From Aphrocallistes beatrix (lineage: Eukaryota > Porifera > Hexactinellida > Sceptrulophora > Aphrocallistidae): a stretch of 64,000 bases of DNA. Location: the NCBI GenBank assembly GCA_963281255.1, contig OY725496.1, positions 2,418,001 through 2,482,000 of the forward strand. The letters are read 5' to 3'. Made by a program: the position numbers and the translations under genes. The notes below the pieces were generated by a model. It ran no database searches, was not told where the DNA came from, and was given only the letters and a program-made list of their open reading frames with translations. Of this stretch, positions 1 to 64,000 are shown in pieces. Positions within the stretch are counted from its first letter, which is position 1, and each line of letters begins with the position of its first letter.

Positions 1-2
1 GT

Positions 3-1890
3 TACTCGCCCACAAGAGGGAAAGTATTCTGCTTCGCTTGTAAGCTCCTATCACGAATAACTAGTTCATTCACCCAAGGATTTAATGACTGGAAGCATGC
101 TGACGAGAGAATTACTTACTTTACTTTTGTCATATCACCCAGGAGTTTGAAAACAAACGACAGTATTGACGCAAAGTGATAGAGCGTGCAGTATCTGTAA
201 TAACATTGCTTTGCGAACGGGAGACGAAGTCATTGGGTCTCCAAGTAATGGTAATTATCTAGGAGTGATGGAAGTCTTTGAAAATGCGATTCATTCCTTG
301 ATTAACACATCACCATGTTCGTTAACAAAGGAAGGGACCATACTTTATACTTGGCATCAACCATTTGCGAGGAATTGATTAGTTTAATGGGCAGTAAGGT
401 TCTTGATATAATTATCGAAGAACTAAAATCTGCGAAGTTTTATTTAGTGTCTGTCGATTCGACACCCGATGTTACACACTCAGATCAACTGACATCTATT
501 GTCTGCTATGTCCTACCGACTGGGCCTAAGGAAAGATTTCTGAGGTTTTTACCGATGATCGGTCATACTGGACAAGTGATAGCAGAAATGATACAAGCAT
601 TCTAGAAAAATATGGAATCCACATTAATAATTGGCATGGCCAATCATATGATAACGTATCAAATATGAGTGGAAAATATATTGGCCAAACTATCATCAAA
701 CAGCAGAGTCAATATGCGACATTTACACCATGTGCAGCTCATTCCCTCAATCTTGTGGGGAAAAGTTCCGCTAAATGTAGCCCGGTGGTTGTAAGATTAT
801 TTGACATTATACAAAAGTTAACCATTTTTTTCCAACATCTACTACGTATTCGATGGCGACTCTTTGTGAAAAACTTAAGCTCCTAAGCTTGTCTGTAGTA
901 AAGCGGCTTTCTGATACTGGTCCGCGAGATATGAAGCAGCGGAAGCCCTGCACAAAGGATACAATGCTTTATGTGAGTTATTACTATCTTTGGCGTCTGA
1001 TTTTGAACATAAGGTTGACTGTCGAAATGAAGCAAGTTCGATCCTTAAAAAACTTGGCGAATTAGATTTCGTCATTCTTCTTGTTTTTTGGAAAACAGTT
1101 TTAGAGCGCTTCCATCAAACTAATCTCTCCTTTCAATCAAGCACTTCAAATCTCAATGTCATGGTATCGCTACTCGAGTCCATTGTTGGATTTATTGAAA
1201 CTCAGAGAACCGAATTTGAACATTTTTATAAGCGGGGTATTATTCTGTGTGGACATAACCAGTACAACTCAGTGCTTAAGCGAGTCAGAGTGCCCAACCG
1301 TCGTTATGTTGATGTAGATGACGAAAGATGAAAATCGCAATATGTCGCCAATGGATAAGTTCAGACAAGACGAGTTTCAAGTTATCAATGATCAGTTGAT
1401 CAGTGACTTAAAATATCGCCTTGCAGCATATAAAGAAATCAGCTATACATTCGGATTCTTGTGAAACTACCATCTCTCTCTAATCAAATGATCAAACAAG
1501 CTGCAGGAAACATTACATGCTCATATCCCAACGACCTGGAACCTACGAATGAGAGTGAGCTTATTCAATTTACCAGATTGATCAGATTTTCGGTAGAGCT
1601 TCAAACAAGTGAAAAAAGTCAATAGAGCTGAAGATGTACCAATTCCTTCACACACAAAACCTCACACACGTTTTCTAACATAGAAATAGTTCTTCGAATA
1701 TATTTATCTCTGATAGATCAAATTGCAGTGGTGAGAGGTCTTTTTCGAAACTGAAACGTATCAAAAATTATATCAGAAATAGAATTGTACAAGATCGACT
1801 TAACAGTCTATCAATCATGAGTATTGAGAGTGATGCACTGAGACAACTAGACTTTTCACAGATAATTATAGATTTTAGTCATCTGAAGAT
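3..1890 (+). pseudogene. hAT transposase remnant (ZMYM1-like)
   Basis: A decayed transposase of the hAT superfamily, of the type annotated as zinc finger MYM-type protein 1-like, cut by the window start. In order I see a TTF-type zinc finger piece (GKVFCFACK near 15-45, GFNDWKHA near 78-101), the long middle domain (VSVDSTPDVTHSDQLT near 440-490, GHTGQVIAEM near 560-595), the SYDNVSNMSGKY motif near 640-680, PCAAHSLNLVG near 729-761, and the C-terminal dimerisation region (ERSFSKLKRIKNY near 1736-1775, RLNSLSIMSIES near 1798-1833). The reading frame shifts near 603, between about 886 and 990, and again after 1330; stops lie at about 1330 and 1470. The catalytic protein therefore cannot be made. 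No terminal repeats or target duplication were found at its right edge. Family assignment is by motif recognition and is confident. Confidence 0.85.
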
Positions 1891-2149
1891 TTTTTTTCTA
1901 TAAGTAATACATGAATAATTACGTAATTAAAATAATAAAATAATAATCTTGAATCTACGTACAATAGTTTTTATAGCACAAGAGATTAATGGTAATGAAT
2001 AATAATGCAATAATGATCACAAAGGACCCTGTAGGATTATATTCGGGGGGTATCCCTAAAGAACTCCTAAAGGCCCGTGGATGATGTTCACCCGGGGCCC
2101 AATATACTCATAATCCGAGTATTATGTAAGTCCCTATAATGGATGATGA
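1891..2149. other. No recognised gene
   Basis: AT-rich sequence right of the hAT remnant. A short GC-rich patch (about 2044-2095) stands out, but I could not match it to anything else in the window. No open frame or repeat end was recognised. Confidence 0.4.
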
Positions 2150-2240
2150 AAAAGCAGAAAATATGAAGAAAAGAGCCAATTTAGTACTATTTGTATGGAG
2201 AATAATATAGTGTACAAATACTTTTGTCCGGTTAGTGTAT
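2150..2240 (+). repeat. Right end of a Tc1-type MITE
   Basis: The stretch ending ACAAATACTTTTGTCCGG then TTAGTGTA matches the right end near 63115-63165 and resembles the inverted ends of the complete MITEs at 50015-50490 and 57488-57960. The left half is missing or unrecognisable. It abuts the TA-rich part of a family A copy. Confidence 0.6.
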
Positions 2241-2253
2241 ATATCTGTAACTA

Positions 2254-2896
2254 CAGGTATCTCTCACCGTTCGCGGGGGTTACGTTCCTGAGAATTCTCG
2301 CGAAAGACTAAATCGCGAACGGCAAGACGTTAGTTCAATGAGAATAGTGGGGTTACGTTCCTAGAATATAAAAACGACGCTAGAAACAGTTTGTTAAATA
2401 CGTTATTGATTCAATAGTTGAGCTGTAATACTGATACACAAACACTGGCACAAGTGAAATTGTGGTAATAAATGAAAGATATAGATCCCCTAGTAGCAAA
2501 CATAAGTACCATCCCTAAATAGTAAAGTCTAGCCTTTAGTACTAAACCTAAATTGTAGATACGTACAGTGGAATTCGCTTATTGGCCATAGCAACTCCCG
2601 TATTAGCAATATTGCTCTATTAGCAACCAATCTTCAGGTCCCAGGTGAAGATTTTGTGTTAATTCTGTTCTCTTATTAGCAAATTTGCGTATTAGCAACC
2701 ATTTGATGAGTAAACTCGAGTTGCTAATATGCGAATTCCACTGTATAAGGTTATGGACTTATGGCAGTGCATGAAACTACCGAAGAGAGTAACGAAAACC
2801 GCGAATAGTCGAGGGAACGAGTCGCGATTAGCAAAACAAGATTCAAAAAACTTCGAAACCGCGAATGGCAAACTCGCGAATAGCGAGAGCTGCCTG
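2254..2896. mobile_element. TA-flanked MITE, pogo-like ends
   Basis: Terminal inverted repeats begin CAGGTATCTCTCACCGTTCG on the left and, read on the minus strand, CAGGCAGCTCTCGCTATTCG on the right. TA lies on each side (2252-2253 and 2897-2898). It splits a family A copy. Other A copies read CTGTAACGAATTG where this one has CTGTAAC-TA...TA-ATTG, so the insertion point is visible. No transposase is present. CAG ends and TA duplication suggest a pogo/Tigger-type non-autonomous element; that assignment is inference. Confidence 0.7.
2566..2743. mobile_element. 178-bp TA-flanked MITE
   Basis: Inverted ends start CAGTGGAATTCGCTTATTGG and, from the right, CAGTGGAATTCGCATATTAG; TA at 2564-2565 and 2744-2745. 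It is nested inside the 2254-2896 element, giving three layers here. A second copy lies at 3322-3490 in the opposite orientation. Confidence 0.8.
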
Positions 2897-3264
2897 TAAT
2901 TGATTGAAGAAACTGCGAGGCACAGGAAGCTATTTTTTAGTGTATTGGAGTCTTTTGGCTATGGCTTCACTAAATTCTGACCTCATACGAAAAATATCTA
3001 CACATCATGGAATTATGACATCACCTTTTTATAATAAAATTTCAGTTTTTCACTATAATCCATTTTAAATGATAGAAGGCTGAAATTTTAATAGAATGTG
3101 TTTATTAATATCATTCGCATATGATACAACTATCATGAAAAGATGACGAAACTCGAGATTGAGAATCGACAATCAATATTATTAAGTAGTTTATGCATAA
3201 TTGCCGAATTTGAATGGTTCCAAAACAACATACTCAATGGATTCCCCATATATGACAGGAATAA

Positions 3265-3959
3265 TCCTTACTAGTATTAAAACTCGATTACTGTTTGTTT
3301 GTTTGTATATATATATATATACAGTGGAATTCACTTATTAGCAACTCGAGTTTTGCTCACAAAATGGTTGCTAATACGCGAAGTTGCGGGAACAGCATTA
3401 ATACAAAATCTTCACCTGGGACCTGAAAATTGGTTGCTAATAGAGCAATATTGCTAATAAGGGATAGTTGTTAATAAGCAAATTCCACTGTATCTCCGTA
3501 ACGAATTGATTGAAGAAACTGCCTGGCGCAGAAAGCTGATATTTGGCATGCAAGAGTCTTTTGGCTATGGCTCCAATAAGTTCTGAGTTCAGACGAAAAT
3601 GTCGACTCATCATGGAATTATGACGTCATTGTCACCTTTTATATAATCAGAAATTTCAGTTTTTCGACTATAACTCAGTTATTTTAGGTGATAGAAGGCT
3701 GACATTTTAATAGAATGTGTATATTAATATACTTCACATTGATGCAACTATCATCAAAAATGATGACTCATCACTGCTATGACGTCATGATTACGCATCA
3801 AAATTCTAAAAAATGGCAAATTTGGTGATTTTTCGTGCGATATCGATTATAACAGTAGCAGAAGCGTATTTAGGGATGCGACCCCAGGGGCCCACAGGGC
3901 GCTCCAGCGGACACAAAGTGTCCACCAGCCGTGCAGCGCATACAAGCGAAGCGCACTTG
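3265..3959 (+). mobile_element. Family A Helitron-like copy with MITE inside
   Basis: A full-length copy. It starts TCCTTACTAGTATTAAAACT after an A and ends with the GC-rich tail GCGAAGCGCACTTG before a T. The tail holds a GGACACAAAGTGTCC hairpin close to the end. A 169-bp MITE sits in its TA-rich leader (3322-3490). No protein is encoded, so it is a non-autonomous element. Confidence 0.7.
3322..3490. mobile_element. 169-bp TA-flanked MITE, second copy
   Basis: Ends CAGTGGAATTCACTTATTAG and, from the right, CAGTGGAATTTGCTTATTAA; TA at 3320-3321 and 3491-3492. Same family as 2566-2743, reversed. It is inserted in the (TA)n run of the surrounding family A copy. Confidence 0.85.
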
Positions 3960-4339
3960 TATTAAATAATAAATAAATCTAAACATCTTTAGGACGTACA
4001 TTCTAACACGAAACTTTACAATTTTAGATTCAATATTTTGGATCGTGCCTTTTATTAACGGAAAATCGAGATGATTTTGTTATATTTATATATCTACTAA
4101 AGTTCGTAATTTTTCTTTTACTTCCAGATGCAATGACCAGATCACATATTTTGTGAATTTGATTTGGTGAATTTTTGACACAAAATCGGGTTCAAATGTT
4201 ACAAATTCAGAATAACAGAATCTTTCTGCTTCTTCTATACTCTGTGAAATTTTGACTATCATTCTTTTTTTAGTACGGCCCAAAATTTTCTATAGGATTT
4301 ATATCCATACCATTTGGAGGGCATTATATGCATCTAACT
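3960..4339. other. No recognised gene
   Basis: AT-rich intergenic sequence. A 65-codon minus-strand open frame (4086-4283) has no recognisable motif and is probably chance. Confidence 0.4.
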
Positions 4340-4885
4340 CAGTATGTATCATTATAAGAAATCGAAAGCTTCGAATAAGGGTCTTAGTAACTGACACAAT
4401 CATATTACCCCCTTGTGAAATTTCAAAATATCACTTCCCTCTTCAATGGCGTAGAGAGGATCTTCTATTTGTGGGGCCTAGCAGCTAGCTGGGGATCTGG
4501 GGGGCGCTGTAAGCCTCTAGATGGGATCCAGAACTTTACATTTGTTTTATAATTTTCCCAGAATCTTCTAATTTTGTTTTCTAGAAATATATAATAACTC
4601 CAAAGACAGCCCCTCTCATAGGCGTGATTAGGTTCTTATGATCACTGGGTGACCATATACCTGCAGGGTGGGTATGCTCTATGATTTTGCATTATACTAA
4701 ATTGGTCAATAATGACTCCTGAGCGAGTGAACCAAACCAATAAGGAAATCTAGGGTATAGGCCCCATCAATTTCTAAAATTTTAGTAACAATTACAGATT
4801 TTACGGTAAATAACAAGTGAAATAATTATGTATAAGTGCAGGTTATAGACTAATAGCGTTGGATACTGAACAAATTCCTTTTTTA
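4340..4885 (+). repeat. Unclassified dispersed repeat C, copy 1
   Basis: Shares a long collinear match with the minus strand of about 20275-20735. Common landmarks are GGGGCCTAGCAGCTAGC (4472-4488), GACAGCCCCTCTCATAGGCG, ATCACTGGGTGACCATA, and a tail with CTAATAGCGTTGGATA. No terminal repeats, tail or protein were recognised, so the class is unknown. Confidence 0.65.
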
Positions 4886-4984
4886 CATTGGTCACATTTT
4901 GTAAAGATCTACGCAATTTTAGTCTTACTCAATTTGGCAAATAATTTTTCTACAAATCTCCGAAATTCCCCCACCTCTGGTTAA

Positions 4985-7970
4985 GGATACCGCCCTCGAA
5001 AAACAATATGATTTGGATTACAGCTTACGATGAAAGTAGAGCTATAAGAGATGTTAAGGTGGGCAGGTATCTGCGTAAAGAAATACTTGGATATTCCTAA
5101 CCGTTTTTGAATCTTATTTCTAGTTTTTGAAGGACAGTGTTTTTTCGTTTATCGCTAGCACATCTTAATGGTAGAAATCAGGCCACTCAATAAAATTTTT
5201 AGGACATACCAAGGAAACAAATGCTTCCAAAATCGAATCATATATAGTCAATCATATTTGCCACTTCATAGGACCAAAACAAAGTTAAAATGACAAAAAT
5301 TGTAAATTTTATAGGTATCCGAAAAAAAGGGCCAAAAAGGGTGAAAAACGTCTGTTTTATCGGGAAATCAGGAATAAAATCACCGAGTTATAAGATATCA
5401 AAAATAAAGTGGTCCTACGTTCATCGCCTAATGATATGGAACAATTCTTGATATTTTCAAACCTCTATCTCAAACCAATTTTGACTTATAATTCAGTAAA
5501 GACGGTCAATTTTAAAATTTTAAAGTCCCGAGATATAGAAATTTTAATTTTAGATGCTAAGGTTGGCCTTTCCTATAATAGCTAACTTTTGCAACTTTCA
5601 ACCGATTCATTTAATTTTTTCAGGGCAGATTTGAATCGCAGAGTTATCTACAAAACTGCATTAATAATCGATATAATTCAACAGATAAAATTTTTTTAAA
5701 ATAAATGGTTAATTTACAAGGAAGAAATAGGACACAATATGCTGACAACCCTTTAGAAACTTTCCAAATTCGTTCATAACTCGATGATTTAACGAATGAA
5801 CAGACAGACTTTTGAAATTTTGAAAATTGTTAAAAATTCACACCAAAACACCCGAGGAATTATATTTTTAGCAATTTTGTCACTATTTTTTTCATAATTC
5901 ACTTCTTACTCGTAATATCAAAAATCTGTCCGTTCATTATGTCATACTCTTCGAGATCTATCAAGAATCGTTGAGTTTTCGCTCCTATGTGTAATTTAGA
6001 AAAAGTTATCACCTTTATAATTGCTGAAAAAAAGTGTCAGAAATAGGATTTAGGAAATATTTATATATTTCCATTAATTTTAACTACTTTAGAATAATAA
6101 ATAACATGCAAATATCTTTATTCGACAACTTATAGCATTAATTAACTTCAAAATATGGTATATCAAAATTTTTAAAATCAAGTGTGAAAAACTGGTCATT
6201 GATGACTGGCCACCCAAAAATAACATCGGGTCCCACATTGAATTTCCAGCAATTTGATATATATATTGACCATATTTGGAGAATTTTTGGTTGTCCGTGT
6301 CTAGAAACGGCAAGAAATTTTTTCACATTCCTGGCCGTTGCTAGGAACCCGTAGCCAAAAGTCTTCTCCTAATGTGTCCAATAAATATATCAAATTGCTG
6401 GAAATTTAGTGCTGAGCACGAATTTAGCATTAAAATGATGATCTGACATGGTTCAAAGAAGTTATGGATATGAGATATTTCGCTTCAAAAATGTTTTGGG
6501 CTTCACCAGGTGGTACAAATGGCTTTAAGTGGCGAAATATTAGCCTTGAAATTCTAAAATCGAAAATAATGTTTAGAACCACTTTAGGGATCTAAAAATG
6601 ATTAAACAGAACTTTTGGCAAATTTTAGATAAAAAACAAAATGCCTATAGGAAAGGCCAACCTTAAGAACAATGTGAAATGTGTTAATAAAAATGAATAA
6701 AAGCATTCACAGACATTTAATCTAGTTTATACTGCTGATTTAGGTATATTCGAACCAAATATTCACATAAAATAGCAAGAGTACACTGAAAATCTACAAA
6801 TTTCTTTGAGGCCCCTAACCCCGAATATTTTGAGATAATTGGGAATAATAATTCATATTCCTAGCACTACGAAGTATAATCTATCAGTTAGAATGAATAA
6901 AGAGCTTCCAAAAAGTATACTAGGAAGTTAAAGAGAAACTCTACGACTTTTAGTTTCCAAGTTAGGAATTCCGAAAATGCTACGTCATCATATGACAAAA
7001 ATCTAAAACATACATTCCATAGGATGTAGTCCTATTATTATCAATGAATCATATATTTACCCTCATAAAAAGTATATTAGGATGTGAGAACTAAGAATTT
7101 GAGCATATATCTACAGAGAGAGTGATATCTCTTTTTGGACCTTAAATGAGGGTTTGTGACCGAATCTGGGAGGTCCAAGGCCAGAACTTTCAAAATAATT
7201 ATCAAAAGTTCTTCAATTTTTCTGCACACATTATTAACATAATAGCCACATTTGGATACATATTAAATAATTAGATTCCCCATTTTCTAATATATTCTTA
7301 AGTTCCACATATAATTTGTATCACAACCAAATCAATGATAAGTCGAGAAATAGTTATTTTTTGACAAAGGATTGTTTGAGGAACCTATATATTTTCGCAT
7401 ATATCCTTTTATTTAAGAGTATAATATATTATATATCTTCAATAGTTTTTAAGATATGACATCGGCCTCTTTCGGGACCATAGAGATATTATGCCCGAAC
7501 TTTACCTACAGTAAGCGAAATATCACGAACAAATGGTCGGATCCGAACAAATTTTTTTTGAAACGATCTGAATTTTATTTCTGATCCAGTGATCGCTAAA
7601 TATCTGTAATCAAACAGGCGATTTCCCGAGCATTACATAAATGAACTCCCTTATAGAGCTATTTTGTTTGGATTTTATTTGGCCATTATTCTAAATCTTT
7701 GTGTTATAAATCTTGCAAAAACAATGTTAAGGTCCATATCATTAAAAAATTATCAAATAGGTTAAAAACTAATTGGTGAATGCGTCAAAAATTCCAATAA
7801 TTTTTCAATTCTTAGTAACGCTAAACTTTAGGGGGTTAACTCATAAAAATCAAAATAAATACCGTCCAACTAGTACTATCAGATGCTAGACCGCTCAGTA
7901 GTACAATGAAATTAACAAAAAGAAAATGTCAGTTTTTTACGCCAAGCAAAGTTTTTCGAGGGCGGTATCC
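4985..7970 (+). mobile_element. Family E element, TTAA-flanked
   Basis: Inverted ends GGATACCGCCCTCGAAAAA and, at the right, TTTTTCGAGGGCGGTATCC; TTAA at 4981-4984 and 7971-7974. It is 2986 bp long, of which 5561-6662 is an inserted family G element, so the element itself is about 1.9 kb like the copies at 11580-13518 and 36142-38028. No coding sequence survives or was recognised. TTAA duplication is known for piggyBac and Kolobok transposons. The GG ends do not look like typical piggyBac ends, so a Kolobok-like origin is possible; this is inference. Confidence 0.8.
5561..6662 (+). mobile_element. Family G element inside family E
   Basis: Ends GGTTGGCCTTTCCTATAATA and ATAGGAAAGGCCAACC, flanked by CTAA (5557-5560, a decayed TTAA) and TTAA (6663-6666). 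The uninterrupted target is seen in other E copies as GTTAAGAAGAATG (near 12170) and GTTAAGAACAATG (near 31570). A palindrome fills the interior at about 6225-6415: TTTCCAGCAATTTGATATAT pairs with its complement around TTGCTAGG. No protein. Confidence 0.8.
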
Positions 7971-7974
7971 TTAA

Positions 7975-8184
7975 GAACTTTACGAAAACCGCATGCTTTT
8001 TATTGTTTGCCGCACAGAGATATATATTCAATCCCTGAGTGATTTGAAATTTAATGGCTAAGCTTTTGACTGATATACGAGGATTGTTTCCCAGCGTTAA
8101 AGATAGAGAAATTTGTTATTTTTCAACATTTAAAATGTGGTTTCCTGCCCTTTCACGATGCTCCTAACTTCGAGATCTGATAAT
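7975..8184. other. No recognised gene
   Basis: Unassigned sequence between the family E element and the short open frame at 8185-8304. No repeat end recognised. Confidence 0.35.
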
Positions 8185-8304
8185 TTAGATTTTACTATGT
8201 AAACAGTCTTCAATGAATCCAACAACGCTGGCAACAATTTCTTTTGGAGTTGATATTTTCAGTTTTAACAACTCGGATACCTCTTCATGCATGTTGTTTT
8301 GCAT
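8185..8304 (-). CDS. Possible terminal exon, 39 codons
   Basis: A short minus-strand frame (MQNNMHEEVSELLKLKISTP...) ends in TAA and is preceded upstream by GGATAG, which could be a splice acceptor. The protein composition (alternating Leu/Ile/Val and Lys/Glu) looks coding rather than random, and the stretch lies outside the repeats that fill the area. I do not recognise the family. It lies downstream of the ESCO exon on the same strand, but it does not resemble the ESCO acetyltransferase C-terminus. A chance frame is quite possible. Confidence 0.2.
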   Translation of the reverse strand: MQNNMHEEVSELLKLKISTPKEIVASVVGFIEDCLHSKI

Positions 8305-8504
8305 TCTCTATCCAAAATAATCAAGTATGAGAGGTGAGCACCAAAGAGTTCTATACTAATTGGCAATATTAGCAATGATGAAGCTACAAAAATTAAGAAA
8401 AAGTTCGTAAAATTAAATCAAAAATACAAAATGAACAATTTATTGTCTATATTGTGTTTCATGTTCAACCAGCTGTCTTCTTGCATGATTGCAGTTTATA
8501 TTAA

Positions 8505-9521
8505 ACAAGCGGGCTTCGCTTGCTTGCGCTGCGCGGCTGGCGGACAATTTGTATCCGCCGGAGGCTCTTGGGGTCATACTCATTCATTAAATACGCCTGT
8601 CCTACTGTTCTAATCGATATCGCTCGAAAAAGCACCAAATTTGTCAATTTTAAAATTTCAATGCGTAATGATGACGTCATAACATAGTGATGAGTAATCA
8701 TCTTTGGATGAGAGTTTAATCATATGTGAGATGAATTAATATACGCATCATATTAAAATTTCAGGCTTCTTTCACCTAAAATGGCTGAGTTATGTTCGAA
8801 AAACTGAAATTTCAAATTGTAAAAAGGTGACAATGACGTCATAATCCATGATGTCTACATTTTGGTCTGAATTCAGAACTTAGTGTAGCCATAGCTAAAA
8901 GACTCCCACATGTCAAAATTAAGCTTTTTTTTGTGCCTGGCAGTTTCTTCAATCAATTCGTTATAGATATAAATACGTGTATATGTATCTGTAACGAATT
9001 GATTGAAGAAACTGCCAAGCACAGAAAGCTGATTTTTGGCATGTGGGGGTCTTTTGGCTATGGCTCTAGTAAGTTCTGAGTTCAGACCAGAATGTCTACT
9101 CATCATGGAATTATGACGTCATTGTCACCTTTTTTTATAACTAGAAATTTCAGTTTTTCAACTATAACTCAGCCTTTTTGGGTGTTAGAGGGCTGAGATT
9201 TTAATAGAATGTGTATATTAATATCTCTCACATATGATGCCACTATCATAACAAAATGATGACTCATCACTTTGTTATGACATCATCATTACGCATCAAA
9301 ATTTAACAAATTGACAAATTTGGTGATTTTTCGTGCGATATCGATTATATCAGTAGGACAGACGTATTTAGAGATGTGATCTTCCCTAATAATTAATCAA
9401 TGTGACCCCAGCCGCCCACACGGCGCCTCCGGCGGACACAGTGTTCGCCAGCCGCGCTGCGCAAGCAAGCGAAGCGCGCTTACACATATATCAACATTAA
9501 TCGAGTTCTAATAGTAAGGAT
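8505..9521 (-). mobile_element. Family A copy with a second A copy inside
   Basis: Read on the minus strand, a copy starts TCCTTACTATTAGAACTCG after A (9521) and ends CGAAGCCCGCTTG before T (8506). Its TA/TG-rich leader is split by a second copy in the opposite orientation (about 8985-9480), which has the GC-rich 3' hairpin but lacks its own 5' terminus. The result is a head-to-head pair with two GC-rich hairpins facing outwards. It lies just downstream of the ESCO exon, possibly in its first intron. Confidence 0.7.
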
Positions 9522-9696
9522 AATTTGAAAATTGCAAATAATTTCGAATCAGAGAGTACTTCGGTTATTTACTTTTTCTATTCAAATATTGACGTCGTTA
9601 TCCGAGGTCTACTCTATTTGATAAAATAACAAATGATGATAATTTGATCTGTATAGTGGTTAGTAACAATTAAAATTATCAAGTGAAATAACATAC

Positions 9697-10248
9697 CAAG
9701 TTTTTATGCCGCAAAATAAAAATATAGAGTTGCATACTTGTAGATTCAAAATCAAATTCAGTCTTTACGAAACCATGTTCATTTTGCAAATATGCCCATA
9801 GATGTTTAGCACGTACAATCAAATGATTGCTACTGCATGATTTGATTCTTATAATCTTCACATTGGGATTTAAAACCACAGCATCTTCATTGGCATATTT
9901 TAGGTAGAAAAGAGATGTTGGGCAAGGATCATATGAATGGTATAATTTGTGAGAACGAATGTCATCACTGTTAGTCAGGCTATAAGTCATTCCGCAAATA
10001 GCGCATACACAGAAAGAAGATTTGGATTGACCATAATCAAGGCACATTTGAGAAAATGAAATGCATTTCGAACTATTAGCAAGAATATGAGTATTCAGAG
10101 ATTGACTTTTGTATTGTCGCTGTTTAGTCTTTGTACGTCTTTGAACTTTCAATAAATTCCCAAATTGAAGATGAGATTGTTTGAAACGTTTATGATGATC
10201 AAAATCAAGTGACAAGCACTCACATTTTTTATTTGGATATAAATCCAT
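9697..10248 (-). CDS. ESCO/Eco1-type cohesin acetyltransferase, 5' exon
   Basis: Encodes the start of an N-acetyltransferase of the ESCO1/ESCO2/Eco1 family, nuclear enzymes that acetylate the SMC3 subunit of cohesin and so establish sister-chromatid cohesion. The 189-residue open frame begins with a basic region. It then carries the family's C2H2 zinc finger: QMCLDYGQ at residues 67-74, Cys82 and Cys85 (CAIC), His100 and His104. After it come the first strands of the acetyltransferase domain (LWAYLQNEHGF 150-160, LYIFILRHKNL 174-184). Coding similarity stops at the last triplet before GTATGT, a good splice donor, so the exon probably ends at 9697 and the final residues of the open frame are intron. 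The acetyl-CoA-binding core and C-terminus are not seen downstream as far as the window allows, so this is a gene fragment or a gene with distant exons. The start codon at 10248 is the first ATG and is not proven. Confidence 0.7.
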
Positions 10249-10614
10249 TTATCTAATCTATCGATAATATCTACCAAGTAAATAAAATGTATAATCTTTT
10301 TTATAAATCTTTCGTCTTATAAACGCCACCAAGGTCAATTTGGAGATTTTAATTTTTTTGGCATATTTTTATTGACATTTCAATCAGGGGGGGACCTTAT
10401 TCACTAAACTTCTTAACTTAAGTTTTGCTTAACTTTAAGCAAAAACTAAGTATTTGCACAAACTTAAGCAAAACTTAAGTTAAACTTAAGTTTTGCTTAA
10501 GTTGGTATTCAATAAGCAAAACTTAAGCAAAATCTAAGTATTTGTTTAACTTTAAGCAAAAACTAAGTATTTGCTTAAACTTAAACAAATATTTAGTTTT
10601 TAACTTAATTGCAC

Positions 10615-10700
10615 TACCTGCCCACGCTAAACATCTTATATATCTCTATTCTTGATATATGCTGTAAGCCAAACCTATGGATTTTTCACGGGCGGTATCC
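10615..10700 (-). repeat. Family E terminal fragment
   Basis: Ends with GGGCGGTATCC followed by TTAA (10701-10704), preceded by the E 5' region in reverse. Only about 85 bp remain. Confidence 0.65.
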
Positions 10701-10976
10701 TTAACTTGAAAAACAGCTAAGAATTTGCTTGCTTTACAAAAATGTCAAGAATTTAATACTTTTGAATTATCCAAATACTGTAATCACTATCAAGTTCAAT
10801 GGTTAAATTATATGAACAATAGTCCTATTAAATAGTTATAAATTTCTGAAGAAATAGTTGTAAAATAATAATTCCAGTGCTGAGCATGAGGATTTCCAGC
10901 AATTTGATATATATATTGACCATATTTGGAAACATTTTTGTATGACCTTGCCTAGCAACGGCCAGGAATTTTTTAA

Positions 10977-13900
10977 GGTTGGTGTTTCCTTCCAGAAGTA
11001 ACTTTAAAAGTTTTCATTATTTTCTCCTGAAATTTTAAGTGGAAACTATTCTCGATGAGTTATCTGAAAGAATACACTTTTCGGGAGCCCAAGAAGTAAG
11101 AGAAAATTTTTTTTTTCCCAAATGACCTAATTTATAGAGGACATTCAAGGAAACTTAAATGCCTTATGCCTCTTTTACTCAATTATTCTTGCACAAAATG
11201 GTTGAATAAAGAAAATAATAGGAATAGAATTTTCAATTTTAACCAAAATAATTTTTTCTTTCAAATTTCGTTTATACAAAATTTAGGGGCAGATTTTCGT
11301 GATGAAAAATATTTTAACTTTTTTCTAAAGTAGAATATCAAAATCTGTCTCTATCATTTTGTTCTACGTGACGAGATCTTTCTAAAACCGTCGAGTTTTT
11401 AACTCTACGACCTTTGCAACTAGAGATTCCTCCTTTGTAAAATTGATTTTTTTTAAGTGCTAAAAATAGGCTACAAAGCAATTTTCTTCGGAAAGGCTTG
11501 ATTTCCATGTGTTTTTACTGTATTCTGATAATAAATAACATCAAAACATCCTAAATCAACAGCTTATAGTAGTACTTAAGGATACCGCCCTCGAAAAAAC
11601 ATATGATTTGCATTACAGCATACGATGAAAGTAGAGCTATAAGAGATGTTATGCGTGGGGAGGTATCTCCATCAAGAAATACTGGCACATTCCAAACCGT
11701 TTTTGATTCTCATTTCTAGATTTTGAGATACAGTGTCTCAAAGTCTGTTTTTTTAATTTTCCGCTAGCACATCTTAATGGTAGAAATTTAGGCAATCAAT
11801 GAATTGTTTAGGACATACCAAGGATTCAAACGCTTCCAAAATCGAATCATAGATAGTCTACCATATTTGCAACTTCATAGGACCAGAAGAAAGTTAAAAT
11901 GACAAATATTGTAAATTTTATCGGTGTCCGAAAAAAAAGGGGCAAAAAACGGCGAAAAATGTCTGTTTTTTTGGGGAAATCATGAATAAAATCACCGAGT
12001 TAGAATATATCCAAAAAATGGTGGTCCTACGTTCATCGCCTAATGATATGAAACAACTCTTGAAATTTTCAAACTTCTATCTCAAACCAAATTTGAGAAA
12101 TAATTCTGTAAAGACGGTCAATTTTGAAATTTTAAAGTCCCGAGATATAGAGATTTTAAGTTTAGGTGTTAAGAAGAATGTAAAATGAGTTATTAATAAT
12201 GCACATAAGCATCCACAGACATTTATTCGCATCCATACTGCTGATTTAGGTATATTAAAGCGAAATATTTACCAAAAATAGCAAAAGTACCCTGAAAATA
12301 CACAAATTTCCTTGAGGCCCCTAACTCCGAATATTTTGAGATAATTGTGGATAATATTTCATATTCCTGGCACTGCGAAGTATAATCTATCAGTTTAGAA
12401 TGAATAAAGAGCTTCCAAAAAGTATATTAGGAAGTTAGAGCGAAAGTCTACGACTTTTAGTTTCGAAGTTAGGATTTTCGAAAAATGCTACGTCATCATA
12501 TGACAAAAATCTAAAACTTAACATTCCATCGGGTGTAGTGCAATTATTATCAAAGAATCATATATGTACACTCATAAAAAGTATATTAGGAAGTGAGAAC
12601 TAAGAATTTGGACTTGTATTTACAAAGATAGAGAGATATCTCTTTTTGGACCCTAAATGGGGTTTTTGACCGATTCTGCGAGGTACAAGGCCAGAACTTT
12701 TAAAATAATTATCAAAAGTTCTCCAATTTTTCTGTACATATTATTAACGGCAATTGTATTCACTATTTAGCATAATAGCTAAATTTGGACACATATTTAA
12801 TGATTAGATTCGCCATTTTCTAATAGATTCAAAGTTCTCCATAGAATTTGTATTACAATTAAATCAATGATAAGTCGAGAATTATTTATTTTTTGACAAA
12901 GGAATGTTCGAGGAACCTATATATTTTCGCATATATCCTTTTATTTAAGGATATAATATATTATATATCTACAATAGTTTTTAAGATATGACATCAGCCT
13001 CTTTCGGGACCTTAGAGGGATATTATGGCCGAACTTTACCTATAATATGCGATATCTCAAGAACAAATGGTCGGATCCGAACAAATTTTTTTTGAAACGA
13101 TCAGAATTTTATTTCTGACCCAGTGATCGCTAAATATCTGAGATCAAACTTGCGATTTCCCGAGGATTATATAAATGAACTCCCTTATAGAGCTATTTTG
13201 TTTGGATTTTATTTGCCCATTCTTTTAAATCTTTGTGTTTTATAATCTCCAAAGGTGCTAATACAATGTTAAGGTTTATATCATTTAAAAAATATCAAAT
13301 AAGTTAAAAACTAATTGGTAAATGAGTCAAAATCCTCTAATAATTTTTCAATTTTTATTAGCGCTAAACTTTAGGGAGTTATTTCGCAAAAAATACAAAA
13401 AAATGCCGTCCAAATAGTGCTATCAGATGGTAGACCGATCAGTAATACAATGAAATTAGCAATAAAACATTTTTCAGTTTTTTTTTACGCCAGGCAAGAT
13501 TTTTCGAGGGCGGTGTCCTTAACTTCAAAATATGACATGTCAAATATTTTCACATCATGACACCTTTCAAAAGTGTGAAAAAGTTGACAGTTATCACTGG
13601 GGGCCCAAAAATGACCATGTCCGACAGTTTCTGCCAAAATCCCATACCTATAACTTTATTTGACTATGCCAGGTCGTTATTTTAATACTGAATTCGTACT
13701 CAGCACTAAATTTCCAGCAATTTTATATATATAGTGACCATATTTGGAAATATTTTTGGTTGCCTTTTCCTAGCAACGGTCAGGAATGTTAAAAAATTCC
13801 TGGCTGTTGCTAGGCACGGTCAAACAAAAATGTTTCCAAATATGGTCAATATATTTATCAAATTGGTGGAAATCTAGTGCTGAGCATGAATTCAGCATTA

Positions 13901-14138
13901 AAAAGATGATCTGGCACTGTTAAAAGAAGTTATAGCTGTGGGACTTTTCGCATTTAAAATGTGTCGTTTTTAGAGCAACACCAGGTGATCCAAGTGGCTC
14001 AAAGTGGCGAAATATTGGGGGTGGAGTTATAAAAATCGGGATTATTGTTTAGAACCCCTATAAGGATCTAAAAATGATAAAAAAGCAATTTGGGCACATT
14101 TTTAATAAAAAACAAGTTTCGCATAGGAAACACCAACC
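10977..14138 (+). mobile_element. Family G element carrying a family E element
   Basis: Ends GGTTGGTGTTTCC and GGAAACACCAACC, TTAA at 10973-10976 and 14139-14142. It is inserted in the loop of a palindrome whose arms lie at about 10885-10972 and 14143-14225 (TTTCCAGCAATTTGATATAT and its complement). In its own interior, family E copy 11580-13518 has been inserted. Without that insert the element is about 1.2 kb, like 46552-47723. Confidence 0.8.
11580..13518 (+). mobile_element. Family E element inside family G
   Basis: Ends GGATACCGCCCTCGAAAAA and TTTTTCGAGGGCGGTGTCC with TTAA at 11576-11579 and 13519-13522. The empty site is present in G copy 46552-47723 (near 47130-47160, minus strand), which reads GCAGTACTTAACATC with a single TTAA. 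This demonstrates TTAA target duplication. It is 1939 bp long with no recognised protein; the 68-codon frame at 11982 is a chance frame in the repeat. Confidence 0.85.
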
Positions 14139-14254
14139 TTAACATTCCTGACCGTTGCTAGGAAAAGGCAACCAAAAATATTTCCAAATATGGTCAATAT
14201 AGTATATATCAAATTGCTGGAAATTTAGTGCTGAGTACGAATTCAGTATTAAAA

Positions 14255-15480
14255 AATATTGAGACATGCCAAACAGTTTTTGGTTCACATTTCTAGTTTT
14301 TGAGTTACAGCGTCTCAAAGTAGGATTTTTCCGTTTTTCCCTAGCACATCTTAATGGTAAGCCCTCCTCCACGTAAGCCTCCTCCACATGTTTGGATCAA
14401 TTGCTTCGAAAATTAATTCATATATAGTCTATCAAATTTGCTATCGCATAGAACCAAAAGAAAGTTAAAATAACCAAAATTGTTAATTTTATAGGGGTTT
14501 GAAAAAAAAGCCAAAAAAGCCCGATTTTCATTGGAAATCAGCAATAAAATCACAAATTTATAGGATATCGAAAATCGAGTGGTCCTACGCTCATATGGAA
14601 CAACTCCTGAAATTTTCAAACCTCTATCTCAAAGCAATTTTGAGCTCAATTTTGGAATTTTAAAGTCCCGAGATATAGGGATTTGAAGTTTTAACGTTAA
14701 GAACGATGTAAAATGAGCTATAAACGATAAATTAAAGCATCTATGGGCATTTAATCGCATGTATACTAATGAATTAGATGTATTCCAACATATTTTGGTG
14801 AAAATAGCAAAATTATACTGAAAATTCACAAATTACCTTGAGGCCTCTAACCCCGAATATTTTGAGCCAATTAGGGAATATAATTCATATTCCTAGCACT
14901 ACAAAGTATAATTTATCGGTCTAGAATGAATAAAGAGCTTCTAAAAGGAATATTAGGAAGTTAGAGCGAGAGTCTGCGACTTTTAGTTTTCAAGTTAGGA
15001 TTTTCGAAAAATGCTACGTCATCATGTGATAAAAATTTAAAACTTAGCATTCCATTCCATGTAGTACTTATTATTTAAGAATCAGATATATACCGTCTTG
15101 TAAAGTATATTAGGAATTGAGAGCTACGCATTTGGGTATATACTTCCCGAGATATGGAAGAATCTGTTTTTGGACCATAAATGGGGGGCTTTGACCGAAT
15201 TTTGGAGATAAATGCTTTGAACTTCCAAATAATCATGTTGAGTGCTTCAAAATTTCTGTATACATAGCTAGTGACTACTGCATTGTTTTTTGAGTATAAT
15301 AGCTACTTTTGGGAACTTATTTCATGACAAGATTCGCCATTTTCTAATATATTCAAAGTTCTTCATAGAATTTGTATTACAATAAAATCGATGATAAGTC
15401 AAGAAATATTTACTTTTTGACAAAGAGATGTTTGAGGAACCTATATATTATCATATATATCCTTTCATTTAAGCAATTTT
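14255..15480 (+). repeat. Family E internal fragment
   Basis: Collinear with the interior of the E copies (AGTTTTTGAGTTACAGCGTC near 14295, the ATGTAAAATGAG region near 14706, CCTATATATTATCATATATA near 15437), without either terminal repeat. It lies inside the CAAT-flanked composite. Confidence 0.7.
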
Positions 15481-15489
15481 TTTCTTACT

Positions 15490-16110
15490 TCTATAAGTTT
15501 TTTATTTCTGATTTTTTTTTTTTCTAGAATTTAGATTTTAATATACATTTTTTATTAATGACTAAGAAATGGTTGGATATTTTATATTAGCGTATTATTA
15601 CATGATTGTGTTCGAAGTATGATAAATTTTACATTCCTAGCCAATATTGGGAGTTTCAGATGGCTTCGAGTACAATAACGTTTCAAATTTTTCAATTTAT
15701 ATGAATAAAAATCCCAATATAATATATTTTTTTTATTCCGGGGATTATTTTTTTCAATCCTAAATAAGAACAAAAAAATTTTTTTAATCCTTAAAAGATA
15801 CACTGATTTCAATGAACAAGAACTCCATTTTGAGCATTTCAAATGACTATTAATACATCGGACCACCCATCCATTCGATAAATTGTATTATTAGCAGTTA
15901 ACTACCCAAAACCACCAAGGAGCTATTGGAATTATTTTATCCCAAAATGCATTTAAGTCCTGTTAATCCCATCTGATCAAGAAGAAGAGCCTCCCTACCA
16001 GTGTTTTCTAGTTCTCTAAGTAATAAAACTTCTTCTTTTCTTCTTTTTTTTCAAAATGTTTAGTAATAAATAAATAGTTTGGGGTAGTTACTACAAAGAG
16101 ATAAATCCCA
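15490..16110. other. No recognised gene
   Basis: AT-rich interior of the CAAT composite. It has a 94-codon minus-strand frame (15582-15866) of low-complexity Lys/Leu/Phe composition without motifs, which I treat as chance. Confidence 0.35.
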
Positions 16111-17028
16111 GGTGCAAATTAGTTAAGTTTAAGAAGTTTAGTGAATAAGGCCCCTGCAATCTAATCACAGAAATAATCAAATAATTATCATCTTGAAGAT
16201 CAGCATGTTTAGTTATGCTGCAATGAGGAAAGTCGAGCATAGGGGAAAAATAAATAAGGCACCTCATAGAATGATTATTCGAAAAGCTTTTTTTAATGAG
16301 AGATAACAGGTAAATGAAAAAACATAATTAGGGTTACTCCACTAAGATTTAAAGATACTATCATTGAGGAAAGGAGGGTGATAGAGCGTGAACGAAAAGC
16401 ATTATACAGGTCAGGAAATCGCACAAGACTAGAAACTACGGAAAAATATTCTCCATCTATGAATGCATACTCCAGCAAGGCTATCGATCGGGCGAAACGT
16501 TATCTGCCTGGAAGCAGTGGCGTAGCTAGGGGGGGCAGCCGGGGCCAGGCCCCGGTTAGCGCAGCCGAGGCCCCGCTTGTCGCACTTAGGGAGGGGCCTA
16601 CTCTCTCAGTATTTCAATCCTGGGGGCCCTGGGCCCTACTGAAATAGTTAGAACAAGTAGGACGTGCAAGCCTATTCTTTTCTAATGGATACCGCTACTT
16701 TACTGGTCTATTATTGTTCTAAACAATTGTCGAATACTTGCCAAAATGTGGAATTCATGGTTTAAGAAATTACAGAATTGGGAAATTATGGTCAAGAAAT
16801 TACACAATATGGGAATTATGGTCTAAGAAATTACACAATATTGGAATTATGGTCTAAGAAATTAAACAATATTGGAATTATGGTATAAGAAATTACACAA
16901 TGGGATTATAATTGATGTAAGCGTTTTTACTACATCATAGTTGGATTTTAAAAAGTATAAAATATGGTGTGTTTTTTGCTAATTCAATTCCATCACAACT
17001 TATATTAGTCAATAATCAAATCACATAA

Positions 17029-19905
17029 ATGGCCAAGAGAATTACCTTGACTAGTTTATGGAGTACAGAGCCTCTAACCAAGGATAATGAGAATAAGGAA
17101 AGCTCAAGCACACTAGAGAGAGAAATTCAGTTGACTGAGTCCCAACTACGAGTTGACCAAGCTGAAATGACCTCATCCAGTGATGACGAATGTGTGAACA
17201 TTCAAGCACTGTTACAAGATTCAACAACATCGAGTAGTGCAGAGCAGAGGTTGGAGAGTGGCATTATCCCCACAATTACAACTGAGGATTGTCAAGGTGA
17301 GATATGATATAGAAAACATTATTATATGCCTCTTTATATTTCAATAGTACTATATCACTGTAGATATTGCGCTGTACTTAACTGATGTCCCGAAGCAACC
17401 CTCGTATTAAATTCCCTACAACTAAGTTTGGAGAAAAGCTCCGTTCATTTAATCCAGATTGGTATATGACCCACAATTGGCATGAATATTCTGTTAACCG
17501 AGATGCAGCCTATTGCTTTCCTTGTCGGTGGTTTTCCAGTCGCTTGAATCGGTCAGATGCACCTTTCACGAAAATTGGTTTTAGGGACTGGAAACATGCT
17601 ACTGGTCAAAATGGAAGATTGATTGAGCACAGAAAGAGTATGGTACATGTAGAAGCTGTCCATACTTGGGAAGAATACAAGCTCAACCTTCAGCGTGGAA
17701 CAACAATAAATCAAAGTCTAGACAAAATTGGAATGAACGTGATAAAGGAAAATCGCCACTATATCAAAACCATTTCGGAGATCATCCTTCTATGCACAAG
17801 GCAAGATATAGCACTAAGGGGACATGATGAGACTGAAGAGTCTTTGAATCCTGGAAATTTTCGATCGTTACTGACTTTTATTAGTAATCATGATCAGATA
17901 GTGCGGATTCGTATCAAGGAAGGGCCACAGAATTCAAAGTATACTACACCTGAAATTCAAAACGAGCTATTGGGTGTAATGGGCGATGTGGTTTTGCAGA
18001 CTATATCTAATGAGGTCCAAAATCACTCTATAAGTATATTTGTAACAAGCGCGCTTCGCGCTTGCTTGTGCTGCGCGGCTGGCGGACACTTCGTGTCCGC
18101 CGGAGGCTCCCTTCGAGCGCCTGGAGTCACATTGGTTAATTATAAGGGAGATAACATCTCTAAATATGTCTGTTCTACTGTGCTAATCGATATCACTCGA
18201 AAAATCACCAAATTTGTCAATTTTAAAATTTTTGATGCGTATTGATGACGTCATAACAAAGTGATGAGTCATCATTTTTTGATGAAAGTCGCATCATATG
18301 TGAGGTATGTTAGTATACAGATTCTATTAAAATTTCAGCCTTCTATCTCCTATAATGGCTGAGTTATGCCCGAATAACTGTGTTGCTTAACTTTTTAAAA
18401 TGTGACAATGACGTCATAATTCCATGATGAGTCGACATTTTGCTCTGAACTCAGAACTTACTGGAGCCATAGCCAAAAGACTCCCACATGCCAAAAATCA
18501 GCCTTCTGCGCCCGGCAGTTTCTTCAATCAATTCGTTACAGATATATATATATATACAATCATCGAGTTTTAATAGTAAGGATGTGATTCAAAGCTGCAA
18601 CCTATTTCCCGAAAACTGTGTATGCCAGTGCTAGGACGGAGCATCTGTTATGAGCGGCAGGTGTTCAGGTGTCCAGGCGCGATTTAAAGCATCTGCTCCA
18701 ATGGCCTTATATATACATTGCTGTGCACATCGCTTGAACCTTGTTCTTGTCGACTCCATTAAGGGTGTACCCATAGCACAGGACTTTTTCTCGTTATTGG
18801 AAGCAGTGTATGTATTCATATCCTCTGGAAAGTTTAATTCCCTCTTCGAGAAAATTCAAGTGGAAAAAATGCCAGGAAAACAGCCACGTCGACTGAAACG
18901 CCTAATTGAAACACGTTGGGCATGTCGTTTTGAGGCGATTAAGACTTTCAAAGAGACTTTTGGAGCCCTGTTATAACTACTCTTGAGACCATTTCTGATG
19001 GTGTGCAGCGAGATCGAGCAATTGAGGCAAAAGGACTTCTTCTTCAGATATCTGAATACAAATTCGTGTTGTGCTTAGTGATGTTTAACCATCTTTTCAG
19101 TTTGACGAACGGTTTGTCAAAGTCACTTCAGGATCCTGACCTTGATTTTAGTGCTGCAATGTCATTAATTGATGCAACTATTGAAAGTCTTCAGACTTAC
19201 AGATCAGAGAAACAGTGGAAAGAAATTTGGAATGAAGCTCTGATGTTTGCAGATAATCACGATATCGAAATTAGCAGGTTTCCACGAAAAAGAAGGCACA
19301 AATTACCAGCTAAACTGTGTGATGCATTAGTCACTACCACTGTTGGACATTGAGAAGAGCTTACAACTGAGGATCAATACTGTGTTACAATTTATTATCG
19401 TGTACTTGATTGCATGATAGATGAACTGAACAAGCGTTTTAATAATGAATCAAAGTTGTGCATGAAAGGAATTTCAGCTTGCTCACCCAAGTCTAGGGAT
19501 TTCTTGCCTTTACCACGATCAAGCCTATGCTTGTAAATTACAAAATTTAAGAGGCAGATGTACAAATTGAGTTGATGCAGGCAAATAAAGTTCTGAGAAA
19601 TGAACACATGGAAGATATTTATGATGTTATTGACAAACTAAGACCATTAAAGGCAGCGTTTCCAGAGTTGTTACGATTACTGGACATAGCGTTAACAATT
19701 GCTGTTAGTAGTGCAGCTTGTGAACGTTCTTTTTCTTCTCTCAAATGAACGAAGACCATATCTGCGCTCAACCATGAGCCAATTACGGCTAAATAATCTA
19801 GCCAAGTTGTCTATAGAGAGCGATATTGCTGCTACTCTTCCATTGGAAGTAGTCGTGGATAGGTTTGCTGATCAACACAGAAATCGCAGGATATGCTTGT
19901 TGTGA
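17029..19905 (+). pseudogene. hAT transposase (ZMYM1-like), broken
   Basis: The transposase would cut and paste the surrounding hAT element. The N-terminal part (17029-17295, Ser/Glu-rich) ends at CAAGGTGAGA, a possible donor, with CTGTAG at 17358-17363 as acceptor. The TTF-type zinc finger follows (FNPDWYMTHNW, AYCFPCRWF, GFRDWKHATG; frame starting 17385). After IQNELLGVMGDVVLQTI (near 17955-18005) about 90 residues of the core are missing, replaced by a family A copy. The protein resumes with DGASVMSGRCSG near 18637-18670, CCAHRLNLV near 18720, then the C-terminal dimerisation motif SSAACERSFSSLK near 19709-19747 and RLNNLAKLSIES near 19785-19820. Breaks: stop near 17405, TAG before DGASVMSG, stops near 19500-19620, frameshift at about 19747. 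Non-functional. Confidence 0.9.
18046..18581 (-). mobile_element. Family A Helitron-like copy inside hAT transposase
   Basis: On the minus strand it starts TCCTTACTATTAAAACTCG after A and ends GCGAAGCGCGCTTG before T, with no target duplication. The (TA)n leader follows the 5' end, and the GGCGGACACGAAGTGTCCGCC hairpin lies about 35 bases from the 3' end. It interrupts the hAT transposase frame, so it is younger than that element. Confidence 0.8.
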
Positions 19906-20274
19906 TTTGTTTCAATCAGTTTGATTATATTTAGAACCTATTTGTACTTTAATATACCCAGTACGTACACTATTATAATACATGATCGTTTGACTATAGT
20001 ATACTACCAATAACAATAATGCCCCAGTTGTGTTTAAAAGTGGTTGAGTGCCCCAAGTGTGCCCAGGTTGAAGTCGAGATCTGGCTACGCCACTGCCTGG
20101 AAGGAAGTCCAAGGAAAAAGAGAGCAATAATAAAACCTCGCATTTTAGGAGTAAACAGCCATCTTCTAATAGTTCTTAACAGCGGGGAATTTGGGGGAAA
20201 TTTAATTGCCAAATTGGGTAAAAGACTAAACTTGCGTAGGTATTTACAAATGTGACAAATGTAAAAAGTAATTT

Positions 20275-20735
20275 GCTCAATATCCAACGCTATTAGTCTA
20301 AAACCTGCTCATACTCTTGCAAGTTTCACTTGTATCATACCACAAAATCTGTCTTTGTTACAGCAATTTTTAGAAAAAGCTGGGGCCTAATCCCATAGAT
20401 CTCCAATATTATTGGTCCGCTTCACTCAATCTAATACAAAATTGAAGAGCATACATCACGGTGTATGGTCACCCAGTGATCAGATCCCAACACGCCGATG
20501 AGAGGGGCTGTCCTTCTGAGCTATTATGTATTTCAGAACGACAAAATTAGAAGAATGTGGGCAAATTAGAAACAAATTTAAAGTCTCGGGACCCCATTTG
20601 GGGGCTTGCAGCGCCGCTCAGACCCTTGCTAGCTGCTAGGCCCCGCCAACAGAAAATCCTCTGAAGAGAGGAAATGATGCTTAAAATTTGGCAAGTGGGT
20701 AATACGATTGTTTCAGTAAAGAACCCCTATTCTAA
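20275..20735 (-). repeat. Unclassified dispersed repeat C, copy 2
   Basis: Minus-strand counterpart of 4340-4885, collinear through GGGGCCTAGCAGCTAGC, the GACAGCCCCTCTCATCGGCG region and CTAATAGCGTTGGATATTG. Copy 1 has about 8 extra bases near 4448. No ends recognised. Confidence 0.65.
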
Positions 20736-21255
20736 CAGGAAACGTATTACACTTTGACCCGAGCATTACCTAATTCTATACAAACTGCAGTGAAACAGGA
20801 ATATGAATGAGCTAACTATCACACACCACAAGCATCATGAAAAAGGGATACAATTACTGTCAGATAAAATGGAGATGTATACGAGTCAAATGGACGAGGT
20901 AGCTGTTTAAAAAAAGATGGCAGATTGATCAAAAATGCAATGGCAAAGTTTCGCTGACCAACTAAAAAAAACAACTCTCGGGAGATTGCAATATGCAATG
21001 GTGCCACTGTTGAGCGGGCAGGATAATCTTTAAATCACAGGACTCGAAAATCACTGACAAGACGATCGTCTGAACTTGGTTGGCATCAGTAGGTCATCTC
21101 TCTGGCGTACCATGTCTCAAAACTTTTAAATTATATCCACTATTGATTCTGGGGATCGTAAAATTATCATCTGAATCCACAAGAAAAACCCTTAGTCCTA
21201 AATCAACCACTTGGTGTACTTAAGTGAAAAGGGGTCATCCGTATTGGTTTGAAGG
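20736..21255. other. No recognised gene
   Basis: Unassigned sequence without recognisable repeats or coding motifs. Confidence 0.35.
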
Positions 21256-21263
21256 TTTATGGG

Positions 21264-21552
21264 CAGCGGTGTTTTGCCAAAAATAGAAGTGGGGGGCGCT
21301 TCCTTCCCGTAAAAAAGTTATATGTTTTTTCGTGAGACTTTAATCCCCTGATGGTATAGAAATGGTGATAATAAGAAAGAGAAAAAGAATATGGTTAGTT
21401 TAAAATGGAAACAATTGATTTGAATTTGTTATGCTACGTAATACATTCTAAGGCTAAAATTAAAATGGTAGTCAGCATGAGATAAGGAGCGCCCCCCAAG
21501 CGAAAAAAGTAGGGGGCAGCGCCCCTCCGCGCCCCCCCCCAAAACACCACTG
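21264..21552. mobile_element. 289-bp hAT-type MITE
   Basis: Ends CAGCGGTGTTTTG and CAAAACACCACTG, with the perfect 8-bp duplication TTTATGGG at 21256-21263 and 21553-21560. C- and G-runs lie just inside each end. No coding capacity. The 8-bp duplication and CAGxGGxG ends fit the hAT superfamily. Confidence 0.85.
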
Positions 21553-21560
21553 TTTATGGG

Positions 21561-22066
21561 CCGAACAACTACTGTCAATCACGACTAACTTGCATTGACT
21601 AACATGGATCGATTTGGGACGATTCCCCCTCTTTATCTCGGCATTCACACCTTTTGCCTCTATCACTAAGTACAGAGCTGAAAATTAGGGTCCAGGAGTC
21701 TTTATCCTTCTCATTTCCCTCTAACACCATGTCACCCTTCGCAACCTGAGGTAGCTAAGCCCCTTTGTTCCTTAGGTTGTTCCTGGCTCACCTACTTTGA
21801 CGATCATTTTGCTTGCTAGTGATTCTAGTTCAGCTGCCGTTTCCTCCAATTGTTATGTTATCCTTGTGGTTACGCTCGCTTGTCCATACCGCCACTTAAG
21901 CCAAGGCTTCAGTTGTCCCGCGCTGTAGTTTCTCTGTGTACTACTGAGTGCGGCGAAAAGAAATCCACGGGGCGGAGTTGCCCTATGTGCTTGTTTCGAT
22001 GTGATAGAATAGAATTTTGACTCTCGGCAATAACATACGTAACGCCCTTCGCTCCTTTTTGACACC
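21561..22066 (-). other. Unassigned; may belong to gypsy remnant
   Basis: GC content is higher than the surroundings and similar to the adjoining reverse transcriptase remnant. On the minus strand it would follow that domain, so it may be decayed pol sequence, but I see no diagnostic motif. Confidence 0.25.
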
Positions 22067-22640
22067 TCATGACCTATGTAGAAACTCTACTTCGTTGCGA
22101 CCGAACTGGTATTTTCTCAACTTAACGTGCAGCTTAGCGCGGAGCAGGCTGGTGAAACAGTCAGAACGTTGGTCTTCAATGTGTTGCTCGAAGTTGCCAG
22201 AATATATGATACAATCATCAAATGATCCCTTGCGCGTTTTGAAGGCTGTCTTCTCAAAATGTATATAACAGAAAATACTGCGAACAAAGCAATATATCCA
22301 AGAGTTCTGTAACTGGGGTACGCTATATGCGTCTTTCTTCGTCGCTTCATTCAATCTGCGGTAGTGTATGGTGAAGCATTTTACAATCTTAGTGACAAAC
22401 ACCACATTGCTCCCCCATGGCAACTTGGACGGCCTGTACAACTGGTTCACTAGTTCATCCAATTGAATGTTGATTTCTTAATCCATTGAGGAGGTGGCTG
22501 GCTTGGTGTTGCTTCGCATGGGGTGGCTTCTCCAGTATTTCTGCTCACAAAACATGTTTCGGTCGGCGTTGTCGTTAAACAAAGTCTCAAACTCTTCTAA
22601 CAATGTAATTAACCTAGTTCATTGTTCATTTTTCAGATCA
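22067..22640 (-). pseudogene. Ty3/gypsy reverse transcriptase remnant
   Basis: Minus-strand fragment of the polymerase polyprotein of a Ty3/gypsy LTR retrotransposon. Diagnostic pieces are LYRPSKLPWGSNVVFVTK and YRRLNEATKKDAYSVPQL (22462 downward), then CIIYSGNFEQHIEDQRS near the end of the palm, then LRKYQFGRNEVEFL. The YxDD-like active-site region and the stretch before it are deleted or shifted: FVRSIFCYIHFEKTAF stands where the fingers and palm should be. Upstream on the minus strand, EEFETLFND near 22600 fits the usual linker before reverse transcriptase, but stops interrupt it. No LTRs were found. Defective fragment only. Confidence 0.75.
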
Positions 22641-22839
22641 GTCTTCTGTCTCACTGACCGCGCACTGGCTAGTGGGTCTCCTCCAGTAGCTTATTCTTGC
22701 ATCTCAATCTTGACCCTGCCAAACGTGCTACTCCAATCTCCCCAGTCAAACGTTACGCGCTCAAACGCTTTGAGGAACTTCCTCCATAGGAATTCCAAAG
22801 TAACCCCTTATTTTCTATAATCTCCTCCCTTTGCTTGAA

Positions 22840-23080
22840 AATTCCTAAATAAATTCCTCTAAATTAGGTAAACTCATCAAAAGCCTGGAAATTGAAAGCT
22901 GATTACGAATATAACAATCAAAAGTTGATTTGAAAGCATATAAATTGGTCAACATTTTATCCAAAAACCGGCGATTTTTGGAGGAACCCTGTAAGACGAT
23001 CCCCTACGATGACCGCATGGAACAATATTTCACACTGGATAAATCAATATTCTCTTATTAGAAATACTAATGAGTATGAA
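22840..23080. other. No recognised gene
   Basis: AT-rich, no motif recognised. Confidence 0.3.
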
Positions 23081-23200
23081 AAAAGCCCCTCACAGACGGG
23101 CTAGAAGTGTGTTTTCACATTCCTTGGATGATGACATTATATGTAAATGTCATCCAAGGAATTCGGAAGCACACTTCTAGCCCGTCTGTGAGGGGCTTTT
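23081..23200. repeat. 120-nt near-perfect hairpin
   Basis: The first 31 bases (AAAAGCCCCTCACAGACGGG onward) are exactly complementary to 23170-23200. Pairing resumes after a small mismatch patch for another 13 bases (ATTCCTTGGATGA), leaving a short loop around 23135. No second copy exists in the window. It may be a small foldback element or a structured RNA source; neither is shown. Confidence 0.75.
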
Positions 23201-23254
23201 CTTACATCAATTAAAGTTTGCAGTATTAAAATGGTGGATGTAAATTTTGGTTGT

Positions 23255-23510
23255 GTCATCATGATGACTTCAGCATATTAATTAGCATAATTTTGTAGAG
23301 TAATCTCTTCTGAACACTTTATACAATATATGTTTATTTCTATCTCATCATTTTATTTCTATTAACCATTCATCATTATTGCTGTCATCATGATGACGTA
23401 AGCATAATTAATCAAGATAATTTTGTTGAGACATCTAGTATATTGAACACTGTTGAACAATTGTTTATCTCAAACTATTAAAATTTGAGCTCTAATAGGC
23501 ATTTATTATT
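23255..23510 (+). repeat. Two tandem 129-bp units
   Basis: GTCATCATGATGAC occurs at 23255 and 23384, each followed by similar text (AATTTTGTWGAG, GAACACT, TTTATYTC). Identity between units is moderate. The 14-base start is itself palindromic. Confidence 0.6.
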
Positions 23511-24809
23511 AAAATTTAGGCGATGATGACGCGACAACATTTTTAACCGCAAATTTCTCAGAGATTCAATGTCCAATGGATCTAGGAATGAAATGAGTTT
23601 TAGAAGGCCTCATATTTCACCAGTTTTACTAATCTCAAGTTTCTAGCTCTTCTAGTTTTTGTGCAATAAGCAAAATAATGAAATCACAAAATGCTACGTA
23701 ATGATGATGATTTAGCATATATTGAAAATCGTATGAGTAGGTGCACATCTACATATATGTCCGCAGCTTCACAAATGATTTTCGGGCGATATCTTTTAAA
23801 CTCTGGTCTGTGCACCACTTACGGCCGGCCGGCTGGGCACCAGCACTCATTTTAGTACTGTGCTGCTATATTATTATATTGGAAATTTTGTTACAAGGAC
23901 CGGTTAGTCACAGTCAGTGGTGGCGTGAGGGTGATGTGCCAGGTGGGGCAAGGATCTCAAGCAAATTAAAGCATGCCGCGGATGTGGTTGGGCATACTCG
24001 AATTCCATAACAACATACAGTCAGGGTCGTTATTATGAACACCTTGGGGACCAAAAAGTCTGTCCATAATAGAGAGACTTCATATTAATTAAGGTGATAG
24101 AACAAAAATCTTAATTCAACCATTGTTATACTGTTTATGTATAGTACTAGTCAGTATAAGAAATAATGCATATTATGAGTTTCGAACTACGAATAAATAT
24201 GAAGTTATCGTCACTCAAAGTCTAAATCCTATACAATATCCGTGGTTGGGCCGTTCGGCATAACTAACTATTGACTATGATCAAGTTGATTTAACTGTTC
24301 AACTATCATTATTAGCGATTGATATAGCTACTGGCGAAGCTATTTTGATCAATTTAAACTAATATTTTTTTATGATGAAAAATATTTTGTCAAGTCATTT
24401 AAATTGAGAAATTTTTGAGGCAAAATAATATTCAGTTTTTATACTAACCTTTTATTTGAAAATCGAGCTAGCCTGATCAGAGTATTTTACGTGTTTTTCA
24501 CATTATGTTTGCGCTTAAAATATAATTATTTTCTGATTTTACGGATGTGCGCCAATTTATAATTTTTAAAAATTAAATTAATAGCTTATGAATGAAAAAT
24601 ATTAGATTTGACCGGCTATAAATGCATAAATAATCATTGGATTATCAAAATATCTCATTATCGGATGATTTAGGCATCCAAGAATGGTATAGAAACTAAA
24701 TTACAATATATTTTGATTTGTCAATTTTTAAAAAATTTGAGGACCTGTCCCTTAAGCGAACTCGACCTAATACAAATCGAGTTGCTGGAATAGGATCGAC
24801 TACAGAATT

Positions 24810-24965
24810 TTCTCTACTGGAATATGATCGACCTGAATAAGATCGACTAATCTCCACGACAGGACTATGATCGACCGGAATAATATCGACTAGTCTCCTC
24901 GACTGGAATATGATCGACCGGAATAAGATTGACTAGTCTCCTCGACTGGAAAATGATCGACTCTT
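24810..24965 (+). repeat. 43-bp tandem repeat
   Basis: About 3.5 copies of a unit GACTGGAATATGATCGACCG ... CTAGTCTCCTC; successive GACTGGA starts at 24901 and 24944 give a 43-bp period. It lies in the subterminal zone of the 24016 element end. Confidence 0.75.
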
Positions 24966-25170
24966 TTTCATTACTTGAAGAAAATAGATGTATTATTAAG
25001 ACTAGATTGAGATCGCCTAAATTTATGTAAAATATTCAGTTGTGATATGTTTTCTACAACGATAAATAGTTTGACATAAATGAGATAAAAGAACAACAAA
25101 AACAAAAAAACAACTTAACTAAAATCTATCAGCAAAAGAATGCCTTTTTTGCAAGGTTGAAACCGATTGA

Positions 25171-25720
25171 ACCGAATATCAGTATTCATGAATAGTTCTC
25201 TAACCAAATATCAGTATTCATGAATAGTTCCCTAACCAAATATCAGTATTCATGAATAGTTCCCTAACCAAATATCAGTATTCATGAATAGTTCCCTAAC
25301 CGATTACGAATACTGATAATATTTGGTTACTCTAACGAATATGAATACCAAGGTTTCATCCAGCTTTCCAAAGTTATACGGCTAAATGGACGTCACCATT
25401 TTTTGACGTGCTTAGATTCATTTTTATATAGCAATTTTATATATGTTTTGTGCCACGCGCCTAAGTAGGCGTATGCCGCGCGCCTAGCCCCCAAAATCAT
25501 ACGCCTAATTATGATCCATGGGATCAAATACGGGCCTCTAGGCGCGCCCAGTACGCCTGGATGAAAGCCTGATGAATACTGATAATATTCGGTTACCTAA
25601 CCGAATACAAATACTGATAATATTCGGTTACTCCAACCGAATACGAATACTGAGATTCGGTTACTCCAGCCGAATACGAATACTGATATTCGGTTCTCAA
25701 CCGAATATCAAAGTTCAACT
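25171..25720 (+). repeat. AATATCAGTATTC tandem cluster
   Basis: Four copies of a 32-bp unit (ATATCAGTATTCATGAATAG TTCCCTAACCAA) run from 25171 to about 25305. Inverted relatives (GAATACTGATAATATTYGGT) follow at 25305-25340 and 25570-25715. Between them (25445-25560) lies GC-rich text with several GGCGCGCCTA-like motifs. All pieces use one short word in both orientations, so the block can fold heavily. Confidence 0.7.
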
Positions 25721-27450
25721 TCTCCAAATCGGGCAATGCTTTGAGTTGTTCGTAGTAGTTAATTTTTTAGCACAGGAGTAGCAAATCTGTGCGTAATGGC
25801 AAGGAAGAATAACAGTATCAGCATTTGCTATTAGACAAACAAGACATGCTCTTGGATTTAATGCATTTTCGTTGAAGCTACCAGGTTGAAGAACAGTCTC
25901 TTCATCGTCCTCAATCTCTGATTCTAATTCTAATTCATTTGTATCCATCAGGTTCTCAGAATATTCAAAATTTGTCTGAAAACTATGACAAATATTCTTG
26001 AGATAATTTGAAAATGTTATTTCTCCACTCATTAACCTTTGTTGATACATTTCTATAGCTATTCTTCTTTGGATTGTTAGTGGTCTCATTGAATTTATCT
26101 GCTTGGGTGGTGCAGTGGTTAGGGCGTTTGAATACCAAGACTTAGGTCGCGGGTTCTAACCTCACTCTAGTCATTTGCATTTTACTCTCAATTACATTGC
26201 TTCGGTAATGTAATCTGAGCCTACACTCTTGCAGAACCTTAGTGAGCTGAAAGCACTAAGGATGTCATCTCGTTTAAAGGTAAAGTTAGGTCAGGTGCTA
26301 TCTTTCTTGCCTACTGTTAGCCGAGTTTTTCTCTGTAACACGCCATCATATGCACACAGACATGCCATCATATGCATACATACACGCCGCATGCACACAT
26401 TCAGCAACTATCAGTAGGTTTAGCACCTCACCCAGATTGTAAACCCCCTGAGAACATATTAGCATGGATTCGGGGGGTATATAAATCTATAAACTTTAAC
26501 TTTTAAATAAAACTTGTCCATAATTTCATCTGAATGGAGGAGAGGTAAATTCATCAAGTGTTGGGCCCAGGTGTTAAATTGTTCGTTAGATGCGAACAGC
26601 CTCGACAGCCCATTCTTTAATATTCCAGTCTTATAAGTTGCTTTCTTATAATGAAATAGACAACCGCTTGCAGGAGGTTCTGGAAATCCCGTGGGAAATG
26701 CCTGAAACATTGCCTCTTCTAAGTCAGCAATTATCCTTGATGCTGTAAATGGAAGGATTTCTTTAACCTTGAGTATTATTTTTTCAAGGAGTGAGCTGGA
26801 TTTGCGAGACATCAAGATATGAAAGGCAGGTAAAGAATAAGATTTATACTGGAAAAAAATGTTCAATAGCTGGTAAAATTGTTTAGGAATGAAATAGAAT
26901 GTAGCATCAGCTTGAATTAACGTCTCTGAATCAAACTGCAGAGTATCAAACCACTTCCGACTCATAAAACCAGCGGCAAATTCCTTACTGATATGTTCAT
27001 TGATTATGAACGCTAAGTAGCTTGTGTATTCTTCACCGCAATTGCTGAATTTAAAAAATAGCTTCTTCTGCATCGCGAGGTATATTTGGCGTATTTAATC
27101 TCCGTTTTATGTACATGGTACTCTCCAAATTCACAAAACTAACCTGTCCACCAACCCTTGAGGAATTTGCTTCATCGTCAAAAATATCTCTAATTGTCCC
27201 CGTAGAATCTTCTGCTCTCCTTTTGAGAGTTGTTTTTAATTTCAAGACATCAACATTTGCATGAACTATTTGGTTGTCATGTGTTTTTGTAACCGAAAAT
27301 TGATCTGTTTGCAAATTTAGAGAAGCACGACCAGGGCATCCTTTCCTAAATTATATGCATTTAAAAAATCGGTTTTGTAGTTTCTCCTTTTCCTTAGAAT
27401 ATAAATATGATTCACGAAATTGAAATAACTTCCTCCAAAGCCAGAAGATA
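25717..27450 (-). pseudogene. MULE transposase with FLYWCH and RING parts
   Basis: A Mutator-like (MULE) transposase on the minus strand. At the N-terminus (27300-27440) a FLYWCH-type zinc finger is recognisable (ESYLYSKEKEKLQNRFFKC and KGCPGRA) with a stop and frameshift. The linker region is 27051-27314. The transposase core (26459-27073) has the expected acidic residues in QADATFYFIPKQFYQLL and IADLEEAMFQAFP, followed by SGCLFHYKKA. A SINE (26104-26505) splits the C-terminal part. Beyond it, one frame (25717-26089) continues into an acidic stretch and a C3HC4-like RING end: CLVC, CHYAQICYSC, then CPIW where CPIC is expected. The lost zinc ligand and the frame breaks mark it as dead. A RING in the same frame as a MULE C-terminus is unusual and may be element-encoded or a read-through from a neighbouring gene. 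Confidence 0.75.
26104..26505 (+). mobile_element. tRNA-derived SINE, copy 1
   Basis: The head looks like a tRNA gene: A-box-like TGGTGCAGTGG (26108-26118) and B-box-like GGTTCTAACCT (26152-26162), which would serve as RNA polymerase III promoter elements. A body of about 330 bp follows, with GAACCTTAGTGAGCTGAAAG and ATTCGGGGGGTATATAAATC, and a short tail of CTTTAA repeats. Other copies: 45306-45690, and minus-strand copies 47772-48158 and 59329-59668. It is inserted in the MULE pseudogene, antisense to it. Confidence 0.85.
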
Positions 27451-28080
27451 TGCCAGGAATAACTTTAGACGTAGGGCGGCATCTTTTCGAATCACAAAAG
27501 AAGGAAAACTATTCAAAGTAAGTAGTCAAGAAATTACTAATGTTGAATATGTCATATTTACAAAGTTTATACATGTTTTTTAAATATTTTAGTTGATTCA
27601 AAATCGATCTGGGAAAGATGAGCAATTTGAATCCCCCCCCCCTGATGTCTAAAGTCCCTGATATTCTGGAGCTCTATCACACAGATCATCCTGGAATGAA
27701 TTCAATGCTGTCTTCAACATGTGAGAAGTACTATTGGGTTGGAATGACGGATGAAATAAAGAATTATGTAAGTTTACCAATTTATTTACCTTAACTATTT
27801 CATCCTTATAATCGAACAGAGAAAAATATATTCGACAAAAAAGTGATTGATAACAGGTAAATCCAATCATAAAAATAAAATAACTTTTTGCTTACATTGC
27901 ATTGAGGTGAGCTAGAAGTAACATTCAATTCATTTTGTAGATTGGATCTCCAAAAGGGTGACTTATTCTAGTAAGAAATATCTCCAAGGATAAGAAACTT
28001 CCAGGAACTGCGAAATAGCTGAAATATCTCGGCCCTTTTGAAGCAGAAGATATCGTTAGAACAAAAAAAACTAAATGTAT
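27408..28080 (+). pseudogene. Retroelement integrase fragments, intron-like gaps
   Basis: Three coding pieces on the plus strand fit an integrase. The first (27408 ATG to about 27519) reads ARNNFRRRAASFRITKEGK and ends at AAAGTAAGT. The second (about 27595-27768) holds ILELYHTDHPGMNSM and CEKYYWVGMTDEIKNY, the usual zinc-binding H..H..C region, and ends at TATGTAAGT. The third (about 27945-28060) holds LVRNISKDKKLPGTAK and LKYLGPFEAEDIV, the integrase C-terminal motif. ATTTTAG and TTTTGTAG precede pieces two and three, so they look like GT-AG spliced exons. A run of ten C (27636-27645) causes a frameshift, and TGA/TAG stops lie in piece three. It overlaps the 5' end of the MULE on the other strand. 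Confidence 0.6.
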
Positions 28081-28455
28081 TCCCTGCACTTGACTAAAAA
28101 GTACAATCGTCGTAAGATTCAGGTGATTTGTTCCTATATTCAAGTGTTTGAATTGTTTCCTAGTACTACTTGCTTATCTTTTAATTACAAAATATTGTTT
28201 AGATATCTGAAGCATTGTCGCCTACATCAGAGTTACCTCTCAGCATTTGTTCAGAGTCTTCCAAAAGAATAATCACTAATGATGGAGCATGTTCTCCTCC
28301 CAAACGACACAAGGTACATTGCAAAATACATTTCCATATGTATATTAGGTGAGTTTTTAACAAAACAGATATGTGATTTATTTTCAAAATCAATTAGAAA
28401 ACAACCACCAATTTATATGCGTACGGATTCGAGCACGATTCTATAATAAGTGATC
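28081..28455. other. No recognised gene
   Basis: AT-rich, unassigned sequence between the integrase remnant and a family E terminus. Confidence 0.3.
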
Positions 28456-28459
28456 TTAA

Positions 28460-28657
28460 GGATACCATCCTCGAAAAAACATATGATTTGGCTTACAGCA
28501 TACGATGAAAGTAGAGCTATAAGAAATGTTAAGCGTACGGAGGTATCTCCGTCAAGAAATACCTGCACATTCCAAACCATTTTTGATTCTCATTTCTAGT
28601 TTTTGATATACAGTGTCTCAAAGTCTGTTTTTTTTCGTTTTTCGCTAGCACATCCAG
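28460..28657 (+). repeat. Family E 5' fragment
   Basis: Starts GGATACCATCCTCGAAAAA after TTAA (28456-28459) and follows the E consensus through TTCGCTAGCACATC, where it stops. Confidence 0.8.
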
Positions 28658-29034
28658 TTAAACAAGCTAGTCAATCTACGTAATTTCAGTTGATCCTATT
28701 ACAGTTGTGCAAATTAGTCGATATTATTCCAGTTGACATTATTCAAGTTTCCCATACAAATCATATGGAAACGGTTGAATTGGGACCAGAGAGTTAGTTC
28801 ATAATAAAATGTTCACATTAAGCGTGTTCATAATAAGTAAACCTGACTGTAATTCATTAAAAATCGTCAAAAATGTGTAGTTTCATCCCTTGACAATTAC
28901 TATCCAAAATCGATCATGAAAAGACAACAACTATCATAACAATATGTTCACGAAATATCTGCCTCGTATGAAACAGGCTGTGCCCCACCAGTGGTGCCGA
29001 GCTAGCACTGTCCCTGGTCACAATCATTGGATAG

Positions 29035-31260
29035 TCAATAATAATGGAAAGAAAACAGATTCAAGTAATTTTTAGATGTAACAGTTGAAGGTTGCTGCAT
29101 TACCTCAAGGTGTGCAGACAGAATTGACCAAAGATTCTCTATGGCATTTAGGTCAGGTGAATTTCTTCCAAAACGAGGAAAATTATTGCCAAGCCATTCC
29201 TGAGTTATTTTGGCGGTGTATGCCGGTGCTCCATCCTGCATAAATACAAAATCAGACATGTTTTCCAACATTGACCTCTCCGTTACGCGACCAGTTTGAG
29301 CAGTACGTTTAATAGCAAAGACATGTACTTGATAAGTTATGGTCAAACATAGCCTACTGTATATAAGGCCCCACAGTAACTTTTTTTGCGGATTTGGGAC
29401 TAGGGATGCGGTAGAAGATGGTTGAACTAATACATGAGCTGTCTTATATCATTAACAAAGCACAATAGAGCTTAGGAATGTATTACCAGCCATATAAATA
29501 TGGTGTCAAAGTACCCATATCCGTTGTTAAAATTTAGATTAGTAACCATATGGTTGCGCAATAGGATACATTTGTGACATATTTGGTGATTTTCAGAGGT
29601 CGTTTAAGGGCACTTCTAAGTGTTTTTTGCATAGAACTGAGATGTGAATGGGTTAAAACGAAAATTTTGGAATTTTTTCATGGAGTGTTGCTATGGAAAC
29701 GTGTTTTGGTCAGTTGGGGTTATATCTTGAAAACTGCGATAGCTACTCATTCAATTGTAATTCCATTTGATAGCGAACAGACTACTTCCTATCAAGCGAT
29801 AATATTATTTCGATGTGTCCAAATTCAATGGTTTACGAGATATTCGACAAATTACCAAATGTGACAAATATGATAAATGGTTTAATAACTCGTAAACCAA
29901 TGAATTTAGGCGAAAATATTATATAATTACTTGATAAGAATAAGTCTATTGGCTCAAATGGAAATATATTTGAATGTCTAGCTCTTGTAGTTTTCAAGAT
30001 ATGATCCCAACTGACCGAAACACGTTTCCATAACAACACTGAAATGTAGCAACATTCCATGAAAAAATTCCAAATTTTTCGTATTAACCCATTCTCATCT
30101 TAGTTCTATGCGGAAAATTTTATAATAAAAACACTTAAATGTGGCCTCAAACGACTTCCGAAAATCACAAAATTTGCCACAAATATAACCTATTTCGCAA
30201 CCATATGGTGACTAATCTAAATTTAAACAACGGATATGGGTACCTTGACACCATATTTATATATGCTGGTAATACATTCCTAAGCTCTATTGTGCTTTGT
30301 TAATGATATAAGGCAGCTCATGTATTAGTTCAACCATCTTCTACCGCATCCCTAGTCCCAAATCCGCAAGTTACTGTGAGGCCTTATATACTGTAGGCTA
30401 TGGGTCAAGGTATTATACTGCATTCACGGTGGTTTTCTCTGGCACTATATGCAATTCTGAAAGTGCCTGGAAAGACATCATATCCCAGACCATGATTTTC
30501 GTTGGAAATTTCACTTGAATGACCGGTTTTATTGGATTCGAATTTCTTGACCTTATTCGATCATTTTGGCGGTTAGTTAATGCGAATAACTCGAAAGGGG
30601 ACTCATCCGACCAGAGAACCTTTTTCCACTCCTCAAATGTCCAATCCCTGTGTTTACGGGCGAATCGAAAATGGTTTTGTCCGATTCGATACGTAATTAG
30701 GGGGACTTGAGGCCGTTTATAGGGATGGGCACAAAACCTTCTGTCAAATGCCGATGCACAGTGGAGTTTGATTATAGAGTAACCATCATTTTTGAGTCTT
30801 CTAGAGATCATTATTGTAGATTGCCATTGTTTGCCCATTGTTTGTTAATAATCAGTTTAGGGACGCGGCTCAACTTTTTCGGACGCCCAGACCGGGCTTG
30901 GTTTCCAATGAAGTGCCAGTTCTATGGTTGTGCCACCATCTTCGAACGAAACGTTCCCCAACTTCCAACCTCAAGTCAACTTCTTTTTGCTTCAAATCCC
31001 CTTCAATCATTCTAATTGGCTGCGAGAAGAAGTGAAATCCCATGATCTGGCACATTCATTTTGGAAGGTTATTCCAGATGATGGAAAATAGTCAATAAAA
31101 TTGAAATAGAAAATAGAATCAAGTAGTTAGAGTAAGATAAATTACGAATAGTAACAATGAATTAGTAAACAAAGTAGATAAACTGAGACTATAATGGTTT
31201 CAAAATAAATGCAAAATAACCAATCGAAATATACCGGCCAAGACTTTTGGATACCCTGTA
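29035..31260 (-). pseudogene. Tc1-like transposase, split by a foldback element
   Basis: A Tc1/mariner element on the minus strand. The right terminal repeat is visible at about 31234-31260 (minus strand TACAGGGTATCCAAAAGTCT). The transposase has a helix-turn-helix part (RFVRRWWHNHRTGTSLETKP near 30890-30960), then the DDE core: WTFEEWKKVLWSDESPFEL (first Asp, near 30640-30700), FMQDGAPAYTA (second Asp, near 29230-29265) and SPDLNAIENLW (Glu, near 29130-29165). The core is cut after TVNAV by the 1055-bp foldback element at 29348-30402. A frame change occurs near 30838-30870. The left terminal repeat was not found. Inactive. Confidence 0.85.
29348..30402. mobile_element. Family F foldback element in Tc1
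   Basis: Nearly the whole 1055 bp is a palindrome with arms of about 500 bp: CATAGCCTACTGTATATAAG at the left end pairs with its complement at the right end, and the arms stay alignable to the centre near 29870. A 7-bp flank GGTCAAA (29341-29347) / GGTCAAG (30403-30409) marks target duplication with one mismatch. The first 34 bases resemble the ends of the P-like composite 48185-56123, so F may be its non-autonomous derivative. No protein is encoded. Confidence 0.85.
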
Positions 31261-31261
31261 G

Positions 31262-32212
31262 ATAGTCGATCATATTTGCCATCTCATAGGACCAAAAGAA
31301 AGTTAAAATGACAAAATTTTATATGGGTCTGGAAAAAAAGTACCAAAAACCCCGAAAAATCAGGTTTTATTTTTGGTAAATCAGTAATAATATCGCTAAG
31401 TTATAAGATATCGAAAATCGAGTGGTCCTACGTTCATCGCCTAATGATAAGGAACAAATCTTGAAATTTTCAAAACTCTATCTCAAAGCAATTTTGACAT
31501 TTTTTATCTTAAAGACTGTCAATTTTGAAATATTAAAGTCCAGAGATATTGAGATTTCAAGTTTAAATGTTAAGAACAATGTAAATGAGTTTTAAGGATA
31601 AATAAAAGTATTCACAGGCATTTATTCGCATTTATACTGATGATTTAAGTATATTCCAAAAAATTTTAGAAAAAGTAGCAAATATACTGAAAATCCACTA
31701 ATTTCCTTGAGGCCCCTAACCCCGAATATTTTGAGATAATTGTGAATAATAATTCATATTCCTAGTACTAGCAAAAATAATCCATCAGTTTAGAATGGAT
31801 AGAGAGCTTCTAAAAAGTATATTAGAAAGTTAAAAGTCTATGACTTTTATTTTCCAAGCTAGGATTTTCGAAAAATGTTACGTCATCACACGACAAAAAT
31901 CTAAAAAAAATTTAACATCCTAAATGTAGTTCAGTTATTATCAATGAATCATATATATACTCTTATAAAAAGTATATTAGGAGGTAAGAACGAAGAAATT
32001 GGGCTTATATTTACAGAGATAGAGATTTATCTGTTGGGATCCTAAATTGGGGATTATTACCAAATCTAGGAGATCCAAGGCCAGAACTTCCAAAATAATT
32101 ATGAAAAGTGCTCCAATTTTTCTGACAGATTATTAACTGCAATTATATTCATTATTTAGCATAATAGCGACATTTGGACACATATTTCAAGATTAGATTC
32201 GCCATTTTATAT
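31262..32212 (+). repeat. Family E internal fragment
   Basis: Continues the E consensus from GATAGTCGATCATATTTGCC through the ATGTTAAGAACAATG site (near 31570) to GATTAGATTCGCCATTTTA. With 28460-28657 it probably forms one E copy interrupted by the Tc1 element. Confidence 0.7.
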
Positions 32213-32331
32213 TATATTGCTTGCTTGTGCTGCGCGGCTGGCTGACACTGCATCCGCCGGAGGCGCCCTTCGGAAGCCTGGAGACACATTGATTAATTAT
32301 AGGAGAGATAACATCTCTAAATACGTCTGTC
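32213..32331 (-). repeat. Family A 3' tail fragment
   Basis: Contains only the GC-rich tail (GCTTGTGCTGCGCGGCTGGC) and the following ACATTGATTAATTATAGGAG to GTCTGTCC of family A in reverse. It ends exactly at the foldback element start (32332). Confidence 0.75.
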
Positions 32332-33395
32332 CATAGCCTACTGTATATAAGGCCTCAGAGGAACTTGAATAGGGATGCGGTAGAAGATGATTGAACTACG
32401 TAATACATGAGCTGGCTTAAATAATTAACAAAGCACAATAGAGCTTAGGAATGTATTTCCAGCATATATAAATATGATGTCACAGTACCCATATCAGTTG
32501 TTAAAATTAGATTAGTCACCATGTGGTTGCTCAAAAGGGTATATATGTGACAAATTTGATGATTTTCAGAGGTCGTTTAAGGGAATTTCTAAGTGTTTTA
32601 TAATAAAACTTTTCGCATAGAACTGAGATGTGAAAGGGTTAATACGAAAAATTTGGATTTTTTTCATGGAATGTTGGTACATTCCAGTGTTGCTATGGAA
32701 ACGTGTTATGGTCAGTTGGGGTCATATCTTAAAACCGCGATAGCTAGACATTCAAATGTAATTCCATTTGATAGTGAATATACTACTTCCGATTAAGCGA
32801 TAGTATAATTTCGACGTCTAAATTAAATGGTTTACGAGATATCCGACAAATTACCAAATGTGACCAATATGATAAATTATCTAATAACTCGTAAACCATT
32901 GAATTTAGACAAATAAATTATATTATCACTTAATAGCAAATAGTCTATTGGCTATCAAATGGAATTACATTTGAATGTCTAGCTATCGCGGTTTTCAAGA
33001 TATGACCCCAATTGACCAAAACACGTTTCCATAGCAAAACTGGAATGTAGCAACATTCCATGGAAAAAATACAAATATTTCGTATTAACTCATTCACATC
33101 TCAGTTCTATGCGAAATGTTTGATAATAAAAACACTTAGAAGTGCCCTTAAATGACCTCTGAGAATCACCAAATTTTTCACAAATATACCCTATTGCGCA
33201 ACCATATGGTGACTAATCTAAATTTTAACAACGGATATGGGTACTTTGACACCATATTTTTATATGCTGGTAATACATGCATAAGCTCTATTGTGCTTTG
33301 TTAATTATTTAAGGCAGCTCATGTATTAGTTCAACCATCTTCTACCGCAGATTCTATAGTCCCAAATCCGCAAGTTACTCTGAAGCTTCCCCGCT
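32332..33395. mobile_element. Family F foldback element, copy 2
   Basis: Starts CATAGCCTACTGTATATAAG and shows the same palindromic arms as 29348-30402; its centre is near 32860. The right terminal 20-25 bases are missing: after CCGCAAGTTACTCTGAAG the sequence turns into unrelated DNA. No clear target duplication. Confidence 0.75.
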
Positions 33396-34086
33396 ACCCC
33401 TCGACCTGCTGGCTCCGTATCGATTAGAAGATGGACCGGACAACGCTACGCAGGATGTCATTTACGATGAATCCAATAACTCTTTTCTGTAAGTATCTCA
33501 ATTACACAAAGAACCATGCCCACTACATGTGGCTTCCCTCAAATAATATGCTCACCTCCACTTGGAAAGCAGCGGCACTACTCTCTGCTCGAATCGCTAC
33601 TCACCCACATATCGCTCTAACTAACCATTACATGAATACATACCACAATATATGCGAGCCGGACACCATCTATCTGACTTAGCATACGCAATTGCTTTAA
33701 GAATTGCTGTGCTATTTTATCCCATTGAGTTTCACTTCGTCACTGATAACGAACATTCTCTGAGTGAGCAGATGGTCTCACTCAGCTACAAACTCTCCCT
33801 CTACATACAGTGCAGCAGTTCTGTAGCACAGCCAATCCACTGTGTAGCATCCACCTCACTCAGCATCTGCACGGGACGGAGAGATCACTGTGAAGGAGGG
33901 AGAATGCATTCAGAGAGAGGAGGCAGTTTCTGGAGAGCGAGCCTCTCTATCTGGATGTGCTTGTTGTTAGGTGAGACGTATATACTTAATGTACTATCCC
34001 TGGAATACGCCCAAAAAACCTTCCCCGCAAACCACCAGCATACATTACAACTATGCCCAAACAAGACCAACCAAAAGACAGTTGGC
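33396..34086 (+). other. Unclassified GC-richer block
   Basis: Richer in GC and in C/T-rich codon-like text than the surroundings, with open frames of 83 (33431-33682) and 149 codons (33652-34101). The second has a Ser/His-rich sequence without motifs. The region ends in AGTTGGCATATTAAAATG at the family B start. It may be part of a retroelement or captured DNA; I do not recognise it. Confidence 0.3.
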
Positions 34087-35127
34087 ATATTAAAATGCTA
34101 GGATTTTTTTTTTAATGTGTTTGTCCGAATTGATTGAAGAATTGGGAAGTCATAAAGGTGTGAAAATTGGCATGTAGGTGTCAAATGATATGACTACGAT
34201 TAAGTTCTAAGATCTAAGCGAAATTTTAACATCTCTGCAAAAAAATGGAAAACAATTGTTCGCACCTTTTCTATACAAAATAAATGACTACACTATCACA
34301 ATAGAAACCATTGTACGACAATACAATAGATCGTCATTGTTATTAATACTTCAAAGCCACAACTTAAGTTTGATCTCTTAAATGTATTATAATGTATGGC
34401 AATAAAAAAGATTATGTGCATATTCACACCTTTATATACATATTTTCACACCATTTCATGAATTTTGAAAATAATGCTAGAGACTAGCTTCCAACGGTTG
34501 ACATGGGGTTTTCAGGGGTGTAGATTTCGAATATCATATTTTCAGATCTATATGATAAATTATTTGTTTACTTTTATTAACAATAGAGACATAAAGTAAA
34601 CAAATCTCAAAAATATGCTAGAAACTTGCTTTCAACGGTTGTCATGGGGTTTTCAGGGGTGTGGATTTCGAATATCATATTTTCAGATTTATGTGATAAA
34701 TTATTTGTTTACTTTTGTTTACACTAGATACATAAAGTAAACAAATCTCAAAAATATGCCAGAAACTTGCTTTAAACGGTTGACATGTGGTTTTCAGGGG
34801 TGTAGATTTCGAATATCATATTTTCGAGTATATTTGATGATCAATGTTTACTTTTGTTTACAATAGATACATAAAGTAAACACATTACAAAATAGGCTAG
34901 AGACTAGCTTCCAATGGTTGACATGGGGTTTTCAGGGTTGTAGATTTCGAATATCATATTTTCAGATCCATATGAGAAATTATTTGTCGACCATTGTTTA
35001 CAATAGTTATATAAAGGAAGAATTCCAAAATATGTTAGATTGAGTGACTCCAGGCGCCCGCAGGGCGACTCTGCGGACAAGCAGTGTCCGCAAGCCGCGC
35101 AGCGCAAACAAGCGAAGCGTGCTTGTA
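34087..35127 (+). mobile_element. Family B Helitron-like copy 1
   Basis: Related to family A at both ends: a decayed 5' end (TATTAAAATGCTAGGATTTT), the TTTGTCCGAATTGATTGAAG leader, and a GC-rich 3' tail GCGAAGCGTGCTTG before T, with the hairpin GCGGACAAGCAGTGTCCGC. The interior differs from A and holds four units of a roughly 140-bp tandem repeat (34476-35035). Confidence 0.7.
34476..35035 (-). repeat. 140-bp minisatellite in family B
   Basis: Four tandem units, each with CAACGGTTGACATGGGGTTT, GTAGATTTCGAATATCATAT and a GTTTACTTT...AAAGTAAAC inverted pair. Starts near 34476, 34617, 34757 and 34894. The same array in the same position occurs in the second B copy. Confidence 0.85.
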
Positions 35128-35129
35128 TG

Positions 35130-35406
35130 TATCAAATTGCTCGAAATTTAGGGCTGAGCACGAATTTAGCATTAAAATGAAGATCTGACATGGTTCAAGG
35201 AAGTTATGGATATGAGACATTTCGCTTCAAAATGTGTCCTTTTTTGGGCGACACCTGGTTGTACAAGTGGCTCTAAGTTGCGAAATTATAGTATTGCAAT
35301 TCTAAAAATCGAAATTAATGTTTAGAACCCCTTTAGGGATCTAAAAATGCTCAAAAAGGACTTTTGGCAATTTATTGATAAAAAATGCCCATAGGAAAGG
35401 TCAACC
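35130..35406 (+). repeat. Family G 3' half
   Basis: From ATCAAATTGCTCGAAATTTA to CATAGGAAAGGTCAACC, then TTAA (35407-35410). The left half is absent, replaced by the B element. The right flank is family E sequence, so this G copy had inserted at TTAA in an E element. Confidence 0.75.
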
Positions 35407-35410
35407 TTAA

Positions 35411-36123
35411 TGATTAGATTCTCTATTTTCTAATAGATTCAAAGTTTTCCATATAATTTGCATTACAATCAATTCAATGATAAGTCGAGAAATATTTATT
35501 TTTTAACAAAGGATTGTTTGAGGAACCTATATATTTTCGCATATATCCTTTTATTTAAGAGTATAATATATTATATATCTTCAATAGTTTTTAAGATATG
35601 ACATCGGCATCTTTCGGGGCCATAGAGTGATATTATGCCCGAACTTTACCTACAGTAAGCGATATATCACGAATAAATGGTCGGATCCGAAAATTTTTTT
35701 TTTTGAAAAGATCAGAATTTTATTTCTGATCCAATTTTCGTTAAAAGTCTGATATCAAGCAGGAGATTTCCCGAGTATTATATAAATGAACTCCCTTATA
35801 GAGCCATTTTGTTAGGATTTTATTTTTCCATTCTTCTAAATCTTTGTGTTATATAATATCGAAAGGGGCCAAAACAATGTTAAGGTCCATATCATTATAA
35901 AAATATCAAATAAGTTAAAAACTAATTGGTGAAAGCGTCAAAAAAATAATTTTTCTATTTTTAGTATCGCTAAACTTTAGGGGGTTTACTCATAAAAATA
36001 AAAATGAATACCGTCCAACTAGTACTATCAGATGGTAGACCGCTCAGTAACACAATGAAATTAACAATATTAAATTTTTCCGTCTTTTTTGACGCCATGC
36101 AAAGTTTTTCGAGTGCGGTATCC
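35411..36123 (+). repeat. Family E 3' part
   Basis: From TGATTAGATTCTCTATTTTC to TTTTTCGAGTGCGGTATCC, then TTAA (36124-36127). Forms a roughly 700-bp inverted pair with the start of the next E copy. Confidence 0.8.
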
Positions 36124-36141
36124 TTAATGTTTAACCCATAA

Positions 36142-38028
36142 GGATACCTCCCTCGAAAAACCATGCGTGGAGTAAAAAAAAAATTTTTATTGATAATTTC
36201 ATTGTATTACTGAGGGGTCTACAATCTGATAGCACTAGTTGGGCGGTATTTATTTTGATTACTAAAAATTGAAAAATTATTGGAGTTTTTTGACTCATTT
36301 ACCAATTAGTTTTAAACTAATTTGATATTTTTTAAATGATATGGACCTTAACATTGTTTTGGCACTTTTGGAGTTTATATAACACAAAGATTTAGAAGAA
36401 TGGCCAAATAAAATCCAAACAAAATAGCTCTATAAGGGAGTTCATTTATATAATGCTTGGGAAATAGCCTGTTTGATATCAGATATCTAACGATCACTGG
36501 GTCAGAAATAAAATTCTGATCGTTTCAAAAAAAAAATTATTCCGATCCGACCATTTGTTCTTGAAATATCGCTTATTATATGGAAAGTTAGGGCATAATA
36601 TCTCTCTATGGCCCCGAAAGAGGGCGTTAACATATCTTAAAAACTATTGAAGATATATAATCTATTATATTCTTAAATAAAAGGATATGTGCGAAAGTAT
36701 ATAGGTTCCTCGAACATTCCTTTGTCAAAAAATAAATAATTCTCGACTTATCATCGATTTAATTGTAATACAAATGATATGGAGAACTTTGAATATATTA
36801 GAAAATGGCGAATCTAAGCATTATGTGTCCAGAAGTGGCTATTATGCTAAATAATGAATACAATTGTCGTTAATAATGTGTACAGAAAAATTGGAGAACT
36901 TTTGATAATTATTTTGAAAGCTCTGTCCTTGGACCTCGCAGATTCGGTCAAAAAACCCCAATTAGGGTCCAAAAAGAGATATCGGTCTATCTCTGTAAAT
37001 ATAAGCTCAAATTCTTAGTTCTCACTTCCTAATATACTTTTTATGAGGGCACATATATGATTCATTGATAATAATTGCACTACATCCTATGGAATGTAAG
37101 TTTTAGATTTTTGACATATGATGACGTAGCATTTTTCGAAAATCCTAACTTGGAAACTAAAAGTCGTAGACTTTCGCTCTAACTTCCTAATATACTTTTC
37201 GGAAGCTCTTTAACCATTCTAAACTGATAGATTATACTTCGTAGTGCTAGGAATATGAATTATTATTCACAATTATCCCAAAACAATCGGGGTTAGGGGC
37301 CTCAAGGAAATTTGTAGATTTTAAGGGTATTCTTGCTATTTTTTGTAAATATTTGGTTCAAATATTCCTAAATCAGCAGTATAAATGAGAATAAATGTCT
37401 GTGAATGCTTATGTTCATTATTAATTACTCATTCTACATTCTTCTTAACATCTAACTTAAAATATCTATATCTCGGGACTTTAATATTTCAAATTTGACC
37501 GTCTTTACAGAATTTTATCTCAAAATTGGTTTGAGATATGTTTGAAAATTTCAAAAGTTGTTCCATATTATTTGGCGATGAACGCAGGACCACCAATTTT
37601 TTCGATATCTTCTAACTTGGTGATTTTATTCCTGATTTCCCAAAATACAGACATTTTTCGCCGTTTTTTTGCTCTTCTTTTTCGCACACCGATACAATTT
37701 AAAATTTTTGTCATTTTAACTTTATTTTGGTCCTATGAAGTTGCAAATATGGTCGACTATCTATGATTCGATTTGGAAGCATTTGATTCCTTGGTATGTC
37801 CTAAACAATTAATTGAGTGCCCGAATTTCTACCATTAAGATGTGCTAGCGGAAAACGAAGAAAACAGACTTTGAGACACTGTATCTCAAAAACTAGAAAT
37901 GAGAATCAAAAATGGTTTGGAATGTGCCAGTATTTCTTGATGGAGATACCTCCCACGCTAACATCTCTTATTGCTCTACTTTCATCGTATGCTGTAAGCC
38001 AAATCATGTTTTTTCGAGGGCGGTATCC
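36142..38028 (-). mobile_element. Family E element, complete copy
   Basis: Plus-strand ends GGATACCTCCCTCGAAAAA and TTTTTTCGAGGGCGGTATCC, with ATAA at 36138-36141 (decayed TTAA) and TTAA at 38029-38032. It is 1887 bp long, in reverse orientation to the other complete copies, and uninterrupted, so it gives a useful reference for the family. Open frames inside are repeat noise. Confidence 0.85.
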
Positions 38029-38035
38029 TTAAAGG

Positions 38036-38166
38036 GAACATGAATGCAGAAAATCTAAATCGCTATATTCAGATGATACTCGAAGAGTTTAAGTTAAGTT
38101 ACAGTGATGATATTGTTTGTTCAATTACTGATGGAGCATCTGTAATGATGAAGATGGGTCGAATAT
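38036..38166 (+). pseudogene. hAT transposase fragment
   Basis: Encodes NAENLNRYIQMILEEFKLSY then IVCSITDGASVMMKMGR. The VTDGAxxMxKxGR pattern is typical of the core of BED-type hAT transposases. It is only about 43 codons long, bounded by a family E element on the left and family F sequence on the right. Confidence 0.65.
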
Positions 38167-38480
38167 CACCGTTTGACAAATTACTAAATGTGTCCAATTT
38201 GATAAATTGTTCACTAACTCGTAAACCATTGAATTTAGAAGCAGAAATTATATAATCCCTTCATAGGAAGTAGTCCATTTGCTATGAAATAAGGCCGTTG
38301 GAATTTGAATGCTTAGTTTTTTTCCGTCTTTCAAGATTTGACCCCAACTGACCAAAATACGTTGCAATTGTAACGGTGGGATGTGGCAACATTCCGCGAA
38401 AATTTTCACATCAACTCGCTCACAGGTCAGTTAAATGCGAAAAATGTAAAATTAAAAACACTTAGAAGTGTCCTTAAATC
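38167..38480 (+). repeat. Family F arm fragment
   Basis: Matches the centre and right arm of the foldback elements (GTTCACTAACTCGTAAACCA, TTCAAGATTTGACCCCAACT, AAAAACACTTAGAAGTGTCC). More diverged than the other copies. Confidence 0.7.
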
Positions 38481-38487
38481 CTGAATT

Positions 38488-39172
38488 GGTGTCCCGCATT
38501 GAATTTCCAGCAATTTGATACAGTAGAACGTCAGTTATCCGAACCCCTTGGTTGACCAAATAAAATATACAAATTTATAAATGATGCATCCTTGAGTTGA
38601 GAATTGAAAGTACTACATTGCCATCATTTTATATACTACTGATGATACTTACACAGATCAATATGTAGTTTATCCATATTCATAATTATGACTACTTAGT
38701 ACTACTGACCAACTTTCCTATATAATTACATAACAACTTCAGTTATCCGAACATTTCAGTTATCCGAAACCCCTCGGTCCCAACCCGTTCGGATAACTGA
38801 CGTCCTACTGTATATATATTGACCATATTTGGAGAATTTTTTGTTGTCCGTGCCTAACAACGGCCAGGAATTTTTCGCATTCCTGGCCGTTGCTAGGAAC
38901 CCGCAGCCAAAGAATTTGTCCAAATGTCTCCAATATATTTTTCAAATTGCTGAAAATTTAGTGCTGAGCATGAATTTAGCATTAAAATGATGATCTGACA
39001 TGGTTCGAAGAAGTTATGGATATGAGACATTTCGCTTCAAAAATGTGTCCTTTTTTGGGCGACACCAGGTGGTACAAGTGGCTCTAAGTGGCGAAATATT
39101 AGCATTGAAATTCTAAAAATCGAAATTGATGTTTAGAACCCCTTCAGGGATCTAAAAATGATTAAAAAGGAC
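38488..39172 (+). repeat. Family G fragment with MITE inside
   Basis: Carries the G palindrome (AATTTCCAGCAATTTGATA ... GGCCGTTGCTAGGAACCCGC) and the right part to ATTAAAAAGGACTTTTATCC, without the GGTTGG ends. A 290-bp MITE splits the palindrome at TA. Confidence 0.75.
38521..38810. mobile_element. 290-bp pogo-type MITE
   Basis: Ends CAGTAGAACGTCAGTTATCC and, from the right, CAGTAGGACGTCAGTTATCC, with TA at 38519-38520 and 38811-38812. The empty site GATATATATATTGACC is seen in other G copies (near 6255). Internal repeats TTCAGTTATCCGAAC near 38740-38775. No protein. Confidence 0.85.
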
Positions 39173-39911
39173 TTTTATCCACTAAATAATCTTTTCACCA
39201 CTTTTACCACCAATGCCTAAAGGTGTTGAAATCATTATTTAATGATTTATTACATTGGTATGTTGAAGTATGTAACACATAGAGTGACAACAATTTGTCT
39301 TTAAATATGCGTACTATGCATTTATTAGCTTAGATATTTGGCACTGTACATCTAGTTAATTATCAAAAATTAAGGTTGAAGATAAGATAAAACTATGATA
39401 AATTGCAGAATATAGTTGGTGTGTTAGTAAACTTATCATTTCATATTTTTTAGTTGGATAGAAAAACTATAACATATTATAAAATGAAATTCGTAAGGGC
39501 TCCCAAATTACAAATTTAGATATCTATTCGATCTAAACGGACATTTACATATACCGGGATGGGAAAAAAACATATTTTGCATCTTTGTAATATAATATGT
39601 GATACTTAATCAACAAAGCATAGATCGAGCATTCTTAATGTGATTAAAGTGAATTGGGTCATCGTCACCATTGAAACAGTATCTTAATCACACAGTACAA
39701 TTGCTCTGTACTACTGTAGTAGGATGCAAATGATTTCACCCCCAATAAACTGTCAGAAATTACGTCAATCGGAAACTTTTTTTGTAATTCATCTATTTCA
39801 CATCATAATCATCATAATCACAATTACGATATCAATAATTTCTAACAAGGTAAATACCTAATAACTAATAAATAATTATTTAATATTTATAATAGAATAA
39901 GTGGTAAACTG
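39173..39911. other. No recognised gene
   Basis: AT-rich sequence with no recognised motif; it may include 3' flank of the OTU pseudogene. Confidence 0.35.
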
Positions 39912-40560
39912 TTACTCGTCGTGTATCACAGTAAAATATGATTGATAGCGGCAGTTAATTAGGTCTGTGATAGGCTGAAAATGATCATCAAAATTAGTTA
40001 GGTACATCACTTGGTTAGATCTGTGCTCTTCATAAAAATGGTAGCGATACCATCTTATTTCGTTGCATGTTTTCTTCGAATCACAATGGAAGTTCGCAAC
40101 AAACAGGTCTAACCCTAACATGATGGATACTGCCATTATTTCAACGTGGTTGCCCAAATATGATCACTACCCATTTGTGACTGTAAAATATACTGCTTTG
40201 ATGATAGATTGCTAAATTTTAATTCAAGGTAGCGTGTAATGTAACTAGCTCCTTGAACTCGAATAAATCTATAAACCTCCCCGCGAACTTTCTCGTGGTG
40301 ATTCTCTGAACCCGTTAGTGCGGCTGAGATTGCTCAGAAAAAGCAGTTACCATCGCGTTTTATGGGATACTATTCAAGGGGAATGAAACTTCCTAGCTGT
40401 TTTCCAACGTAATAATCTGCCTGAGGTGGTTTTTTCTCGAATGGGTTGTAACAGATTGCATTTGATATTTGCCTTTTCTAGATATTGGAGAATAATTAGG
40501 AATGTCTTGATTTTTGAATTGATGAAATGTATAAGGGAGCGATTTGAGATCTTGTTGAGT
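39912..40560 (-). pseudogene. OTU-type cysteine protease, inactivated
   Basis: A minus-strand OTU domain (deubiquitinase-like cysteine protease fold). The catalytic loop reads YPIKRDGNCFF then stop then AISAALTGSENHHEKV (near 40310-40370), so the Asp and Cys of the active site are present but the next codon is TGA. A TAG lies just before YPIK. The frame runs on (VRGEVYRFIRVQGASYITRY, ELKFSNLSSKQYILQSQ) to SDHIW. A one-base shift there leads to GNHVEIMAVSIMLGLDLFVA, and the C-terminal FDDHFQPI (near 39976-39993) supplies the catalytic His. The domain is complete in order and length, with two stops and one shift, and no introns. OTU domains occur in host genes and in some mobile elements; which applies here is unknown. 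Confidence 0.8.
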
Positions 40561-41029
40561 TCTTGAGACAATCAGCAGGTCTAAAGATATTCTATGACCT
40601 ATATTTATGTACATATTAATTTTGAATTATTTCAAAAGAATAAATAAACTCGAAATTACTCACGGTTGCATAGAGGATCTGATAAACATAGTCAAATGGT
40701 TTTGTATGAGGAAGTTGCATCTTTTTTCCGAAAGGGCTACTGCAGTCCATTGAACGAGGTGATTAATGATTTCCTCTCTCTAAGTGCAAGTAAATAATAT
40801 CGGGTGCATATACACAGAGGCGTAGCTTATACCTATGTCGCCCGGGGCGGATGTATTTCATGCCGCCCCTCAACACACATTTCTACCTCAACTCAAAGTG
40901 TATAAACTTAATTTGTGGTGTGTTTTGTGTGTTAATTTAAAATACTATTCATACTCGTATTAGCTGGAAAAAGCATGTTCAAATTCAAAATACCTTGGAA
41001 AATTGAGTTTACCAATATATATTTTACAA

Positions 41030-42087
41030 GCACGCTTTGCTTGCTTGCGCTGCGCGGCTTGCAGAGACTGCGTGTCCGCAGAGTCACCCTGCGGGTGCCT
41101 GGAGTTACTCAATCTAACATATTTTGGGATTTTTTTCCTTTATATAAATATTTTAAACAAAGGTCAACGAAAAATTTCTCATATGGATCCGAAAATATAT
41201 TATTCGAAATCTACAGCACTAAAAACCCCATGTCAACCGTTGGAAGCTAGTCTCTGGCCTATTTTTGTAATTTGTTTACTTTATGTATCTATTGTAAACA
41301 AAAGTAGACAAAAATTTATCATATCAATCTGAAAATATGATATTCGAAATCTACACCCCTAAAAAACCCATGTCAACCGTTGGAAGCTAGTTTCTAGCCT
41401 ATTTTTTAAATTTGTTTACTTTATGTATCTATTGTAAACAAAAGTAAACAAATAATTTATCATATCGATCTGAAAATATGATATTCGAAATCTACACCCC
41501 TAAAAAACCCATGTCAACCGTTGGAAGCTAGTTTCTAGCATATTTTTGAGATTTGTTTACTTTATGTATCTATTGTAAACAAAAGTCAACAAATAATTTA
41601 TCATATCGATCTGAAAATATGATATTCGAAATCTACACCCCTAAAAACCCCATGTCACCCGTTGGAAGCTAGTCTCTAGCATTATTTTCAAAATTAATCA
41701 AATGGTGTGAAAATATGTATATAAAGGTGTGAAAATATGCAGATAATCTTTTTTATTGCCAAATACTATAATACATTTAAGATATCAAACATAAGTTGTG
41801 GCTTTGAAATATTAATAACAATGACGATCTATTGTAGTGTCGTACAATGGTTTCTATTGTGATAGTGTAGTCATTTATTTTGTATAGAAAAGGTGCGAAA
41901 ATTTGTTTTTCTTTTTTTTTGCAGAGGTGTGAAAATTTCGCTTAGATTTTCGAACTTAATCCTAGATTCATCATTTGACACCTACATGCCAATTTTCGTA
42001 CCTCTATGACTTGCCAATTCTTCAATCAATTCGGACAAACAAACAAACAAACAAACAAACATACAAATCCTAGAGTTTTAATATATA
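41030..42087 (-). mobile_element. Family B Helitron-like copy 2
   Basis: On the minus strand it starts TCTTATATATTAAAACTCTA after A and ends GCAAAGCGTGCTTG before T, with no duplication. The leader has a (GTTT)n run at about 42037-42062. The 140-bp minisatellite occupies 41150-41690. Inserted in a hAT MITE, in opposite orientation to the B copy at 34087-35127. Confidence 0.8.
41150..41690 (+). repeat. 140-bp minisatellite in family B, copy 2
   Basis: About four units; TAAACAAAAGT starts at 41295, 41435 and 41576 give a 140-141 bp period. Each unit contains GATATTCGAAATCTACACCC and ATGTCAACCGTTGGAAGCTA. Confidence 0.85.
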
Positions 42088-42171
42088 AGATGAAACACAA
42101 GGTCAAGTGCCGCCCCTATTAAGCGCCGCCCGAGGCGGTCCGCCCCCCCTAGCTACGCCACTGCATATACA

Positions 42172-44439
42172 TCATATAGCTAGTTGTTTAATCAGATGAA
42201 GTACATATATATTAGTAACTTGCCAATGATGACGAACTTTCAACCTTGATAACCGATAGCAATATTGAAAATGGTAGCATTATATCATTTACAGGAGAAT
42301 TGGATAGCTCTCGATGTAATTGGGAAAGAAAGGTAATTTTCTTTATATGCCTGATAATTTCCTCCTAAAGGTAAACTATTATACGATACATATACTTCGA
42401 AACAAAGAACAAAAACATAGAACAAAAAATACCTTTAAAGATACCAAAGAGCGCATTATTGCTCTGGCTGGTATACCATAAGTATAGGTTGTCACTTCGT
42501 ATCCACCTAAATGTACACTTTTGTAAGAATCAGCAGTGTCTCTCCCTATACACTAAACTTAGACTTGGTTTTTATATTGTGAATGTTGATCATTAAAATT
42601 CTTGTTTATGATTACTAGTATAATTTATCACAGCATATCTGCACAAATTATAAATGTATGTAAAGACCTTGACGTGTTTGTTTCTACATATTTGAAGAAT
42701 TGATGTTTGACTGTCTGTGGAATTGACCTCGTCAGCGCTTTGTTTCCCCATAATACTTGTACGTGTAGCATCTGATTCTGTATCCTGATATTGTACTAAA
42801 AATATACTTACTTCAATAAATCGAGAATATTACTTCCTTGTAAGATGAATTGGGTATTTCTTCATTTTATCACATGTTTAGTGATTAAGTGACTTTCAGC
42901 TAAGTCAGCTACTTTAAAAGGACCCATATACATCGGTTTATCCTTTGTTCCTGGCATTTTCCTCTCCTTTGTTTTATATATAATTTAAATATAATTTCTT
43001 TACAAATTTATCGACAAACTATTTTTTTATTGAAAGTTTGCTGTTCACGATAATCGTTAGAATCGTAGATGGTATTCGTACTCGCAAAGTATAGTTTAAT
43101 TAAATAATGAAACATAATATCCGCCAGTTAGAAGTTGTATGTCACTCTATTACTGGATTTGACTACGTACGCATAGCGCAATCTCTTTGCTCAATGCAAC
43201 TGTCAAATTATACATATATTAGAATAGATTGTATCATGAGTTGATACTAAAAATGGAAACCGCTTGATATTAAGTATTACAATTCATTGTTTATTCGTGT
43301 TTTCTTTTAAGTAAGTTATGTAGTTCAAATTTACAAGTGATCAAAAGTTGCATCAGCTTCAATTTGAACATGGTTATTAACAAGACACTGATTCATAACA
43401 GCAAGATTTCATCTTTACCACAAATATAATGCGGAATATGGTAGTATGACTTTTATCTAGCGTCAACATGATGGTATTGTTAATTAATAGTAATGTACGT
43501 ATTATTACAATTTATCTTTTTAGAATTGAAAAAGTGAAAGATCTAAAATAGAGGTTGAAATAATAATGTAAAATACCTATTTAATACAAGTTAAGTGAAC
43601 CCTTGACAGCACCAATTTTTTTCTAAGAATTGTCGAAGTTTTTGAAAAAATTGATTGAATTTCAGGTAATTATAAGAAAAATTCTTAGAATTTGACAATA
43701 TAATTTTAATTAATAAGGCCCCAGGTCCCTCCCCCGTAATTTTTGGTTACCTGATGCCCTAATCAAGCTACCGATTTCCTAGCAGGACAAGAATATTAAG
43801 TATCTTGAACGTGCCTAGTTTAACACAAATTTAATTATTTAAACAAGTAGACCCTCGCTACTTGAACTGTCCTGTACACCATTCAAACATTACATAATGA
43901 TGATTATATTATCGCCAAAATGGCCTCAAACATACCCCACTCACTTCAGTCACACCATGTCACAAAATAGATACTCCCTCCTTCAACATTACGTAATGCT
44001 AGATCCATTTCATTGAATACATCCGATTTATACATTTTACAAGTAACAAAGAAAATTCAACATTTTCTCCCCGATACTGCGTTAAGTTGTGCAACCACTA
44101 AGCGCCCTTACCCACTAGCTCTCGTATTAAAGTAGTGACGAACTCTTCGATTAGTAAAGTATATGGCATATTATTGCTTTTTAACGAGGTTTTGCAATCG
44201 TATATTAGGTACGTAGAGTGAATAATATTATTATTGGTGTTCGGATTTTAAAATTAATTTACGACTATCAAGGATGGTTGTATTTATAAATTATTTTAAG
44301 CGTCAATTTTTTGATCAAAATAGATTTCCAGTGAATAATCACTCCAAAAACAATTTTGGGTTATTAAGCAGCGGGACAAGTGGAACTAAGATAGTTCGCA
44401 GTATATTTATTAATAGTACACAAGATAATAATGAATTAA
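42172..44439. other. Long stretch without recognised gene
   Basis: About 2.3 kb of AT-rich sequence. I see no open frame with motifs, no family A/E/F/G ends and no tandem array. It may hold old unrecognisable repeats or the flanks of the gypsy remnant to its right. Confidence 0.4.
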
Positions 44440-45300
44440 TTCCCAATTTCGTAATATATAACACGAACCTTGCTTGTAAATTATTTGCCTGGGTCATGCT
44501 GAATAATTGCTGGAATGCCGTAGATCTAGGGTTGCCAGATTTTCAAAAGGCCAAACCCGGACATAATTTATTCTCTAAAAAAATGCTTATTGTAATGTTA
44601 TCTAATTTTAAATTTGTATCAATAACTTATCGTCAAAATATACAGAATACATAAATAATCAAGAGAAATTATAAATTATATTTCGTCTATTAGTTAATTG
44701 CGGGTAAACTAAAATATCAGAGAATAAAATTTGAAATAACAATTTAAATGTAGGTAATTCACTGTAAACCAGAGCTGCAAAGACAATAAAATGACTCTTG
44801 ACCCACGTGACTACATATCTATATATCATAATTCATCGTTGAAGCCATTGAACACAGAAACAAAAAGAAGATTCCAAGTATACTCATTACGAAACATGTT
44901 AGGCAGTTAGGGTCAGTACTCAGTAGTATACGTACACTATGGTAGCATTACAAATCAGTAATAATCCAAATTTCACAAACTTGCACTCTTTCTCCAAATA
45001 TTAGAGAGTGACACGTTTGCAGCAGAGCAATAGCTAACTAAATAACTTAGATACGGATAGAATATATTGACAGTCCTGAGTAGTGAGTAGTCGGACAGGA
45101 CTCAAAATTCTCCTAACCCGGACAAATTCATCCCATTCCCGGACTCCGGACAAATGGCTCGAAATCCGGACTTCTGGCAACCCTACGTAGATCAGATACA
45201 TTTCAGAGAGTACGTTGATAACTGATTTCGTTGTTTTGGACTGTAACGCTCTTGCAGCAACGAACTTGGTTAGATAGCATACAACCACTTCACATGCCTA
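44440..45300 (-). pseudogene. Ty3/gypsy integrase remnant, split by a MITE
   Basis: Minus strand. VVCYLTKFVAARALQSKTTK (near 45210-45285) matches the start of a gypsy integrase catalytic core (usually VVDYFTKYxEA). The MITE at 44527-45185 follows directly. The next piece, left of it, reads GIPAIIQHDPGK then stop then FTS (near 44455-44515), matching the usual YGxPxxIxSDRGxxFTS. The second catalytic Asp is retained in form (HDPGK) but the expected context is altered. Both pieces lie on the same strand and in register around the duplicated target. No LTRs recognised; inactive. Confidence 0.65.
44527..45185. mobile_element. 659-bp hAT-type MITE
   Basis: Ends TAGGGTTGCCAGA and TCTGGCAACCCTA, with the perfect 8-bp duplication CGTAGATC at 44519-44526 and 45186-45193. 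Short CCCGGACA/TCCGGAC words recur inside both ends. No transposase. Inserted in the gypsy integrase remnant. Confidence 0.88.
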
Positions 45301-45305
45301 TCTAC

Positions 45306-45690
45306 TTAGGTGGTGCAGTGGTTAGAGCGTTTGAATACCAAGACTTAGGTCACGGGTTCTAACCTCGCTCTAGTCATTTGCATTTTACTCTCAATCACAT
45401 TGCTTCAGTAATGTAATCTGAGCCCACACACTAGCAGAACCTTAGTGAGCTGAAAGCACTAAGGATGTCATCTCGTTTAAAGGTGAAGTTAAGTCAGGTA
45501 CTATCTTTCTTGCCTACTGCTAGCCGAGTTTTTCTCTGTTACACTCTAGCATATGCATACACAAATACTGCACACACCACATTCAGCAAATCAGTAGGTT
45601 TAGCACCTCACTCAGATTGTAAACTCCCAGAAAACATATCAGCATGGATTCGGGGGTATATAAATCTATAAACTTTAACTTTAACTTTAA
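45306..45690 (+). mobile_element. tRNA-derived SINE, copy 2
   Basis: Same structure as 26104-26505: TGGTGCAGTGG, GGTTCTAACCT, body, and tail (CTTTAA)n at 45675-45690. This is the best-preserved tail. Confidence 0.85.
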
Positions 45691-46547
45691 AAGAAGAGCC
45701 TTCATTGGGCACTTGTGACAAATTTTACTCTATAAGCAAAATTAAATCCTCACGGATCAGTGTTCGGTATTGTTTTAAAACGATTTGCAAATTTTTACTG
45801 AAGATTCATATCGCATAATTATGCAAAATTCGAATAAAAACAGGGAAAAAGAAGATTGTCTCCGGATAATTGAAATGATGAAGCAAATGTTTTAAAATTA
45901 GCTATTACAAATTTGGTAGCTGACAGTAGACGAGAAGGTAGGGTCTTTGTTGTTAAATAATTAATAATTCTGAAACGTCCATATTATCAAGATAGATTAT
46001 TATTAACAAATACAATAACTTGGGGTTAATATTTGATATTAAATACTAGGAGTGTGGTATTGAAAGAGTTTTTATTACTGCTAAGATTAGGGTAGTAAAA
46101 ATCTCACGGTAATAGAAATCTCATGGTTAATACATATCCATGGTCAATGTATTCAAAGTAGTAAATTCACACGGAAGTAGAAATCTCATGCAACAGTCCA
46201 AATTGATCATGCTCAGAGATGACAAAGTGTCACCAATCGGATTGCTCATACATATGATCTCAGCAATCACAATCCATCAAAAAACATTGTGGGTACTCTA
46301 AATCTCACTTCAATCAAAACAATTCATTTGGTTTCTGGACTATTAGTGAAAAGAGGAGTTTAAAATCATCATTAAAAGTAGTAACATGGTTAATTTGTCT
46401 TAATATCCCTGAAAGCAGCAAAAATAGTCAGCAGAAGATATTGTAGAAAAGAATTTTAAGAATGAGATGTTAGGAATGTACCAACATTCATGATCTTCGA
46501 ATATAATCATGTGGCATATCAAAAAGTCAAAAGATGATATAATATAG
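45691..46547. other. No recognised gene
   Basis: AT-rich; short imperfect repetition of AAATCTCAYGG around 46090-46200. No other structure seen. Confidence 0.35.
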
Positions 46548-46551
46548 TTAA

Positions 46552-47723
46552 GGTTGGCCATTCCTATGGGCATTTTGTTTTTTATCAAAAATTTGCCAAA
46601 TGCATTTTTAAGCATTTTTAGATCCCTAAAGGGGTTCTAAACATTAATCTCGATTTTTAGAATTTCAATGCTAATATTTCGCCACTTAGAGCCACTTGTA
46701 CCACCTGGTGTCACCCAAAAAAGGACACATTTTTGAACCGAAATGTCTCATATCCATAACTTCTTTGAACCATGTCCGATCATCATTTTAATGCTAAATT
46801 CGTCCTCAGCACTAAATTTCCAGCAATTTGATATAGTATATATTGGACACATTTGGAGAAATTCTTTGGCTGTGGATTCGTAGCAACGGCCAGGAATGTG
46901 AAAAATTCCTGGCCGGTGCTATGCACGGACATCCAAAATATTATCCAAATATGGTCAATATATATATCAAATTGCTGGAAATTTAGTAATAAAATGATGA
47001 TCTGATATGGTTCAAAGAAGTTATTGATCTGGGATTCCGGCGGATACTATCGAATGTGGTTATTTTTGGGTGGCCAGTCATCAATGACCAGTTTTTCACA
47101 CTTTTGATGGTGAAAATTTTTTATATACCATATTTTGATGTTAAGTACTGCTATAAGTTGTCGAATAAGGATATTTGCATGTTATTTATTATTCCAAAGC
47201 TTTAAAACTAATGGAAATTGAGGGACTTATATAAATATTTTCTAAATCCATGAGACTTTTTTTCAGCAATTATAAAGGTGATAACTTTTTGTAAATTCAA
47301 CATAGGGGGGCGAAAACTCAACGGTTTTTGATAGATCTCGAAGAGTAGAAAATAATGAACAAATTATTGATATTTGGAATAAAAAGAGAATTATGAAAAA
47401 AATAGTGTCAAAATCACTAAAAATAATATCCTCGGGTGTTTTGGTGTGAATTTTTAACAATTTTCAAAATTTCAAAAATCTGTCTGTTTATTAGTAAGAT
47501 CATCGACTTATGATCAAATTTTAAAAGTTTCTAAAGGGTTGTAAGCATATTGTGTCCGATTTCTTTCTTGTAAATGACAAAATTTTTATAAAAATTTATC
47601 TGTTGCAATATTTCAATTATTAATGCAGTTTTGCAGATAACTTTGCGATTCAAATCTGCACTGAAAAAATTGAATGAATCGGTTGAAAAAGTCAAAAGTT
47701 AGTTATTATAGGAAAGGCCAACC
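46552..47723 (-). mobile_element. Family G element, uninterrupted copy
   Basis: Plus-strand ends GGTTGGCCATTCCTATGGGC and ATTATAGGAAAGGCCAACC; TTAA at 46548-46551 and 47724-47727. It is 1172 bp long with a palindrome at about 46815-46985. It shows the empty version of the site into which E copy 11580-13518 inserted. No coding sequence. Confidence 0.85.
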
Positions 47724-47771
47724 TTAAAAGAAGCTATTGATAGGAGAGAATTTTGGAGAATATCAAGTTAA

Positions 47772-48158
47772 AAGTTAACGTTTAAAAAAGTTTATAGATT
47801 TATATATCCCCCGAATCCATGCTAATATGTTCTCAGGGGGTTTACAATCTGGGGGAGGTGCTAATCTTACTGATAGTTGCTGATTGTGGTGAATGTGGGG
47901 GATGTGTATGCATATGATAGAGTGTTACAGAGAAAAACTCGACAAATAGTAGGCAAGAAAGATAGTACCTGACTTAACTTGACCTCTAAACGAGATGACA
48001 TCCTTAGTGCTTTCAGCTCACTAAGGTTCTGCAAGAGTGTAGGCTCAGAATACATCGCCGAAGCAATGTAATTGAGAGTAAATGCAAATGACTAGAGCGA
48101 GGTTATAACCCATGACCTAAGTCTTGGTATTCAAACACCCTAACCACTGCACCACCCA
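47772..48158 (-). mobile_element. tRNA-derived SINE, copy 3
   Basis: Reverse orientation; head with the complement of TGGTGCAGTGG near 48143-48153, tail near 47772-47800. It ends about 20 bp left of the P-like composite. Confidence 0.85.
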
Positions 48159-48702
48159 ATCAGATATCTAAAAATATGCATAATCATAGCCTACTCTATA
48201 TAAGGCCTCACAGGAACTAATGAATATTTGACCATGGATGGCATTGGATACGCAAGTCGAGGTAACTATCACAAACATCATATTAATCGAATATAGATTG
48301 AATCATAGCCTACTCAATTAAGGCCTGGTATCAACCTCAAAATTTTGGACTGGGGATGAACAAGTGAATGGTTATTATTAGTAAACCACAACTATTTTGT
48401 ATGAATTTGCATGGTAAGCATAAGCTCCACAAACTTTCAATCAACTTTTTGTTTAATATTTGATTATTTATTTTATAAATATTTTACCTTGGCTCACTAA
48501 AAAGTAGTTATATCCACCTTTTTGACTTATAATTATATCTTTTGATCTATTATTAGCTGCTTTACTATCTATTTTTACGATATCCACTGTTTTCTTTGCG
48601 GATGTAGAGTTACCATTCCCCAGATCGTGTAAATTGTGAACCTGTTCCAGTAGTCAGATGATATTTTATATTTGAACAAATTTATTATTCTAAGAATATA
48701 TA

Positions 48703-48967
48703 TAAGACGAAAATGTCGACTCATCATGGAATTATGACGTCATTGTCACCTTTTTTATAATTAGGAATTTCAGTTTTTTGGCTATAACCCAGCCATTTTA
48801 GGTAATAGAAGGCTGAAATTTTAATAGAATGTATATATTAATACATCTCAAATATGACAAAACTCTCATAGAAAATGATGAGCCACCACTGTGTTATGAC
48901 GTCATCATTACGCATCAAAAAATATACAAATTTACAAATTTGATGATTCTTCGAGCGATATAGATTA
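48703..48967 (+). repeat. Family A copy, left part
   Basis: Inner part of family A (GTCGACTCATCATGGAATTA to CGATATAGATTA). It is interrupted at 48967 by a reverse-oriented tandem dimer of A and resumes at 50550 with TAACAGTAAGACATATGTAC. The 5' end is missing. Confidence 0.75.
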
Positions 48968-49510
48968 CAAGCGCGCTTCGCTTGCTTGCGCTACGCGGCT
49001 GGCGGACACTTTGTGTCAGCTGTGGGCTCCCTTCGGTCGCCTGAGGGTAACAATGGTTAATTATAAGGGAGATATCATCTTAAATATCTCCATCTTAGTT
49101 TTAAAATCGAAATAACTCGAAAAATCACCAGATTTATCAATTTTTTAAATTTTGATGAGTAATGATGACGTCATAACAGAGTTATGAGTAATCATTTTTT
49201 GATGATAGTTGCATCATATGTGAGACATATTAGTATACAGATTCTATTAAAATTTCAGGCTTCTATCGCCTATAATGGCTGAGTTATCCCCGAATAACTG
49301 TGTTGCTTAACTTTAAAAATGTGACAATGACGTCATAATTCCATGATGAGTCGACATTTTGTTCTGAGCTCAGAACTTACTGGAGCCATACCCAAAAAAC
49401 TCCCACATGCCAAAAATCAGCTTTCTGTTCCTGGCAGTTTCTTCAATCAATTCGTTACAGATATAGATATATAGTATACACAAACAATAATCGAGTTTTA
49501 ATAGTAAGGT
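48968..49510 (-). mobile_element. Family A copy, first unit of tandem dimer
   Basis: Complete, 3' tail at 48968 (complement of GCGAAGCGCGCTTG), 5' end at about 49510. It joins the next unit with no spacer: AATAGTAAGGT then CAAGCGCGC. Confidence 0.8.
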
Positions 49511-50549
49511 CAAGCGCGCTTCGCTTGCTTGCGCTGCGCGGCTGGCGGACACCTTGTGTCCGCCGGAGGATCCCTTCGGTCACCTGGGGTCACATTGGTT
49601 ATTTATAAGGGAGATAACATCTCTAAATACGTCTGTCCTACTGTTATAATCTATATCGCACGAAAAAGACCAAATTTATCAATTTTTAAAATTTTGCTGA
49701 GTAATGATGACGTCATAACAAAGTGATGAGTCATCATTTTTTGATGATAGTTGCATCATATGTGAGGTATGTTAGTATACATATTCTATTAAAATTTCAG
49801 CCTTCTATCTCCTATAATGGCTGAGCTATGCTCGAATAACTGTGTTGCTTAACTTTTAAAAATGTGACAATGACGTCATAATTCCATGATAAATCGACAT
49901 TTTGCTCTGAGCTCAGAACTTATTGGAGCCATAGCAAAAAAACTCCTACATGCCAAAAATCAGCTTTCTGGGACTGGCAGTTTCTTCAATCAATTCGTTA
50001 CAGATAGATATATACACTGCCCTACCAAAAGTATTCGTACACCTCAATATTTCCCATTAATATAGTACTAAAATGGCTATATTAAAGAATGATCATGCAG
50101 TTAAAATATAAGAGATATAGTATATTTGATTTCAGATTCGTATTCTACGCATTTGAATTACCTATTTTCGAAGTTTCAAATCAATTGCTAATTGCCAAGG
50201 TTAAAATTCCCGACCTGTGCCACCATGTACCACTTTTCTAGAGTCTCAACCACTGTAGCAGATGGTGATAGGTGACACAGGGTAGCACATGATGATAAAT
50301 TTCGGCATAGTTAAAACTTAATTGATTTGAAAACTCTAAAATAGGTAATTCAAATGCGTAGAATACGAATCTGAAATCAAATATACTGTATCTCGTCTAG
50401 TTTAACTGCATGACAGTTCAGTAATAGACGCATTTAGTACTATTTTAATGGGAAATATTGAGGTGTACGAATACTTTTGGTAGGGTAGTGTATATATATA
50501 CGTATATAAATAAATAAATATACATTAATCGAGTTTTAATAGTAAGGAT
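49511..50549 (-). mobile_element. Family A copy, second unit of dimer
   Basis: Complete apart from a 476-bp MITE in its TA-rich leader (50015-50490). The 5' end TCCTTACTATTAAAACTCG (minus strand, 50549) follows an A. The interrupted outer A copy continues at 50550. Confidence 0.8.
50015..50490. mobile_element. 476-bp Tc1-type MITE
   Basis: Terminal repeats of about 58 bp beginning CACTGCCCTACCAAAAGTAT and, from the right, CACTACCCTACCAAAAGTAT; TA at 50013-50014 and 50491-50492. No protein. Inserted in the microsatellite of a family A copy. Confidence 0.9.
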
Positions 50550-51102
50550 AACAGTAAGACATATGTACTTAGAGATGCTACCTTCCTTTTAGTCAGGTCA
50601 ATATGATGCATGACCCCCAAAAATGACAAGAAATTGTTTTATTGCATTTTTCCGTTGTATCATGTCTTAAGAGTAACATACTAAAGTTTACCGAATTCGG
50701 AATATCAGAAAGTGATTTGACACGACCCCTTCGTTGACCCTGGACAATAAATATCGCCGGTTTTGAAAACTAAGATACAACCTTTCAAATGTTTGGAATT
50801 CAGTTTAGGCAATTTGATATATATATTTGACTAAATTTTGAGTAAAAAATGTTTGGCTTCCCTATCAACAACCTGGAATGTAACAATTCCGATTTCCAAA
50901 TTTGGTGTAAACCATATCGAGTGGCCCCTTGTTTTTCTCGGCTATGCTTGCTGAGTACGAATTTCTTAATATAAAGAGTCTAAAGTTGGTTTTTAAATAT
51001 TATGGTTGGTGGTTTCATGTATTTTTAACGGTCAAGATAATTCATGTATTTTTAACGGTAAAGATACTCATACATTTTTGTTTTATCCCTTTCACTCCTA
51101 TC
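50550..51102 (+). other. Outer A copy remainder, then unassigned
   Basis: The first about 70 bp (TAACAGTAAGACATATGTAC to GCATGACCCCC) continue the interrupted A copy from 48967. The rest is unassigned AT-rich DNA; TTTCATGTATTTTTAACGGT is partly repeated near 51015-51060. Confidence 0.45.
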
Positions 51103-51103
51103 C

Positions 51104-51642
51104 TTACTATTAAAGTTTGTTTGTTTGTGTGTAAATATATATATATATATCTGTAACGAATTGATTGAAGAAACTGCCAGGCACAGAAGGCTGATTTTTG
51201 GCATGTGGGAGTCTTTTGGCTATGGCTCCACTAAGTTCTGAGCTCAGAGCAAAATGTCGACTCATCATGGAATTATGACGTCATTGTCACATTTTTAAAA
51301 TTTAAGCAACAGAGTTATTCGAGCATAACTCAGCCATTATAGGAGATAGAAGACTGAAATTTTAATAGAATATGTATACTAACATACCTCACATATAATG
51401 CAACTATCATCAAAAATGATGACTCATCACTTTGTTATGACGTCATCATTACGCATAAAAATTTCAAAATTGACAAATTTGGTGATTTTTCGAGTGATAT
51501 CGATTATCACAGTAGGACATACATATTTAGAGATGCTATCTCCCCTATAATTAACCAATGTGACCCCAGGCGACCGAAGGGAGCCTCCGATGGACACAAA
51601 GTGCCCGCCAGCCTCGCAGCGCGAGCAAGCGAAGCGGGCTTG
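51104..51642 (+). mobile_element. Family A Helitron-like copy, complete
   Basis: Starts TCCTTACTATTAAAG after A, has (GTTT)n and (TA)n in the leader, ends GCGAAGCGGGCTTG before T. The tail hairpin is imperfect (TGGACACAAAGTGCCC). No nested insertion, so a good reference for the 539-bp form. Confidence 0.85.
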
Positions 51643-51667
51643 TGAAATATAAGAATGGAAAATTTAG

Positions 51668-52499
51668 GTGGCATAGATGGATTGATATGTTCACATTTCA
51701 ATTTCATCAGCGGTTTCATCATCCGATGCAATTCCTTTTTTCATATTGCCACAGTTGTCGTCTTGGCATCGTCCGCATGCTTGGGAACAGTTGAGTCCAT
51801 GTTTTCTGCTACATCTGAGACTACTATAGCCTGTGGAACAGTTACAGTGGATCATTTTCAGGAGTGCTTCGGGTGCAGGGATACTGTCCAACATGACTGG
51901 GATTTGGTTGTTATCTTGGCAATTCCATCCCCATTCAGTGACCTCCATACCATCAGCCATGCCCATCACAACTTTACCTGGAAATAGCACCTCAGAGAGT
52001 GAAATTTCGTGGCGGAGGCTGCAGGTGGCAGTCTTTCGAGTGTAACGAAGCTTTTGGCTGCACTCACTTTCTTGCAGAGGATAGTGTATCTCAAGTCGCG
52101 AAGACTGTCCCCAGTTTTGCATTGAACAACGCGATCATGGCTTTATAACCAGTGCTTTCTATCACAACTGGGTCTTGGTTTGGTGCAGAAACACCCTAGC
52201 ATTGCTTTTGACTTCTTTTCGAGCCCGAAAATGCTGGAAGTGGTGTCACACCCGGCGAATGTATGCAAAAAAAGCAGGCTGTGGCAGATTTCGTCCCCAT
52301 GCACCTGCTTTATCACCTTGATATCATACAATACGGCTGGTTTCCCTTTATCCGAGGGGAAGTATATCTTCTTTGCATCGTTGTTAGGAGTGTAGTGCAG
52401 CAACAGAACCAATAGATCCATATCCTCGCCAATGAGAGTTGTCTTGAAGGAGACCATTGATACTACTGCCTTCACAATGTCAACATCGGCATCCCTCTA
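51668..52499 (-). pseudogene. Cys-rich (CXC-like) gene remnant, minus copy
   Basis: Part of an unnamed protein family found, to my recollection, in many invertebrates. The upstream part (52143-52475) has EDMDLLVLLLHYTP and LLFLHTFAGCDTTSSIFGL, where an acidic pair and a GCDTTS box are constant. Downstream come LPPAASATKFHSLRCYFQV (near 52000-52050), EVTEWGWNCQDN, APEALLKMIHCNCSTG, and the Cys-rich end GLNCSQACGRCQDDNCGN, reminiscent of tesmin/TSO1 CXC motifs. Frame changes near 52120-52140 and 51990 break it. Its last 355 bp are repeated in inverted orientation at 52592-52946. Function unknown; such genes may be carried by transposons. Confidence 0.55.
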
Positions 52500-52591
52500 A
52501 GCCTGTATTACATGGCACCCTCTTTCTCTCATACGTTCAGAAATGAGATGGATGAGGGCCTGTTTGTTGTCTTGGTTGGAAAGGAAATTTT

Positions 52592-52946
52592 CCTTATTAC
52601 TACAGCTTCCGCTACGAAATTTTACTCTCTGAGGTGCTATTTCCTGGTGATGATGTGGATGGGCATGACTGATGGTATGGAGGTCACCGAATGGGGATGG
52701 AACTGCCAAGATAATAGCCTAATCCCAGTCATGTTGGACAGTAACCCTGCAACCGAAGCACTCCTGAAAATGATTTACTGTAACTGTTCCACAGGCTACA
52801 ATAGTCTCAGATATAGCTGCAGTAAACAAGGACTCAGCTGTTCCCAAGCATGCGGACGATACCAAGATGACAACTGTGGCAATATGAAAGAAGGAATTGC
52901 ATCGGATGATGAAATTGAAATGTGTCAATCCATCTATGCGACCTAA
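52592..52946 (+). pseudogene. Cys-rich gene remnant, inverted copy
   Basis: A plus-strand partial duplicate of the C-terminal part of the gene at 51668-52499: TASATKFYSLRCYFLV, MEVTEWGWNCQDN, ATEALLKMIYCNCSTG, GLSCSQACGRYQDDNCGN. It is close to 90% identical by eye to the complement of 51668-52023, with small indels. One zinc-type Cys has become Tyr (GRYQ versus GRCQ). The pair is separated by about 570 bp holding the GCDTTS part of the minus copy. Confidence 0.7.
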
Positions 52947-53091
52947 ATTTTACATTCTTATATTTCATAGGAGTTAAAGAGTCGCAAACCATAATACTTT
53001 AAAAATAACGTTTAGACTCTTTATATTAAGAAATTCGTTCATCCATAGTACATTTGATACCAGGCCTTATATTGAATAGGCTATAGTTGAA

Positions 53092-55835
53092 CTAAACACA
53101 ATTTTCGGATAGATAATTAGTAATTTGAGGTAACACGAGGCACTCATGCTTGAAGCTTGAAAACAATTTGGAAAGTTTCACATTAAGTGGAAAGTTGTCG
53201 GTAGTTATGATATGAAAGAATATCCAGCATTTTTCAACATTTTTAATACAAGTGCGAATTAATATCAAATATTTTTTCAGCTGATACAGAAGCAAAAGGC
53301 AATAGACGGACAATACAAGACCATTTCTTACAAAGACTAGACACCATGATAGCGAATACAGTTTTGGTAGGATCATCGGGATCGGGATTAGAGCTAAACA
53401 TTTTGCCTCCTTTGTAAGAGATATCTGATTTGACATAATTTAATCCATTTGGATAATAACATGCTTCTGCTCAGGAGAAAACGATTGGGTAGCTTGCTTA
53501 AGAAATGAAAGAAAATCGTTTTCAAGTCCAAAGGACGAATACAATTTTTCTAAAGTATTGAAATGTGGGAGAGATAAAGAAGGCATGCTCTGAAGATACT
53601 TGTGGCAAGCAGGCGAATTCAGATGTGCTTTGAGGGCCATTATTTGCGTCAGTATGTTATATCTCATGTTTTTAGGTACAATGCTATTTTGAAGCTGACA
53701 TAGAATGAGGAGCCTAGAAACTTCGGGACAATCATGCAATTCGTCATCTGAAATGGAATCATGGATGTTATCAATAATGTGTTGTATATGGCTTTCTGCG
53801 GATGCAATACGAGACGCAATAGAATAATCGGTAACGGTATCCTTAGTGTGGATACTGCTATATAGTGGACTAGAAATTTCATCCAGAATAATGTTGTCGG
53901 GTTTCCCTCAGATAAAAATTGGGATGGGAAAATTTTCACCCTTACGATAGGCTTTTATGGATAAATCAAATTATACCAATAGGTAGACATCAACAAGAAT
54001 TCCACAATTTTCTAAATTAGGACGCATAAAAATTAAAGTACGCTCATCTGGGTACCAAAGTGACCAATTTTTGGAATAGATAGAGAGGGTGACTTAACTC
54101 GTAAATCCAGGAAGCTTTTAACAAAGAACCTTTCATTCTCATTTTCGGACCTCATACTGAGGGTTAATGCTTGATTGAACAGTTCATCATCCTTAGAGCC
54201 ATATTCGGCGATTTGAGCAAATTATTGGGGTCTGGGGGGCTCTGGACCCCCCCCCCCACTTTTTTTGGTTTTCATTTGTTCATTTATTTTGGGACTATCA
54301 AAATAGTGAAATAAATTACAGCTATTTCGAAAACATTTTCAGACTGAAACTGTTGTAGAACCACTCTGCGTTTAATTAATTAGTTTCCAATTTGTTTTGA
54401 ACAGTGTTTTTGGATTCACACTTTTCTGTATAATTTAGTCTCATTCAACTGAGGATTCAGAATCCGTATATTTGTAGTTTCAATCCTCATGTAACTTCGT
54501 TAGTTTGTCCATATTTGGAGAATTTGTTTCATCATAAGAGATTAACATAATTAATTGACTATCATTATGGTATATTAAGTAATATATTAGTTTATTAATG
54601 TATAATGGTACTGGAAATATAGCAAGGATCAAGATATGAAGTATTTTAACTCTATATCGAAGTTTTAAATATATTTTGTCTCACTTCATTTCGACTTATA
54701 AATTCCTTCAATAATTTCTTCATATTAAGATATTAAGAAGATCAAGTTCTTCTTTATCCTTCTATTAAAACTCGATTAATATTTGTATATATATATATAT
54801 ATATCTGTTACGAATTGATTGAAGAAACTGCCAGGCGCAGAAAGCTGATTTTTTGGCATGTAGGAGTCTTTTGGCTATGGCTCCAGTAAGTTCTGAGCTC
54901 AGAGCAAAATGTTGACTCATCATGGAATTATGACGTCATTGTCACATTTTTAAAAGTTAAGCAACACAGTTATTCGAGCATAACTCAGCCATTATAGGAG
55001 ATAGAAGGCTGAAATTTTATTAGAATCTGTAAACTAACACGCCTCACATATGATGCAACTATCATCAAAAAATGATGACTCATCACTTTGTTATGATGCC
55101 ATCATTATCATCAAAATTTTAAAAATTGACAAATTTGGTGTTTTTTCGAGTGATATCGATTTTAAAACTAAGATGGACCTATTTAGAGATGATATATCCC
55201 GTTTAATTAACCAATGTCACCTCCAGGCGACCGAAGGGAGCCTCCGGCGGACACAAAGTGTCCGCCAGCCACGCAGCGCAAGCAAGCGAAGCGCGCTTGT
55301 ATGTTGATAAAATAAGAAGCGATTAATTTTTTGAAACCATATAATAAATAATTATAGTGAACACCAATAATATAATAATAGTGTGCATTATTTAACATTA
55401 CTTCACTTTTCCTAAGTAGTTGGTATAGATAATAAATTTTGGGGAAAAAAATACTCGCCTCCCCCTTGCCCCCTCAGGATCGACGCCTATACTTAGAGTC
55501 ACGGGACAGACGACTGCGTTTGGTAGCGGAGTGTGAGGAATAATATGCTGGACACCCTGGCAGGATAGATGGCACCGTACCTTCTTTCAGGTTCTTTGCT
55601 TCGCGGAATTTCCCGATAACTCCTGTCTCCATTCGGTACTCTGCGGGTATATTCAACATCTTCATCTCTAAAGTGCTTCACGCAAACGTATACTACCTTG
55701 AGCTTATCAATATCATTCCTATGGAGAGCTCTGAGCCAAGCATGTCTAAGTTGATCTGATGTTTGTAGCAATTTGAATACGGGAATACGCTCGTCTTTAT
55801 CATAGTTACTTCTCAGTCAGGGGCAGAGCAATTGC
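53092..55835 (-). pseudogene. P-like THAP transposase, broken
   Basis: A minus-strand transposase of the P-element/THAP9 type. The THAP zinc finger lies at 55475-55835: CSAPD then stop where Cys is expected, IPVFKLLQTSDQLRHAWLRA, YVCVKHF and DVEYTRRVPNGDRSYREI, with a shift before TVPSILPGCPAYYSS. A family A copy (54756-55300) follows. At 53940-54210 the frame reads RSENENERFFVKSF and, in another frame, PDERTLIFMRPN. The core (53440-53870) has YNILTQIMALKAHL, SMPSLSLPHFNTLEKLYSSF and VIIQMD at the site of a catalytic Asp, then a stop in place of the usual Glu. NQISYKGGKMF and CKKWSCIVRLLPFASVSAEK follow at about 53280-53420. The end near 53092 is cut by the nested element 48304-53087. Confidence 0.7.
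54756..55300 (+). mobile_element. Family A Helitron-like copy in P-like gene
   Basis: Starts near 54758 with TCCTTCTATTAAAACTCG after A, ends GCGAAGCGCGCTTG before T (55300). The hairpin GGCGGACACAAAGTGTCCGC is perfect. It separates the THAP domain from the transposase core. Confidence 0.85.
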
Positions 55836-56130
55836 TGGGCATGATAGAATTTGCAGCTAACAGAAAAATGGAAAAGTCATTGGTTAGAACTAAAAAAGCA
55901 AGATAAGAATCAGGTTGATGGATCGAGAATATAGAAGCCAAATAAAAATTACATTATGAGTATATACATATCAAGCGATGTTTAAAACTTATGGTTAATT
56001 ATAAAATTTATTATTATGGAAAAATATTGTGGTTATTTAATATATTACCTCGACTTGTGCATCCTTCAAATATTCAGTCAAATATTCATTAGTTACTGTG
56101 AGCCTTATATAGAGTAGGTTATGGCATAAT

Positions 56131-56419
56131 GCGATATTCTACGAATGTATCAATTTGGTATATCGCACCCTGCAATGTAGGGTATTCACTATGACTACTT
56201 TTTCGCACTTAGAGAGTATTGAAATGAAAATTTTGAGTTATAAACATATTTGTATATCTACATTTTTATAGATAAAATAAATTTGCATTCTAAGCTAAAA
56301 GCGTAGTCTCGCCTAATATGAGGTACGCACACATTTTTGGGCTTAAAAGTGGTACTCATTGCAATATGTTTCTCAACCAATATCATAGAGACTAGCTATT
56401 TTCCGGGTAAACTAGATAT
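56131..56419. other. No recognised gene
   Basis: AT-rich sequence right of the P-like composite, no motif recognised. Confidence 0.3.
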
Positions 56420-56555
56420 ATACTAGTAGGTACACCAACTAAGCTATATGACAACTCATATGCAGATACCAAAGCGTTCCAGGGAGGGGGACGCTGGCGA
56501 TGTTTTTTTTGTCTACTTCCAAGAGCTCCCATATAGCTTAGTTGGGGCATCTAGA
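56420..56555. repeat. Small inverted-repeat element
   Basis: CACCAACTAAGCTATATG (56431-56448) pairs with CATATAGCTTAGTTGG (about 56530-56545). GGGAGG-rich DNA and a T-run lie between. Possibly a MITE of about 130 bp; ends and duplication unclear. Confidence 0.5.
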
Positions 56556-56713
56556 TATATACTTCAGTATAAAATTAAAATTAAGTACTGCTGCATATAC
56601 AACTTAAGAAATCTTGCACAATGGGCCCAGAAGGGGAAAAAGTGGCCCCCATTGACAAAGTATTTGGTGATCCACTAGTCATCGGCCGATATTTTGATCA
56701 AATTTTAATAATT

Positions 56714-57310
56714 TACAGGGTGATCCATAAGTTCTGCAACAAATTTTGCTGAAGTATTATACTTACACAAGTAGATCTAACATCCGACATTTTGTTTTAC
56801 TTGAAAATTCTAAGGATTATTTTAATTATTTTGCAATCCAATTGCCTGTATTTCTGAATATATTGGCTAAGGTGGATCATAAATGTTTGTGTGTTTAGAA
56901 AAAAGAGAAAAATCAAAAGAAAAAAATCTCGAATGCTATATACATTCAATGATCATACTTTAAAAATTGTTGTTCTTATTGGTGATTTCCTGTCTATAAA
57001 CTAAAAGAAATAATCCTATTTTAGTATTTTGAATTAATAACTGACTGTAGGAACATATAAATATATTTAATCAGGAGAAAAAAGTTATTTTCGAACTTGA
57101 CATTTTTGAGATCAGATTATTGGAGTCCTGGGTATATAATATTTCAAAAATTTGTTTTAAAAACATTTTTGCGCAATAAATAGTGTTCATCTTTAAACTA
57201 GAAGGGTGGTAGATTCCATAGTTGAAATTTGCAAACCGATTAAACTAAATTATCTTAGTCCAATCAATGAAGCAAAATTTAATGTTGCAGAACTTTTGGA
57301 TCACCCTATA
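56714..57310. mobile_element. 597-bp mariner-type MITE
   Basis: Left end TACAGGGTGATCCATAAGTT and complement of right end TATAGGGTGATCCAAAAGTT share about 35 bp including TTCTGCAACA. TA ends fit Tc1/mariner target preference. Interior AT-rich with no transposase. Confidence 0.8.
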
Positions 57311-57487
57311 AAATGAAAATTTGCAGTCAGAGGTAAGGGTTGAAACAAGCATTTTTCAAATTATGCCACATTTGATTATTCTGACTTTAAAGCAAGATCT
57401 CAATGGCTAAGATATGGTATTTCACTAAGCATAATTCGATTCTCTCATTTTGAAAGAAATAGTGTGAACAGTTTTGGCCTATATATA

Positions 57488-57960
57488 CACTACCCGGACA
57501 AAAGTATTCATCCACCACGAAAACCTCCATACAAATAGTATTAAAGTGGATCTATTCATAATGGAATATGTAATCAAACAGAAGAGGTATTCTATTTTTG
57601 ATTTCAGATTCGTAAACTACACATCCGAATTACTAATTTTTGAAACTTTCAATACAAATACTAATTCTCATGTAGAAAATTATCAACCTCTGCCACTTTG
57701 TGTCACTAATCACATCATATATAATGGCTGTGACTCGGGACAAGTAGCATCAAGTATCAAATGTAGATATTTATAATTTTGGGAGTTACTAATTGAGTTG
57801 AGGATCTCAATTATGAGTAATTAGAATGTGTAGATTAGGAATTAGAAATCAAAAATAGAGTATTTCTAACAGTTTGAGTACATATTCCTTTATGTACAGA
57901 TCCACTTTAATACTATTTGTATGGTTTCTGCGGTGGTCGAATACATTTGTTCGGGCACTG
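57488..57960. mobile_element. 473-bp Tc1-type MITE
   Basis: Ends CACTACCCGGACAAAAGTAT and, from the right, CAGTGCCCGAACAAATGTAT; TA at 57486-57487 and 57961-57962. The subterminal AATAGTATTAAAGTGGATCT occurs inverted at both sides. Related to the MITE at 58487. Confidence 0.85.
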
Positions 57961-57962
57961 TA

Positions 57963-58312
57963 TTGCGTATCAATTTTATTGAGACTTTAATTGCTTTAAT
58001 CTACGTGACTAATTCTCTTACCTATAAGAAGTACTAAATATCTCATGCATACAAATGTCGGTATGTCTTTAAACAAGGACGCTAAATTCGGAGTATCAAA
58101 AGAGAATGGGAGACTTTACTCTAATTTTCTTGAAAATTTCGTGCTTCCCAGGAGTAAGCTAGAATGTGTATAGAAAGCTGAGGAGAGTAATATTTCGAAA
58201 CAAAAAATGAACTTCAAATTGAAGGGTGATCCAAGCGACTAATATAAGATATTTCACCATGTAGAATTGAGATTTCATAAATTTCATACTTCGAAAGCGC
58301 TAAAATTGTAAC
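57963..58312. other. No recognised gene
   Basis: Unassigned AT-rich DNA between a MITE and a foldback copy. Confidence 0.3.
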
Positions 58313-58316
58313 TTCA

Positions 58317-59323
58317 TAGACCTCTGTATATAAGGACTGTCATATAAATCTCAAAAGTTCGCCAGCCATGCGGTCGAAGATGGTTGAACTAATACATAGT
58401 CTGCCTAAAACCATTAACCACACAGAATAGAGCTTATGTATTACCAGCATATATTAATATGGTGCCAATAAATCCATATCCAATATAGTACCCGGACAAA
58501 AGTATTCGACTACAAGAGAAACCTCTATACAATAGTGCTAAAGTGGCTCTATTCATTTAGTAATATGTACTCAAACTGTAAGAAATACTCTATTTTCGAT
58601 TTCAAATTCCTAATCTACAAATTCTAAATACTCTTAATTGGGATCCTCAACTCAATTACTAATTCCCAAAATTATTAATATATACCTTTGATAGTTGATG
58701 CTACTTGTCCTGAGTCATAGCGATTAGTGTCACAAAGTGGCTGAGGTTGATAATTTTCTACTAAATTAGTAATTCAGATGTGTAGTATACGAATCTGAAA
58801 TCAAAAATAGAATATTCATTACTGTTCAAGTATATATTCCTTCATGAATAGATCGATCCACTTTAATACTAATTGTATGGAGTTTTTGAGGTGGTAGAAT
58901 ACTTTTATCCGAGTAGTGTGTAAGTATAAGTATTAAGTACCCATATCCGTTAATAAAATTTTGATTAGTGATCATAGGTTTGCGTATAGATTGTATTCAT
59001 AACGAAATTAATTATTTTCAGAGCCGGCTTAATGACAATTCAGGATGGGTTTAAATAATCGAAAAATTTGGACTCTTTCAAATGTGATTTTTTGATAGCT
59101 AATATTCTACATTATATTTTTAAAAATTAATTGGTTTACAAGTTATTAGACAATTTATTGTCACATCTGGTAATTTGTCTAATTACTTGTGAACCATTCA
59201 ATTTAGACGTGGAAATTATATTATTGCTTAATGGTAAGTAGTCAATTAGCTATCAAATAAGATCAAATTTGAATGCCTACTGTTTGGGCTCCAAGATATT
59301 ACCTCAACTGACCAAACTGCGTT
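58317..59323. mobile_element. Family F foldback copy 3, interrupted
   Basis: Left arm from CATAGACCTCTGTATATAAG through AGATGGTTGAACTAATACAT to CCATATCC, split by a Tc1-type MITE (58487-58919), resuming with AGTACCCATATCCGTTAATA and the centre near 59160. The right arm stops at GACCAAACTGCG near 59323, where a SINE begins. More diverged than copies 1 and 2. Confidence 0.7.
58487..58919. mobile_element. 433-bp Tc1-type MITE in foldback
   Basis: Left end GTACCCGGACAAAAGTATTC, right end complement CACTACTCGGATAAAAGTAT, with shared subterminal AGTGCTAAAGTGGCTCTATT-like text. Same family as 57488-57960. Confidence 0.75.
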
Positions 59324-59328
59324 AAGTT

Positions 59329-59668
59329 CATAGATTTATATACCTCCCGAATCGATGCTGATAGGTTGTCAGGGGATTTACAATCTGGGTGAGGTGTAAA
59401 ACCTACTGATGGTTGCTGAGTGTGGTGTATGCAGGATGTGTCCATAATCATATACTACATACTATATAATGGCGCATTTACTGAGAAAAAATCAGCTATC
59501 AGTAGGCAAGAAATATAGCACCTAATTTTACCATTGAACGAGATGACATTATTAGTGCTTCAGTTCATAAGGTTCTGCAAGGGTGTGGCTCAAGATTACA
59601 TCGCCAAAGCAATGTAATTGAAGGCAAAAATTAAATGGTGTTCGAACGCCCTAACTCACTGCACCACC
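59329..59668 (-). mobile_element. tRNA-derived SINE, copy 4
   Basis: Reverse orientation and more diverged, with deletions in the tRNA-like head; GTGCAGTGAGTTAGGGCG (minus strand) remains. Confidence 0.75.
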
Positions 59669-59979
59669 CAAACAAATAATTTTAAACAGCTCCAAGCTTT
59701 ATTTGCGTTTATTTTCGTATAATGATATTCATTTCTTATGTTTCTTCGAGTCAATAAGAAATAGAGGCTGCATTATCGGTCTGTCGACCGACATTTTTTA
59801 ATTTAATTAAAAATATCATATCTATTTTGTAAAAAAATTCTAAAGTGGATTTTCAGAATGTTTATCATGAAACCAATAGGCTAAAATGGGGAATCGGAAT
59901 AAGACCAAAATTGAAGTAGGATAAGACTTGAATAGTGTTCAATTTGGTGTGAAAGTTGCATTTTTATTCGTGAGGGGGG

Positions 59980-60130
59980 TACTGTTTGGCATTTTAGGTC
60001 TTAATCCCACTTAGCAGTTTTGAGGCCCTATTTCTACTTCGCATGTTTTATGTCTTATTCCCATTTCCCAGGTTTTAGGTCTTATTCCTACTTCGCACGT
60101 TTTAGGTCCTACTTCAAATTAGGTCTTAAT
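59980..60130 (+). repeat. Degenerate 35-bp tandem repeat
   Basis: About four units of TTTTAGGTCTTATTCC-TACTTCGCA spacing. Inverted relatives (GGAATAAGACCAAAATTGAA, GTAGGATAAGAC) stand at 59890-59930. Between them lies unassigned sequence. Confidence 0.55.
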
Positions 60131-60576
60131 TCGGCGACTCGTTCAAATTTACTCTCTGATGGATTCTTGAGTTCGCCATAAATGTGTTATTACCGCATTG
60201 AACGGGAGGCCATATAAATTAGCTGTTTATATTATAATTAGAAGAAATCGGTAAATTAGTGTAAAATTGGAACAGGTTGATTTTTCCAATAACTAATAGA
60301 CGAAAGTGGACTTACAAATGTTGCAACCCTCCAAGTCATACAATATATACTCAAGGAATAAGAATTAAAGGAGGGGGATGGAAAAAATCCATATATTTAT
60401 ATGTGAGGGTCTGTTTATTTGGAGCACACAATAGGATGTGCAAAATTAGTCTCCACTTAAGGCATATTTAATACAGTAAATTGTTATTTCTATCTGAGAA
60501 ACAACGGTAAACTAGAAATAAGTCAATAGAATAAAAGAGAAATAAGCATATATAAACAAAATATAGGTTATTCATA
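60131..60576. other. 3' flank of UGP gene
   Basis: No repeats recognised. Probably includes the 3' untranslated region of the minus-strand UGP gene; a poly(A) signal candidate is listed separately. Confidence 0.4.
60414..60419 (-). promoter_or_regulatory. Possible poly(A) signal for UGP
   Basis: AATAAA on the minus strand, about 160 bases after the UGP stop codon. The distance is plausible, but AATAAA is common in AT-rich DNA, so this is weak. Confidence 0.3.
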
Positions 60577-62052
60577 CTAATGATCAAGAACTCTTAGATT
60601 TCCAGATATTACTTTATTTTCCAAAATACTACCCATTGGAATATCAATACGTTCGCCAGGATTTGCTATAATAATGACAGTTCCCTTAAGAATAACCTTT
60701 TTGCCAAATCTTATGTCCCCAGATACAGTGAGATGATCCAACTCTAACATTTCAGGAATGTCTTCAAATCTTTCTAAAAACTCCTTCAATTTACCAAAAT
60801 GATTTGAACCAAGTTTAACTAACGGAACTGAAGGGAAACTTCTCCGTGGATTCATAAAAATAAGACCAGTTGGTAATTCTAGACAATAAAGATCAGAAAG
60901 AATGGTCAAAAGATCTGAAGTAGTCTTTACTGGAAGGAAACGTAATCTTGGAACATTTAAACCAACAGCGCCTTCGAAACATTTAATCGCAGCTCCAATC
61001 GCATTTTCCAATTGAATTACCTTTGTACCATTTTCCAAAGTTTTAGAATTAACAATAGTCTCCATGTGCATCGAATTATTGTTCAAAATGCGCTTGATCG
61101 AAGATAATCGAATCCATAAGTTATTTGTGTTGAATATTTTGAATTTGTGTACAGATATAAATTCATCCACATGAGATTTTGGTACTTGAGCAAATTCTAG
61201 CAACATTATTTTATCATTATTATAAACAAGTGTTCCCCCTTTGATATCTGAACGTGTCTTATCAGTCACTTCCATTAAAAATTCGCAAGGTTTACTTGGT
61301 TGGTTTGTCAAATAATTAAGTATTTTCAAGTCAACTACCGCGCCTAAATTATCTATATTTGAGACAAAAACAAATTCCTTTCCTAGTTTAAGAAAATAAT
61401 CACACAAACCAGAATTTACAAATGATTTATAAAAATCTCCATGTCCTGGCGGATACCATGAAGAATCATTATCACAATTCGGGTCAGTAACAAAGGGTAA
61501 TAAAGTTTCTTTCTCAATTCTAGGAAATTTACTTTGACAAAATGTATAGAATAAAACCTGTCCTTTATATCTCTCTTCAATGCGCTTAATATCATCATCT
61601 GTGTTGAAGGAATTCATCAACACCAGAGGAACATTGCAGTTATAAGTTGAATTAATAAACTTGATTTGGCGGACTGAAATATCAAGGAATGTCATATCAT
61701 TTCTGACAGTAATCAAGCTTTTGGGACCTTGACAACCCATTGTTGTACCTAAACCACCATTTAATTTAACAACAACCAGTTTATCTAAAAGTTCTTTAGA
61801 TCTTTCAAAATCTATTGAAGGCAACTCGTCATAAAGAGGGAGTTGATTAGAAGGGAGAGGCTTTATTTTGAACCAATCTTCAGCAATAGGATGATCTTTT
61901 GAATGCATAAAATCTTTGAATAATTCCTGAAAATTTTGCAAATTTAACATAAGTGCATCACGACTTTTTTGACAAGCTAGTAACTCAAGTTTTTTGCAAT
62001 ATTGAAACAACCTTTTGATTGTATCAGAATCATCAGAAGGGAGTGAGCTCAT
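60577..62052 (-). CDS. UGP2: UTP-glucose-1-phosphate uridylyltransferase
   Basis: Makes UDP-glucose and pyrophosphate from UTP and glucose-1-phosphate, a cytosolic reaction feeding glycogen, chitin, glycoprotein and glycolipid synthesis. The 491-residue frame is complete and near the usual animal length of about 500. The nucleotide-binding loop LNGGLGTTMGCQGPKS is at residues 97-112, MNSFNT at 146-151, SWYPPGHGD at 198-206, the metal-binding SNIDNLGA at 231-238, KTRSDIKGG at 265-273 and RFLPVK at 371-376. The C-terminal beta-helix ends with ILENKVISGNLRVLDH, the family's conserved tail that mediates octamer contacts. Start: first ATG, 37 residues before the FQELF region, no upstream in-frame extension needed. 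It has no introns and no breaks, unlike everything around it. It may be a functional intronless gene or a recent retrocopy; no poly(A) tract was seen after the stop. The symbol denotes the animal orthologue group. Confidence 0.95.
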   Translation of the reverse strand: MSSLPSDDSDTIKRLFQYCKKLELLACQKSRDALMLNLQNFQELFKDFMHSKDHPIAEDWFKIKPLPSNQLPLYDELPSIDFERSKELLDKLVVVKLNGGLGTTMGCQGPKSLITVRNDMTFLDISVRQIKFINSTYNCNVPLVLMNSFNTDDDIKRIEERYKGQVLFYTFCQSKFPRIEKETLLPFVTDPNCDNDSSWYPPGHGDFYKSFVNSGLCDYFLKLGKEFVFVSNIDNLGAVVDLKILNYLTNQPSKPCEFLMEVTDKTRSDIKGGTLVYNNDKIMLLEFAQVPKSHVDEFISVHKFKIFNTNNLWIRLSSIKRILNNNSMHMETIVNSKTLENGTKVIQLENAIGAAIKCFEGAVGLNVPRLRFLPVKTTSDLLTILSDLYCLELPTGLIFMNPRRSFPSVPLVKLGSNHFGKLKEFLERFEDIPEMLELDHLTVSGDIRFGKKVILKGTVIIIANPGERIDIPMGSILENKVISGNLRVLDH

Positions 62053-62307
62053 GAGTTACTTGCAAAATCTAATAATTTCGAAAAATACATGTGCTAAAAA
62101 TTAAATATACTAGGATTCAAATATTAGTCAGTTATAACAAATAATATGAGTTACTTTCTATAAAATTTGAATACAATCTATTCACTAATGATTGAGGTAG
62201 GCATAGACCTCTGTATATATATGGCCTGAAATTTAAAACTCAAAAATGGAGCGAGTATGTGGTAGAAGATGGAATATTAAAGTACGATTAACGAACTTTT
62301 TATTTAA
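62053..62307 (-). other. UGP upstream region
   Basis: About 250 bp between the UGP start and a family A copy, so any proximal promoter must lie here. A foldback-like start (CATAGACCTCTGTATATATA, near 62205) with GTGGTAGAAGATGGAATATT shows that a family F terminal fragment sits about 150 bp upstream of the ATG. No convincing TATA box or initiator could be singled out. Confidence 0.4.
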
Positions 62308-62310
62308 TAC

Positions 62311-62735
62311 AAGCGCGCTTCGCGTACTTGCGCTGCAGCCGCGGCGTGCGGGCACTTTGTGTCTGCCAGAGGGGCCCTTTGGGCGCAAGGGCTCACATTG
62401 ATAAATTATAAGGGAGATAACAACTCTAAATAAGTCTGTATTACTGTTAAATTCGATATCACTCGAAAAATCACAAAAAATGTCAAATTTTCTTTACGTA
62501 ATGATGACGTCATAACAGGTGATGAGTCATCATTTTAGATGATAGTTGCATCATATGTGAGGTATATTAATATACACATTCTATTAAAATTTCAGCCTTC
62601 TATCACCTAAAATGACTGAGTTATGGTCGAAAAACTGAAATTTCTAATTATAAAAAAGGTGACAATGACCTCACAATTACATGATGAGTCGACATTTTCG
62701 TATGAGATCAGAACTGCCAAAAATCAGCTTTCTCT
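62311..62735 (-). repeat. Family A copy, 3' part
   Basis: GC-rich tail at 62311 (diverged, with GCAGCCGCGGCGTGCGGGCA), then the A body to about 62735 (AAAAATCAGCTTTCTCTGCC). The 5' leader is missing, replaced by MITE sequence. Confidence 0.7.
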
Positions 62736-62736
62736 G

Positions 62737-63165
62737 CCTGCACACTTCATTATTTTACGTGCATTTAATACTAAAATGGGTCTATTAATGAATATTAAAC
62801 TCCGAAACGGTAAGTGATACAACTAATTGGGTTTCAAATTTGAAATCTCTTCGCATTCGAATTAGTTATTGTAGGATATTTCTTATCAATTACTGCCACC
62901 TTGTGCTACATATGTCCCTTTTTATCACTATACATGATGGTGATGTACTACCACTTGTGCCACATGTTGATAATTTTATTCATTGGGTTGAGCCATTTGT
63001 TAGAAATCTTCAACTATAACTAATTCGAATGTGAAGATTTCAAATCTTAAATCAGACTCTTAACAGCTCTTAGAGTTTGAATACTTTTCACTTCACGAAA
63101 ATATCAATTTAGTACTATTTGTATGGGGAAGAATATAGTGCACAAATACTTTTGTCGGTTAGTGT
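62737..63165. repeat. Tc1-type MITE, left end lost
   Basis: Right end CACTAACCGACAAAAGTATT (complement, 63165) and the internal inverted pair TTTAATACTAAAATGGGTCT / AATTTAGTACTATT. The left terminal repeat is missing. Same subtype as 2150-2240. Confidence 0.65.
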
Positions 63166-63171
63166 ATACAA

Positions 63172-63695
63172 GCGCGCTTCGCTTGCTTGCGCTGCGCAGC
63201 TGGCGGACACTTCGTGTCCGCCGGAGGCTCCCTTCGATCGCCTGGGGTGACATTGGTTAATTATAAGGGAGATATAAACTCCAAATATGTCCATCTTAGT
63301 TTTAAAATCGATATCACTCGAAAAATCACCAAATTTGTCAATTATAAAATTTTTGATGCGTAATGATAACGTCATAACAGAGTGATGAGTCATCATTTTT
63401 TGATGATAGTTGCGCCATATGTGAGATGTATAAATATACATAATCTATTAAAATTTCAGCCTTCTATCTCCTATAATGGCTGAGTTATGCCCGAATAACT
63501 GTGTTGCTTAACTTTTAAAAATGTGACAATGACGTCATAATTCCATGATAAGTCGACATTTTGCTCTGATCTCAGAGATACTGGAGCCATAGCCAAAAGA
63601 CTCCCACATGCCAAAAATCAGCCTTCTGCGCCCGGCAGTTTCTTCAATCAATTCGTTACAGATATATATACAATAATCGAGTTTAATAGTAAGGA
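63172..63695 (-). mobile_element. Family A Helitron-like copy
   Basis: 3' tail at 63172 (CAAGCGCGCTTCGC on plus) after A, with a perfect GGCGGACACTTCGTGTCCGC hairpin. The 5' end TCCTTACTATTAAACTCG (minus) at 63695 lies next to the (TA)n of another A copy, into which it probably inserted. Confidence 0.8.
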
Positions 63696-64000
63696 TATAT
63701 ATATCTGTAACGAATTGATTGAAGAAACTGCCAGGCACAGAAAGCTGATTTTTGGCATAGGGGAGTCTTTTGGATATGACTCCACTAAGTTCTGACATCA
63801 GACGAAAATGTTGACTTATCATGGAATTATGACGTCATTGTCACCATTTTTATAAATAGAAATTTCAGTTTTTCTGCCATAACTCAGCCATTTTAAGTGA
63901 TGGCTGAAATTTAATAGAATGTGTATATAAATATTCCTCACATCTGATATAATTATCATAAAAAAAGATGACTTATCACTGTTATAACATCATCATTACG
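63696..64000 (+). repeat. Family A copy, cut by window end
   Basis: Leader ATATATATCTGTAACGAATT and A body in plus orientation, running off the window. Its own 5' terminus is separated from it by the reverse A copy 63172-63695. Confidence 0.7.

Follow-up and report, generated by a model that had tools for sequence, protein, structure and literature searches.

Helitrons with a CTTG 3′ terminus, and their very probable RepHel partners, in the glass sponge Aphrocallistes beatrix

The window, which is the whole stretch of 64,000 nucleotides of A. beatrix DNA that was analysed, contains copies of two repeat families, A and B. They are itemized below, with a caret marking the boundary between an element and its flanking sequence.

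3265..3959, + strand: family A copy, A^TCC...ACTTG^T
8506..8963, − strand: family A copy with the 5′ part missing, 3′ end CTTG^T at 8506
8984..9481, + strand: family A copy, 3′ end without the last G
18046..18582, − strand: full family A copy of 537 bp, the reference for the analysis, A^TCC...GCTTG^T
18081..18101, − strand: hairpin with a 9-bp stem, GGCGGACAC/GTGTCCGCC, upstream of the 3′ end
34468..35125, + strand: 3′ part of family B, 141-bp tandem repeats followed by GTGCTTG^T at 35125
41027..42090, − strand: full family B copy of 1,064 bp, A^TCTTATATATTAAAACTC...GTGCTTG^T, with 141-bp tandem repeats inside
48968..49509, − strand: family A copy, downstream in a head-to-tail pair, CTTG^T at 48968
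49511..50548, − strand: family A copy, upstream in the head-to-tail pair, CTTG then ACCTTAC
51101..51642, + strand: full family A copy, A^TCC...GGGCTTG^T
54757..55299, + strand: full family A copy, A^TCC...GCGCTTG^T
62310..62715, − strand: family A copy, 5′ truncated, 3′ end CTTG^T
63169..63695, − strand: full family A copy with an empty-site counterpart in L063

More partial pieces of family A lie at 2564-3146, 9482-9520, 32219 and 63700-64000. They include a 5′ end at 9520 (− strand) and a 3′ end at 32219 (− strand) without its last bases, and the piece at 63700-64000 is a copy running past the end of the window. The copy at 49511..50548 probably comprises the 5′ and 3′ parts of one element, with ~490 bp of non-family-A sequence in between. 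A short CAGTGGAATT...AATTCCACTG element with inverted ends is nested in the 3265..3959 copy (at about 3322-3490) and is absent from the other family A copies of the window that were compared. The reverse nesting occurs in L002, where a family A copy lies inside a CAGTGGAATT...AATTCCACTG element, and L064 also holds such an element. Among the Pfam matches in the window are a RING finger, an ESCO-type zinc finger, UDP-glucose pyrophosphorylase and a DUF4371 frame; MULE and DDE_3 transposases are matched below threshold. An Rfam match to MIR395 (63626-63740, − strand; 56.5 bits against a threshold of 56) covers the 5′ parts, in inverted orientation, of two family A copies, and is therefore probably spurious.

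Within the window both families start with TC, finish with CTTG and are inserted between a host A and a host T. In all the sequences examined, 40 of 43 distinct family A-type 5′ ends are preceded by A; in one of the three others the start had been set wrongly, and the true start of that copy (54757) does follow A. At the opposite terminus T follows 65 of 68 distinct 3′ ends, a set that takes in some of the 20 sampled stretches described below. Exceptions in the window are the 49511 end (− strand), where CTTG is followed by ACCTTAC in the head-to-tail pair, and the copy ending at 9481 (+ strand), which terminates CTT^A. The window has about 33% A and 32% T, and compared with this composition the frequency of A before and T after the elements is far above chance. 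Position −2 is T at 25 of the 43 5′ ends and position +2 is A at 43 of the 68 3′ ends, which suggests a TA^TA-like insertion preference.

The first 60 bases of seven elements (three of family A, one of family B, and the long elements T71, T74 and T73 described below) were compared with the last 100 for inverted repeats, scored as exact matches. The longest are of 4-7 bases, and none is above those of shuffled sequences. An earlier note on this DNA had described both families as having TC starts, CTTG ends, A and T flanks and no terminal inverted repeats, and all of this is borne out by the re-read ends, the seven elements and the genome-wide counts that follow. The ends it located are real, but its coordinates are off by 0-2 bases; some are those of flanking bases, and 41029/42088 and 51103 fall inside the elements. 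Its statement that most copies start with TCCTTACTATTAAAACTCG was too strong, because the exact 19-mer is found at only two sites in the window (18564 and 50530, both on the − strand). Family A copies elsewhere in the window differ from it by one base or indel.

The genome (100.5 Mb in 28 contigs) was searched by exact pattern. The 21-mer of the family A 3′ end has 3,674 exact matches, of which 2,837 continue with CRCTTG, followed by T in 2,788 and by another base in 49. The CTRR terminus of classical Helitrons is not the family A end, since CRCTRR follows the 21-mer at 12 places genome-wide (11 CTAG and one CTGA) against the 2,837 with CRCTTG. These 12 are among 837 21-mers without a following CRCTTG. 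From the 837, 20 stretches were sampled, all on contig C1, and their end types assigned by reading the sequence by hand; 14 have a TTG^T end, nine of these being CTTG, and one has CTAG^T. The family A 5′ 24-mer has 2,187 exact matches, with TC ahead of it in 2,043 and lacking in 144. The 5′ end reads A^TCC in 1,930 of the 2,043, with a base other than A in the remaining 113. In the 100 of these that were listed the preceding base is G in 69, T in 20 and C in 11, and 45 are exact CTTG^TCC junctions by hand count. There are 91 exact head-to-tail junctions of this kind genome-wide. Reversed-pattern controls for the family A ends and junctions gave 0 matches. For family B, 107 5′ ends were found using a pattern that excluded G before the end, and A precedes 97 of the 100 listed. 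The boundaries hold in the genome-wide look at the ends that the earlier note had proposed.

Bat and maize Helitrons, too, are known to form head-to-tail junctions with a G/T join, according to the parts of the Helitron literature drawn upon throughout (PMC4778049, PMC5148889, PMC4289320, PMC2267711, PMC4067079, PMC5876387, PMC6544945 and PMC3789558). The maize cases are attributed there to consecutive insertions, so that CTTG^TCC junctions alone are no proof of rolling-circle concatemers.

Among the candidates listed there are two clear empty sites and a third within a TA repeat, and target duplication is seen at none of the three, in keeping with the earlier note. In T50 (contig C1, − strand) a family A copy lies inside a Rep gene as TTACA^TCC...GCTTG^TTTACATG, and T73 is uninterrupted at the same site (TTACATTTACATG). 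The empty-site sequence of T73 is TTACATTTACA, compared with TTACA^TCC...CTTG^TTTACA in T50, and other Rep loci are likewise uninterrupted there. In L002 the sequence GTAATA^TTGCTA is split by a family A copy, and both the window (3357-3493) and L064 have CAATATTGCTA intact at this position. The third site is the empty counterpart of the 63169..63695 copy in L063, and is less exact because it sits within the TA repeat. Candidates e8, e12, e14 and e25 were set aside because they are flanked by family copies, TA repeats or mispaired ends. Since the element begins with T and is followed by T, single empty sites are compatible with a shift of one base; C...CTTGT inserted between T and T fits them equally well.

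Folding suggests that the 3′ region of the family copies is structured. The hairpin with the 9-bp stem lies 33 nt ahead of the 3′ end, a spacing that departs from the 16-20-nt palindrome which classical Helitrons have some 11 nt from theirs. In its perfect form GGCGGACAC/GTGTCCGCC it occurs at four sites in the window (18081, 49544, 55246 and 63202). Six copies were folded as single-stranded DNA, giving folding energies with z from −1.9 to −5.2; 0, 0, 0, 3, 0 and 8 of 200 shuffles fold as well. Upstream of the 9-bp stem an 8-bp hairpin, AGGCGCCC/GGGCGCCT, is predicted in two of the six (L067 and L078) and in part in the others. A last helix, bulged or perfect, would cover part or all of CTTG in five of the six, and is weaker than the 9-bp stem. 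From 69 candidate 3′ ends 57 were aligned, the 12 others, removed by eye, being partial or rearranged or else no family ends; the second hairpin is nevertheless present in two of the 12 (L043 and L044:515-606). The 57 aligned ends contain four double-change pairs compared with 2.1 expected, and 71 of 500 shuffles score as high. The RNAalifold consensus keeps nine pairs, with a covariation term of 0.12. With covariation no better than in shuffles, the case for the hairpins is one of energy and not of evolutionary evidence. A lack of covariation would be expected of neutrally decaying copies.

The PF14214 profile matches 106 places in the genome, fragments included. T71 (C11:2035676-2045624, + strand, 9,949 bp) and T74 (C2:4499201-4508787, − strand, 9,587 bp) align in three long pieces covering the whole element, 96-98% alike, and not beyond its ends. 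Both have the termini A^TCTTATATATTAAAACTC...GCGCACTTG^T, with final bases CACTTG^T, and match family B at 87-89% over the initial 167 bp. They are independent insertions with the family B 5′ end. The Rep/helicase frame of T74 is open over 1,970 residues, and that of T71 is broken in two (1,531 and 452 residues). T73 (C2:3994039-4003543, + strand, 9,505 bp) starts A^TCCTTACTATTAAAACTCG, and its first 511 bp are family A at 91%, minus the last 16 bases of that family. It then continues with a Rep/helicase frame of 1,959 residues and ends CGCGCTTG^T. The Rep/helicase with the same ends that the earlier note expected in this genome is therefore found, with a family B 5′ end in T71 and T74 and with family A in T73. 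T50 has a 5′ arrangement like that of T73, with ~500 bp of the family A 5′ region ahead of RepHel; a 3′ end of its own was not found in the fetched stretch.

Immediately ahead of their intact 3′ ends, T71, T74 and T73 each retain a decayed one (L078, L076 and L073/L075). The failed terminator may have been bypassed in these elements and replaced by a family A end. The two RepHel proteins, family A-type and family B-type, are 58% identical, and 30 Rep loci, sorted by identity, form two lineages that correspond to families A and B; four of the 30 (L030, L032, L033 and L035) are divergent, and L033 is hard to assign. Six peptide patterns found no RepHel relatives in viral contigs.

All three RepHel frames scanned against Pfam contain Helitron_like_N, PIF1 and Pif1_2B. 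In L074 the first two match with E values of 2e-58 and 1e-78, alongside Pif1_2B and OTU. No endonuclease domain is matched at E 0.01 in the three frames, to which the scan was confined. The best relative of solved structure is bat Helraiser (PDB 7lcc; phmmer 1,049 bits, E 0), aligned over residues 214-1697. The HUH motif GLPHAH and the tyrosines of KYLYKY are conserved between the two. The latter correspond to Helraiser Y727, named in the literature, and to one four residues further on, the second position being taken from reading the alignment. A candidate autonomous partner with an HUH Rep and a PIF1-type helicase, as in classical Helitrons, is present. The OTU cysteine protease-like match at the C-terminus of these Helraiser-like frames passes the cut-off in L074 and L072 and falls short of it in L073. 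Near its N-terminus L073 also matches the 23-residue STPR repeats of Pfam.

Judged from sequence alone, families A and B are very probably non-autonomous Helitrons that are mobilised by two related RepHel Helitrons, with termini A^TC...CTTG^T; the earlier note had likewise read them as non-autonomous Helitrons. The HUH two-tyrosine nuclease would nick at the 5′ TC, and the PIF1-type helicase would help to displace one strand. Copying would stop, with a cut, at CTTG past the GC-rich hairpin region, and the strand would then be inserted, without duplication, where an A meets a T in an AT-rich target. If a 3′ end were bypassed, copying would continue to the next terminator.

Short copies with microsatellites, tandem repeats and a 3′ stem-loop also characterize DINE-1/HINE and Helentrons in published descriptions. 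The families could thus be Helentron-, Helitron2- or DINE-like, that is elements with asymmetric terminal inverted repeats, a T^T target and an endonuclease-bearing partner; the same sources give subterminal inverted repeats for DINE-1/HINE and Helentrons. The one-base shift at the empty sites would allow T^T, and the OTU match, over the cut-off in two of the three frames, is a domain often combined with endonuclease in Helentrons in those accounts. We consider this reading highly improbable. Genome-wide, TC follows A and CTTG precedes T, and a shifted T^T target would still follow A. No terminal or subterminal inverted repeat exceeds shuffles in the seven elements, no endonuclease is matched in the three frames, and the long alignment with Helraiser speaks against a Helentron. 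That the families are repeats of Helitron fragments amplified in some other way, for example by segmental or tandem duplication, has a negligible chance of being correct, for although head-to-tail junctions are present and several copies sit in TA repeats, there are thousands of copies with identical boundaries and A/T flanking bases, the flanks differ among the copies read, and the empty sites argue against such a route.

As Helitrons, the families resemble Helraiser/Helibat of bats in the 5′-TC, the A^T target, the RepHel architecture and, as a potential hairpin, the 3′ palindrome, and their RepHel aligns with that of Helraiser through the HUH and tyrosine motifs. Helraiser differs in its published CTAG end, which a 19-bp palindrome precedes at 11 nt; here the end is CTTG with the strong hairpin at 33 nt. 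The extra potential hairpins, the C-terminal OTU match and the 23-residue repeats are further differences. A CTTG terminus is not new. It has been reported for HELPO2, a Helitron of the fungus Pleurotus ostreatus, as an exception to the CTRR rule. Published work describes for HELPO2 the same A-T insertion, a subterminal hairpin, and Rep and helicase in one ORF, a likeness at the level of these described features.

By most of the features tested these are classical Helitrons; they deviate in breaking the CTRR rule and in the spacing of the hairpin. A classical Helitron Rep/helicase is encoded by the full-length elements that share these ends, and the families are accordingly of an ordinary type, unusual in a 3′ end that has been reported before. 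The earlier note had taken CTTG as the mark of a distinct lineage. This is not supported in a comparison whose sole outside Helitron protein is Helraiser, because the Rep/helicase aligns with that of CTAG-ending Helraiser over most of its length, and because of the CTTG reported in HELPO2. More speculatively, and with the balance of likelihood against it, a Helitron lineage may have shifted its 3′ recognition from CTRR to CTTG, with a string of hairpins acting as terminator, the last reaching into the terminus. Decay of terminators would then have led RepHel to read on to a second, family A terminator, so that terminator swapping would drive the evolution of the family.

A family whose 3′ 21-mer has 3,674 exact matches in 100.5 Mb of genome would escape search programs built on the CTRR rule. 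It also provides a natural example in which to ask what bases and hairpins a Helitron terminator really requires. The 141-bp tandem repeats of the family B copies extend over 34468-35016 and 41122-41695 of the window; tandem repeats within Helitron-type elements are already known.
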